Part shown: positions 1 through 64,000 of the stretch, piece by piece | How the letters are laid out: each line of letters begins with the position of its first letter | How positions within the stretch are numbered: the first letter of the stretch is position 1 | Assembly: GCA_030272155.1 (NCBI GenBank) | Contig: CP126203.1 | Location: forward strand, 4,904,501 to 4,968,500 | Origin: Tetradesmus obliquus | Taxonomy: Eukaryota > Chlorophyta > Chlorophyceae > Sphaeropleales > Scenedesmaceae | DNA: 64,000 bases | Direction: 5' to 3' | Translations under genes and position numbers: made by a program | The notes under the pieces: generated by a model | What the model was told of the DNA's origin: nothing | The model's input: only the letters and a program-made list of their open reading frames with translations | The model's database searches: none

Positions 1-85
1 TGAGGGTTTAAGGATCTAGGGTTTAGGCGGCAGCAGCGGCAGCGGCAGGGTTTTAGGTGGCGGTGGCGGTGGCGGTGGTTGCGAG

Positions 86-3000
86 GTGCTGGTGGGCGGC
101 CCAGCGTGCCTGAAACCATCCAGCGAGGGCTGAAGGTAAAGTACGAGGTGCAATCCCCTACTCCTTGGTGTGGCTCCTGCATGTATGACGCATTCTCAAA
201 TCGTATGCTCACGTGCTGCTGCCTCTTTACCCCCCCCCCTCCTCCTGCCTTCCTTAGGACCACCATGGCGTCCACATCACTGACCGTGCGCTGGTGGTTG
301 CGGCTGAGCTGTCTGACCGCTACATCAGCGGCCGCTTCCTGCCCGACAAGGCCATCGACCTCATGGATGAGGCATGCAGCAATGTGCGCGTGCAGCTGGA
401 CAGCAAGCCCGAGGGCATCGACAGCCTGGAGCGACAGCGCGTGCGCCTGCAGGTGGGGTTTTTGGAAGGGTTGAGTTGTAGGATTTAGATTTTGAGGTTG
501 GGGGTTATAGGGTTGAGGGTGCAGCTGGACAGCAAGCCCAAGGACATCGATTCCCTGGAACGACAGCGCGTGCGCCTGCAGGTGAGGGAGCTCACAGGGT
601 TGGGTTTTAGGTTTTAGGGTTCCAGAGGTTGAAGCTTGCAGCTGGACAGCAAGCCCGAGGGCATCGACTCACTGGAGCGACAGCGCGTGCGCCTGCAGGT
701 GCGTGTGTTGGGAGGGTGCTGTTACATGGTTGAGGTTTAGGGTTTGGGACATCGACTCCCTGGAGCGCCAGCGCGTGCACCTGCAGGTGCGTGTGCATGC
801 AGGGTTGAGTTGTAGGGTTTAGTTGTAGGGTTTAGTAGGGTTTGTAGGGTTCCAGGGTTTAGGGTTCCAGGGTTCAGGGACGCAGCTGGACAGCAAGCCT
901 GAGGACATCGACTCACTGGGGTGCCAGCGCGTGCGCCTGCAGGTGGGGTTTTTGGAAGGGTTTGAGTTGTAGGGTTTAGGTTGTAGGGTTGAGGGTTCTC
1001 GGGTTGAGGGCTGCAGCTGGACAGCAAGCCCGAAGACATCGACTCACTGGAGCGACAGCGTGTGCGCCTGCAGGCAGGGGTGCAGGGTCTATTTTGTATG
1101 TGTAGCGGAGTGTGGAGCTGCGTTGATATGTGGTTGGGAGGTGGGAGGTGGAGCAGCGCTTTATATACTTTTGAACTGCAGCAGCAGAGTTGCTTGCGCT
1201 TTCACAGCAGCGGCATGTTGCGAGTGCAGGCCGTTGCAGCCGGGTGCAGATCTGCCACCCATGCAACTCCGCTCTGCTGCCCCGCCCAGCTCATTTCACT
1301 TGGTGCTCACGCCTGCATGCTGTGGTGTGCGCCTGCCTGTGCTGCCACACACCAGGTGGAGCAGCAGGCGCTCAAGAAGGAGCAGGACCCGCTGTCAGTG
1401 GCGGCCCTCAACTCCCTATGCCTCAAGTGTGCAAACATGTCCTGACCCTCTGAACTGCACCTGCCTCTGCAGGTTGAGCAGCAGGCGCTCAAGAAGGAGA
1501 AGGACCCCCTCTCAGTGGCCCGCCTGGGCGAGGTGCAGCAGCAGCTGGCCTCACTGGAGGACAGCCTGCGGCCGCTGCTGATGAAGTACGGCCAGGAGAA
1601 GGAAAGGCTCGACAAGATCCGCATGCTGCAGGGCAAGCGGCAGGAGCTGCTGGTGGCACTGCAGGGCGCGGAGCAGCGGCAGGACCTGGCACGCATCGCC
1701 GACATCAAGTGAGTGTGTGTGGGGGGTGGGGTGGGGGGGGGGGGGGGCTGCAGTGCTTGCGGCATTACAGGTTCTGCCATGGTTTTGTGCCGCCTGTTTG
1801 CAGTGCATGCGGCAGGACCTGGCACGCATTGCCGATATTGAGTGAGCAGGGGTGGGGTGAGGGGGTCCTGCTGCACTGAGTGCCGCAGTGTTGCAGGCGT
1901 GATGCAGAGTTGCTCAGTGCCAGCGCGTCTGTTTACAACGACCACTGCTGGGCATGCAGAGCTGCCCAGTGACAGCATGTTGTTGTGGTGTACGGAGACT
2001 ATTACTGGGGTAGTGTACGCAGCAACAGGACCTTCTTTACGACACGATTTTTTGTGATTGCTGCTGCTGCTGTTCTCATCTGCAGGTACGGCAGCCTGCT
2101 GGAGGTTGACGAGACGCTGAAGAAGCTGCGTGCTGCCGCCCCCAAGGGTGGCGAGGCTATGCTGGTAGAAGAAGTGGGGCCCGAGGAGATCGCTGGCGTG
2201 GTGTCAAAGTGGACAGGTGGGCGCGTGGTGCGGTGTTGCCTTGGACTGTGTACAGCCTTGTGCTGGTCTGCCTGCAGACACGTGCTGGCTGCCGCGTGAC
2301 GGCTGATGCATCTTGATGAGTGGTGGGCAGCTGTGTTGCTGGTCTAACATACGCCAGTTGCCTGGAGGTAGCTGAGGTACCTGTGTGTCTTGATGACACA
2401 GTCGCCTTACTATCTCACTCATTGTGCCACCGCACAAGATGGCAGCTGTGGAGGGCAACCCCCACCCGCAATCTCATTTTGCGTTTGCAATGCTGCCAAT
2501 GCTGTTGTGCTGCCCATTTTGCCTGCCTAACGCCACCTGCCTTCTCCTCCTCAATCGCCTCCCTCCATCTGCCCCTGCAGGCATCCCTGTCAGCCGGCTG
2601 CAGGCCACAGAGTGCCAAAAACTCCCATCCCTGCGCGAGGAGCTGCACAGGCGCGTGGTGGGCCAATAAGCATTGCAACACTAGCACTCACAACATCTGC
2701 GCTGCTGTCTGCCCTACATGCTCGCAGGCATCCCTGTCAGCCTGCTGCAGCTCATGAGGCCATGTCGCAGCACTGTCCTGCTGTGTACGCCGCTTATTGA
2801 CAACCCTGCCCCCTGCTTTGCTGTCTGCCCCTTGCAGGCATTCCTGTGAGCCGGCTGCAGGCCACGGAGCGTGAAAAACTCCTCTCCCTGCGTGAGGAGC
2901 TGCACAGGCGCGTGGTGGGCCAGGACGCTGCCGTGGATGTGGTGGCGGCTGCCGTGCTGCGCAGCCGGGCCGGGCTGGCCAGCCGCAGCAGGGGCAGCAG

Positions 3001-4779
3001 CTTCCTGTTCCTGGGGCCCACTGGGGTGGGCAAGACAGAGCTGGCCAAGGCGCTGGCGCAGCTGCTGTTTGATGATGAGCGCATGATGGTGAGTGCTGGG
3101 TTACATATGCTGTGAGCAGAGGCCGCAAGGACTGTACATGAGTGCAGCTGCTATTCAATGATCAGCGCATGATGGTTTTGGGTTTTAGGGCTGATGCCGG
3201 GGGTTTTAGGGTTCTGGGCAATGGGCGAAGACGGAGCTGGCCAAGGCGCTGGCGCAGCTGCTGTCCAACGACGAGCGCATGATGGTGAGTGGGCTGTGTG
3301 CACGCTGCTGACGGTGCAGGGCATTGCATTGGTGCATTTGCTTGGCTGCTGTGCTGCATGCTGCCTGCACTAAGCAGCTACTTCGCTGACATGCAAACAA
3401 CAACATAGCTACCAATGCTGGTAGCATGCTTACTTTTGCTGCAGATGCATCCATAACACTATGTATAAATGTTGAACCTTGCTGCTGCTGCTGCTGGCGC
3501 AGATCCGCATCGACATGGGCGAGTACATGGAGAAGCACAGCGTGGCACGGCTCATCGGGGCGCCCCCAGGCTACGTGGGCCACGAGGAGGGCGGGCAGCT
3601 CACAGAGGCAGTGAGTGGCAGGGGCATGCGGAGCTGCACGCTATGTTTTAACTATGTGATAACACTATGATAAGTTTATTAATAATGTGGTGTGCATGTG
3701 CTGCTGGTGGTTGCCGAGGAGGGAGGCCAGCTCACAGAGGCGTTGAGTGGCTGCATGGGGCATATAACACCACCGGGGCATACATGCAGCCTGCCTGCAA
3801 AGTTACGTGTGTTTTGATGTCCTTGCTGACAGGGAGCAGCGTGCTGTAGCTGCTGCTTGTGTGCCAAACGCTTGCAATTTACACAGGACATCTATGCCTT
3901 TCCATTTGTAATCATGAACATGTTTCCACCGTCATTGCTCATGAAACTTACTGTGTCGCTTCTGCTGATGCTGCTGCTGCTGCTGCTGCTCCCTGCCTTC
4001 TTCTCCCTCGCTGCTGCGCACAGGTGCGCCGCCGGCCCTACAGCGTGCTGCTGTTCGACGAGGTTGAGAAAGCCCACTCCGAGGTCTTCAACATCCTGCT
4101 GTCGATGCTGGACGACGGCCGCGTCACCGACGGTAAAGGCCGCACCGTCAACTTTGCAAACACGGTCATCATCATGACATCCAACCTGGGCTCAGAGTAC
4201 CTGCTGCAGGCAGCCGCCAGCCGGCCCACCAGCCCGGGTGACAGCACGCCAGCGTTAAATAACGCTCAGGCCAAGGAGCTGGTGCTGGCGCAGGTCAAGC
4301 GCTTCTTCCGGCCAGAGTTCCTGAACAGATTAGATGATATTGTGGTGTTTGAGCCGCTGTCGAGTCAGCAGCTGCTGGGCGTGGCGCGGCTGATGGCGGC
4401 GGAGCTCAACGAGCGCCTCGCGCCCAAAAACATAACGCTCAGCTGCAGCGACGCTGCGCTGCACTTTGCGGTGAGCCAGGCCTACGAGCCGGCCTACGGG
4501 GCCCGGCCGCTGCGGCGTTGGCTGGAGCACCACATCATTACGGATCTCAGCCGGATGATTGTGGCTGGGCAGCTGCCTGACAGCAGCAACGTGCTGTGTG
4601 ATTATGACGGCAGCAGCGGCGCGTTAGGGTACAGGGTGGAGGCCAAGCCGCTGCCGGCTGGGCCTGTTGGGGGTGCTGCGTCTGGTGTGATGGGCCAGTT
4701 GAAGCGGCAGCTGCAGCCGCTGGGCAGCGAGGCGCTTGATGAGGACCTAGATGATGATGAGGATGTGATGGAAGCATGA
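86..4779 (+). CDS. CLPB: ClpB/HSP101-type AAA+ disaggregase, 3' part of gene (N-terminus outside window)
   Basis: Hsp100 chaperones use two AAA+ rings to pull polypeptides out of aggregates together with Hsp70. My exon chain is ~86-147, 258-452, 1473-1708, 2086-2216, 2838-3088, 3503-3610 and 4024-4779, with phases matching from 258 on (559 codons). It encodes the end of NBD1 ([27 protein letters not shown]), the coiled-coil M domain ([18 protein letters not shown]), and NBD2 with Walker A GPTGVGKT (~3015), the pore-loop motif [13 protein letters not shown], Walker [11 protein letters not shown] (~4050) and sensor SNLG. The acidic tail [12 protein letters not shown] resembles cytosolic plant HSP101 rather than plastid ClpB. 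The N-domain and NBD1 Walker A lie upstream of base 1. The first exon is uncertain: bases 84-105 read better in another frame and the segment is about two residues shorter than relatives, so a small frame lesion is possible. Almost every exon has a partial duplicate in a flanking intron. Confidence 0.93.
393..1074 (+). repeat. Six-copy array of a ClpB exon 3' end with donor sites, set in telomere-like spacer
   Basis: The last ~60 bases of the exon ending at 452 (peptide [16 protein letters not shown] plus RVRLQ) recur at ~518-581, 638-698, 748-786 (5'-truncated), 882-942 and 1012-1073. The 581, 698, 786 and 942 copies keep the CTGCAG|GTG donor context; the last reads CTGCAGGCAGG and has lost the GT. 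Spacers between copies are rich in degenerate TTTAGGG, TTTTAGGG and TGTAGGG motifs. The copies lie inside the intron before 1473. Confidence 0.9.
1354..1426 (+). repeat. Partial duplicate of the 5' end of the ClpB exon at 1473
   Basis: The sequence reads AG acceptor then [16 protein letters not shown], matching the true exon start ([16 protein letters not shown]) about 120 bases downstream. It diverges afterwards. A short copy of the same exon's 3' end ([11 protein letters not shown] followed by GTGAG-like sequence) is at ~1810-1845 in the next intron. Confidence 0.8.
2578..2760 (+). repeat. Two partial duplicates of the 5' end of the ClpB NBD2 exon
   Basis: Copies of the exon start at 2838 ([19 protein letters not shown]) occur at ~2580-2668 ([19 protein letters not shown], continuing to RRVVGQ then a stop) and, more degraded, at ~2728-2758. 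Both keep a CTGCAG or CGCAG acceptor in front. Confidence 0.85.
3140..3283 (+). repeat. Two partial duplicates of the 3' end of the ClpB NBD2 exon
   Basis: After the exon ending at 3088 ([15 protein letters not shown]), its end is repeated at ~3143-3174 (LLFNDQRMM, no good donor) and ~3226-3283 ([19 protein letters not shown] followed by GTGAGT). TTTTAGGG-like motifs lie between them. A further copy of the next exon's end (EEGGQLTEA) is at ~3715-3745. Confidence 0.82.
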
Positions 4780-4859
4780 GCTGCTGCAGGGTTCAGGGTT
4801 GAGGTTTAACTGTGTTTTGGGTCGTGAAACAGCATGAAGGTTGCCTTCACAGCATCACA

Positions 4860-5252
4860 TGTACTGTGTGGATGAACAGGATGACACTGAAGTTGTGATG
4901 GAGGCGTGAGCTGCTGTGAGGCTTGGCTGCCTGGTGGGCAGCTGCAGCCGCTGGGCAGTGAGGCGCTTGATGAGGATTTGGATGATGATTATGAGGATGT
5001 GATGGAGGCTTGAGCTGCTGCATATATTAGGGCTTGACATGGCTGCTTTGTGGGTCAACAGTGGAACAGCCGCTGGGCAGTGAGGCGCTGGATGAGGATT
5101 TGGATGATGATGAGGATGTGATGGAGGCGTGAGCTGCTGTGGGTTTTAGGGCTTGACATGGCTGCTTTGTGGGTCGACAGTGGAACAGCTGCTGGGCAGT
5201 GAGGCGCTGGATGAAGGATTTGGATGATGAGGAGGATGTGATGGAGGCGTAA
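4860..5252 (+). repeat. Tandem copies of the ClpB terminal coding end downstream of the stop codon
   Basis: The last codons and stop ([18 protein letters not shown]-stop) recur after 4779. Copies are at ~4940-5013, ~5068-5132 and ~5190-5252, with a shorter one (DDTEVVMEA-stop) at ~4872-4909. Most keep GAGGATGTGATGGAGGC and a stop in the same register. They lie in the presumed 3' UTR. Confidence 0.85.
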
Positions 5253-7168
5253 GCTGCTGCATATCATGTTGACCCTGGCTCGCTTGGGCTTCCTCTCCTT
5301 GGTTGCACGTTAGCGTAATCTATTGTTCAGGTGTGAATGCGTTGTGGGTCTTGGAACGGCCTGGTGGTTGTCGTGCTACCGTTGCATTTGTTGTATGAGA
5401 GAGGAGCTGCATGACAACGATGATGAAGTTGCTTATGGGGGCGCGAGCTGCTGCAGGATCCGGCTGCATTTTCAGTGGTGAACGTGCCTAGTGTTTACTG
5501 CGCCAACGGCACCTATTTGGAGTCGCAGCGCTGCTGTGATGCCACTGCCGCGGGCGGTGCTGGCTGCATTGCTGTGGATGGGCTTGACATGACGATGACT
5601 GGACAAGGTTCACCTGCAGTTTGCATCATGGTGATGAACGGCGCGTGTGCGGCTGCTCCACCTTGCGCCATGCACCTTGTGCCGTGCACCTGGTTTACAA
5701 CCTCCGGGTGGACAAGCATTTTAAGCAACATAATGTTGGTTTGGGCGGGATGTACCTGGTTTGGGGGATGTTTGAGCTGCAGTTCATTTGTGAGCGATGA
5801 GTTGTTGAGTGGGCCATGGACGTAACCGGCCTGTAGCATCAGCATGGTGGCAGAGCAATAGACCAACATGTTACTCTGTGCTGCAATGCATGGCTGTGCC
5901 TTCAGGCATGAACCTGCAGCTGGCTGTAACAGGCATCACAGCTGCAGCACCTGTGGCGTCAGATTCCTGTGTTTGACTATGCTGCATCAGTGATGTCACA
6001 AAGCAGTGACATCATTTGCATCCGGCATGCGGTGCAGCGGGAGTGTCAAATGCATGTAGGTTTCAGGCCCACGGGTTCAGCTGCTGTGACCACCGCAGTG
6101 CAGCAGCATCTGCTGGCCTGGCCTGCTCCGCATTGCTGTCGCCTAGTCAGCCTCTGATTGTTGGCTGGCACTGCATTGCAGTCTGCATCGCAGTGGCAAC
6201 TTGATCAAGGCTGCAGCCGAGTGCACCATGCCAGGTGCCGGCATTTACATTTGGTGACAGCCTGGTTGTATAGAAATGCATGCCCTCAGCAGGCGGCGCT
6301 GTCGCGCCTTATGATTGCTGCGCATGCCTGCGTCTTGTGTATGTCATACATTTGAAAGTGGATCAGTGTTCTGTCTGTTGTGCTGGTCACGAACCCTTCA
6401 TAGTATGCAAGACAGTTGAGGGTTGTATCAAATGCTCGTTGCTGATGACATGGCACGCGCATACTGAGAGTGTCGGCCACAGCAACTCATATATGGCTGT
6501 GTTTCTTTATGCATCTGTTCATGGCAAGTTGGCAGAGTATGGCGCTTATGCAGTGCTGTTGCAAAGCCACGAGGTACTGGAACTGAAAGGAACAAAACGG
6601 ATGTGCCAGTGCCTAGACGCCGGCAGCCACACACAGCTGCGTCTTGCCGCTGCAGCAGCACTGCTAGCAAGGGCGTCAAGTTGCTTCTCGAGTCACGGCA
6701 GTATAGTGAAGGCATAAATAGGCGCTGCTGTTTGTTGCATTGCCAGCATGTGCCCCATCGGTTCGCCGCCCTGTCAGCATGTGGGGTTTGCATGTAATGC
6801 TTGGTGTCCTGCATATGCATCTCAGATGCGTATACAGCTGCAGTGTAGCTGTCACCTCTGATGACACGACGGCACCAGGGAATAAGGATGCAAGCATGAG
6901 AACACATCAGGTTGCAGGATGGCATGGCATAATTCAAAAAGCAACAGCAATTGTTTAACAGTGAAGCCAGTGGTTGTTGCAAGTGGTGATGGTTGGTGCA
7001 AGTTGACACAACTTATGTCACACCCAGCCACCAGAGCATACAACAGGAGTGCACACTCGATCGCATGTATACTTATTATTTTCAGAAAACATTAGCATTG
7101 AAGAACGTTATAGTCCACTTCCTGTTTGCAAAATCAGCATTGCTTTTCTTCGAGCGATCACGATCAGC
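5253..7168. other. Intergenic region, no supported gene
   Basis: I found no convincing coding exon between the ClpB 3' copies and the oxidoreductase start. Open frames here (for example 5475-5825) are short, lack family motifs and show no exon-like structure. The segment probably holds the ClpB 3' UTR and the promoter of the next gene. A possible TTTTCAG acceptor at ~7080 could belong to a 5' UTR intron. Confidence 0.5.
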
Positions 7169-8075
7169 ATGGCACAGGTTGCTCTAGTGCAGGCGCATAG
7201 GCCATTAAGCAACTGGAATCTTACGGAAGAAACATTACCCGACTTATATGTTGCAGCGAATAGCGTGGAGGATATATGCGCCGTGGTGAAGGACAGCATC
7301 ACTTATCCCTGGCCTGTGCTGGCCGTCGGGTCAATGCACAGCGTGAATGGTTGCATCTCAAATACAGGAACCATACTGAACATATCAGGTGGGTGGAACA
7401 GCAAGGCAGCGTATGCCGTACTGGTTTGTTGCAGAACGCGGGAACGCCCGCCCTAGTCAGTAGTTAATCGCACCAGCGTCACATATACCTGGCGATTGCA
7501 GGTCTCAACCAGATCAAGGGAGTAGAAAGCAGCTGCGTGCGCGTGCAGGCTGGTGTGAAGCTCGCTGACCTGCACGACTACCTGGCCAAGCAGGTGGGGC
7601 GGGAACAAGCAGCATCGTGTGCAGCCGAGTATCAACGATAACCAGTCCACTCCAATTCACTCTCAGTCCAGCGCCGAATGCAGATCTGGTCATCCATCTG
7701 GTCACCTTTCTGGTCACCCATCTGGTCACCCATGCAAAGTCTCCAGCTGCATCACTGCTGGCACTGCTGCTGCACATGCCGCAGTCACTGTAGCTGCAGG
7801 TGTAATTCGTATGCACCCGATGCCGCAGCTTCAGCACTGGATACTTCGAGGCAAACGCTCATAACTGCATGCACCAACTGCTGCCAACTTCGCCCCTTTC
7901 ACAGGACCTGGAGGTGTCCTTCAGCCCTGAGATTGGTGACGCCACAGTGGGCAGCCTGGTGGTGTGCACCAGCAAGGACTCAAGCATAGACGGCCCGGGG
8001 TACCTGTCGGCGCTGGTGACAGAGGTGACATACGTGGACGAGGTGAGGGGGGCGTGCACCGCCCAGCAGCACGAC

Positions 8076-8152
<77 letters not shown>

Positions 8153-9794
8153 CGCAGCAGCAGCCTACACAGCTTCACAGAGCACTCCACAAGCACCCAA
8201 AACATGTTTGCACTGCATGTATCAGCAGCCCTTTTATGTTGTCTTGCACCCTTGATAATAGGAAGCAGCGCTTACCCGGCAACTTCTATTTCTTATGTGT
8301 GGCCTGCAAACAGCGCGTTGTTGCCAGCTATACACTACGACCGTTCTTTGTGTAAGGCAGCTTGATGCTGCTGCATGATGCAGCCATGAAGCCTGTCATA
8401 TTTGCAGGAAGAGCATGGCTGCATAATGCACACTCATCTGCTGCATTGTGTAAGCTGCAGGATGGCTGTCTGGTCAGCCTCAGCCTTGCAAAGGACCCCT
8501 CAGCGCTGCTGGCCTTCACCTGCAGCTACGGTGAGGCAGGAAGGGGCAGAACATGCAGCGCAGCAGCAGCAGCAGCATGGCAGCAGTGATGTGCGTCTGT
8601 GGGTGTGGACAGCAGGAGCAGCAGCAGGGCTGACGCGCAGATGTGCTCCCTGGCTCAGTTTGAAGCAGAACAGGCAGCACTGCAGCACCAGCAGTGGCGT
8701 CAGCAGGGCAGCAGCGCACAGCTGCATCTTCCAAGGAATTTGGCAGGACAGAGGCTAGCAATGCTATCACAATCAGCTGCAGCTGCTGTGCTGAGCTGCT
8801 GCGATTGTCAGCAGTGGTCAGTATATCATGGTGCAGGTTGCAGGTCATGTTGATAAAACAGCAACAGCAGAAAACAACAGCAACAGCTGATCAATTGCTG
8901 CTCCGCAAGCATGATGGACTGCGCTGTAGGCTATGCTGCAGGCAAGGCAGCCACAGCGCTGAGGCATAGCAACCCTTTTCTGGTCTCCTTTCTTGGTCTC
9001 AGACCTGTGTTCAACCTGTTGTGGCTCATACCATCCAAGATGGTGCCAGGACCCACATGTAACTATCCTCTCTCAAATAGCAACAAATCACCTGAACAGA
9101 TTAATGCTGCCCCGCAGGCATGATGGGCATCGTGGTGGAGGCTGTGCTGGAGGTGAGGAGCAGGATCGCCATCACCACCAGCGGTTACGCCTTCATGACG
9201 CGCAGCGGCGAGGACGCAGCAGCACACCTGGCGCAGGCGCAGCAGCAGCATGACGCGCTGTTTGCCATCCTGGTGCCCGGCAAGCAGCACCTGTACGTGG
9301 AGGCGCGTGACAAGGTGGGTGGGCTGAATGTGGCAGCAATGTGGTGGTGCTGACTTGTTGATGTGGCAGCAACACAGGTGCGCTAGCATGGCAGGCGAAG
9401 CACTTGCAGCAGCACGACAGCAACCAAGTATCTCACCAAAAGCCCTTTGACAATGCTGAAGCTGTCTGCTTCAGAGGCATCATGCTGCGCTGATGATGAT
9501 GCATGTGATGCTGCTGCCTGCAGGCCAGCAAGTCAGCGGCGCGGCTGGCGCGCAGTGCTGCGCTGAGTGCGGTGAGGACGCTGGGCGTGAACGGCTTCGT
9601 GAAGGCCTTCATGCAGCGCACCAAGTACAAGTGGGTGGCCAGTAGCCAACGGTTGAGTCAAGCTGCGGTATGCACATAGCGCAGCCTCGCTGTGCTATAA
9701 AAGGCTTGGATCTAGAAGAATGGAAAAAGTGACAGCAAGGGGCAATGCTGGTGTTGATTTGCGGTGCGCGTGCGGCTTCGGCTGATGCATCAAA

Positions 9795-9829
<35 letters not shown>

Positions 9830-10947
9830 TGTGCGTCCCCGTTGTGCCAATGCAGCTGCTTCCTGCGCGGCACGCCCATGGGCAAGATGATGGCCAAGCT
9901 GCTGGCAAAAGACAACCCGCCCACCACGCACTACAGGCGCGCCTTTGTCAACCGCTACCCAGCAGTGGAGCCGGGGTGGGTGATGTCGACAGTGCTGCCA
10001 GCAATAGCAGTATATGGTACAATAAAGTGCATCTCAGGACTTACACCTGCGTTAGACACTAGGCCTAGCAACAGCAGCAGCAATGCCCAAGGCGTGGCTT
10101 GGTTGCCTGGAACAACAGCTGCCTTTCTGACCGCTTTGAGCCACCGCAGCAGCCGTTGAGCACAAGCTCTTGCCCGCTGCTCGCTGCCGCCCGCAGCTCG
10201 CGCCGGCTGGACTTCTCCTTTGTGGAGTTTGACTTGCCGCAGCTGCAGTCAGTCGTGGCGGAGTGCTGGGAGCGCCACTTTGAGTTTAAGCAGCGCACCG
10301 GCTGGGCCCCTTCAGGCTACGGCGTGTACTTCGTGCCGCGCGGCTGGACGCAGCAGCGCGCGCTGCAGCACAACGTCAGCGGCGCCAAGGCTCTGGCCAA
10401 GCCGTGCGGCAACTTCAGCGGCCCGCCCGGTGTGAGCTTCATGCTGGACCCCATCACGGGGGACTGCGACGACCCACGTGTGAGTGGCAGTGTGCAGGGC
10501 AGGCTTCTAGCTGCATGGCATGCTTGCACATGTTGAGCATCTGGGCTTTACACAAGCATTGCCCTGGCAGCGGTGAGAAGCAACGTGCCTTTTGTTGCAT
10601 GGCTGCGTGCAATAACCCTTTGCTGCTGAGCACTGCATGCACTGCCGTTCATCTTCTGGCCTGATTGTGTTCCTTCCCGTCACTCTCCTCAAGCTCCTTT
10701 GCGGCTCGTCACTGCATGCACGACAACAATAACCTTCTGGCCTGATTCTGTTCCTTTCTGTCACCATTCTTGCTGCCCCCTGCAGTGGCTTCAGTTCAAC
10801 CTGGAGTACAGTGCGTGGGCTGTGTCGCGCGGCGCCACGCCCAGCCTGAGCCAGAGCAAGGGCCTGCTGCCGGGCCAGGCGGGGCTGCCACAGCAGCTCA
10901 CACGCAGCCGCTTTTTGACCCCACACTACGCGCAGTTCGTGGAGTGA
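7169..10947 (+). CDS. FAD-binding (VAO/PCMH-type, aldonolactone-oxidase-like) oxidoreductase, copy A
   Basis: Predicted FAD-linked oxidoreductase of the FAD_binding_4 superfamily; the substrate is unknown. Exons 7169-7388, 7502-7593, 7905-8042, 8461-8530, 9118-9314, 9524-9630, 9856-9975, 10197-10479 and 10786-10947 join in phase to 462 codons, the usual size for this superfamily. Residues ~45-60 carry the FAD loop VLAVGSMHSVNGC; the His following GS-M is where some relatives bind FAD covalently. LKGVE-like and VQAGVKLADLHDYL follow, then CSYGMMGIVVEAVLEV, the end of the FAD domain. The C-terminal half (FVNRYPAVEPG, GVYFVPRGWTQQRAL, FLTPHYAQFVE) would form the substrate domain. The start is the first in-frame ATG; no signal peptide is obvious. 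A (CAG)n tract at 8079-8130 follows one donor and (CTG)n at 9797-9830 precedes one acceptor. A near-identical but damaged copy lies inverted at 17999-12851. Confidence 0.8.
7684..7734 (+). repeat. Short tandem repeat, TCTGGTCACCCA-like 12-mers
   Basis: About four units of a 12-base motif (TCTGGTCAYCYW) lie in an intron of oxidoreductase copy A. Confidence 0.75.
8079..8165 (+). repeat. (CAG)n/(CAA) microsatellite in intron
   Basis: An almost uninterrupted CAG run followed by interrupted CAA/CAG sits ~40 bases after the donor at 8043. Comparable trinucleotide tracts occur at 9797-9830, 19202-19234, 27065-27101, 41595-41632, 43793-43841, 47172-47200 and 62245-62292, mostly in introns. Confidence 0.9.
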
Positions 10948-12850
10948 CAGCTGCAATCTGCAGGCCAGCAAGCTGCTGGTACTACCTAGTAGGACAGGTG
11001 CTGCTTGCTAATTGCTTGAGCGGGGCTGCTGAACGACTTTCGGCAGTAGGCTGCTGCTTGGCTGGAGTCTGCGGTTGACAACCATAGCGAATCTGGGCAG
11101 CATAGTACTTGAAACACAAGATCTAGCCAGATGGTGGTAAATGGCTGCAGCGCACCAGCACTAGTCCCATGCTGTCATTGAAGCGTAACGGAGGGGCAGC
11201 AAAGCAGCACTAGTACTAGGGGGGCGATGTAGTGAATGAGAGTTGGGGCACGTTGACCTCAGATTGTTCTGTTATGGGGAGGCAGCACCACAGGTGTAAG
11301 GCTGCTGGCATAAAGCATTTTGCCAGGTGCTGGCTCACAAGAGCCGTTGTCAAACGTGCCTGCTGCCTGTGCAGCATGCTCGAGTCAACGAATTTGGCAT
11401 GTTCTTTATTTGTTGCTGGTGACGGACTCTGCATGCATTCCATATTTTGAAATCAACTCATACACAACATTACACTTGTCACACAAAAATCAAGTAGTCA
11501 TGTGCATGCATGCATTGCTGTCTGCAGTCACATGACCGTGCATACCATATCAGTGTTCAGCAACAGTTACTGCTTTGGTTTTCTAGGTTCCAGTTGCTGC
11601 GTTGGCGCGTGCATGGAATTGCAATGTGGTGACTGGGCAAACCATACGCCATGTGAGCTCTTCTGGGCGCTGTCAACCAGGCGCCATACCATTGCTTGAA
11701 GGTGTGCAGTCATGCATGTTTCTTGGTTCGTTGGAGGCCAGGAGCCATAAGGAGTCGATTAGAATACATCAGTGCCTCAGCTAGGGCTGCACAGTGTGGC
11801 AGGTATGCAGTGCGAGGTGGTGCCAGTGCTGCTGTTGCCATCGTAGCGGCTGTTATTTGCCACGGCAAGGTGTGCAGTGTGCGCTTGCCGGCGCTTGCTT
11901 GGGATCCTGCAGCTAGCTGGTGCGCTCTACCTTTCCCACAGGTCAGCCTTTGTAGAGGCCCACTACGGTATATGCAATGTAAACAACACCTTTGTGCATG
12001 TACTCAATGCTTGGCAAACCGGCCGACCGCCACGCGTTGAACACCACCACACGGGACACAGCAACACAAGCTTGGATCATGGCCAAATTGTACAACCTGT
12101 CGTGCCACTGCACCGCCAGCTGACACTGTGCTGGTGCCTCCGGCTGCTGCTTAGGTTGACATGTTTGATGTCTATCAAAACAAGAGTTCCAGCAACAAGC
12201 AGCAGTGTCCCTTTAATCTCTTGCCCAGCCACCATCAACCATGTTGCCAAGCAAGCCTCATGGTATCAGCAACGGCAACGTCAGCCCCACTGATGACATG
12301 CCGTGTCGTGCTGCACATGCACCCCTGTTGGCGCCAGCTGAGTCTCATGGGAGGCACACGTGGACTCCTAAAATAGGGCTGGGCTTACTACAGCACAGCA
12401 CATGCCTTAAAAACGTCATGTTACACACTTGCATACATAAGTAACACCTTATGGTAAAGGCAACCGCCATTATTCTGCGTCATCCTATCCACAGCTGAAA
12501 TTTGGTGCTTCACTGCGCTCACAAGCCCTTTTACTTCTGGATGTACTGCCTCAAAACCGTATTTGGAAAATGCAGTTCAATTCATGTTGTGCTGTTCAGC
12601 GATCTCATGCGCTGCCATGCCAGCTGGCAAGCCTGGTAGCATCACCAGCATAGCTCAGCAGGCAGCTCTTTAGAGCTAGCCTGTATGAATGGCTGTTATT
12701 TGGGCAGCAAACACAGCCACATGATCATTCGTCAACTTTCCTCCTCCGCCAAGCTGTAGTTCATTGAGCAATGCATTCGAGAAAAGCCCAGCCAGCACCT
12801 GCACAGCCACTGATTTGCATGCATGCACCGCCCATCCACCACCGCAGCTG
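10948..12850. other. Spacer between the two convergent oxidoreductase copies
   Basis: This ~1.9 kb region separates the stop codons of copy A and inverted copy B. It is less GC-rich than the exons and holds no recognisable gene. A TGTAA motif (11295-11299) is a possible polyadenylation signal for copy A. On the opposite strand a TGTAA lies at ~12421-12425, possibly for copy B. Confidence 0.5.
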
Positions 12851-14679
12851 TCACTCCACGAACTGCGCGTAGTGTGGGGTCAAGAAGCGGCTGCGTGTGA
12901 GGTGGCGTGGCAGCCCCGCCTGGCCGGGCAGCAGGCCCTTGCTCTGGCTCAGGCTGGGCGTGGCGCCCCGCGACACAGCCCACGCACTGTACTCCAGGTT
13001 GAACTGAAGCCACTGCAGGGGGCAGGAAGAATGGTGACAGAAAGGAACAGAATCAGCCCCAGATGAAGGTAGTGGAGCAGCAGCGGGGGTCATTGCACGC
13101 AGAAATGCAACGACGACATATTGGTGTCTGCCGCTGCCCGGGCAAGAAGCATGTGCCGAGTCCACATGCTCAACATGTGCAAGCAGGCTACGCGGCCAGA
13201 AGCCTGCGCCAGCTGCCTGCGCCAGCTGCACACTGCCACTCACACGTGGGTCGTCGCAGTCCCCCGTGATGGGGTCCAGCATGAAGCTCACACCGGGCGG
13301 GCCGCTGAAGTTGCCGCACGGCTTGGCCAGCGCCTTGGCGCCGCTGACGTTGTGCTGCAGCGCGCGCTGCTGCGTCCAGCCGCGCGGCACGAAGTACACG
13401 CCGTAGCCTGAGGGCGCCCAGCCGGTGCGGTCCTTGAACTCAAAGTGGCGCTCCCAGCACTCCGCCACAACGCTCTGCAGCTGCGGCAGGTCAAACTCCA
13501 CAAAGGAGAAGTCCAGCCGGCGCGAGCTGCGGGCGGCAGCGAGCAGGCAAGGGTTTCTGCTGATACGCTGCAGCAATCGCGCAAACCTTTCAATGACTTT
13601 GCTGTGTGAGTTGAAGTGGATCAGCAGCTGCAGGCAACCTAGCCACGCCTCGAGACACCATTGGTGCTGCTGTTGCTAGACTAGTGCATGCAGCAGTTGC
13701 AAGTCATGAGAAGCATTTCTGTGATTCATAATGCCAGACACAATGCTGGCATTACTCACCCCGGCTGCACTGCTGGGTAGCGGTTGACGAAGGCACTCCT
13801 GTAGTGCGTTGTGGGCGGGTTGGCACCAGACAGCAGCACGGCCATTGCGCGGCCCAGGGGTGCGCCCTGCAGGAAGCAGCTGTAGCAGCACAGCAGACCA
13901 CACACAGAAGCGGCAGCAGCCGCATGTCATGCAAGCCCTGCAGCAGAGCACTGCAAATCATGTTGTTGCACAGCAGAGCGGCATGCTGCTGCTGGCCTTT
14001 GCCAACAGAGGCGACTACCAGAGGTGGAGAGCACATGGCTGTCGTGTGCAGCTAGCCGCAATGGAAGCTGGTGGGGCGCATGACGGATGGCGTCATTGCT
14101 ATGGCTAGATTGGTGATTGGCTGATGAGAGTTCAGGCGGCAGCTGGCAGCTTCAGCTGACAACTACCTGTACTTGGTGCGCTGCATGAAGGCCTTCACGA
14201 GGTTGTTGACGCCCAGCGTCCTCATGATCACTGCACTCAGCGCCGCACTGCGCGCCAGCTGCGCCGCCGAACTGCTGGCCTACGGGCAGCGGCAGCAGCA
14301 GCAGCAGCAGCAGCAGTGTGCCACTTGGCGGCCAGTGCTTGCCGAGTCACAGGAGGGATGCAATCCACGTTAGGAAGGGAGGGGGGGCTTTGCTTCAGTC
14401 TGGAAGCTCAGTTGTTGCTGCCGCTGACGTAGGTGCATCAGGCCACTGCAGCACTGTATGCTAGCACCGCACCAGCATGATGATACCTGCTGACTCCAGA
14501 ACATCAGACGTGCCTGCGTGCCTTCCGGAAGGCGTGGATCCACGCCATGCAGCAGCAGCCTCACCTTGCTGCGTGCCTCAATGTACAGATGATCACTGCC
14601 GGGCACCAGGATGGCAAACAGCGCGTCACTGAATGCATGCGCCTGTGCCAGGTGTGCTGCTGCGTCCTCGCCGCTGCGT

Positions 14680-14785
14680 GTCATGAAGGCGTGTCATGAA
14701 GGCGTGTCATGAAGGCGTGTCATGAAGGCGTGTCATGAAGGCGTGTCGTGAAGGCGTGTCATGAAGGCGTGTCATGAAGGCGTAG
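14680..14785 (-). repeat. 13-bp minisatellite, 8 units, inside a coding exon of copy B
   Basis: The plus-strand unit is TGTCATGAAGGCG, present eight times (one unit with TGTCGTGAAGGCG) where copy A has a single equivalent (coding AFMTR). The 91-base excess exactly explains the length difference between the two exons and shifts the frame. Confidence 0.93.
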
Positions 14786-14851
14786 GCCGTAGTGGTGACG
14801 GCGATCCTGCGCCGCACCTCCAGCACAGCCTCCACCACGATGCCCATCATG

Positions 14852-14965
14852 CCTGCGGGGCAGCAAACTTCTCAAGATATTTGGTGCTGCAGCTCAGCTT
14901 GAATGCTGTTGTGCTTGCAGCACAGCGTCCACCACGATGCCCATCAATCCTGCGGGGCAGCAGAT
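14852..14965 (-). repeat. Duplicate acceptor plus exon 5' end in copy B
   Basis: The exon start at 14852 (GCAG|GCATGATGGGCATCGTGG in sense) is repeated upstream at ~14952-14917, again preceded by CCCCGCAG. A comparable duplicate of the exon at 15676 (DGCLV..SLS) occurs at ~15815-15780. Confidence 0.8.
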
Positions 14966-15153
14966 ATTGGAGATGTTTCAATCTTGAGATGTTTCGTTGC
15001 TGTATCTCAGCGCGATGGCTATCGCGCTTGTGCCGCCTGGCTTACAAGCCCATGGGCCCATGGCATATTTATGCCCAGCATGCCTGTGGCGCAGCGCAGC
15101 ATACAGAATGTGACAGCCGCTTGGCCGTGACTTCAATGCTGATGCAACTGCTT

Positions 15154-15382
15154 GATGTACTCATGTGTGCAGTAGCAGCGCGTGTGCTGTTGATATACTC
15201 ATGTGTGCAGTAGCAGCGGGTGTGCTGTTGATGTACTCATGTGTGCAGTAGCAGCGGGTGTGCTGTTGATGTACTCATGTGTGCAGTAGCAGCGCGTGTG
15301 CTGTTGATGTACTCATGTGTGCAGTAGCAGCGGGTGTGCTGTTGATGTACTCATGTGTGCAGTAGCAGCGGGTGTGCTGTTG
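15154..15382 (-). repeat. 38-bp tandem repeat, six units
   Basis: The unit begins GATGTACTCATGTGTGCAGT on the plus strand and recurs six times with one or two substitutions. It lies in an intron of copy B and is absent from the corresponding intron of copy A. Confidence 0.92.
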
Positions 15383-15871
15383 ATGATGCTGTTGTTGTTT
15401 TGGCAGCTGGTCCGCCTGGGCTGAGGATGTTGGCGATGCCATACCCCAAATTGTACTGAGCACAGGTCGCACCTCCGCGAGTAGGCACTGCCACGGCTGC
15501 TGCTGCTGCTCCTGGTGCTGCTGCTGCTGCTCTCAAGGCCCACAGGCGCACATCACAGTGGTACCCGGTGGTGCTAAGCTGCCTGTCCTGCCCCCCCCCC
15601 CCTCACCGTAGCTGCATGTGAAGGCCAGCAGCGCTGAGGGGTCCTTAGCAAGGCTGAGCACCACCAGGCAGCCATCCTGCAGCGCAAATAATGCAGCAGG
15701 TGATGGTGCATCCTGCAGCCATGCTGTCCTTGCAAGCACGATAGGTTCAATCCCTACAGCATGCAGCAGCACAATTCTGCCCTACACGTGGCTGAGGCTG
15801 ACCAGGACACCATCCTGCAACACACAGAACAGCAGGAGACAACCAACACTGCTGGACTGCACACCCAGACC

Positions 15872-15976
15872 CCAAGCACCGTGCTTGCAAGTTAGCATGG
15901 GAGTATACCACAAGCACCGTGCTTGCAAGTTAGCATGGGAGTACACCACAAGCACCGTGCTTGCAACTTAGCATGG
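15872..15976 (-). repeat. ~39-bp tandem repeat, three units
   Basis: Three copies of a unit containing CACCGTGCTTGCAAGTTAGC lie in an intron of copy B. Confidence 0.9.
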
Positions 15977-16384
15977 GTCTGGGTGTGCGCAGGTACATAC
16001 CTGCGGGATGCTGCCTGCAGCAGCTGCAGCAGCTGCTGCTGCTGCTGCTGCTGCTGCTAGCCGGCAAAGCCCGCAATGTGCTGCTGGGCTGTGCACGCCC
16101 CCCTCACCTCGTCCACGTATGTCACCTCTGTCACCAGCGCTGACAGGTACCCGGGCCGTCTACGCTGGAGTCCTTGCTGGTGCACACCACCAGGCTGCCC
16201 ACTGTGGCGTCACCAATCTCAGGGCTGAAGGACACCTCCAGGTCCTGTGAAAGGGGCACAGTTGGCAGCAGGTGGTGCACTCAGGTGTGTGAGGCTGCAT
16301 GAAACGCCAGCAGGGCCAAAGCTGCAGGCAGCTGCACAGTAGCTTATACCTGCAGCTGCTGCAGACTCTGTCTGCGCTGCAACA

Positions 16385-16500
16385 CAGCCACAGTGACTGC
16401 GGTCGTCGCATGCAGCAGCAGTGCCAGCAGCATTGGCTGTGTTGCAGCCACAGTGACTGCGGTCGTCGCATGCAGCAGCAGTGCCAGCAGCATTGGAGGT
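16385..16500 (-). repeat. 61-bp direct duplication
   Basis: Two near-identical copies (starting CCACAGTGACTGCGGTCGTC) lie at ~16387-16437 and ~16448-16498 in an intron of copy B. Confidence 0.9.
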
Positions 16501-16562
16501 GTAACTGCTTGCTGCACTGAATAGAACACAAACTTGAACCACCTGCTTCACTCATCCGATGA

Positions 16563-17129
16563 GTCAGGCTGATGCTTGTCAGGCGAGATCGGACGCTGAC
16601 TAAGTGATCAGGCGTAAATAATCAAATCTTGTCGATGTTACGGTTTTTCAACGAAAAGGCAAGAGCAGCAATACGCTGCAGGCAGTGCATAGGGGCGATC
16701 AACTTGCTTCTGCTGCTCAAAGCCCGTGTGTGATCATTGATCTTCTTCATACATGTGCACAGCACCCATTTCACTTGGAGAACTTGAATTTCATGTCATC
16801 AAACATCAAACTAGTGTGGATGGGTGTGCTGTGCACGCCCTGGAGCTAGGATTTTTCAGTTGTGCCGAGAGACTGATGACATACCAGCTCAACCGATCTG
16901 CACCTCGGTATCAGGGATCACACAGTACAGCAGACTGGGTTTCTGAGTATCGCATACCGGCTGCATACCGCACGATCTGGCAGTCGTATGTCAGGTCGTA
17001 ATCAGACCCTACGGTATGCACCGGTATGCCAGGTCACCAGAGCCGGTATGTTCAGGTCGGCCGAGCATGCCATACCGGTGCAGATTGGTGCATACCCCAC
17101 TGCAAAAACTGAGACGTCAGGCTGATGCT
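16563..17129. mobile_element. Candidate ~540-bp insertion bounded by 14-bp direct repeats, in intron of copy B
   Basis: GTCAGGCTGATGCT occurs at 16563-16576 and again at 17116-17129. The 539 bases between them are absent from the matching intron of copy A (7594-7904), differ in composition, and contain several CCGGTATG-like motifs around 16897-17100. The direct repeats could be a target-site duplication, but no terminal inverted repeats or coding sequence are visible, so the class is unknown. Confidence 0.4.
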
Positions 17130-17879
17130 CAGAAGCACACCCTGCTGCTTGCTTGTTCCCGCCCCACCTGCTTGGCCAGGTAGTCGTGCAGGTCTGCCAG
17201 CTTCACACCAGCCTGCACGCGCACGCAGCTGCCCTCAACTCCCTTGATCTGGTTGAGCCCTGCACAGTAGGTACTTGTGAGGCTGTAAAATGACATGCTG
17301 GCTGGGCTGGCTTGCCCAGCATCTGTCACCAGATAGTGATAGTACAATTGGTGCTCATCTGTTGCATTGCAGCTAAGCCCACCTGACATGTCCAATGTAG
17401 TTCCTGTCATCATCATCATGTTACCATTTAAGCCATAGCAACGTCGCCATCGATCCCGCGCCCCACAGGCCCCAATGCAGTTCCTGTGTTGGTGACACAG
17501 CCGTTCACGCTGTGCGTTGAGCCGACGGCCAGCACAGGCGAAGGGTAGGTGAGCGCGTCCTTCACAACTGCGCAAACATCCTCCACACTCTTGGCGACGA
17601 CATGCTTTTCAGGGGTTGTCACCTCGGTGAGATTCCAGTTGAACAACGGCTTTTTCACCTGGGTTGAAGCAACCAGCGGCGTGCTGTCCGAGCTGTTGCA
17701 GTGGCAGAGATTGCATAAACGTCAATGCCTGCATGCTCTGTGATGTGCGTGATATGTGTTCTGTGTGTCACACAGCCGTTCATGCAGATCCCGCACAATC
17801 AGCCAAACATGCGTTGATGTGTCATCAGGCAAAGTGTCACAGTCTTTAATGATTTAGTTACTCGCGACAGCTGACCCAC

Positions 17880-17999
17880 CTGTCTTCCCACAGCTTGCCC
17901 CCACAGTCTTTGTGCCCTGCCACCACATGGCGCTTGACCAGGGGTGGCCCGCTGTTTGGCTGTGCCACGTTGCACATCAGGTGCTTGGCAAAACTCCAG
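17880..17999 (-). CDS. Putative extra upstream exon spliced to copy B, unknown domain
   Basis: On the minus strand an AG acceptor (CCTGCAG|C) at 17999 and a GTGGGT donor after 17880 bound 120 bases reading WSFAKHLMCNVAQPNS then GPPLVKRHVVAGHKDCGG. It enters and leaves in phase 2. The copy B E1 exon at 17692 also begins after an AG in phase 2, so the two join in frame. An open stretch at ~18250-18050 (LGQHVPELAAPLL) might be a further upstream exon. I do not recognise the domain. I found no counterpart upstream of copy A. Confidence 0.4.
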
Positions 18000-18809
18000 C
18001 TGCAGGGTCAGGCAGCAATACGCAGGGCCCTGAAACAGCATATGCACACACGCATCATTGTTGCAGCCTCCAAGGTTTCGTGCTTCCTGGAAATTTTAAA
18101 CAACTTGCGCGACGCAGCTGAAGTGCTCAGCAATGGGGCGGCCAGTTCAGGCACATGCTGCCCCAGAACTATGTTCATGAAGCAGGCATATGCAGTATGC
18201 ATACCTATTCCATTCCAAGCAGAAGCCGAGGCACGCGGATGTGCCATGCGATTGCGCAACAGTTCAACAAGCAAAATACGTGTCACCCAAGCAGAGGGCT
18301 TGCCTGTATGGAAATTTGAACACATAGAAATCCACTACAAGCACTGCAGGCTTTGCCTTTGCCCAGCAGCAGACCGTGATCAGGCATGCAGCCAGCACTG
18401 CAGCAGCATGGCACCACAACGGCTCCAATAATTCAAAGAATAAAGATAATCGCCATGGCGTTGAGGCTACATTAATGATGTCAATAAGGCTAAATGATAG
18501 CGATTGCAGGCATAGACAGCACGCAACGGGATGTGCGAACGGCAACAGGTCGTACGCGTACGGGTGCCAACTGTGAGCGGGGAGGCAAGCTATCCGTTTT
18601 AAAACCAGCTGGTTACGTTCATAAAAACGAAAGATTTTGGAGCTTATCAACCCGAAATTTGGGGTAGCAGGGCCACGCCGGCTGCTGCTGACCGCCGCAG
18701 CCGCAGTTCAGCTGCAGTACGTCGACTGAGTACACTGGTATGCCTTCAGCGCGGCACACAGTATAAAGAATTGCAGGTACACAGCCATGCAACCTCTTAC
18801 CGGTCTCTG

Positions 18810-18899
18810 ATGTAACCTATGACCACCGCTAACACCAGATGGCGTGCAACATCATGATGTTGCACGCCATCTGGTGTTAGCGGTGGTCATAGGTTACAT
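18810..18899. repeat. Perfect 90-bp palindrome with no spacer
   Basis: The left arm 18810-18854 and right arm 18855-18899 are exact reverse complements (45 bases each, centre ATCA|TGAT). I checked it base by base; the symmetry ends at 18809/18900. Such a structure can form a long hairpin or cruciform. No gene is evident on either side within 500 bases. Confidence 0.97.
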
Positions 18900-19178
18900 G
18901 GCATGTCCCTAGTCCCCTGATCCTGAAGCTTAAGTTAAGCGTTTACTGGTAAAGGTAATGGGTAATGGTAATAATAAAATCGTTCCAGCGACTTCTAGAC
19001 TTGCGCGCAGCGCCATCAAACAGCGAAAACAAGTTATATATCACACGTGTGATGCTTCTGTTTGTACGAATTGGCTCCGCGAGCCTTTGTCCGGCTGTAA
19101 TAGCCATTGTAAAATTTGAGGTAACGGTAAAGGTAAAGGCCCTTAACTTCAGGTAAAGCCGGTAAGGGACATGCCATG
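18897..19178. mobile_element. MITE-like 282-bp element with 14-bp terminal inverted repeats
   Basis: CATGGCATGTCCCT (18897-18910) is matched exactly in reverse complement by AGGGACATGCCATG (19165-19178). Subterminal parts are also loosely inverted (CCTGAAGCTTAAGTTAAG against CCTTAACTTCAGG). The interior is AT-rich for this window, with GGTAAAGG/GGTAATGG motifs on both sides, and has no coding potential. The left end overlaps the 90-bp palindrome by three bases. It resembles a non-autonomous DNA transposon; the superfamily cannot be assigned. Confidence 0.55.
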
Positions 19179-19201
19179 ATTGAGGAGCTGGGCCAGCTGG
19201 G

Positions 19202-19236
<35 letters not shown>

Positions 19237-21288
19237 TCCTGTCCCAGCGAGCACAGGCAGTAGCGCATGCATATAAATAAATTTGCCGATTGCATTCATT
19301 ACAAGCATACCCATAATGCAACATCATGCATACTCACATAGCTGGGCGGTCCCCCAGGCCATCATGGCTGCTTCAACTTCAGACCGTCTGAGTACTAGAG
19401 GCTCTAGTACTGCTGCTCCTTCTACTTGTTCTAGTATTGCACGCATGTGAGGGCGTTCCAGCACACCCACACAACCTCTTGCGCCAGTGAAGGCCCAATG
19501 CCAACTCTGTAGAATGTACAAACATACCATCGTGCTATCATGTGTGCATTCGCTCAGCATATGGAACGCTGCACACAGCTTGCAACAACAGCAGCTGCAG
19601 CCACAGACGATTGAGCTGTCATGGACACATCTGGTCAGACATGCTGAGCATGTAAAGCGTTGCACACTTTTGGAATTGCAGCAGCTGCATCAAGTCACCT
19701 GGTGGCTTGCAGCTGCACCTCCTCCCTCACTTTCCTGCAGCCCAGCCAGAGGAAACCACTGCGCAGAGCGCTGCATGTGAGAGTGATGCCATAGTACAAG
19801 GCATTTCTGTCAAGCACATCCTGCCAGCAACAGTAGCAGCTTATGCTGTCTACACACAACAGCCAGCTGCTAGATTCCTGGAAGGCCTAGCATGCATTGC
19901 ATATGATAATCAAGAAAGCAAGATGAGCCACATTCAGCAGGGCTGAGCGCACACACTGCAGCGCCTGCTGAGGATTGCAGCAGATGCTGTGGTAGCTGAC
20001 CCCGCAGCCCGCATCCCACTTACACACTGTGCACGACACTGCCGCCATTTGAACAAATTGTAAGAACTGAAGTCTATGTGCAACCAACCTTATTATCATT
20101 TGCTGCGCATGCAAGCCTTCAACTGCTGCAGCTGCTGCAGACCTCCTAACAGTCGGTATGCACTGTACAGAGTAAACACCTACACCATGTGCCAGAACCC
20201 AATGCCAGCTCTGCTGCGTCTACAAAAAAATCCCTGCCAAGCTGCAAATGTAACCAACTGGCCTGCTGCTGATGCTGCTGCTGCTGCTGCCGTCCCAAGC
20301 TGATGCAGTGGACGTGACATGCCACACCGCATGGCAGCTGCCCGGCTACCAGGGGATGCATGCTGCTGTTGACCGAAGGTTCGCAGAGCTATGTGCTACT
20401 AGTGCATTCGTGTGAAACTGCTGCAAGCTCGCTAGCCTGCATTTGCCTATGAGCAAGCATCACCCCAAGGTGCCAACACGCATACTTTGCGTACACTGCG
20501 CACAAGCTGACCTTTCTGCAGCTGAGCACAAGCCCATCTATCATCAGCAGCTGTATCCAAACTGAAGTGAAGACGCGATCAGCAACAATGAAGCATCCGG
20601 CAAGTGGCATGCACGTAACATGTGCACGCACTGCCCTTGCCATAGCCGGCAGCAAATTTCAGGCGAACAACCAGCTGCGCAAAGCAGCCCTACGAGCTTG
20701 ATGCAAACATCATGTGTTGCACAAACATCATGTGTGTGCACAAGCTACTATTGGCGTGCATTGAGCCAGAGCCCTGCCCTCAACAGAAGCCTGTGCAAAG
20801 CCCTGGCAAGCCCTGCCCCCTATCAACAGCTGCAGTCAAACTACCCTTCACAGGCGATCAGCATCAAGACAGCAGCCAGCAAGCTGCGTGCATGCACGCG
20901 ACATGTGCATTCACGCGACATGTGCATTCACTGCTCTTGCTACAGTCAGCCAGCAAACAACAGGAGCAGCCAACCCCCATCGCGCCACAGCGCACACCAT
21001 GAACAGATCCCAGAAACAAAAGGCGACCCTGACACCCACCGTACATGAATGCCGGCAGAGTGCGCCTGTTGCATGCGGGGCGTGTCACGTCTGCATGTCA
21101 CAGCTTTCCTCACACAAACAAGCCATCAGACATGCATGGCGCCACCATCCAAAACCACTCTGCATGTGTCCTGCAGTGCATGCACACCCAACAACCAGCA
21201 TGTTGCCCCTAGAGCTCCTCAGCATCTGCGCTGCCCTGCTGATGCGCTGCTGATGCGCCGCTGATGCGCCGCTGTGCACACATCGCGC
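19179..21288. other. Intergenic region with no supported gene
   Basis: It contains a (CAG)n tract (19202-19234) and a small inverted repeat (AGTACTAGAG/CTCTAGTACT, 19391-19411). The open frames present lack family motifs. The part nearest 21289 is presumably the 3' UTR of the kelch gene. Confidence 0.5.
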
Positions 21289-24200
21289 CTACTCCTTCAC
21301 GGCTGCGTACACATCCGGGTAGCGCACATCAAAGTAGCCCCACACACTATCTAGCGCCACCTTCACGCACGACTGCTTCGCGCCGTCACTCCCCAGGCCG
21401 CTCACACACGTCGGCTGCCCGCCAAAAGCATACACCCGCTCACCCACATGCGCGGTGTCAAACCTAAACCTCGCCTCCGGCAGGGGCGCCTTCATCACCC
21501 ACTCGTCCTGCGCCCAGCTGTACTCTTCAGCCTCATACATTGCAAACTCTGTGGCGCTGCCGTTGCTGGCCTCGCCACCCATTGCGATGAGCCGGCCGCC
21601 TGGCAGTGCCTCAGCAGCGAAATCGCCACGCGGGTGGTTCATAGAAGCTCGCGGCTGCCACGCGAGGTTGGCGGATGCAATGTCGAGTGCTTCCATAGAG
21701 CCTGTGAAGGCGCCATCAGGGCCCACACCGCCCAGCACCACCATGTACCTGTAGCCAGAAAAAAACACCTTCATGTGGTCAGCAGGGGCTGCTATGTGGA
21801 GCCTGTCAAGGCGCCATTGGCGCCCACACCACCCAGCACCACCATGTACCTGCAGGCACGGACACAGGACTAGGGTGTGTTGATACGGGGTGTGTTGAAT
21901 ATGGACAAGCACATGCGGCCATCAAGCTCCTCCATAGATGGCGACGTCTGGGCCCACGCCGCCCAGCACCACCATGTACATGTGGCCATGATAAGAAAAG
22001 TGTGTGTTGTCATAAATGGCAGAGCCACGTATGGCCAGCAAGGGCTGGGCATGGTGTGAAGGCGCCGTCGGGGCCCACTCCGCCCAGCACCACCTGCAGC
22101 CAAGAAAGCATGAATGCGTGGTTCAGGCTTTGAAAGGCCTTATGTGGTCAGCAAGAGCTGCTGCATGGAGCCAGTGAAGGCGCCATCGGCGCCCACGCCG
22201 CCCAGCACCACCATGTACCTGCAGCCAGAGAAATGAATGCATGTACGGGTTGTCATGATTTGAACAGCCATGCGGTCAGCAACAACTGCTGCGTGGAGCC
22301 TGTAAAAGCGCCGCCGGGGCCCACACCGCCCAGCACCACCATGTATCTGCAGCCAAGAAAGCATGAATGTGTGGATCAGGCTATGAACAGCCTCATGTGG
22401 TCAGCAAGAGCTGCTGCATGGAGCCTGTGAAGGCGCCGTCAGTACCCACAACACCTACACCCGCCCAACACCACCATGTACCTGCAGCCAAGGCGAGCAG
22501 GCAGGCGCACACAAATTGACCCAACAGGGTAAGGGGCTGTACATCACTGCTTCAAAAATGTGCCAAGAGGAAACAGCATCTGAGAAAGGCTGGGGGCCGA
22601 GCTGTCCAGTCTTGCAATGGGCACGCGTCCTGCTGCCCCCCCTCCTTTGATGCCCGCGCAGCTTACCTTGCTTTGCAGACTGCGCCAACTTGTCTGCATC
22701 TTACATCGTGGCGAAGCCCACCGGCCAGCCTGACAGCCCTCCCCAGCACCTGTCATGAAAGCGAGTGGCGCCGGTGGCAGTGGTACGAGCTGTTGAATGT
22801 CACACACAGGCCTAGGAAACCCCGCCCCCGCCCCGCTCACCTGTCATCAATCACGGCCACCAAGCTGGCTTACACTGCTGCTTACTGCCAACCCGTCTCT
22901 CTTTTGTCGCAGCATCACATGCAGCTAGGCATCACAGCAGCAGCCCTTCAACCCTGCCTGGCCTCCCGCCCACCTGTCATCAATCACTGCCGCCTCACAA
23001 TCGCCGCGCGCCAGCGTGAGGTTGGGCATCCTGCTGAAGGCATCAGCCCCAGGGTCGTATGCCTCCACACTGCCCAGCGTGTCTGCGTAGTCGGCCGACC
23101 AGCCGCCAGCCACCAGCAGCTTGCCGCCGATGGCAGCAGCGCAGCAGTCGGAGCGGGGATGCGCCAGCTTGGCTGCGGGGACAGGCAAAACAGGTCGCAA
23201 GGCAGTAGATGTAGAAGCAATGCAGACAGTCAGCAGTGGATCCGGGGTGCTATTCTGCTGGCCTACGCATGGCAGGAGGCACATCACTTGTACTAACCTC
23301 ACGCCCAGCTTGCAGCACCTGGCAGCAGCGCAGCATTCAGGAGCGTGGGTGCGCCGTCTTGGCAGCAGGCGAGGTGTGAGCGCAGTAGCAGGGGCAGAGG
23401 CAGGCGGGCAGCAGTGCTGCGGCCCAGGGCAGCACATGGCCATGCAGTGTGTCCAGCTTGTGGTTTAGCCGGCCGGCGTGGCAGTAGGCGCAGCACACTG
23501 ATGACAGCATCGTCTAAACGGTGTGCGTGCTACTGCTGCTGCTGCCGCTGTCGCTCACCCTTCATGGTCTGCCAGGTGTTGCTGGCCGGGTTGTAGCGCA
23601 TGACGCTGCCGCTCACGGCGTGGCGTGGTGCATCAGGTGCCTCGTAGGCAGCCATGCCTCCCACCACATACAGCTGCCCATCCAGCACAGCGCCACAGAA
23701 GCGGAACCTGCAAGAGTGCAGCCCGCACAGCAGCAGTGAGCATGGGGTGCTTGACGCATGTTCAGTGCTGCAGCTAGCTGGCAGCATTGGCTGCCGCTGC
23801 TGCTGCTGCTGATGGTGATGCAGTCCGACGAGTCAGGCTACTGCTGCTGGCGCATTCACGACTGCCACAAGACAAGGTGATCACCCAGCAGCTGCAGCCA
23901 GCTGCTCCTGCCTGCCCTGATGATGCTGCGCTGCCCAGCAAAGCCAGCGCAAAGCACACAGCCCCTTGCTGACTGCAGCAGCTCCAATTACAACAGTGCA
24001 AGCTCACATCCTTTGCTGCTGGTGCTGGTGCTGCTGCCGCTGCTGCTGTTGCTGCTGCTGCTGCCGCCTCACCGTGGCTCCGGCATGTCAGCCTGCTGGC
24101 TGCTGCTCTCCGTGAAGGTGTTGTACAGCACGGTGGCGTTGAGCACCAGCGGCACGGGCGGGTCACGCACTGCGTCACGCGCTGCTGTGGCGTTGCCCTC

Positions 24201-25065
24201 AGATGCCTCCACCTCCAGTGTGTTGGTGAGCCCGCCCAGCAGGTACACGCCGCTGCCGATGGGGAAGGCCTGCACAGGGCGTATCAAACAATGCGGTGAT
24301 GCATGAGTCACACACATTACGAAGATGTGCAGCCAAGGCACCCAACAGGTACACGCGGCCGCCAACAGGGCAGTACTGCATAGAATGGTTGTTCTTGTGC
24401 GACACAGTGCAGCCGAGGACAGCATGGCATGTTAGCTGGCGCAGGCACTGCTGGGCGCCGGCAATAGCCGCAGCTGCAGGGATGCCACTCCGCAAACATT
24501 CTGCACTGCGATGTAAGCTGCAAGTGACACAGCACACTGCCCAGACCTGCAACATGCATGTGCTGCTTGTGTATGCATCTGCCTTCAGCTCTGCGCGCAT
24601 GTCCTGCTGCTGGCTGTGCAGGCTGCCTGCCAGTGAGTTGTCAGCAGCTGAGCCAGCATGCACCCCAGCATGCAGCTGCCCACCCACCCTGTGGTCGCTG
24701 CGTGGGTAGAGCATGGGCTGCAAGCGCGCAAAGTAGCCCGTGCCTTGGAACAGGTGCGCTGCTTGGTAGCCAGCTGGCAGGCCCCTGGGGCTGGTGGCAA
24801 GGAATGCTGCTGTGCTGCTGCCCGTGCTGCTGCTGCCCTTGCGGGCCATCACTGAGGCGTAGATTGACAGCACCAGGGCCAGCAGCGAGATCAGCAGCGT
24901 GATCAAGGACAGCAGCAGCGGCAGGCTGCACCTCCTGCCAGTCTTGCTGGCAGTGGGAGCGCTGCGCTGCGTAGTTGCAGTACTGGACTGCTCGGGGGTA
25001 ATAATGTTCTCGACATCGAATGTCTCATATCTTTCAGCCTTGCCGTTCGGTCCGAGGCAGTCCAT
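21289..25065 (-). CDS. Membrane-anchored kelch-repeat protein
   Basis: Five exons, 25065-24688, 24269-24073, 23707-23559, 23172-22974 and 21748-21289, join in phase to 460 residues, ending in a TAG stop. Residues ~1-45 are polar (MDCLGPNGKAERYETF). A hydrophobic segment at ~47-70 (LPLLLSLITLLISLLALVLS) is a signal anchor with no cleavage site that I can see. The rest carries kelch blades with the double-glycine signature: GVYLLGG, GQLYVVGGMAAYE, GKLLVAGGWSADYAD, MVVLGGVGPDG, GRLIAMGGEASNG, ERVYAFGGQ. It probably forms a beta-propeller in the lumen or outside the cell, tethered by the N-terminal helix. Ligand and enzymatic role are unknown; galactose-oxidase-like copper residues were not identified. 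Several exon starts are duplicated in the introns. Confidence 0.82.
21748..22485 (-). repeat. Seven-copy array of acceptor plus exon 5' end in the kelch gene
   Basis: The last exon's start (AG|GTACATGGTGGTGCTGGG in sense, peptide YMVVLGGVGPDGAFTGS) is repeated with its upstream intron. Starts are near 21748 (used in my model), 21849, 21978 (AG lost), 22094, 22218, 22346 and 22481, spaced ~100-135 bases. The GGVGxDGAFTGS peptide is still recognisable in most copies. Intron sequence with GCATGAATG and AGCAAGA motifs is part of the unit. Smaller duplicates of two other kelch exon starts lie at ~24335-24385 (VGGRVYLLGAL) and ~23300-23360. Confidence 0.9.
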
Positions 25066-27063
25066 TGTGGCTGGGCTACCCCACTACAAAAAGGTGTAGC
25101 TGATACCAGCGTTTTTGGCTTTGACAACTATTGCTATGCCTAGAAGATGTGTTGTTCAACAGATAGGACACATATACATCAAGCGGCGCACAGCCAGCCG
25201 CAATGACACTGTCATTTCACAGTGAACCTGCTGTGGGCGAGTCATCGCCGCATGTTTGCAAGCCTGATCCTGCCCTTCGTGTCAGCGGCTGGAACGCGAA
25301 TTTACCAATGCTTTGGGGGCCACCTGGTCTGACAGAGTCCCAGAGCTTACAAATATTCCCATCATGCACTGAGCAGCAGAGCAGCACAGTTCAGCAAGGC
25401 AGCAGAGCAGAAGTGCAAATTCGTGTTACACTTGCAAGCCACAGCGTCAACAAATCATCCCAATAACCAATGTCGTTGGTTGTGTTGCAGTTAGCAGCAG
25501 GTCAGCACCATGCAACAGTTGCCTGGTGCATGCCGCAGCAGCAGCACCACCCGACACCTACAACTGTGGCAATGCAACAGCAAAAAAAACAATCGTGAGG
25601 AAAGGATATACTTGTATAAGGAAGCATGCCCTTTCACTTCCTTGCTCCATGGCTGGCATGGCTGAGGTAATATCAAACAGGGCCTGGTCTGCATACTGCA
25701 GAGCCAAAACACGAATAGCCCCATGCAGAACAGCCGGATGTGCTGCAGTGCATGCGCACCAGCGCTGCTGCTGCTTGCTGCGAGAAGTACTGCTGTCGTT
25801 GCACACATGCAACAGCAGCACCTTGCACACCAGCGCCACCCACAGGGGGTGCTACCCCGGCACAACACCAGCACCCAGACATCCGCCAACACAGCCCCCT
25901 CAGCGAAGTACACACCCCACCCCAAACCCAGCAGCATCTGAACGCAGCACTGCCAGTAACAGCTGGCTGAGTTCAAGCCGCCACCTGGCTGCAGCGGCAC
26001 TGCCTCACCTTGCAAAGGAGTGAGCAGCAGGGCCATCACAGCCACGCAGCGCTGCAGCGCCTAGGCGTCACTGGACACTGCAGCTACACGCTTGCTGCCG
26101 CAGCCAGGCACGGCAGCAGCCATCCTACTCTCTAAAGTACAGAAGGGGGCCGCAGCAGCTGCTGCGCGCCACAGCACACCACACGCAACACACCCAAAAA
26201 ATAGACCTGCGGCAGCTGCTTGCTTGCATGGCAACGCCACGCGCAGGCAACCTTCAGCAGCAGCAGCCACACAAACCATACACAGCAGTTGGTGCAACAA
26301 CGGACGGGGCTGTGCCGCACCAGTGTGCCGGTGAATGGCACCACACACATGCTGCTACACAGTCCTCACGCCCATGCATCGCGCTGCTGCTGCTGCTGCT
26401 GCTGCTGCACCAGCACCTCAACCACAGCCGTGCTGAGAGTGGCACGCTGCAGCTGTGCCAATGAGGTGGCCGGCAGCTGTGTCCGCCGCAGCACCAGCTG
26501 TGGCTTCATCTGCTGCTGTACAGCCTGCAGGCCATGCGCCTGCCCCCTGCTGCTGCTGCTGTACAGCCTGCAGGCCATGCGCCTGCCCCCTGCTGCTGCT
26601 GCTGCTGCTGTACAGCCTGCAGGCCATGCGCCTGCCCCCTGCTGCTGCTGCTGCTGCTGCCAGTCCAACATAACGCCTGCAGCCACAGCAGCGCACTGCT
26701 GCAGCAGCAGACCAACTCCAGAACAACTCTCATCCTCACTCAAACACCAGCAGAACTAACTTGCATGCATGCTTGCATGCCGCTGGCCTGGCCAGCAGGC
26801 AGGCGCAGGCGACACACCCCAGGCCATGCCTGGCCATGCTGTAGCAGCCTGCGCGCGAGCCCACCCAGGCAGCTGCTCAGCCCAGCTGTGCACCCTGGCA
26901 GTCCTGCAGCAGCCTGCGCAAGGCCACCCACAGCAGCCGCGCCTCAGTCCAGCGCCACTGTGCAGCAGCTGGCCCCAGCCCCACCCAGCAGCAGCAGCAG
27001 CTGCTCGATCCAGCGCCAGGATGCCAAAGGCTGCCACGGCATCCACAGACACCAACTGGCCAC

Positions 27064-27102
<39 letters not shown>

Positions 27103-27114
27103 CCTCAGCCTGCC
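25066..27114. other. Intergenic: kelch promoter side and ferrochelatase 3' side
   Basis: No gene is supported here. The part near 25066 should hold the kelch promoter. The part near 27114 holds the ferrochelatase 3' region with tandem repeats and copies of its coding end. Open frames on both strands are low-complexity by-products of CTG/CAG-rich DNA. Confidence 0.5.
26510..26662. repeat. Tandem repeat of ~43-49 bp, three units
   Basis: Three copies of TACAGCCTGCAGGCCATGCG plus CCTGCCCC begin at ~26519, 26562 and 26611, separated by variable (CTG)n. Unit length grows with the number of CTG triplets (three, then five or six). Confidence 0.9.
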
Positions 27115-27115
27115 T
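26935..27115 (-). repeat. Partial copies of the ferrochelatase coding end in its 3' flank
   Basis: The sequence around the stop (plus strand CTCAGTCCAGCGCCAGGATG at 27114) recurs in part at ~26942-26960 (CCTCAGTCCAGCGCCACTG) and ~27005-27024 (GATCCAGCGCCAGGATG). This mirrors the ClpB terminal copies. A (CAG)n tract lies between. Confidence 0.65.
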
Positions 27116-30100
27116 CAGTCCAGCGCCAGGATGTTGTTGAGGAAGGACTGGCCCGTGGTGGCCTCCAGCAGCAGGATCACGATGATGGCCACCATGGCGA
27201 TGCGCCCGTTCCAGGTCTCTGCGGACTTGGTCCAGCCCCAGGACCAGGGCTCCACGGGGGCGGGCAGCGTGCGGCGGTCACGGTCGTACGCAGACAGCAG
27301 CGTGTCCAGGTCGCCTGGGGAGCAGAGCAGCGAGGCAATGCAGCACAACAAGGACAAAAGCATTGGGCGGGGAGCCAAAAGTGGGCGCAACTGCGCTCAG
27401 CAGGTGTATAACAAGCGGACGCAGGGCGTCAGTGCAAGCATACACAGGCAGCTACCAGCAGCTGCAGTACGCAGCAGCAAAAGGTAAGCCCGTCCATACA
27501 GCACAAATCAGCCACGAACACTGCAATGCCTGCTGCTGCCGCCGCTGCTGCTTGCCCTGCAACTACGAGAGCTGTCAAACACTACTGACTGACGAACAGC
27601 AACCGCCTGGCCCATTGCTAAAGTTGCCAACACCCTCACACCGCCCGCTGCTGCTGCTGCCTGCTGCTGCTGCAACTGCATTCTGCTGCTGCTGCTTGCC
27701 ACCCACCCATGGGCACCAGCGTGTTGCCGCTGGGCGCGCCGGCTATCACGCCAACGTACGGCAGCGCCTCCACCACCGCGTCAGCCAGGTCCTCGATGAA
27801 GCGCGCGTTGGTGTTCAGCGCAGGCACGCGGCCCCACTTCTTGACCCCGCTCTCCAGCGCCAGCTCCTTGTACTCCATGTCAATCTCCTCCAGCGTCTCA
27901 ATGTGCTCGCTCACAAAGCTGATGGGCACCGCCAGCAGGCTGTGCACGCCGCGCGCACCCAGCTCCCTGCAGAGGCGAGCAGGCAGGCGGGTGAGCATGA
28001 TGTTGCACTGTGCTTGTGCAAATTCGGCTTCCAGCAGCACTCACTGCACATGCAGGCTGGCGCTAGGTGAGGTTAGCGCAGGCAGAGAAGAGGAGACGAA
28101 GAGCAGAGCGCGCACTGACACATGCTGGCTTTGTGTGCTGACTGCCCAGGGTTTGATGGCCCCAGCAGCGTGCTGCCTTACGTGCGCCAGCGCCGAACCT
28201 GCTGCAGGGGGCTCTTTCATCTTGCATGCTGCTTATGCTGCTGCTGCGGGTCAGGACTGCAACCCATACAGGGACAACGGCAGCAGCCTGCTGCATAGTG
28301 CCCTGCAGACTGCCAAGCAAACGCTGACAATGCATGGCCTAACAGACGGCGACGCAGTAGGGGCTGCAGACTGCTGCACATTCATCACGGCTGCACGACA
28401 TGTGCAACTGTCTACAACCAAAGCTGGCCCCACATCCTGCTCCGCTGCTGTTGCTGCTGCGACCTATCAACCCCTGCCTCTGCCTCTGCTGCTGCTGTTG
28501 CTGCTGCCGCCGCCGCCGCACCTGATGCTGTCGTCAGTATAAGGCTGCAGCCACTCCACGGGCCCCACGCGGCTCTGGTAGGCCAGCGTGTGCTCGTTGC
28601 CCCTGCCCCTGCGTGTCAGCTCTGCCATGATCAGTGCCACGCACTCCTCCATCTCCTCCTTGTAGGGGTCCCCTGCCTCCTCCACATACGACTTGGGCAC
28701 GCCGTGCGCGCTGAAGAACACGTTCACCTGAGTCAATGGTGGCAGGGCCGGCAGACAGGCGGCAATGTGCGAAAGTGTCAACAATTCAGCACAAGAGTCG
28801 GCGCGCTGCAGAACACGTTTACTTGCCGAGTGCGAGAGGCGGCAGCGGCAGCAGCAGCAGCAGACCGCATGATGCAGGATGCAACACGTGCGCCAGCATA
28901 CGCGTCAGCTGAGGATTATGACTAGTGAACCGGCAGCCAGGTGCATTGCAAGCAGGGCAGACAGCTGTGCAGCCAGCCAGCCATACGGCAGGCGATGCCG
29001 GTACATGCACGTGCTAACAGCAGCAGGCAGCACCGCGTGATGCTGCGGGACCAACTGACACACACAGCAGCGGAAGCCGCTGCACCGTGCCTTTGGAGGT
29101 GCTGCAACCAGCCACCATGGCCCCAGCCACTGCTGTGGCCCAAGTACACTGTGTTGTGCCGCACTGGAGACTCGCAAGCCCCACAGCATGTCGCTGCTGG
29201 ACGCGACACATTCCAAACCCTAATTAGCGCATGCTGCTGCTGCCAGTTTGTGCCTGAGCTACAAGACAGAGTCTGCCCAACCGCTATTACCCATTATTCC
29301 CTCTCCCTAACATCTGTACCAGGCTAGGCGCAAACCCTGTTGACAACCCCGCACCCCGCTGCTGAGCAAACAAACAGCACCCCTCTCACCTGCTCCGGCT
29401 GCTCAAACTTGTCCAGCTCCGCCTCTATGAGGTCCACCATGGCGCCCACATAGCCCGGCCGCTGGTACCAGCTGGGAATGACGGTGTGCTTCAGGTTGCT
29501 CAGCACGGGGTCGCTCTTAAACAGGTGCTCCAGCAGGCGCAGGCTGCTGCCCGAGGTGGAGATGGAGAACTGCGGGTACAGCGGCAGGATGACCAGGTTG
29601 CTGATGCCGTCGCGCACCACGTGCTGCAGCGCCTCCTCAGTGTAGGGGTGCCAGTAGCGCATGGCCACGTACACCTCCGCATCCAGGCCGCGGCCCTTCA
29701 GTGCTGCAGCAAGCGCAGCAGCCTGCTCATCTGTGATGCGCCGCAGCGGCGACCCGCCACCTATTGCTGCATAGCCCTCGCTTGACTTGGGAGAGCGAAG
29801 CGTGGCAATGATGTTTGCCAGGACTGGCTGCAGAAACCGGAGTGCTGAGGGCAGCCGGATGATGTCTGGGTCAGCAAACAGGTTGTACAGGAAGGGGCGT
29901 ACATCTGCCAGCGACTCTGGCCCGCCCAGGTTGAGCAGCAGCACGCCATTCTTCGCCTGTGGAGGCGAATCAACTCTGCTTATTTGCCCGGCACCATGCT
30001 GCTGCTGATCGCGCGGTGCGATAGGGCGTGGCGAGCTGAGTGCTGCAGCCTGCACTCTAGGCACCCGCTGCTGCTGCTGCTGGCCCAGGCTGCTGCATTG

Positions 30101-30297
30101 TCGTTGCCTGCAAGTAAAAAATGACATCATAATATGAGCCTCAGCTGCGATCATGCTTCTGGCTGGCATGGTTTCTGCCTCTGCTTCTCTCACCTCAAGC
30201 GGTGGCCAGCAAGCTCCTGAGTTGCTGCTGCCTCTCGCCGCCTCCCACTGCTACTGCTAGTTCCTAACTGTGAGCAGGAACGGCTGTTCAAAAACAT
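27115..30297 (-). CDS. hemH: Ferrochelatase, plastid type with C-terminal CAB-like helix
   Basis: Inserts Fe2+ into protoporphyrin IX, the last step of heme synthesis, probably in the chloroplast. Exons 30297-30194, 30107-29390, 28727-28522, 27966-27707 and 27314-27115 join in phase to 495 residues, matching plant and algal enzymes. Landmarks: [12 protein letters not shown] near residue 75, [13 protein letters not shown], the active-site histidine in [12 protein letters not shown], and the metal-site glutamate region [17 protein letters not shown]. The tail [18 protein letters not shown] is the chlorophyll a/b-binding-like segment found in photosynthetic ferrochelatases. I chose the ATG at 30297 because its Ser/Arg-rich exon splices in frame and gives a transit-peptide-like leader ending near VQAAAL. 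An unspliced start at 30169 is the alternative. The gene is head-to-head with the TCF25-like gene. Confidence 0.95.
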
Positions 30298-30660
30298 TTC
30301 GGCATGTGCAGGCGCCTCAAGCCAGCATTCACTACCACACACGCGTCCCCCTGTCTATGCGTCAAGCATGAACCGCATTGTTTAATGTGATAATTTTTCC
30401 AATTCCAACCTATCGAGAGTGCAGCGGCATGGCAAGGCATTCGCTTGAAAGCTGCGATAGAGCCATGCTGTCACACATGTGTTACAGAACAAGTGGACCG
30501 CAGAAAGCAAATTACTGGCTGTGAGCTGCTCGATATTCATGACGACTGGCGAAACCGGGCGTTTGTTGCCTGCCTATTGATTGCATCGTGACTAGCTGCT
30601 GTGCAGCACTTCGGCACCAGCCCATCACCAAACCCACAAGCTTGCATTTGCTCAAAAAAG
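30298..30660. promoter_or_regulatory. Shared 363-bp head-to-head promoter region
   Basis: This is the only sequence between the ferrochelatase ATG (minus strand, 30297) and the TCF25-like ATG (plus strand, 30661), so both 5' UTRs and promoters must fit here. It is noticeably more AT-rich than the flanks, with TTTAATGTGATAATTTTTCC near 30379. No confident TATA box or named element was identified. Confidence 0.6.
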
Positions 30661-33600
30661 ATGGCTGCACGTCACATTAAAAGGATGCAGGAGCAGCTGG
30701 GGGTGAAACAGGAGCCAGCTGCAGAGCTTGATACAGATGAAGAGACAGAGGAGGAGGAGGCACCAGCAGCACCAAAGTTCAACCCTTTTGACCTGCTGAC
30801 TGATGATGAGGTGAGACTCTGATGGTATGGCTGTCTGTGGTGGTGCTTTTTTGATGCCCAACACAGCTGAGCAGCAGTGCTGCATGCTCCACAGCAGTAA
30901 CCGCGCAAACTGACGCTAAGCTTCCATGTAGAAGTTGGTTGTGATGCGTTTCAAGTATGGCATGTGCTGCCTGCAGGATGCCGCACCTGCTTCAGATGAA
31001 GCGCAATCAGATGAAGCAGAGGAGCAGCAACAGCAGCAGCAGCAGCCTGTGCAGCTGCCACAGCCTGCAAGTGCCAGCAGCACCGGCAGCAACGCCAGCA
31101 AGAAAAAGAAGACAAAGCAAAAGAAGAAGCAAGCGGGCAAGCAGAAAGCAGCAGCAGCAGCAGGTGCTGCAGACAGTGGCCCGGAGCAGCAGCAAGACGA
31201 GGAGGACATAGACGCGCTGCTGCAGCAGCTCAACATGGCGCCAGCAGCAGCAGCAGCGGCAGCTGCCCAGCAACCAGCCAGCACAGCAGCCGACGCCAGC
31301 AGCAGCAGCAGCAGCGCCGTGAAGCAGCTGCCGCCGCTGCTGGGCGTGGATCCGCGGCGCATACGGGGCGATGCTGAGCTGCGGCGCATGTTTGGCGCGG
31401 GCGTGGTGCACGCTGTAGACAGGGAGCAGGCGGGTGAGCGGCTGGCGGTGTGTGGTGTGTGCTGCAGGGCAGGGCAGGGCAGGGGGCGCAGGGGGTACGC
31501 AGCTGTGCATGCGGCAGCAATGGCACTGCAGGAGCATGCATGGAGGTCTCAGCGGACAGCATCTAGCAGAAACTGAGCTGTATGCTCCTGCGTGGGGCCA
31601 AAAACAAAAACCCCTCCCCCTCCTGGCGGCTGTAGGGGGCGCGGCTGTGCATGCGGCCGCAGTAGCTCTGCAGGAGTGTAGACGCCGAAGGCAGCGGGCA
31701 GCAGTCGCATGAACCGTGAGCAGGCAGTGATGTTCAGTCATCGGCATCCGCTGGCGACCGCTGCCAGCTCATTTGCGTGGCGTTGCAGACCTGCTGACAG
31801 CGCGAGTGCACTCAAATGCAGTTGTGTCATGGCAGCCTGTACGCGCTCTACCGACACAAACACACGCTCATTCATGCCTGCACGGCGCCTCTCCCCTTCC
31901 TGCAAGCAGGTGGTGACCGGCGGGGGCGTGGCGGCGGCGCCACTGCGTCTGCGCGCGCTGCTGTGCGGCGGCGGCAGCTCAAGAAGTGCCTGCTGGTCAC
32001 GCCCGCTGAGCACTGGCCCAACGTGGACTCGGGCATCAGCATGAGCCAGACTGGTGTGTAATTGGATGTGTGGCTGCTGTGCGGCAACTTGTTTGAGCAT
32101 CTGAGCAGGCATGGCGGAGTGCATTGCTGGCCCATGGGCAGCCTGGAAAAGGCAGCAGGTATGCAGTGGCAGAGCTGCAGCAGAGCAGCGCAGGATGCTG
32201 GGGCCCGAGTGCTGCGTCCGTGCATGCGCAGTGTTCTGCATGTGCGTATGTGTGTAGCCGAGCACTGGCCTAATGTGGACTCGGGCATCAGCATGAGCCA
32301 GGCCGGTGCGTGCAGCAGTGTAGGGTTGGTGACAGCTGGACCGGGGCGTGGCTGTATGCATGCGTGCCTGATGAGCACTGGCCTATTCTGGACTCGGGCA
32401 TCAGCATGAGCCAGCCGGTCCATGGTTGCGCGGAGGGGGGCTGGCAGACACATTGCAGTTTGGAAGCATGCCTGCATGATAGCAACATGAAGTGGATTCG
32501 GGCATCAGCATGAGCCCGGCCGGTGCGTCCAGTGGGAGGCGTGCAGTGGGAGGCTGGTTGCGTTTAAGAGCTTGGCATGCAAGCAGGCTGCCATCAAATA
32601 TCTTCGGCAGTTTGTGCCTACTGTGGCTGCTATGCTTGGGGTGCCGCGTCCTGCGCGTGCATGCGCGTGGGCAAATGGAGCTGCAGGCAATGCCTGAGAG
32701 AATGTTGTGCGATGCGGCAGACCTCCCAGCAGTGCGCAAGCCACCTGCCAACGCAGCTGCGGCTTGCTTCCTGCATGTGACTTCACTGCCTGCATGCCTG
32801 CCTGCTGCCACCTGCAGGCTCTGCGCCTGACGGCAGCCCGCTGTTCTGCTACGTCTGGTCGCCCAACTACGCTGCCGCGCAGCGCGTGTTTGAGCAGGCG
32901 CAGGCCAGCTATGACCCGAATGCGGTGGCTGCTGTGCTGCACCAGTTCCCCTACCACGTGGACAGCCTGCTGGCCATGAACGAGCTCTACAGGAGCATGG
33001 GCGAGGCACAGGTGGGGCTGCACCATTGATTCCGCCTTCTCTCTGCTTGCTGTACTGATTGCATGCACTTGCACGGTATGTGCTGTGCTGTGCTGCTGCG
33101 CGCCTGGCAGGCCGCGGAAGACCTGTTACAGTGCATCACGATCAGTTACGTTTGCGCGTCTGCCCTGTCACCTCAAACACACCTGACAGGCTGCGGAAAA
33201 CCTGCTGCACCGTGTGCTGTTGCGCTGGAGGCGGCCTGCTTCCTGTGCTGCATGTGTGTCATGCCTACCGCGCTGCTGTGCTACCCCCTGGCCCAGGCTG
33301 CGGAGGACCTGCTGCACTGCTTTCAAACCAGTGTGCCTTGTGGACTTACCTGTAATGATCCTGACAAACCAACAATGTGCCTTGCGTGACTGCCCTGCAG
33401 CCCAAATACACCTGTGACCCCAACTACACCAGGCTGCGGAGGACCTGCTGCACCGCGCGCTGTTTACGCCTTCATTCTGCTTGGTGTGCTCTGACATCAA
33501 ACGCCTGCTGTGCTGCTGTGTTGTCCCCTGCTCCAGGCTGCGGATGACCTGCTGCACCGCGCGCTGTTTACGCCTTCATTCTGCACCACTGTTCGCGGTG

Positions 33601-36600
33601 TCAATCAAACCTGCTGCTGTGCTTTGTGACCGCAGGCTGCAGAGGACCTGCTGCACCGTGCGCTGTACGCGCCTTCAGTCTTCTTTCTGTGCTGCTGTGC
33701 TTTGTGACCGCAGGCTGCGGAGGACCTGCTGCACCTCTGTTAGCGCTGTGTCAATCAGACCTGCTGCTGTGCTTTGTGACCGCAGGCTGCGGAGGACCTG
33801 CTGCACCTCTGTTCGCGCTGTGTTAATCAAACCTGCTGCTGTGCTGTGTAACCGCAGGCTGCAGAGGACCTGCTGCACCTCTGTTCGCGCTGTGTCAATC
33901 AAAACCTGCTGCTGTGCTGTTGACCGCAGGCTGCGGAGGACCTGCTGCGCCTCTGTTTGCGCTGTGTCAATCAAAACCTGCTGCTGTGCTTTGTGACCGC
34001 AGGCTGCGGAGGACCTGCTGCGCCTCTGTTCGCGCTGTGTCAATCAGACCTGCTGCTGTGCTTTGTGACCGCAGGCTGCGGAGGACCTGCTGCACCTCTG
34101 TTCGTGCTGCGTCAATCAAACTTGCTGCTGTGCTTTGTAACCGCAGGCTGCGGAGGACCTGCTGCACCGCGCGCTGTACGCGCTGGAGGCGGCCTGGCCG
34201 CACGGCTTCGACCCTGTCGCCGCTGCTGTGCGGCTGGACATCGAGAAGCCGGAGAACAAGGGCCTGTTCGTGGCACTGTTCAGGCACGCACAGGTGAGGG
34301 GGGCGGGGGCATGCACAGGTGAGGGGGGCGGGGGCATGCACAGGTGAGGGGGGCGGGGGCATGCACAGGTGAGGGGGGCGGGGGCATGCACAGGTGAGGG
34401 GGGCGGGGGCATGCACAGGTGAGGGGGGCGGGGGCATGCACAGGTGGGGTGGGCTGTTCGGGCATGCACAGGTGGGGTGGGCTGTTCAGGCATGCACAAG
34501 GGCCTGTTCGTGGCGCTGTTCAGGCACGCACAGGTGTGTGTTTGGGTGTGTGCGGCAGAAGCGGCTCTGCACACATGGATGTTAAGCAGCTAGTGCCTCG
34601 TCGACGGAGAAAGCATTACTAATAATTGAGTGTTTGCTCTTCACCGCTGCAGGCGCTGTCGCGGCGCGGCTGCCACGGCTCTGCGCTTGAGGCCACCAAG
34701 CTGCTGCTGGCGCTGGACCCTGAGGACCCGCTGGGGGGGCTGCTGCTGCTGGACTACCTGGCACTCAGGGCAGGTGGGAGGGGGTGGGGGTGGCAGGCTG
34801 TGCCGACATTGTGATTGCATTCGGATGCATGCCAGCAGGCTTGCGACACACCGTACTGCGTGCGTGTTGAGTCAACAAGCTGCAGCTGCTGCTGCTGCTG
34901 TTGGACTACCTGGCGGTGCGGGGTGGGGAGAAGTGCTAGTTGCGGTCAAGCAGCTGCAGACGGCGGCCAGGCACACACCTGCACCAGCACAACGAATAGT
35001 GCAGTTGCTTGCATGCCTGCATACCGCGCGCTGCACGGCAGCCCATACCTGCTTGCAGCTTCCATACACTTGCATCATAGGCCCTAGGTGAGCCGCACCA
35101 ACTGATTGCGCTGCTGCTGCTGCTGCTGCTGCAGGCAGCTACGAGTACCTGGAGCGCTTCGTGGCTGAGTTTGACAGCAGCCACGCGCTGGCGCTGCTGC
35201 CCAACTACGCCTTTGCTCTGCCACTGGCGCGCTTCAGGCGAGAGCAGCAGCAGCAGCAAGCAGCAGGTGCCAGCAGCGACCAGCAAGGCAGCAGCAGCAG
35301 CAGCAGCAGCAGCAAGGTGCCTCCTGTGAGCAGCTACACGCTGCTGGCGCAGGCGCTGCTGCTGCACCCGCGGGTGCTGGTTGAGCTGATGGCCAAGCTG
35401 GGGGCCCAGGGCGTGGGCAAGGACGCGGCCTGGCAGAGCCTGCTGGCACGCAAGCTCTTCGCCAAGGTGCGGCTGCAGTTGCGACTGTGTCTTGCTCTAG
35501 TTGCTTGGGATTGCTTTGTCAGGCCAAGGAGGAAAAGGGAGGGGAGGGGGAAAGGCTGGTGCTGAAAAGCTTGGGGGTTGTGCCGCAAGGAGTATGTGGT
35601 GTACTAGTAAATGCGTGTCTCATGAGTTACAGATGCTGACCATGCTGTGGCACGTGCTTATTATGCATCCACACCTGCCCCCTCCTCTGCGTGGTGTGAA
35701 AGCTCAACGGCGGCCACCTGCACCGCTGCGTGTCTTGGATGTTGTTGCTGTTGTTCTGCGCAGGATGGCGACCACGGCAGCGAGTCGCTGGCGCACCTGG
35801 TCAGCCTGTTTGGCTGGCCACTTGGATGCATACGCAGTTCTCTCTTCCAAGTACTGTTGTGGCTGACCAATGCTTTGCTCTGCTGCGTGTGTGGGCTTTT
35901 GGCTCCGCACAGGCGGGTGACCACGGCAGCGAGTCGCTGGCGCACCTGGTAAGCCTGTTTGTGGAGCGCAGCCACAGCCTGTGGAAGGCGCAGGACGTCC
36001 AAGCATGGCTCAAGACAGCAGCAGAGGCAGCAGCAGACGTGGCAGACGGCAAGCCCCGCAGCAGCAGCAGCAGCAGCAGCAGCAGCGGCTTGCCGCCGAG
36101 CAGCAGCAGGGTGCGGCCGGATGATGTGGAGGTGTATGGCAGCGCTGCTGACTGGGCGCGTGTGGCTGCGGAGAGCTTCCCTGGTGGGGGCCGCAACGAG
36201 TGGGGCCACCTGCGGCTGGCCGACTTCAGTGATGCTGTCAACGCGCTGCCACAAGAGGAGATGCAGGCGGCCATGGCTCCAGGGCAGGTGAGGGTGGTGC
36301 TGTGTTTGTGAGTTGGGGGTGGTGGTGGGGGGACAGAGTTGCAGGCTGCAGCGGTATCCTGCTCAGCCGGTGACGCCACGGGTGGTCACCAGCTGGCAGC
36401 CGTGTGCAGGACAGCAACAGCAAACGTTGTTGCAGGTAACGTGGGGCAAGGTAACGTGGGGCCACCTGCGGCTGGCAGACTTCAGTGATGCTGTCAACGC
36501 GCTGCCGCAGGAGGAGATGCAGGTGGCCATGGCGCCAGGGCAGGTGCGTGGACGTCAGCGTGGGATGCAGTAGTTCAAGCAGCGGAGTCGCACTTGTGGG

Positions 36601-37130
36601 TGTGGGGTTCCAGTGGTGGCCGGGTGTTGTAAGCGGCCTGCCTCAGGAGGTGATAGAGGCGGCCATGGCTCCGGGGCAGATGAGGGTGTGGGGGCGGGGT
36701 CGGCAGGGGCCGGGTTAGCAGCCTGCACGCTGTGTCTTGCTCAGCAATTCAGCCTTTGGCCGTGCTGATTGCTGGACCTACCGCTTCCGTGCTTTCTGAA
36801 GCACCCATGCATGCTGCACCATGCAATCCTTACGTCACAACATGTTGTGCTGCTGCCCTGTGTGCGTTGCAGGGCATGAACGACGCTGCGGCAGTGGAGG
36901 CGCTCAACGACATGCTGCTGCAGGAGCAGCTGGCAGCAGCGCAGCGGCAGCAGCAGCAGCAGGGCGGCCCCGCCATGAGCGAGGAGCAGCTGCGGGGCAC
37001 CAACCCGCTGCTGATGCTGCTGCAGAGCATGCTGCCCTGGGTCAACGCGGGCCAGCAGCCAGACTACGCGGCAGATGACGGCAGCGGCGGGCAGCAGCAG
37101 CAGGGGCCAGGCGGCGGCGGCCAGCAGTAG
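30661..37130 (+). CDS. TCF25: TCF25/Rqc1-like ribosome quality-control factor
   Basis: Family members (yeast Rqc1, animal TCF25/Nulp1) act with Ltn1 and Rqc2 on stalled 60S ribosomes. Exons 30661-30810, 30977-31433, 31910-32053, 32818-33011, 34147-34293, 34653-34773, 35135-35466, 35913-36287 and 36873-37130 join in phase to 725 residues. The acidic N-terminus ends [12 protein letters not shown] basic [11 protein letters not shown] stretch, DIDALLQQL and [16 protein letters not shown] follow. The conserved core has [86 protein letters not shown] and [11 protein letters not shown]; the C-terminus has [13 protein letters not shown]. Gln and Ser homopolymers are encoded by CAG/AGC runs. Four of the eight introns hold obvious splice-junction copies. 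TGTAA motifs follow the stop at 37198 and 37207. Confidence 0.92.
32006..32525 (+). repeat. Four-copy array of exon 3' end plus donor in the TCF25-like gene
   Basis: The exon end ([22 protein letters not shown] at 32053) is repeated at ~32258-32305 ([22 protein letters not shown]), ~32370-32418 ([21 protein letters not shown]) and ~32488-32521 ([15 protein letters not shown]). Two copies keep the same phase and a usable GTGCGT donor. Confidence 0.92.
33109..34170 (+). repeat. Thirteen-copy array of acceptor plus exon 5' end in the TCF25-like gene
   Basis: CAG|GCTGCGGAGGACCTGCTGCA, the start of the exon at 34147 ([10 protein letters not shown]), occurs 13 times. Exon-start positions are ~33111, 33190, 33297, 33433, 33537, 33635, 33714, 33785, 33857, 33930, 34003, 34075 and 34147. 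The last seven form a regular ~72-bp array (TGCTGCTGTGCTTTGTGACC then GCAG|GCTGCGG); earlier copies are more diverged and widely spaced. Only the last copy continues into the full exon. Copies at 33785, 33857, 34003 and 34075 reach an in-frame stop about 21-22 codons in. Confidence 0.95.
34280..34540 (+). repeat. Nine-copy donor array in the TCF25-like gene
   Basis: After the true exon end (GCACAG|GTGAGG at 34293) a 25-bp unit (GTGAGGGGGGCGGGGGCATG then CACAG) is repeated six times. Two ~28-bp variants follow (GTGGGG), then a longer copy of the exon end ([17 protein letters not shown] at 34533). In total nine CACAG|GT junctions occur in 250 bases, six of them CACAG|GTGAGG. Confidence 0.95.
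35755..35960 (+). repeat. Duplicated acceptor plus exon start ([15 protein letters not shown])
   Basis: The exon beginning at 35913 is preceded by a copy at ~35764-35811 with its own GCGCAG acceptor. The two are nearly identical over ~45 bases; only the second continues into the complete exon. Confidence 0.9.
36433..36682 (+). repeat. Two extra copies of an exon 3' end in the TCF25-like gene
   Basis: The exon end at 36287 ([28 protein letters not shown]) recurs at ~36450-36543 (followed by GTGCGT) and, shorter and with the donor lost (ATGAGG), at ~36635-36680. Confidence 0.9.
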
Positions 37131-37197
37131 CAGTAGCCGCTTGCTGAGTTATGTTCAGGCTGGTCAAGGTCGACTGTTTGTGCCTGCATGCTGCACG

Positions 37198-37211
37198 TGT
37201 AAATTATGTAA
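37198..37211 (+). terminator. TGTAA polyadenylation motifs
   Basis: Two TGTAA pentamers (37198-37202 and 37207-37211) lie 68-81 bases after the TCF25-like stop codon. TGTAA is the usual poly(A) signal in chlorophycean algae; a third is at ~37295. Confidence 0.55.
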
Positions 37212-38460
37212 ATTTCAAATGTGGTTGCGCATGAGCATGGCAGTTGCTGAGCCTGAGGCCGCTGCCAGCTGGCAGTGCCAGCACAGAGCGATTTTGTAAC
37301 AAGTGATTTGCAAGGGTCTCTTGTGTTGTCGTGATACTTTGCTCTGTCGACTGCTGCAACATGCTACCAAGCTCGCCACGGCAATTTCTGAGCCCATTGG
37401 GTGGTGAGCAATTGCGCCACTGGCACGTCCAGTCAAGTCAACGATTTGTTGGCGTGTCAGCTTGACTTTTACAAAAAAGCACTCAAGGCTACCATTAAAT
37501 TGCGGCACCCGTAATCCACAGATGCAGGCCAAAAAGGAAGCCAAAGCAATGCAGTATAAATGTTGAACTGCCAGCAACAAGCGCCTTCAGATCGCAGGCT
37601 TGTTGCCGTGCCATGTAGAAGCCACTGAAAGGCACTAATTGAGTGCCTTATGAGGTTGACAACAGTCGGTGCATGCCAGAAACCAAGGATGTAGCTGAAC
37701 ATCACAGAATATATAGAACAAATAAACTGTTCACGGGTATGCCCACCAGCATTTACTGGTATGTCATGATGCACACAACAGTGCCTAGTAGGCACTGTAG
37801 TACAATCTTCAATGCATTCTGGCAACAGTTGTGCTGCATGGTGCATCATGGCCGAAGACGTCAATTTCAGGAAACAACGCTTGTCACACGCTGCTGCCAT
37901 ACACGAATAAAGGGTAATACATACACCGTACATTGAGGGTCTGGAAGCCTATGCACGGCACAAATGCCGGAGTACTGTCATTGTGGCCAGCAGACAGCTC
38001 GGCTTGCAACTTGGTGCGCTGTGCAGCCGCAGCAACCGGCCTGGGTCCGGCCTGGTGCTGTGGTCCAGCCCTGCCAAGCTGTCTGCGCCCATGAGCTGCA
38101 GCGCTGCAACTTCAAAGTTCTTGATCTGAGATATCAGCTGTCAGCAGCTGCCGCATCTGCTGGTGGCTGCGGCAGCCGTACCGAAGTGACCGGCTCCGGC
38201 GTGGCCCTGCACACAAGCAGTGAAGCAGAGGCAGCAGACGCACAGTTACTTTCTACTGGTACATGCGTAGGTGTTGAAGTTGTGCACACGACACAGCGTC
38301 GCAGCGAGGCAGCCTGCAGGAGTGCGTTGCACGTGTTCATAATGTGAAGCAACGCAAGGTGCATGAATTAGCATGGCCAGCAGCACAAACTCGGCTTTGC
38401 TTGTCGGGCAATATATGCATGCCACGTCAGCAGGCTGCTGTCGCGAGCGCAACCCACAGA
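37212..38460. other. Convergent intergenic region
   Basis: This lies between the 3' ends of the TCF25-like gene and the hydrolase. It is relatively AT-rich from 37200 to 37950, with no family-like coding sequence. It may contain a last exon of the hydrolase, because that gene's apparent terminal exon shows donor-like copies towards 38465. Confidence 0.45.
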
Positions 38461-38464
38461 CGCA

Positions 38465-38740
38465 GCTGCGCCCGCACCTCTCCTTGCAGCAGCCCAGCAG
38501 GGTGTTGTTGCACTGATATCCTAGTACCACATCATCTTCGTCTCCTGCAGAGCTGCCACACGCACCTCTCCTTGCGGCTGCCCAGCAGGGGCCTGGCCAC
38601 GCTGGCCAGCATGGGCAGCGCCCGCCGGGCGCCCGCTCAAAAGGGTGCTGTTGCACTCACTGATGCCACACGTTGATCTCATACAGGCCTTCCGAATAAC
38701 ACACGCACCTCTCTTTGCGGCTGCCCAGCAGTGTGCTGGC
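38465..38740 (-). repeat. Copies of the hydrolase terminal exon end with donor-like sites
   Basis: Sense sequence ending LLGSRKER then GTGCGT (~38711) is repeated at ~38640-38562 (LPMLASVARPLLGSRKER then GTGCGT) and, shorter, at ~38500-38470 (LLGCCKER then GTGCGG). Three donor-like sites in a row suggest a further downstream exon or a decayed one. Confidence 0.8.
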
Positions 38741-41592
38741 CACGCTGGCCAGCGTGGGCAGCGCCCGCCGCGCACTGGCCGCGCCGCCCGGCGCCGCGCC
38801 GCTGCCGCCCGCCGCCCCCGCCAGCGTGAGCGTGTGTGTCTTGCTGAGCAGCAGGCTGCTGAGGCCGCGGCCCAGCCCTGCTACTGCGCTGCCGCTGGCT
38901 GTTATGAGCTGCTGCAGCGTGCCCAGGATGGCTGCCTTGACCTCTGGCACCAGCAGAAAGGCGCCGTGCGTGAGCTCGGGGTTGAACACCACCTGTTTTG
39001 GGCAGGATGGCGGTGTCAGAGAACGTGCGTGGTGGCGGTGGTAGCGGTGGTGACCGCCCGCAGGCACATCCAAGCCAAACCAGACCAAACCAGCCATGCA
39101 TGCTGTTTGATGCGCAACAAAAGACGCGCAATCTCCTGCCTACGCTGATGATACTTGATGCCACATGCAGCTTGCTTCTGCTGCGAACAAACAGGCAGCG
39201 TGTGAGCATGTGCATTGCAAACTCTGGCACCAGCAGGAAGGCGCCGTGCGTGAGCTCGGGGTTGTAGACCACCTAGGGGATTCGTGTTTTGGTTGGGCTG
39301 GTCAGAGTAGATCAACTTCGTGTGACTGCTGATCAATGCAGGAATTTAAGCATGTCATGTGGTTGTGCTTGCAATCCACGACACATGCAAATCTTCGTTA
39401 ATGCCGCGCATGCAGGTTGATTGGGAGAGTTCTCAGCCAGCATGCACAGCTTGATTGTCAGGAGCAATGTGAGACACTGATGATCACCAGTCAGCAGGCA
39501 AGCATCAACCAACACCAGACCACGCCAGCAGGCAGACACCATGAAGCTGTACGCAGCCTGCAGTAAGCAGCAGCATGCAGCTTGTCAACAAAAGGCTAGC
39601 ACTGCGCAGTCCTGGTGATGTTAGCGCTGATGGCCGGGGTGGCTGGACCACAGCAAGCCAGCTTGCTCTTCAAAACGCGACGTGTGTCCCCTGTGTGTCC
39701 CGTTACTCTCACCTGCACGTGCCCTGCGCGCTCCAGCATCACTCTCACTGCATTGCTGTCCACCAGGTCATCCTTGCCGCTCAGCAGCACCACACTGCCA
39801 GACGGCAGGTCCTCCGGCCACCTGGACACAGCAGCAGCAGCAACATCAGATAAGCAGGCACCACTGCGGCGAGTACAGTGAAGAGATTGCGCAGCCAGCG
39901 TTGCACTGTAAAACTGCACCTGACAGCAGCACAAAGCAGGCAATCAGGTGGCGGAACAAGGCAGTGGTAGTGAAAGCATGCAAGCAGCAGCACGCAGGCG
40001 CAGTATGCGGCGAGCATGCTGCAGCCAGTTACAGCAGGCTGGGCTGGCCACTGTGGTGTGCCACACTAGATGGGCAGATCCTGTGCATGGCCCACTGCCA
40101 GCTGCATGCTGTATGCTATGGCTGCTGCCGCTCACATGTTGAGGTCGGTCCAGTAGAAGCGGCGCGCAAAGGTGGCGCACAGGTGCAGGTCGTTGGCTGC
40201 CAGCTTGCGCACTGCCACCTTGGCCACACCCAGCAGCCTGCAGCAGCAGCAGCAGCAGAAGCAGCAGCCAAAGAACAGAAAGATTGCAGGATGCCGCAGC
40301 AGCAGCGCTAGGTGATGTACACTGCAGCACCTGCACACCGATGCACTGCACTTCACATGGCGTTGTGCAGTGGTGGGCGGTGGAGCCTGATGCACTCATG
40401 GTGCTGCTGGCCTGCTGCAGGTGTGCCTGCTGTGTGAAGCTGCATCTGTGCCTGCGGCGTGCCGCGCCTCCTGCTGCTGGCCCGCCACTCACGCCGCCTT
40501 GTTCCAGCCGCTCCACTCGAAGCGGCGGTACAAAAAGTTGGTCAGCAGGTAGGGCATGAACCTGCGGGGCACGGTTTGGGCACAAGCAGCGGTGCTGTCA
40601 AATGCAGGCCAGAGGGTACCACTGCCTGCCTATAGCAAGCTCTTACAGCAACAACTTGCGTGCTCCTTGCTACACTCCACATCACTCTGTGTGATGGTAC
40701 GGTCAATGGCATCATCACACCCGGTCAAATTCCAAGCAGGCGGCAGATACAGCAGGTAGTTGCGGGTCACGTTTGGCACGGCCCGGGCTTTTTGAAAGGA
40801 TGGCTTGGCCTGCTGCTGCTGCTGCTGCTGCTGCTGCCGCAAGTGTATGGCTCATGTGCCCACTCACATGCCGATGGTCACAGGGTCCAGCAGGTACAGC
40901 GAGGCCACGCGCTGCGGGTGGCGCCGCACCAGCAGGCTGGCAATGAAGGTGCCTGGCGGCAGAGAGGAGCACAGGGTGGGAGGGAGGCAGCAGGCGGCGG
41001 CAGCAGCAGCAGCAGCAGCAGCTGCCAGTTACACAGAGCAGCCAGCATGTGCAGAGTATGCGCAAGCAGCAACCGGGTGCAGCCAAGGCGAGAGGCTGCC
41101 GCCTCACAGGCGCCAGCAGAACATGCTGAATGCCACTGAAAGGCGTACTTGCAGGGCAGCCAACGCTTGTAAAGGCACGGCGGCAGCCTGCGCACCGTAG
41201 CTGTGTGCCATGACGCAGGCGCGTTCTATGCGCAGCTCATCCAGCATGCCCACCACAGCAGCCTCCACCTCGTCAGCCGTCATCACCTTGCTGCGGGGCA
41301 GCAGCAGAACAGCACAAATGCGGCAGCATGACAGGGCAGCACGGGCAGTGCAGCAGGTCAAAGGTGGTGTGCTGAGAAAAGGCAGCTCCGTAGCTGCCCA
41401 CCACTGCTGACTCCACCTCGTCAGCCGTCATCACCTTGCTGCGGGCGCAAGCAGCAGGCAGCACAAGCAGCAGGCAGCACAAGCAGCAGGGGCAGCCGGG
41501 GAGAGGCAAGGTCAGAGCTGAGCACGCTCGTGGCGCAGCGGGAGGGCAGCGCAGCCCTGTCAACACGCTGTTGCAGGTTGGTTTGTTGCAAC

Positions 41593-41634
<42 letters not shown>

Positions 41635-43788
41635 ACCCCACGCTCTCACCCAAGCCTTAGCGACACGCCCTTGAACTCCACCGCAATGATGGGGTGGCCC
41701 CCCGCCACCATCTGCAGCACCAGCCCCAGGTAGGCAGGCAGCCCGCCCACACCATGCAGGAACAGCACGGGCAGCCCAGGGGGCGCGGCGTCCATGCCTG
41801 TCATGGTGAGCACCTGCTGCAGCGGGCAGGTGCCGGCAGACAACAGCTGGCTGCGGCAGCAGCAACAGCAGCAGCAGCAGCAGCAGCAGCAAGCAGGCAG
41901 GGGGCGGAAGAGGCCACAGGAAGTGCCGGGTCAGCAATCGGCAGCTTCTGTTGGGCGGGCAAAAACGACACGTACAAGTTGGCGGCTGCTGCTTGCCAGG
42001 CTGGTGTGCACAGCAACATATAACAAGCTCAAACAAGCGCCACGTTGCTGCTGCGCAGCACTGCAGCAGCCTACCCACCTGGTGCGGGGTGCCAGCTGTG
42101 GCAGGTGTGCCAATGACATCTGCGGATGGCCACCCGGCTGCGCTGACGCGGCACGGGTGGCTGTCCCATGCTGCCTGCTCTGATCGCGGCCAATCTTTGT
42201 GTCAGCTGCTGCTGCTGCTGCTGCTGTTGCGCTGCTGCTGCGGCCATCAACAGGCGCTGAGGCAGCAGGCAGCTTCAGTCCTTGGCCGCCCTTGCTGCCA
42301 CGCCCAGCAACTTGCTCACTGTCATGTGCAGCAGCTGCTGCTGCAGCAGCAGCAGCGCTGGGTGCTGGCTGCCTGTAGCTCAGGTCTGTGCAGCTGTTGC
42401 GTGGTGTGGTGTCGGCGTCCTTGGCAGGGCTGTTGCTGTTGGCGGCGAAGGGCGTCCAGTCAGCGTCCTGGGAGCCCTGCGCCTCAAACACTGACGACAG
42501 CGTGCTGGTGAACTTAGGTGGCACCGGCTGCTGCTGCTGCTGCTCTAGAAGCTGGTTGGCACTTGCTACCACTGCCTCCACCACTGGGGCAGTGCTATCT
42601 GCTGCCTCCACCATTGCCGCACCCACAGTTTGGTCAAGTTTGGGCAGTGCAGCAGCAGCACTACCTGCGCCAGCAGGAGCAGCAGCTGCAGCAGCAAGCT
42701 GCGGGACGCCGTCGCCGGCTGCACTGTCAAGGTCGCACCCGCTGCTGCTGCTGGTCGCGTCACAGCTGACGCGTGCAGTGCTGCTGCTGTTGCTGTTGCC
42801 GCCGGGCGCTGCCGACTTTGGCGGCGGCTTATCACAGCCTAGTGTAAAGTAGGTCAGGCCACTGGCAGGCGCAGCAGCGGGCAGGCAGGCAGGCATAAAC
42901 ACATTGTTCAATGAGCAGAGATGCAGCAGGCATGCAAAACTTTGCTGCAGCGGGCGCCCATGCGACTGTTACACATACAGGCCCAGTCTTGCACACAACT
43001 CGCACCAGCTGCCTTTACAATTAAGGCCATACCATCATTGTTGAGATGTTCAACAACGGCAACTATTGAACTGCTGAGCCGCTGCTCACCTGTGCTGGTG
43101 TCGCCTGAAGCCCCAGCGCCGCAGCAGCGTGCGCCCGCTGCGCCCCACCCCCTCCACCAGCAGGTAGAAGGCCAGCGGCCGCCAGCTGGCATTCAGCGGC
43201 TCCCACAGGTGCCCCAGGAAGCTCACACCTGGGTTGTAGCCGGGTTCAAAGCTGACGCCCCAGGCTGCCTGCAGCTCCACAATCATCTGGCCTGGCACGT
43301 GGCCCAGGCCGGCATCAGCCATCTGCTGCCTGCAGGGAAAAGCAACAAAAAGAAATGGGACAGACACACAACACGAGCGGCGGATCAGGCAGCGCCAGTG
43401 ACGGGGATGAGCAGCAGCAAGCTGGCACAGCAGAGGCAGTGACGAAAGCACGCCACACAAGCACTGCTTGCAGGGAGTGCCGCTGCTACAATGTGCAGGT
43501 GCTGCCGCAGCTCAGCTGCTGCAGGGCTTCAGCAGCCTGCTGCAGCCGGCTCAGCTGCCACCTTTAGCATGCAGCAGTTGCGTGGCAGCAGGGAGTGCCG
43601 CTGCTACAATGTGCAGGTGCTGCCGCAGCTCAGCTGCTGCAGGGCTTCAGCAGCCTGCTGCAGCCGGCTCAGCTGCCACCTTTAGCATGCAGCAGTTGCG
43701 TGGCAGCAGCTGCAGCTGCCGAGGGCTCATTACTCACAGGCTGCGGTACCAGAAGCCATACGCCACAAACTCCTCCAGGTTGCCTGCG

Positions 43789-43842
<54 letters not shown>

Positions 43843-44515
43843 ATCACAAGCAGTCTACAGCACCTGCGCAAGCTGGTGAGGGCATCAGACCTGGCACACC
43901 TGTGATCTCTAGCAAACAACTGCATGCAGGGGTGCCAGCTTCGCACGCAGTTGCCAGAGCTGGTGCATTAGGGTTTGGCATCGGCTGAGCTGGCAGTCTT
44001 GCAGACCTGAAACACGCCTCTTGGCTCACTGTGTGCGCTGTCACCTGATGCACAGTCTGCTTGTGAAAGAGGGAACCTGTCCAGGAGTCTCTGCACCGCT
44101 GCTGCTGCTGCTGCTGCTGTTGGTCCTGCTGCTGCTACAAGCTGCTACACAAGCACCCACAAACACCCAGCCGCATGCTGCAGCCACGCGCACCTCTCTT
44201 GACCTGTGAGGGGTCAGCGCCCCTGTACCATCCGCTGATGTAGGCACCCGTGTCCATGCCGCCAGGCACCTCACGCGCGTAGCGCAGGAAGCGCCGCCAG
44301 CAGCGCATCGCATCGTGGTCGGCTGGCTCGTGCGGCTGTGGCTGCTTGTTGAGCCTATCATAACGTGGCAGGAACACGCACACAAAGAAGAGTGCCTCCA
44401 CAACTGGCCACACCAGCAGCAGGCGCCAGCGCAGCGGCCAGATGATGATGTACAGTGTGTATGCGATCAGCACCAGGGACGTGGCGCCCAGCACTCCCCG
44501 TGTGGTGGTCCTCAT
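38657..44515 (-). CDS. Alpha/beta-hydrolase-fold protein with N-terminal membrane segment
   Basis: Probable esterase or lipase of the AB_hydrolase_1 type; the substrate is unknown. Exons 44515-44194, 43783-43738, 43329-43090, 42861-42079, 41850-41650, 41290-41196, 40952-40868, 40561-40493, 40237-40136, 39821-39713 and 38992-38657 join in phase to 795 residues. Residues ~8-48 contain hydrophobic segments (LGATSLVLIAYTLYIIIW). The oxyanion motif is FLHGVGG (~41757), the nucleophile elbow AHSYG (~41205), the likely acid SGKDDLVD (~39760) and the histidine LTHGAFLL (~38965), so the triad looks complete. The 783-base exon encodes ~200 residues of Ala/Ser/Gln/Pro low complexity between the N-terminal cap and the catalytic core. 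The 3' end is uncertain: the stop at 38657 is used only if the donor-like GTGCGT after SRKER is ignored. Confidence 0.85.
39208..39273 (-). repeat. Duplicate acceptor plus exon start (VVYNPELTHGAFLLVPE)
   Basis: This is a copy of the hydrolase exon start at 38992 (VVFNPELTHGAFLLVPE), located ~280 bases upstream in sense with a CTAG acceptor. It includes the catalytic-histidine motif but ends after 17 codons. A similar duplicate of the exon starting at 41290 (KVMTADEVE) lies at ~41443-41398. Confidence 0.9.
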
Positions 44516-45355
44516 GGTTGTTTGAATGCCAATGGAGTGCTGTATGCCCAGCTTTGTTGGCGCTGCTGTTGGCTGGTGCTTACTCAGCAGCAGGCCTGCT
44601 ACTGCTGCTTGGTGTCATGCATGACTGGTCTGCAGAACGTTGTTGACAGGACCGCCGGTGAACAGATCAAATATGTTTTTGTGCTTTTGCGCTTTTTGAG
44701 AGCGCATGCAGCCATCAGGCACTCATCAGCTGGTCGCAGAATCAACGCACGGGGAGTGAGACGCAGCCAGAACAACAGCCAAACACAGCTGTCTACAACA
44801 AGAAAAACGCTTAGATTTAGATCGCAGGCCCGTCAGTAGGGCGAACACATGCACGCTGCGCTGAGCAGGAGCCTGTCACGGCAGGTCTCGGAGGCATCAA
44901 GTCCAACGGCAGCTCAGGCTCGCTACGGCAAGCTCATCGTACTGCAACGATTGGTTAATTACATACAGCATCTACGGCGCTGAAGCTTTGACTCAATGCG
45001 TAACCCAACTGCCACTGGCTGCACAGCTGGCAGGTCGTCAGACTGGCACATGCATACGATGTCAGCTTCAAATTTGAAGGCAGACGGCAAGCACGCGCAC
45101 TGCTGATGCGTTATGCCCCCCTTTCAGAGCTTGAACATAACAAACACTGGCAAATGGTGCCAACTGAGGAGAACAGTGCTATGTGTGATGCGTGCAGTCT
45201 GCCGCCCTTCCAATATACTGCCGCCGTGTAGCTGTATATGCAATTCTGACTTCACCAAGTGCTTGCACCCCCACAGTGCTGCCCAACCCATGTCGCCACA
45301 ACTGACTTGACGAGTCTGAATTCAAACGAACAGCATGTACGTCCACCCAGCATGC
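44516..45355. other. Intergenic: hydrolase promoter and AIFM2-like 3' flank
   Basis: This is 840 bases between the hydrolase ATG and the AIFM2-like stop, both on the minus strand. No coding sequence or clear promoter element was recognised. Confidence 0.5.
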
Positions 45356-47170
45356 TCAGGGCTGCGCCATCAGCTGCCGCCTGTACTTGCTGACGAAGCC
45401 CTCCAGGTTGCGCGCCTTTATAGCAGTGGGCAGCCAGCCGCGCAGTGTGAGGCAGCCAATGCGGCCCACCGCATAGCTGCAGCAGCCGCGGCACGGCAGG
45501 GCAGCGGAGGTATGAGCGCGGTGCAAAATCCAACAGCAAACATTGGAAAGGCATGGCATCTGCACTCAAATAGCATGCCTGTTGCGGAGGACCTGTAAGT
45601 CAAAGGGCACTCTCAGCTTAGAGCCTGCGCATCTTCAGCGGCACATGGCTGCCGCACACACAACTTGAGCATCGCTTCAGCATACGCCGCACCAGCTGCA
45701 GGCCCCATCAACCAGCAGCAATCACGCCACTCACCCCCGCCCCAGCGTCACTATCATGACTGCGATGCCCTTAGACGGCCGCCAGCGCCCCAGCCGCTTG
45801 CCGGCCGCGTCTGTTGCAGTCTGCCCCCCTGCCACATGTGCTGCTGCCAGTGCTGCGATGCTGGCCGCCACCAGCTGCCCCTGCTGGCTGGCCAGGAAGG
45901 CCAGCTTCTCCTCAGGCACGTCAGTCACATCACCTAGTGCAAACAGCCGCGGGTGGCCCACCACGCGCAGCGTGGCGTCCACCTGCAGGAGGAGGCAGCA
46001 GGAGGCAGCAGGTGGCAGCATTACCGCTGAGCCAGTCAGTCAGCAGCGCGCTGCGAGGCCTGCAGTGCGGCGAGGGTTGATTGCCTTTGGCCGTGTAAAG
46101 CAGTTCTACAAGCCATAGTGGCGAGACAACACCATTTGCTGACCCAATTCTGCTGGCAGCTCACAGCAGCCTCCGTTCCGCACCTTCACGCGCCCCTGTG
46201 GGTCCAGTGCATCAGGCAGCGTCTGTGCAAGCAGGCCGCTGTTGGTGGTGATGCCTGTTGCCATCAGCAGCACGTCAGCAGCCACAGCCACGCCTGCCGA
46301 GGTGGTGCCGCTGAAGGGGCCGCCGCTGCTGCCAGGCGGCACCTGCAGCTTGTCACCTAGCAGCAGCTGCAGGATGGCGGCGGGAGCAGCAAGGCATTCA
46401 GCATTTGCAGATAAGGGCATGCTTGACATGCAGCTGGGTGGCTTTGTAGCTGCCATGGTCAACTCCAGCTGACTGCAGGCAGGCGCCACCTGGCACACCC
46501 TATACTGCAGCTTGTCACACAGCCAGCTGAGGGCGGGGCACGAGAAAGGCAGTCAGGGCTTGCAGGACAACGCATGCTGGGCATACAGCAGGGGTGATGC
46601 GCAAAGTGTTGGTGCAAAACTACAGCCGACACCTGGCACTCCTGGGCTACAGCTGTAACTCCTCAAACAGCGGGGAACTGCAGTGCACATCCTGTTGCCA
46701 CCTGCGTCGTTGCTGCTGCTGCTGCCCCTGCTGCTGTGGCGGGCTCACCTTGCAGCCTTTGCTGCGCAGCCAGGCCTCTGCTGCTGCACTGGCCTTGGGC
46801 GTGAGGCTGGGCAGCAGCCGCTGCCCGCCATGCACCAGCGTGACCTCGACGCCAGGAAGGTCCTGCGGCGGCGGCAACAGCAGCAGCAGCAGCAGCAGTA
46901 GCAGCCATGGTGTTGCACGCCAGCCTGAGCAGCAACCAGTTGACCTCCATATTGTGGCTATTGCAATCCACCACTTTCGCATCACATCCTGTCTATGCAC
47001 CAGCTGGTAAGGCTGTAGCTGGGTGCGTGGCGAGGCAGGTGCCTGGCAGGCTGACGCTGCTAAGGGTGCCAGTTCCATTGCTGGCAGAACTTGTGCGGCG
47101 GTGCAATGGCTAGACACAATCAATCCAACAAGGACCGACGAGCAAGGCTGCTACCCCTAACCAGCTTGCA

Positions 47171-47202
<32 letters not shown>

Positions 47203-48602
47203 CCTGCCCATCCCCCTCACCGTGAGCACCTCACCAGCCAGCTCCACGCCCAGCGGCCCGCCACCCACCACCAGCACGCTGCGCGCTGCCTTGACACGCG
47301 CTGCCAGGCCCTGCAGCAGGTTGGCGGCCCGCAGCAACAATTAAAGGGCAGCTGCAGGGTGCCGGCATACAACAGCTATTAGATCTTGCTGTAAGTGTTG
47401 AGAACCACTGCTGGACAGCAAGCGCATGCAAGGATCGCAGAGGCAGCATCTTCATGCCGCAGCACTGCTGAGCACAGCCTGTCACCAGCACTTCGAGGGC
47501 AGCCGAGCATAGCTAGCACACAGCAGCCTACTAAGTGTTGCTGTAGGTGTTTCACACAACTGCTGGACAGCAAGCGCATGCAGGCATTGCTGAAACAGAT
47601 ATACATGCCACAGCACTGCTGAGCACAGCCCGGCAGCAGTGCCTGCGAGCCTGAGAGGGCTGCTACTACAAACACACTGAACTGGTTAGTACAGCATCTG
47701 CACATGTGAGGGCTGAACACGGTGCAGCATCATACAGTGGGCGCATTCACACCTGCAGCTCCTGCAGCCGCTGCTGCAGCGTCAGCGCAGTACTGGACTT
47801 GCCCACTGCGTAGCTGCTGCCGGTGGCGATGGCTGCGTAGTCAAAGGCCAGCTGCGTGCCGTCAGCTAGCACAGCAGTGCTGTCGCTGAGCTGTGTCACC
47901 TCTCCCTGGATGAAGGTGCCATGCGGCTTCATGGCCTGCCACAGTGCAGGCGGTTGCAGCACATGGTGGGTGGGGAGAGTGGGTGGGCGCTTGAGGCCAG
48001 CAGGAGGTTCAAGAATTGTAAGGCTTGTCCAGTGGCTTGCTGGACCCTAACAAGAGATGTGCAGTACTGCTGTGCACACGTCACGGGGTCATGCTGGCAA
48101 GAATGCTGCGGCGCTGTGGCACATTGTGACAGAGTCAAGTGCGGGCGTGCAGCTTTGCCATGAACAGGTCAACACTGCTGTGCGGTGCTCACCTCGTAGA
48201 GCCATAAGGCTTGGTCTGCAATGCTGGGATCCACCACTGAGCGCGCATTGGCAAAGGACGCTTCAAAGTAATCGGTCCTGTCAGGAAGCACAAGCAGCAG
48301 CGTGGGCCGTGGCAGCGCACACACAGCGTTCAAGTGTCTATGAGCCTTGTTCACTGATTTAAGACACAGGTTGATGGCAAATAACGAGGGCCTGCGCTCT
48401 CTGGTACCCAACACCAACGGCTGGTCGGTTGTGCATAACCCTCATGGCACCAGCTGCTGTTGAGCAGTACTGCCGTTCACCTGCTGTCAGGACACGCCTA
48501 CCTGGTGACGAGCGTGACGTCTACATGCTGACATTTCGCGAGATCAATTGCCACCTGTGCGCCCGCAAAACCTCCTCCGATCACAAGCACTTTGACCGGC
48601 AT
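45356..48602 (-). CDS. AIFM2/FSP1-like FAD- and NAD(P)H-dependent oxidoreductase
   Basis: Member of the pyridine nucleotide-disulfide oxidoreductase superfamily; relatives (AIFM2/FSP1, plant homologues, type II NADH dehydrogenases) pass electrons from NAD(P)H to quinones. Exons 48602-48502, 48277-48193, 47935-47753, 47310-47221, 46862-46749, 46366-46184, 45982-45735 and 45476-45356 join in phase to 374 residues, almost exactly the AIFM2 length. The N-terminal FAD Rossmann motif is VLVIGGGFAGAQVA. YAAIATGSSY follows, then the NAD(P)H motif VLVVGGGPLGVELAGE, and the second FAD motif LFALGDVTDVPEEKLAFLA, typical of the AIFM2 branch. The CXXC of disulfide reductases is absent. No transit peptide is seen, since the Rossmann strand starts at residue 3. 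A short copy of the exon start at 46366 (GDKLQ) is at ~46505-46522. Confidence 0.9.
47390..47645 (-). repeat. ~140-bp tandem duplication in intron of the AIFM2-like gene
   Basis: Two diverged copies (sharing ACTGCTGGACAGCAAGCGCA and GCAGCACTGCTGAGCACAGC) lie at ~47391-47505 and ~47530-47640 inside the intron between 47753 and 47310. Confidence 0.85.
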
Positions 48603-49962
48603 GTGCTTTCGGCGCCCGTCAGGCCCTGCTCAAGTGGTGAGCTGAACAGGGAAGAAATGAGAGAGATTTGCCGAGTTTTGGCTTTTACAACAACGCTAGC
48701 CTTTGCTGCACTGGCTTGCTCAGCAATGCTGGAGTTCTGGGGTGCACCAGGCACTTGTAGCGAAAGAAAGATGGACAGCTAGGGTTCCGGGCTCCGTGGC
48801 ATCAAAGTAGGCGTAACAGATCTGTTCACTTGAGTGGTGAAAATGCTCGTTGAAAACCCCGCACATCAGGCAAGGGGCTGCGCGCACAATGAGGAGCAGC
48901 AGCAGGCAACAGACAGCTGGCGCTGGCCGAACTGGCCACCATCAAGGCATGCCAAAAAGGTTGCAGACTGGTTGACCACCGCATGTACTGAGCAACTGTA
49001 CGACCCGCGAGGTAGACAAGTAGTGTGTACATCACTCATGGGAGCTCAACATACGCATTGACGGCCGTCCAGCTGTGCATGGCTGCCGGCACCAAACCAG
49101 CTCAACACGACACCAGCTGCACACGGGCCCTAGTTGCCTGCGTTAAATGCTCACAGCCGTGCGCAGAGCACACGGTGCGCTCTACAATGCTGCTGCTGCT
49201 GCTCATCACATGGAGTGGTTGGCAAACAAGTGTGCTAGCATGTGAAAACAATACGCCTGTGCACCCCCAGCCAGCCCCAACACAGTGCTTTGTTTTGAGC
49301 GCAGCCACTAATGAAACGCCCGGGCTGCCTAACAACATGACCCAGGCTCACAGGTATTGACGCGCCAACCCAGAAGACGCTGCGTGCCCCAGCTGCCCCA
49401 CCCAACCCTCAACCCTACCCAAACCACCGCACCGCATGCTAACCATGACACAAGCAGTGCTGTGCCCCTGGAACCCTGTATGCATTGCAGCAGCGACCAT
49501 GGCAGCCGCTGCAGCAGCCAGGCCCATGTAGCGCTGCTGCTGTTCACTGCTGCTGAGTGCTGCTGGATTGCAGCCACACCATAGCACACATCGCTGCTGC
49601 TCAACTGCAATTTACCTGCCAGGTCCACTGCGCGCATGTGAAAGAGCTGTGTAAATGTAAACGGAAACCAAATCCTGCGATATCACAACCTGCTAGCTCA
49701 AACATCATCCGCTGCTGCTGCACCCACCGGCTGCAGCAGCCAGCTGTCGGCCCACACGGCCACGCCAGGGCGCCTGGCCAGGCAGCCCCTTCACACCAGC
49801 TGGCCAACACAAACAGATCTTATCGCCGCCCTGCCGCATCAGCCTGCCGCCACACCTGGGCACAGCTGCAACGCCTGCTGCAGCCGCCGGTGCAGCCCCC
49901 AGCACAGGCCTGCTGCTGCAGCTGCTGCTGAGTCAGGCGCCGCCTGCCGCCCCTGCTGCTGC
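48603..49962. other. Intergenic: AIFM2-like promoter and SERBP1-like 3' flank
   Basis: About 1.36 kb between two minus-strand genes. No supported coding sequence was seen; short open frames are compositional. Confidence 0.5.
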
Positions 49963-52588
49963 TCAGCCCAGGCTGGGGAAGGCGCTGGTGTCCTCCACGT
50001 TGATGGCAGCACCGGGGCCAGCAGGGCCGCGGGGCCTGTCGCCACGCCCGCCAAAGCCGCCGCGCTCGGGCCTGTCGCCGGAGCGCTCGCCACGGCCGCT
50101 GAAGCCACGCCCGCGACCGCCGCGGCCGCCCCTGTCACCCCTGCCCCTGCGCTCGCCAAAGCCGGCGGTCTCGGTGGCCACCTGGGCGCAGCACAACACA
50201 CAGCAGCACAGTGACAGCAGCAGAAGGGGTCAGCACAGCTGGCAGCAGATGTTCTCGAGATGCAGGCTTGCACCAGGTCTGGGTGCCGAGTGCAGTGTGC
50301 TGTTGCTGCTGCAAGCCAATAGGTGCCAGTGCAAGCATCCAGCTCCAGTGGCTGTGTGCTGCTGCCATGCTAGCCTCTCCTGCAGCGTCTGCCGGCTGAC
50401 ACAACCAGGGCCGCTTGGCCCCCACCCCGCCCCTGGCCACACCCCACCCTGCTGCTGCCTCACCTTGAAGTTGGCCTGCAGCACCTCCTTGGCCTTGAGC
50501 TCCTTGGCGCGGGGGCCCTTCTTCTCCTTGGATGTGGACACCTGGCAGCAGCGGCAGCAGCAGCAACGGGGTGAGATACAAATACAAGACTGACAGGCAA
50601 CGGCAGGCCAATTACTCATCTCCTGCAGAGCGCCAATCTAATGCCACCCCATGACATTTGGTGACTGACGAAGGCCGCACAGCCGCACGCCAAGCAGCAA
50701 GTAAGCTGCACAGCAGCTGCTCGCCCCAGCAGCCCTCCGTTCCCCCAGTTGCCAGCACCACCCTCTGCTGTGGACTACTGCCGCCATGCCATGCAATCCG
50801 CTGAGTGACATTTACTGCACACCCGCACACGAAGCAGCGAGTGAAGTAACCACTGCTGGCCCCAGCAACTGCCCCTCACCCCCAGCGGGTTCTCCTCCTC
50901 CTCCTCGTCCTTGTTCACGGCCTTGAGGTTGGCAAACTCGGAGATGTCCACGGTGCGCGTGGACGCCTTCTTGTTCAGCGCCGCCTTCTTCTCAGCCAGC
51001 AGCGCCTCGTACTCGTCCAGGCTCATCTCCTGCAGCGGCAGCAGCAGCAGCAGCAGCGGCAGCAGAAGTCAGTGACACATGCAAGCTTATCTGTGGGCGT
51101 TGCTGATGGCACACGGTGTGCTGCTGGGATGCTACAAGGCTGCCCCACACCCTCCAACAACTGCTGTTGACAACCCCAGCTGCCAAATTCTGGGCGATGG
51201 CGCCTCCTGCTGCAGCCCTACTGCTGTGCTGGCAGCTGTTATGTCCACCTGCACCTCCGCCGGCCAGCACCCCCCTGCTGCTGCTGCGCACCTTGACCTC
51301 CTCCACGGGTGCCACCTCCTCTGCTGCGCCCTCCTCTGGTGCCTCTCCCTCGGGCTTCTCAGCAGCCTCCTCAGCCACGGGCGCCTCCTCAGCAGCGGGT
51401 GCGTCAGCGCTGCAGCACCAAGCAGGCAGCAGCAATTGCAGCAGTAGTCCAACGAGCAGGTTAGTCAAGAGCAGGAGCACACAGAGTAATAATATAGCAG
51501 CAGCCAGGGCAGTGCGAAACAGTTAATGCTCGCAGGGATGGTTGCCTGACAACAGCAGTGCCAGCGGCACCCAAGGCTGGCTATGTCGATCACTGTGCAT
51601 CACCATCACAGCCATGGTCGTCAGCGCTAACACTGACAGCAAAGATGTTTGACATACAACCATGATTAGCTGCGTACTGGGGAGCGTCTCACGGCCATCA
51701 CTGCAAGGAGCAGCGGCCGCTGCTGCTGCCGCTGCTGTTGCGCACCTGCCATCATCAGCGCCCCAGTTGCCCCTGCCGCCACCGCCACGCTTGGAGGCCT
51801 CATACCTGCAGCCAAAAGCATCCATAGTGAGCACAATGCTCGCCGTTGCCTGCATCATGGGCACATGTCACTGCTCAGGTGTCCCCAGGCTGGCTACTCA
51901 CCCCCTGCCAGTGCCATCATGCCTGTCGAACTCCCTCCTTGGGCGGCTGCTGTCGTAGCTGCCGCGTCCGGCACCACGGCCACGGCCACCACGACCCTCG
52001 CCACGGCCACGGCCCTCGCCACGCCCGCCACGGCCACGAGCTGCAGGGGCACCTGCTGGTTCGTGAGTTTCGGCTTGAGGAGTGCGAAGCAGGTGCGATC
52101 GCGGTGCTGGCAGCTGCTGAGGGCGCAAAAACTGCTGATACGATCAAAACATACCTGCATCATAGCCATTCTCGGCCACCTCGCCGCTCTCTGCGCGGGG
52201 AGCACCCAGCCTGCCCCGCCCAGGTGCGCCACGGCCCCTCACGTCGCCACCCCGGCCACCGCGTGCGCCACGGCCTGCATCAGGCTTGGCAGCAGGTGCC
52301 TTTAAAGCGGCTGCAGGCGGTCAAAGTACAGAAAGTAGGCGCAGGCACGTCAGGCTGAGTGAGGATCGGCAAAAGAAGGCGGCCAGCTGTGCCCATTGCG
52401 GTCCAGGCGCACAATCATAAACTGTGCATATCGAATGCAAATAAACAGATGATTGATCACTTACCCTTGGGCTCCTCCTTCTTCGGTGCAGCAGCCTTGG
52501 CCTTGGCTGCTGCGAGCTGCTCGATGTTGGGCTCTGCGTTCTCGTCAGTCTCGCCCAAAAGATCAAAGGGGTTGGTAAGGTCTGCCAT
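49963..52588 (-). CDS. SERBP1/Stm1-like (HABP4_PAI-RBP1 family) RGG-rich RNA/ribosome-binding protein
   Basis: Family members bind mRNA and 80S ribosomes, stabilising idle ribosomes (Stm1, SERBP1; plant RGGA). Exons 52588-52465, 52310-52155, 52052-51902, 51805-51746, 51409-51292, 51029-50880, 50541-50464 and 50181-49963 join in phase to 351 residues. The N-terminus MADLTNPFDLLGETDE matches the family's N-terminal motif. Two Arg/Gly regions follow (ARGGRGGDVRGRGAPGRGR; GRGEGRGGRGRGAGRGS), then an acidic Glu/Ala/Pro segment and the conserved core MSLDEYEALLAEKKAAL..FANLKAVNKDEEEE. A C-terminal RGG box (RRGRGDRGGRGGRGRG) ends in AFPSLG. Cytosolic location is expected. An intron near 50640-50870 contains a diverged internal duplication. 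Confidence 0.92.
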
Positions 52589-53074
52589 CCTGTTTTAGCT
52601 GCTTTTGGAGCCCCCTGAGCTCAGCAGCGAGATGGCTTGTGCCAAAGGTTTGCGCAAGGTGAAAGGTGGGACGAAAAGAGTGCAAAAGTGGTGGCAGAAT
52701 GCCCGGACACCTTCGATCATAGCTTGTGCGGGGGAGTGGGTGCGCAGGTGTTACAGCAGTGTGTTATGCAAGGTCAGCACCTCGAAGGAGGCAACAGTCA
52801 CTCTGCTGGCCACATTACAGCTGTATTCAAGCACGTTTGATTGGGCAAGCCAGCTTATGCAGCTTGAAACGCCGGACAACACAGCAACACAACTGCAGTA
52901 CTGCTTTTGACCCAGACTTTCAAACCTGGCACTTGAAGTGGATGTTCCACGGGTCAGAATGGCACATCAGCTGAACATGTGTTCAAATGCAGCTTGGTGT
53001 GTCCATCTGTGGCAGCAGTACTGCGCGGTGCAGTGATCCATGTGCATGCAGTGCTGGCCCAACCTGCACATCAG
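52589..53074. promoter_or_regulatory. Shared 486-bp head-to-head promoter region (SERBP1-like / LPA1-like)
   Basis: It lies between the SERBP1-like ATG on the minus strand and the LPA1-like ATG on the plus strand. No confident core element was recognised, and there is no in-frame ATG upstream of 53075 in the LPA1 reading frame. Confidence 0.5.
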
Positions 53075-56000
53075 ATGGGCATGGCTATGGCGCCTGTGTG
53101 TGGCACAACAGAGCCCCAGCAACAGCAACACCAACAGCTGCAGCAGCAGCTGGTACCTGGCGCAGCAGCTGGCCAATTGACAACTGGCACCCCACCAGCA
53201 TCGGCATGCACAGCAGCACCCACCCAAGTGCCAGCCCAGCAACCTCCTGCAAGCAGCAGCAGCGGCAGCCGCATCCTGTTCCTGGTGGTGGTCAGCGGCG
53301 CTGACCTGGACTGCCTGGAGGAGCCGCGCCCAGCAGGTGAGCAATCCAAGGCCCAAGCAGCGGGAGATGTAGGTGCTGTATGTCAAGAGTAGCTGCAATG
53401 AGTCGCAATAGCGCTCCAATGTTCAACCTGAGCTGAGCGAGCTGTTATACAAGGCCCCACCAGTGGAGAACATGCGAACTGGACGTCAACGGCAGCTGCA
53501 ACCAGTTGAAAACCCGTTCCCATGTCAATTTGCAGGGCCGCGCTACACGCGCGACGCGCTGCGCAGCCTGCTGCTGCTGCTGGGCTGCAAGCCGCGCCTG
53601 GCCTACAAGATCTCCAGCGGCGTGTTTGCGGCGGTGGATGCGGCAGTGGCCAGCGCGAGGGGGGCGCGCGGCTGCCGGCGCACCACGTTCCAGGTGTGTT
53701 GAACCTCATTTGAGATGGCAGCACGAGCTGAGCTGCTGGCAGCTTCCTATCTTATCAGATGTCTGTTGTGGCATATACCGCATGACACATTGATGTAACC
53801 CCTCTTCTCGTTACGGTTATCTCCTCCCAGGTGCACCCGCACCGCAACGGCAAGCTGTGGGTGAGCCTGACGCGTGGCGACTTCATGGGCCTGGTGTCGG
53901 GCTGCGCAGCGCAGTACGCGTACAAGATCAGCCCCAGCAGCGACGAGCTCAAGGTGGCCTGCAGGTGTGCGGGGCAGTGTGTGGGGGTGGTGCTGTGGGC
54001 CAGCATGGCTGCAGGAATGATGCCAGGGAGACGGTGGTAGCGGGCGTGGGAGTTGATCGTGCGTGTTGGTACAGTGGGTGTGGGTGGTGAATGTTTGGCA
54101 GGTGCTGTGACAGCGTGCATGGTCGCCGCATGCGCACACTTGCAGCAAACGCTCCCCCGCTGGCTGAGTGTTGTGTCAGGCCATAGGAGGCAAGTTTCCT
54201 GCGAGCATCTGACAGGAGTCGCAGCAGTGTTGTTGCAGCAGCACGGGTGCCCTGCATGCTGCCCATGCACTGTCAGCTGGCCCACTCAGCAGGAGCTGGT
54301 CTGATGATAAACAGTGGCTTGTTACGAGCCTGTAAATTCGTGACGGTATCACTCGCAACACTGCGCGCTGACATCTTGCTGAGCCGTGCTTTGCTGTTGT
54401 GCCGCCTCTCTCTCATGCTGCCCCTGCTGCAGCCTGCGTGAGCGGCGGCGCTGCGTGGTGGTGCTGCTGTGTGGCACCAGTGGCAGTGGCAAGTCGACAC
54501 TGGCCTCCATCCTGGTGCGGGTGATGGCTGCTGCTGCTGCTGCTGCTTGGCAGGCAGACGCGACAGACGCGGCATGTCTTTTAATGCTGCTCCTCCTGCT
54601 TCCAAATGTGTGGTCAGCATGTGCATATTGCTGTTCTGCTGCACGTTTGCATGATGTTAAACCAAACCACTTACTTGTTCACTCTGCGTGCCAGCAGAAC
54701 AGTGACAGCAGCCTGTTTTCAAGCCAACCTTTGCTGCTTGCGGTGCAGGCCAACCGGCTGGGCATCACCACTGTCATCAGCACAGACAGCATCAGGCACA
54801 TGCTGCGCAGGTGAGCAGTGGCTGCGGGCAGGTGCACAGACTGCTGCAGTATACTGTGCCAGGCACCCGCCTGTGCTGCTGCAGATGCTTGGCAGGGCAC
54901 ATGCGGCAGGGCGCAGGCAGCATGGTGCACAGCCTGCATCCTCCTGGCAGGGATGGCATCGGCTGTGCGTGCGTCTTAATGGCTGGGATAATGTACCAAT
55001 AATTTTGCATGCTGTGCTTGCTGCCGCGCTGCAGCTTCTCACCGCGCGAGGCCTCTCCGCTGCTGTGGGCCAGCACGTACCAGGCGGGCGAGTTTGTGCA
55101 GCCAGGGGAGGGCAAGGCAGGCAAGGTAAGCCAGGCGCCGGGCATCTCTCTCTGCTGCACTGCCACCAGCACAGATGTTGCATGGCGCTGCTGGTCTGTG
55201 TGTGGTGCAGCTCCACGGCTCTAACACCAGTGTTGATCTTCAACCCACCAGTGTCTCACGTAGGGCTTATGTGCTTGCCGCCTCATATTCTGCTCCCGCC
55301 CGGCAATGCATGCCGCTGTACTCCTCTGCCGCCGCATCCTGAGCAGGCCTGCTCCAACAGCAACTTCACACTGGCGGGCCATACGGCGCATTGGTTTGCG
55401 ATTGGGTGTGCGTGTTTGCCCACTGCTCCTGCTTGGATGTGCATGCTTCGTGCTGCGCCCACAGGCCTGCTCTGACGGTGAGCGCACGCTGGCCGGCTAC
55501 AAGGCGCAGTGGTCTGTGTTTCTGTGCGTGTTTCCCCACTGCTCCTGCTTGGTGTGCATGCTGCTGCACTTTTTGCCGCCCCGCAGGCCTGCTCTGACAG
55601 CAAGCGCACGCTGGCTGGCTATACGGCGCAGTAACTTGTAGTATTATGCTTGATTGTGCCTGCTGTTGCACGTCATGCTGCCCCCGCAGGCCTGCTCCGA
55701 GGGCGAGCGCACGCTGGCCGGCTACAAGGCGCAGTGCGAGCTGCTGGCGGAGCAGCTGGAGCTGCTGGTGGCGGGCTGCGAGGCGCGGCAGCAGAGCCTC
55801 ATCTGCGAGGGTGAGTGGCACGGCTGCATGGCTTGGCAGGCCGTTGGCAGGAGGCTGTTGGCAGCTGCTGAGGCTGCATCAGGGGCGGAGAGGTGCATAC
55901 TGCCAAAGGCCCGGGTGCGAGCAGTATGGGCTCCAGCTGTGGCTGCGTGGCGGAAGTCAGATGTTGCTGGGCTGCGGCAGCAGCGTGCCTGAGCGTGCAT

Positions 56001-59000
56001 CCTGCCTCATCTTTACGAATCCTGCCGCCGCTGCTGCCTGCTGGCACCGCAGGCGTGCACCTGCACATCAGCTTTGTGAAGAAGCTGATGGGCCGCCACC
56101 CCGACGTGCTGCCCTTCCTGGTGCACATCGCCAGCGAGGGCAAGCACGTGGAGCGCATGGCGGTGCGCGCCAAGTACATGACGCTGGACCCGCACAAGAA
56201 TAGGTGCGGCATGCTGGCAGCAACCGCAGTATGTGTGTAGTGCAACAAGCGCAATATACGGCGGCCGGGCGATGCTTAACGCACAGCCCAGGCTGGGTCT
56301 GTGTGCGGCATGCCTCAGCCCAACCACATGCGTGTCTTGTACGCATGCTCAACCAGCAACGCATAACTCGCTGCTTCCTGAAAACCTCACACCGCACCCT
56401 GCCCCGCTCGTACGCAGGTATGTGCGCTACATGGGCAGCATCCGTCTCATCCAGGAGTACCTGGTGCGCAAGGCCGACAAGCACGGCCTGCCGCGCGTGG
56501 AGAACAGCAACGTGGACCGCAGCGTGGCCATCATACACCTGACGGTCATGGGGTGAGCACACGGCAGTGCTGAGCGGCTGCTGCAGCAGCAGGGGGAACG
56601 GGGGCAAGGTTGCACCTGGGGGGGTGCATTGCACAGTTTACCTGGATTTTGGATTGGGTTGGCTGCTGCTGCTGCACGGCTGGCGGGACTGTGTGGGCGA
56701 TGGTGCAGGGCGGCGAGGCAGCCAGGGAAATGAGCGCGCAGCTGGACAGGGCGGTGACGCTGCATGTGTATTGACAGTTATGGGCACAGCTACGGTGCTG
56801 GTGTATTTGTTACACTGTCAGTGCAGCTTCGCCACGATGCTCACTCAACATCATCACCCCTCCCTGCGACTCTTCAGCTGTGCTAGCCTGACCTGCACCT
56901 GTGCCCTGCTGCCGCCCTGCGCCCTGCCTCCTCCTGACCAGCTGCCTGCGGCGCATGGCGCGTGGCGAGCCTGTGCTGGACCCCGCCACCGGCACAGCGC
57001 GGCTGCTGACCACGGAGTATGCGGCAGTGCTGGAGCACCTGCAGGGAGAGAAGGAGCGGGCGGCGGTGGTGACAGCAGCAGCACGCGCCTCTAATACTGG
57101 ACAGGTGTCATCGCTGGCAGCGGGTGATGATGCCGTGGACAGCAACCGCGGCACAGCTGGCAGCAGCAGCGGCAGCAGCAGCCAGCACGGCGCTGCAGGT
57201 GCCAGCAGCAGCAGAGCAGCTCAGCAGCAGCAGCAGGCTGCTGGCAGTGCGATGACGCCTGGCCCAAGCATAAAAGCAGAGGCAGTGGCTGACCGCGCCC
57301 CCCATGTGGCCCAGCTGTTGCCAGCCAATGGTGCTGGCAGCAGCACCCCGGCATCAGCCGGCACGCTTAGCTGCAGAACAGCCACAGCGTCCCCCAGCAG
57401 GACGCATGTGCATAACAATAAGCAGCAGGAGCTGCAGCGAGCAGCAGATGCAGTAGCACCACCTGCTGCAGCAGCAGCAGCAGCCCAGGGCGGCAACCCT
57501 GGAATGCTGTCATTGCAGCTGCATGATGGTGCCTCACTGCCACTGCAGCCGCCAGCCAGGTCAACAGCAGCACGTGAGGCTGGCACATACCGGAGCAGCA
57601 GTGCAGGTGGCGTCGCAGCTGCACTTGCTGGCGGGGCTGCTGTCTGCAGGCAAGGTGCTGGCTTGCAGGACAACCGCGTGGCTGCTGTTGATGATGATGG
57701 TGCTGCTGGTTCAGCTGCAGCAGATGATGCGCCAGGGGAGGTTGAGCTGCTGCCGTGGTCTCCGGAGGGCCCCCTGCTGCGGTGGGACAGGCTGCTGCAG
57801 AGCAGGTGAGGGCTGCGGCAGGCACAGCCCTGCTGACTGGCAGCAGCGATGGTTTTCTATCTGTGTCCTCTTGTTTGTTTTGCTGTTTAATTAGAACTCT
57901 ATGCCGTGGCAGCTGACGCCCCAGCTACTGTTTGCTGCTGCTGCTGCTGCAGCCGGCTATCCCCAGGCGACGATGGCCAGCCCGGCTCGCCAGTCTCGCC
58001 GCTGGCTGCTGCCGGCCTGGCGCTGCGCTACCCCCGCCACTGCAGCAGCCTCAGGCCTGACGGCCAGGATGCCGAAGGCGGCGCTCATACGTCTGCTGCC
58101 GCAGCCGCTGAGGATGAAGGCCACAGCAGTGGCAGCAGTGGCGCTGCAGCAGACAGGGCTAGGGCCGGCAGCAGCAGCCATGCAGGCGCTGAGCCTGGCA
58201 CGGATGATGGCTGGCAGGATGCAGCAGCAGCACACCGGCGGCGGCAGCAGCCTGAAGACGATCTGGTGAGGTGGCTGAGCTGTTGACAGCTGTGTGCTGC
58301 TGCTTGCTTGGAGCAAGTGCTGACAGACCGTGGTGCCTCATCAGCCAGTGCATATGCACAGTGGTGGGAAGCATGACGCGTGCCTTGGTGCATGGTCTTA
58401 CAGCACACTTGAGAACCGTTTGACATGCACAGCTAGCTGGCACAACTTGCTGGCATCCACATGTCGCCATGTTTGTGTACTTGTCTGACGCTGCCTCGCA
58501 TCCGCAGGGTGTGTCCTCGGGTGAGGAGCTGGACGAGCTGGGGGAGCTGGGCAGCAGCGACAATGAGGGGGAGCGCTTCCTGCAGGTGGGCGCCTGGTCA
58601 TGCAGCGAAATGAATTGATGCTCAAGTTTTCAGGCAGGGCGGCAGGCAGTGCGTGCCGTTGCGCATGAGAGTGTGCAGTCGTACCATCTGTGTTGGACAA
58701 TCCGTACCACTGCATCGACTTACTCGGCAGCGCTGGTGGCTGCCTCAAAGCAGCACTGATGTTGCCACATCAGCTATGGAGCTGTAACCCAGTTGTCTGT
58801 TGTTGTGGTTGCCTGCATTGCATACTTCGCCCACGAAAACGGCCTGGGCTCTCCACCATCTTCTGTTGCTTTCCTACCCCGCCCCACCGCAGGACTACGG
58901 CTCCATGAACGAGAGCACTACCTGTGACGAGCACGATGACGAGGAGCACGAGCTGCTGGGCCTGCGCGCCTGGAACGCAGGCATGGCGCGCGCACTGTGG

Positions 59001-59519
59001 CCCAGCTACAGCCACGTCTACAACGCAGGCCAGCCGCAGCCGGCAGCAGCAGCGCCAGCAGCAGCAGGCGGGGTCATGAGCCCAGGCAGCAGCAGAGGCG
59101 CTGATGCGACGGCGGGCGGCAGCCAGCACATGGCGCGCGCGCAGAGTGCAGGCGCGGCAGCAGCAGCAGCAGCGGGGGCAGGGCTGGGAGCTGCAGGCTG
59201 GCTGGGGCCTGGCCAGCCGCAGCAGCCGCAGCTGCGCAGCAGGCCTTGGTCGGGCGGCAGCAGCATCGCCAGCAGCAGCAGGGGCTACCGCCGCAGTGCA
59301 GCAGCCCTGGCGCGCAGCAGCAGCGGCAGGCGGCGCTGGTCGGGCAGCGGGTCGCATGAGGCGGGCGCTGCTGCCGTGCATGCGCTGCGCTCTGCTGCTG
59401 GCTCTCCTGCATCGCCCGGCAGCCAAATGCCAGCCATGCAGCAGCAGCAGCAGCAGCAGGAAGGGGAGCAGACCCAGCAGCAGGGAGCAGAAGATCGCCC
59501 ACAAGCAGTGCCAAGGTGA
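53075..59519 (+). CDS. LPA1: LPA1-like P-loop NTPase (2-phosphoglycerate-kinase-related, low phytic acid 1 homologue)
   Basis: Plant LPA1 proteins affect phytic acid levels; their biochemical reaction is not settled. Exons 53075-53336, 53536-53693, 53831-53964, 54433-54514, 54749-54810, 55035-55125, 55690-55810, 56053-56203, 56418-56552, 56942-57805, 57953-58265, 58508-58585 and 58893-59519 join in phase to 1025 residues. An N-terminal domain ([35 protein letters not shown]) is followed by the kinase-like domain: Walker [99 protein letters not shown]. The ~550-residue C-terminal part is Gln/Ala/Ser-rich, with acidic [17 protein letters not shown] and DYGSMNES. The start is the first ATG in frame. 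Four tandem copies of one exon start lie before 55690. Confidence 0.92.
55345..55735 (+). repeat. Four-copy array of acceptor plus exon 5' end in the LPA1-like gene
   Basis: AG|GCCTGCTCCGAGGGCGAGCG ([15 protein letters not shown], the exon start at 55690) is repeated at ~55347 ([14 protein letters not shown]), 55465 ([15 protein letters not shown]) and 55587 ([15 protein letters not shown]-stop). Spacing is ~103-122 bases. The intervening TGTGCGTGTTTSCCCACTGC intron sequence is part of the unit. Confidence 0.93.
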
Positions 59520-61208
59520 AGCACAGCTAGCCTTGCACGTAGTTGCTGCCACATCAACGCCATGCACCACAGCGCCCAATGCGCGCAGCCTTTCACGCCT
59601 GGCGTCATGTCTGTAGATCAGCATAATCCCTTCTGTTTCCTGCAAAGGAGCACCTTGCACCTGTGCTGGCCTGCGCAGCATTGCCAACATTGTCCGCAGC
59701 GAACACGGTACTGCAGCCAGACCTTGAACACTCCTAACAGCCATCTGCTGGATGTTCAATGCGGCTGATGTCTGGCGTTGTCCAGCAAGGGCAGGGTGCA
59801 GCTGGCAGCTGAGATGCTGCGCTGCGCATGCTGAGTACATCATAATGTCACCAGTCCTCCTCAGCATCAATGCCTGCTGAGCATGTGCTGAGCTGGATGC
59901 CAAGCCATTGAGCCACTGAAGATTCTTCATGCAACTAGCAGCATTGACCAGGCCTTTTTTGTCGCTGACACCATTGCTCTTGTATCTTTAAGATGGATGT
60001 GTTACTTCGAGATAGCTTGTATATCAGCAGCAACCTGCATGCCATACATGCACGTCAGCCGCTCATGGGTGTTACGGTCACCTGAAACCTTTGGTGATGC
60101 CCAGGCCACGGCGGCTGCTCAGCCAAGAGCGCCTGCAGCTGCTTGTCAAGGCTGCGCCTCAAATAAGCCGCAGTAATGATGCCAGCACACCTATGGCTTT
60201 ATGTTGGTTGTTGTACTCAGCATGTCATGCATCCACAACTAGGGCAGGCGTATGTGGAAAGCAATGTTGGTGTGTGCATGTTGTGGATGGGTCGCCCTTG
60301 CATTCATGTCATGCACTTTTGTGCATGTGCTTATGCCAGCTGCGTGCATTCTTGCATGTCAGGGTAGGATGATCATTCATAGGCACTGCTGTATAATGCC
60401 TCAGCAGGCTGGTGGCGCCTGATGTATGGAGTGTATTGCAAGTCTGGTGCAGCTCCTGGCAATGTGCTGCTGGTGATGCCGCATCTTACGGTTATGCCTG
60501 TGACAGGCTGGCCATGAACACTGCTGGAGGTTTGTGCAACTGCCGGTCAATGCGGTCATGAAGGTTGCCACATTTTGTTATCTTTTGTTTGTCCAACGGT
60601 ATGTGTGTGCCTGCGCCTTATCATGATGCCCCACCAGCGCCCAACATTGAAGGTGCACAGTAGCGCCTGGGCTGCCTGCTAGGTTTGTTCTGGGCAGCTT
60701 GAATTGCAGCATACAGCATTAATGCGTGACATGGGGACTGCTAGCAACTTTCAGCTGGGCATGTTCGCGGGCCTGCGGTATCTTGCTGCTGGTGGTGCTG
60801 CTGGTCCTGAGCACCAGCAATGCTGCTGCTCAAGGGTCACTGGTGGTTTGGCAGCTGTTGTGACGGACCAGTATTGCTGAATGTTTCTTTCTGTGCGCAG
60901 GGCATCAAGTAATCGTGCTCTCTTGCCTGATAGGAACCTTGTCCCGTAACTGAACGGCACGTCAATGTGACAATCTTGTTTCTGCGATATGGAAGGGCTA
61001 CAGACAGCAGCGCCCACTTACTTGCTTTCGACATCTTGTGGATCTCACACTTCTTGAACATTGCGTGTCCTTCTCGCCTTCAGCCGTGGTCCCCAGTGCC
61101 TTGTGTAGGCCGCGCCAGATTCGGTCGCTCAGCTCGCATCCCGATCTTGCTGAGGCACCGGTATACATTTACTGAAATAGATTCTGCATAGTAAGGGCTC
61201 GGCAAGAA
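59520..61208. other. Intergenic region with no supported gene
   Basis: About 1.7 kb between two plus-strand genes, AT-richer than the exons. The only long open frame (58770-59930, minus strand) is antisense to the LPA1 last exon. The part before 61209 should contain the rhomboid promoter. Confidence 0.5.
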
Positions 61209-63406
61209 ATGGCAGCATTACAGTCTCGGCCAGGCTGCTTGCAACAGCAGAGATACAGCACTGGACATGGACTTGTAGCACACTGCAGCAGCAGCCTAGG
61301 ATCAACAAGGTGCAGAAAGTTAGCAGTATTGCGTGCTGGTGAGGACAATGCAGCGGCTACCAAGCAGGAAACTCTGGACGCACTGGACGCACTGCTGCAG
61401 GCAGGAGGTAGGCACTGACCCCCTCGCAGGGCATGCACATGGTAGCATGCGTGCATGGAGCAGCGCAGAGCGGCATGCAGGCATAAATGCAGAGGACCTT
61501 CATGTGCAAGACTCTGCAGCCATCATGGGGCATCAGGCACCAGCGGACTAACCACAGTGTGCCCAAGTGGTGCCCCGTGGTGTGCCAGTCAGGTGCTGTG
61601 GGAGAGCTGCAGCAGCGTGCACCCCCTCAGGATCGCAGGGCCTGCATTCTGACCGCAGCGGCACACAAGCACATCTCATTGGCATGCATACAGATACTCC
61701 AACCCGATGCATACGGAACATGTGGCCGTACTGTTGCGTACCTGGATAAGACCTCATACCCGCCCTCCTCGCCCTTCTGCCCGCCGCGCAGATGCGCCAG
61801 CAGCGCCGGCGGACTCTCAGCTGGTGCCCTGGTGGAGCATCAAGCCCAAGCAGAGCGCGCCGCCGCGCCAGGAGCTGATGCACCCGCCAGGCGAGGTGGC
61901 GCGCTTTGTGACTGACCAGGCGCTGTACTCCTCCAAAGTGCGCAGCGGGCGCAGCACAAAGCTAGGCGGCGAGCTCGACCTGCCCCAGGTGAGGCGGGGA
62001 GAGGAGATGTGCGCTTGTGGCATCATTGCCATGTGTTATGTATGCGTGCAAGATCAGGCATCCCCTGTTCAACTGCTGTGCTTGACTGGCAGTGCTTGGG
62101 CTGCTGTTGGCTTCAGACTGCACGGCAGTGTGCACATGGTGTGTGGCATGCTCTGAAGGTGCAGCACATATTGGATTGGCTAGTAACAATGTGCTTGTCC
62201 TGCCTGCGCGGAAACTAGGTGCCTGTCCATGCTTCTTACTTTCACTGCTGCTGCTGCTGCTATTGCTGCTGCTGCTGCTGCTGCTGCTGCTGTGTGCATG
62301 CAGGTGGAGCCCTACTTCTGCTACCTGGTCATGGCGGGCCAGCTGGCCGTGTACGGCGCGGGCACCTGGCTGGCGGTGGCGCAGGGCCCGGAGGCGGCGC
62401 AGCAGTGGGCGGCAGCGCTGGCGCTGACACCGCGCGACGTGCTGCAGCATGGAGAGAGCTGGCGGCTGGCCACCAGCCTGCTGCTGCATGGCGGGCTGGC
62501 GCACCTGGCGCTGGACACCTTCTTCCTGGGCTGGATGGGGCCAGGTGCGCGTGGAAAACAGGACACAGCAGCAGCAGCAGCAGCAGCAGCTGGGCTTGTT
62601 GCTGGCTGCCTTGCTGAACTTGATATGGGTGTCTGAGCTCTGATGCCAGCAGAGGGCGACCTGTGTTCTTGACCTTGCTGCATGCAGATGCTGCCTACAG
62701 CGGTGGCAGGCGTATCCTTGTACATGTCGACGCCAGCTGCATGCTGCTTCTCGCTGTCGTGACGCGCTCCTCACCCACTCCCACCCCTCACCCCTCCTGC
62801 ACCCTGTGCTATCACCCTGCTCCCCTCCCCCTCCCTCCAGGCATCGAGGCGCTGCTGGGCCACGGCACCTTCCTGTACATCTACCTGCTGTCAGGCCTCA
62901 CCGGCAGCGCGGCCGTGCTGCTGGCCAGCGGCGGCGCCGGCGAGCCCGCCGCCTGCGCCAGTGCAGCCGCGGTGGGCCTGGTGGGCGCCATGGTGGGCTA
63001 CGAGGCGCGGAACCAGGCCATCGTGCGGCAGAGCCTGGCCTCGCGCCGCAGCCTGGCCGAGGATGGCAAGGCGGGCAGCAGCACGCTGCGCAAGCCGCTG
63101 GGCGCGTTCGGGCTGGTGTGCTGCATGCTGGGGCTGGGGCTGCTGCCGGGCAGCATGGTGGACAATGTGGGCCATGTCGGGGGGCTGCTGGCGGGCGTAG
63201 GGCTGGGCTACTGGCTGGGGCCGAGCTTTAGTTTGATCAGGGAGGTGGATATTCCTGAGGGCAGCATGGCTGTGCCTGAGGAGGTGGCTGAGACGGTGGT
63301 GGTGCTGGACACGCGCAGCAGCCTGCAGCGCGCGGCCACAGGGGCAGCAGCACTGGGGCTGCTGGCTGCGGCTGTCAGCATCGGCAGCGCAGCACTCAGC
63401 CAGTGA
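61209..63406 (+). CDS. Rhomboid-family intramembrane protein, probably plastid-targeted
   Basis: Exons 61209-61407, 61792-61988, 62304-62544 and 62841-63406 join in phase to 400 residues. The N-terminus (MAALQSRPGCLQQQRYSTGH, Ser/Arg-rich, few acids) looks like a chloroplast transit peptide. Rhomboid signatures: SLLLHGGLAHLALDTFFLGW (oxyanion-helix His; the usual Asn is Asp), a serine in ACASAAAVGLVGAMVGYEAR where proteases have GxSG, and DNVGHVGGLLAGVGLGYWLG with the second catalytic His. At least six hydrophobic segments are present. The serine and histidine are retained, but the Gly two residues before Ser is Cys and the Gly after it is Ala. It may be an active plant RBL-type protease or a pseudo-enzyme. 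No splice-junction duplicates were seen. A (CTG)n tract precedes the acceptor at 62303. Confidence 0.88.
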
Positions 63407-64000
63407 TGACGGGGCTTGCCTTGGCATGGTGTGGCATGGCGGGTGTGTAGCATGGCGGCTGTGCTGTGCAGCTGGAGAGGCTGGGTTGATGTGTGTATGC
63501 CTTGGTACGTGCTGCAATTGCAGCTCGTGTTGGCCGTTGCTCCATGCTGCTTGTGCAGGATATCGGCTCTTGGTTGTGCCGCAGTGACGCAGTAGTCCAG
63601 CACTTTTGCAGCAACAGCGCAGCACCTTTGTGCAGCGCGATGGTCGCCGCTGCTGGGTCTTGACTGCCTCGATGATTGTGGGTGCAGCGGCTGCAGCGTG
63701 CTGTTCATATGGCGGTTGTTATCAAGGGCGCGCAGCTGCACCCCTGCGCATGCTGCTCACCTTATAGCATGTGGTGTGCATGTGCATCTGTATCAGTACA
63801 ACACTGGCCTCTGTACATTAGCAAGATTCGCGGAGGAAGTGCCTGTGTAGCCCCGACTTGCTGTCAGCAGGTTTTGTTCTCACACACGCATGCGGCCAGT
63901 GCGCAGTCTATTGACCGCATTTGACACATTTGGCGGGCTGCGTTTGCAGACACAATTGTCATTGGCGACAATGTGGGGCAGCTTGGGGTTGCAGCCTGGC
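63407..64000. other. 3' flank of the rhomboid gene, no further gene seen
   Basis: No coding motif or TGTAA signal was recognised in the last ~590 bases. Confidence 0.5.

Follow-up and report, generated by a model that had tools for sequence, protein, structure and literature searches.

Exon ends, together with their splice consensus, recur in the adjoining intron at 74 of 678 modelled exon-intron boundaries (~11%, about one in nine; 42 donor and 32 acceptor) in 264 kb of Tetradesmus obliquus DNA. The DNA surveyed comprises a 64-kb stretch (the window) and ten 20-kb samples (S01-S10), with exon coordinates taken from self-trained gene models. The initial annotation had described such copies in the window, and its description is borne out in substance and extends further: nine of the ten samples, which come from contigs other than the window's, contain cases, S02 being the sole sample without a boundary-spanning pair. 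The copies keep a typical spacing, are indifferent to reading frame, show partial intron homology and, in some multi-copy arrays, include full units. We propose that they probably arose by ~100-150 bp tandem duplications across splice junctions, which were tolerated because splicing excises the whole extra unit and which then decayed.

The initial annotation had called for a comparison of repeat placement at exon boundaries with random placement, which we ran on the 264 kb. After exclusion of repeat pairs shorter than 25 bp or spaced by more than 600 bp, and removal of exons shorter than 25 bp ahead of boundary counting, 124 pairs spanned a boundary with the copy on the intron side, as the class rule demands, compared with 49 ± 9 expected (mean 49, s.d. 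8.7, maximum 70 in 200 circular shifts, with shifted pairs that overran the sequence end dropped). "Mixed" pairs, part exonic but unanchored at a boundary, were depleted (31 observed, 95 expected). At the level of arrays, 71 of 115 span a boundary as adjoining direct repeats in the same orientation across the junction, with a median unit spacing of 129 bp (interquartile range 111-145) and a typical distance from copy to true site of 110-145 bp. Boundary-spanning arrays outnumber intron-only arrays 71:13, a ratio of 34 to 5 in family-supported genes, the four of these beyond the window having been picked for bearing copies, and of 21 to 5 in window genes only (ratio per placement ~4.8).

Within the window, the gene models place copies at 22 boundaries, although the one at 4764 is in fact the stop end of ClpB rather than a splice site. 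The copies affect eight of 11 gene models, encoding ClpB, FAD oxidoreductases A and B, kelch, TCF25, alpha/beta hydrolase, pyridine-nucleotide oxidoreductase and P-loop kinase-like proteins; the earlier tally was six of nine genes plus oxidoreductase copy B. ClpB (plus strand), located by tblastn with P0003, a transcript-derived protein of a relative, carries copies along its length. Its exon end at 258-452 with the donor recurs five times in the downstream intron (~513-581, 636-698, 748-786, 883-942 and 1011-1073; region 258..1079), as seen by tblastn, sequence and unit alignment. The exon start at 1473 with its acceptor, modelled at 1482, has an upstream-intron copy at 1353-1402 with a spacing of 117 (1353..1519), and the exon end at 1708 with its donor has a copy at 1809-1864, within a copied stretch at 1780-1864, with a spacing of 133 (1676..1864). 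Evidence including tblastn places upstream copies of the exon start at 2838 at 2568-2665 and ~2727-2750 (2568..2922), and copies of the exon end at 3088 at ~3140-3175 and 3222-3291, the latter within a copied stretch at 3210-3291 (3027..3291); the exon end at 3610 has a copy at 3715-3751 (3583..3751). The last-exon end, with its stop codon at 4777-4779 (modelled end 4764), is followed by more copies past the stop in units of 104-120 (4706..5264). Copying past the stop, which the initial annotation reported for ClpB and ferrochelatase, is confirmed for ClpB, to 5264, but could not be confirmed for ferrochelatase: no repeat pair was found at 26,000-30,500, and only a CAG-rich 49-bp array lies downstream (26510-26659).

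In TCF25 (plus strand), three copies missing from the annotated T. obliquus protein (P0122) follow the exon end at 32053 (32001..32532), and eleven copies with a unit of ~72 bp and longer precede the exon start at 34147 (33164..34293). The end of an exon at 34293 is followed by a 25-bp array at 34283-34482 and a longer copy at 34496-34539 (34256..34539), the exon start at 35913 has a copy at 35755-35812 (35755..35961), and the exon end at 36287 has copies at 36456-36546 and 36625-36688 (36200..36688). On the minus strand, the kelch exon start at 21748 has six upstream-intron copies spaced by 101-135 (21694..22493), and kelch exon 22974-23172 has one copy at either end (22832..23369). Also on the minus strand, alpha/beta hydrolase exon 38709-38992 has copies at both ends (38464..39274), the start of another exon of this gene at 41290 has a copy 148 bp off that includes 58 intron bases (41247..41495), and the pyridine-nucleotide oxidoreductase exon start at 46366 has a copy 162 bp off (46343..46600, extent approximate). 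Two upstream copies accompany the exon start at 55690 of the P-loop kinase-like gene (55307..55736, plus strand). The FAD oxidoreductase paralogues have last exons that are 96% identical and introns with large gaps; copy A has a copy 209 bp upstream of its exon start at 9118 (8896..9153, plus strand, extent approximate), and copy B has one at 14918-14962 for its exon start at 14852 (14821..14962, minus strand). No copies are listed at 49433-52588 or 60507-64000, consistent with the earlier statement that the genes there, which the initial annotation itself named SERBP1 and rhomboid, seem free of them.

Local tandem duplications that recur in the genome, typically with units of 100-150 bp, would account for these features as follows. 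Where a unit falls across an exon-intron junction, the true splice site would still yield the original mRNA, and splicing would remove everything extra (the exon piece, its decoy site and the duplicated portion of the intron), whereas exon-internal duplications would persist only if in frame. Once fixed, the copies would decay, the intron-derived halves becoming unrecognisable first, since mutations and large indels accumulate in both copies. What would then be seen is an exon end and its splice consensus within the intron, as far from the true site as the former unit was long. The consistent sidedness emphasized in the initial annotation is real, as copies do lie on the intron side, but it is no evidence of a special system, because a junction-spanning duplication can preserve the mRNA only if its extra copy ends up in the intron.

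Several observations support the process of duplication across boundaries that the initial annotation had put forward: the direct repeats keep a typical spacing and extend into intron bases, and the intron remainder is similar at z>3 relative to base-composition shuffles in 16 of 53 testable pairs, one of which has 31 identical exon bases. Full-unit arrays with intron parts occur in S05 (five copies at 149-bp spacing), S10 (six copies at ~100 bp) and TCF25 (a 72-bp unit, eight times). The earlier statement that no full internal exon is duplicated nearly holds, the exception being a 105-bp exon enclosed whole in an S07 array (18409-18513). Each copy is likely to have begun as one contiguous tandem duplication, and the copies are presumably functionless.

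Selection might instead keep the copies, whether as splice sites (alternative or decoy) or as alternative coding ends, but their frame and content make this improbable. Spacing is divisible by three in only 19 of 74 spanning cases, so that frame is ignored, while exon-only arrays are in frame in six of six; inserts bear stops in 51 of 74 cases relative to 326 of 445 for control intron; and 35 of 40 indels in exon-derived parts are not multiples of three. Mismatches do not clearly increase or decrease away from the splice site, and copy-specific changes are near-even across codon positions (0.053/0.064/0.086). Neither P0122 nor a relative's transcript-derived protein contains the TCF25 copies. 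In favour of selection, copies share the splice dinucleotide with the true site in 37 of 40 donor and 30 of 32 acceptor cases, although only matches that extend as far as the site enter these counts. Decay is also slower in exon parts than in intron parts, and the third-position ratio between copies is 1.55 (CI 1.09-2.06). Because frame is ignored, stops occur at control level, indels shift the frame and mismatches follow no distance trend, the selected ladder of alternative splice sites suggested by the initial annotation is not supported, and retention as alternative coding exons was rejected on the grounds of frame, stop codons and indels.

Plain neutral decay at equal rates fits poorly, however, and was rejected, as it misses both the boundary excess and the joint identity and match-extent table. 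Simulations of this kind, in all of which unit length, indel spectrum and codon constraint are assumed values, roughly match array-level identities between real exon and copy but predict a spanning to intron-only ratio of 0.83-0.87, compared with the 71:13 seen. For the joint table, neutral equal-rate decay gives G of 36.9 and 22.4, and decay of copies at 0.4 of the intron rate gives 11.6; on a finer grid of this relative rate, G is 19.5 at 0.2, 11.2 at 0.35, 11.8 at 0.5, 24.5 at 0.7 and 14.7 at 1.0, fits that are noisy and not relied on singly, the one at 1.0 resting on a component with 1% detectability. Decay seems to be 2-3 times slower in exon-derived than in intron-derived parts, and this slower decay, combined with longer detectability, would explain most of the boundary excess; a mutational preference for boundaries may also lie behind it. 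Differences between real exon and copy give a third-position ratio of 2.47 (CI 1.96-3.07), where a dead copy set against a constrained exon is expected to give at most about 2. Also against simple decay, the 11 boundary pairs of highest similarity (at least 93% identical) include no full-length one, although young full-length tandem duplications are present at positions 43470 and 15152 of the window, 15325 of S09 and 19320 of S01, all noncoding or mostly so.

It is conceivable, if doubtful, that exon-derived intron copies are preferentially preserved or are refreshed from the true exon through a process confined to exon and splice consensus (gene conversion or RNA-templated repair), in which case the introns of this alga would hold living echoes of their exons beyond mere decaying duplications. 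A rather unlikely form of history, in which contiguous tandem duplications have their exon parts refreshed by short-tract, DNA- or RNA-templated gene conversion while intron parts diverge, draws on copy-copy identities of 0.86 for exon parts and 0.615 for intron parts, a direction shared by 26 of 29 multi-copy arrays, where neutral simulations at intron identities of 0.60-0.62 give exon copy-copy identities of 0.78-0.80. High-identity pairs also stop at the splice consensus (ten of the 11 that are at least 93% identical have at most 12 intron bases), and ClpB unit u2 has one variant in common with the exon and another with other copies. Conversion does not produce the third-position excess, however, and 30-100 bp would be a short tract for an ectopic event. 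Many alignments, which have variant-specific donor identity, reach just 2-9 bases into the intron, with no evident similarity past that point. They and the 37 of 53 testable pairs without significant intron similarity could also reflect a repair or RNA-templated event that places an exon end and splice consensus, and no more intron, into the adjoining intron. We judge this quite improbable, given the same-offset intron similarity in the other 16, spacing like that of full tandem arrays and the depletion of mixed pairs, which would cover exon-interior pieces in introns. An assembly or gene-model artefact is very improbable: although the gene models were self-trained, with uncertainty over short exons, and only assembly sequence was used, the copies are distinct both from one another and from the exon, they turn up in the samples from nine other contigs, homologous proteins support the TCF25 and ClpB exons, and Pfam supports several sampled genes.

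Single cases of tandem duplication across splice junctions are known, and such duplication is a proposed source of introns; the pattern described here is a variant of such tandem genomic duplication at the scale of a genome. Exon duplication, as in mutually exclusive exons, likewise places exon sequence in tandem, but as whole in-frame exons, whereas the units found here are mostly partial and frame-blind, with the S07 exon as the one whole exon. Mobile introns resembling introners were rejected, as 456 modelled introns yielded only three far intron-intron matches and no intron families. The initial annotation knew of no named system with this signature, but a precedent exists in potato RdRp, where a tandem genomic duplication over an intron-exon boundary gave rise to a new intron and to the insertion of an exon segment (PMC4974935); relative to that account, the extra unit here remains within the old intron, leaves the frame untouched and affects about one-tenth of sampled boundaries. 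Rogers-type intron gain duplicates an exonic AGGT segment of coding DNA, one copy of which becomes an intron (PMC4974935, PMC2891723); it shares local tandem duplication in genes and neutralisation of the duplicated DNA by splicing, but here the unit straddles an existing junction. Creation of an intron by duplication was not seen in TCF25, the gene considered for this, where the annotated protein runs across the exons and skips copies in existing introns. Introner elements of Micromonas similarly involve repeats in green-algal introns near splice sites but form dispersed families (PMC3488318), whereas the repeats here are local. Our literature search, which mainly covered openly available papers, found no genome-scale description of the junction-copy pattern.

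A genome with ~11% of sampled boundaries so marked would make the rate of origin and the tolerance of such duplications measurable, together with the way in which splicing passes over decoy sites and the frequency with which introns are gained or lengthened. The pattern is also a caution for gene finding, where junction copies will be called as exons. Our first gene model mistook junction copies for exons in this way, and first-pass exons that lay almost entirely in repeats were treated as copies and masked ahead of the second model.

The source genome of the window comprises 104.7 Mb in 17 contigs, with the window on contig C13 (4904501–4968500), and our 264-kb data set joins the window to ten samples of 20 kb, one per contig from C1–C10 (S01, made up of L006 and L007, through to S10, made up of L024 and L025). 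The gene model was self-trained from a seed of ClpB exons set by tblastn; because the first model called many copies (exon ends with their splice sites, repeated in adjoining introns) as exons, exons almost wholly inside repeats were masked and the model was rerun. A Pfam family scored above its curated cut-off in 9 of 10 gene-model proteins submitted, four of the supported proteins coming from other contigs (COX15, formyltransferase, GCS2 and NIF phosphatase), and the FAD oxidoreductase fell slightly short, its FAD-binding match reaching 25.7 bits against a cut-off of 26.4. The window TCF25 protein is 95% identical to T. obliquus A0A383V684 over its full length, from which we assign the source to this species or a closely allied strain.

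Local direct repeats were sought by BLAST within 3-kb windows and pairs were counted at a spacing of 600 or less, a pair being termed spanning when it crosses a modelled exon boundary and has its copy in the adjoining intron. The 288 pairs in the 264 kb comprise 124 spanning, 122 noncoding-only, 11 exonic-only and 31 mixed pairs. Under 200 circular shifts, the mean was 49 spanning pairs (sd 8.7, maximum 70) and 95 mixed pairs, and the association of tandem repeats with exon boundaries described in the initial annotation is thus borne out in substance. The consistent intron side that it reported is likewise seen, but is no independent finding for these counts: any junction-spanning tandem duplication with unchanged mRNA must show its copy on the intron side, and the classification itself also demands it. 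The window and 9 of the 10 samples contain spanning pairs, none being found in S02 among BLAST repeats at modelled boundaries. Grouping yields 115 arrays (71 spanning, 13 intron-only, 12 intergenic, 6 exon-only and 13 other), and 74 of the 678 boundaries modelled in the 264 kb, 32/339 acceptors and 42/339 donors, carry at least one copy.

In spanning arrays, the copy lies a median of 129 from the true site (quartiles 111–145). Many alignments cover 20–110 exon bases and stop within a few intron bases, at GTGNGN or CAG, and others reach 20–70 bases further. Multi-copy arrays are plain tandem arrays whose unit is an exon part plus an intron part. The intron remainder of partial pairs retains significant similarity in 16 of 53 cases, with none significant in 37. 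Across the 29 arrays with at least two copies, copy–copy identity is 0.86 for exon parts and 0.615 for intron parts, against 0.47 for random intron, the exon part being the more alike in 26.

Mismatches by codon position (0.071/0.064/0.166 between exon and copy, 0.092/0.106/0.154 between copies, and 0.053/0.064/0.086 for copy-specific changes) indicate that coding shapes the copies only weakly, if at all. Indels in exon parts are not multiples of three in 35 of 40 cases, and the insert, read in the exon frame, contains a stop in 51/74 cases vs 326/445 control introns. Because spacing is divisible by three in all six exon-only arrays vs 19 of 74 splice-to-splice spacings, duplications within exons are filtered by selection and junction-crossing ones are not. 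Neither the T. obliquus TCF25 protein, as annotated, nor a relative's transcript-derived protein includes any of the TCF25 copies; both continue through the true exons.

Neutral tandem duplications were simulated and run through the same detection pipeline. They yield partial matches and matches edged at splice sites, although at high identity these fall short of the observed numbers unless the events are mostly old. In multi-copy arrays, the identities between real exon and copy are recovered under neutral settings, but the predicted copy–copy exon identity is 0.78–0.80 where intron parts stand at 0.60–0.62, below that observed. At equal rates the expected ratio of spanning to intron-only arrays is 0.83–0.87, vs 71:13 observed; the ratio is 34:5 in family-supported genes (about 8-fold per possible placement), and the excess is about 4.8-fold per possible placement in window genes alone. 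Identity and match extent, considered jointly, are better fitted with copies evolving at about 0.35–0.5 of the intron rate. Two mismatches with neutrality stay, the boundary excess and this joint distribution. Slower copy decay alone would enlarge the spanning to intron-only ratio, through detectability, and may itself stem from how introns are composed, with their repeats and large indels, from conversion templated by the exon, or from weak selection.

The inverted FAD-oxidoreductase genes (window 7165–10954 and 12844–17686) allow intron and exon divergence to be set side by side. Their two last exons are 96% identical and the others 80%, in the neighbouring exon, and 90%, an unevenness that suggests patchy conversion. 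Their introns, with large gaps, are 54–65% identical on all columns and 75–88% on aligned columns; because unrelated sequence scores 51% and 74% in the same aligner, part of these introns scarcely exceeds chance similarity. Within copy B, a 13-bp unit recurs about eight times (14676–14783) in a stretch homologous to the copy A exon at 9118–9314, which may point to damage in copy B or to intron gain there.

The closest published cases that we found, as far as the consulted portions of these papers go, are a potato RdRp gene, in which tandem duplication over an intron–exon boundary created a new intron (PMC4974935), and intron gain through duplication in Drosophila (PMC2891723). On this comparison, we class the process as tandem genomic duplication, whichever the mechanism (replication slippage, nick repair or other), and call the junction-copy pattern a new, genome-scale variant of it. 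Introner elements, in the account consulted, form dispersed families (PMC3488318), unlike the T. obliquus copies, and dispersed intron families were not found in the T. obliquus introns sampled in the 264 kb. Transcripts with retained introns are described for Scenedesmus acutus phytochelatin synthase in a paper whose main text does not contain 'repeat' or 'duplicat' (PMC12899622).

Several other repeats were also observed. One modelled intron of the alpha/beta hydrolase gene contains a perfect 118-bp tandem duplication (window 43470–43709), which suggests that such duplications may still be arising. A perfect 90-base palindrome, self-complementary throughout, occupies window 18810–18899, where there is no modelled exon. 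The spacers of the ClpB array (window 453–1012) hold many telomere-like GGGTTTAG motifs; the sense strand of the modelled introns, taken together, has 11 occurrences of TTTAGGG and one of CCCTAAA. At L011:6096–6372, a 71-bp sequence with ends TGTAAC...GTTACA is repeated identically in direct orientation at a distance of 206 bp; the pair looks like a miniature LTR element, comparable to TRIM/SMART elements.
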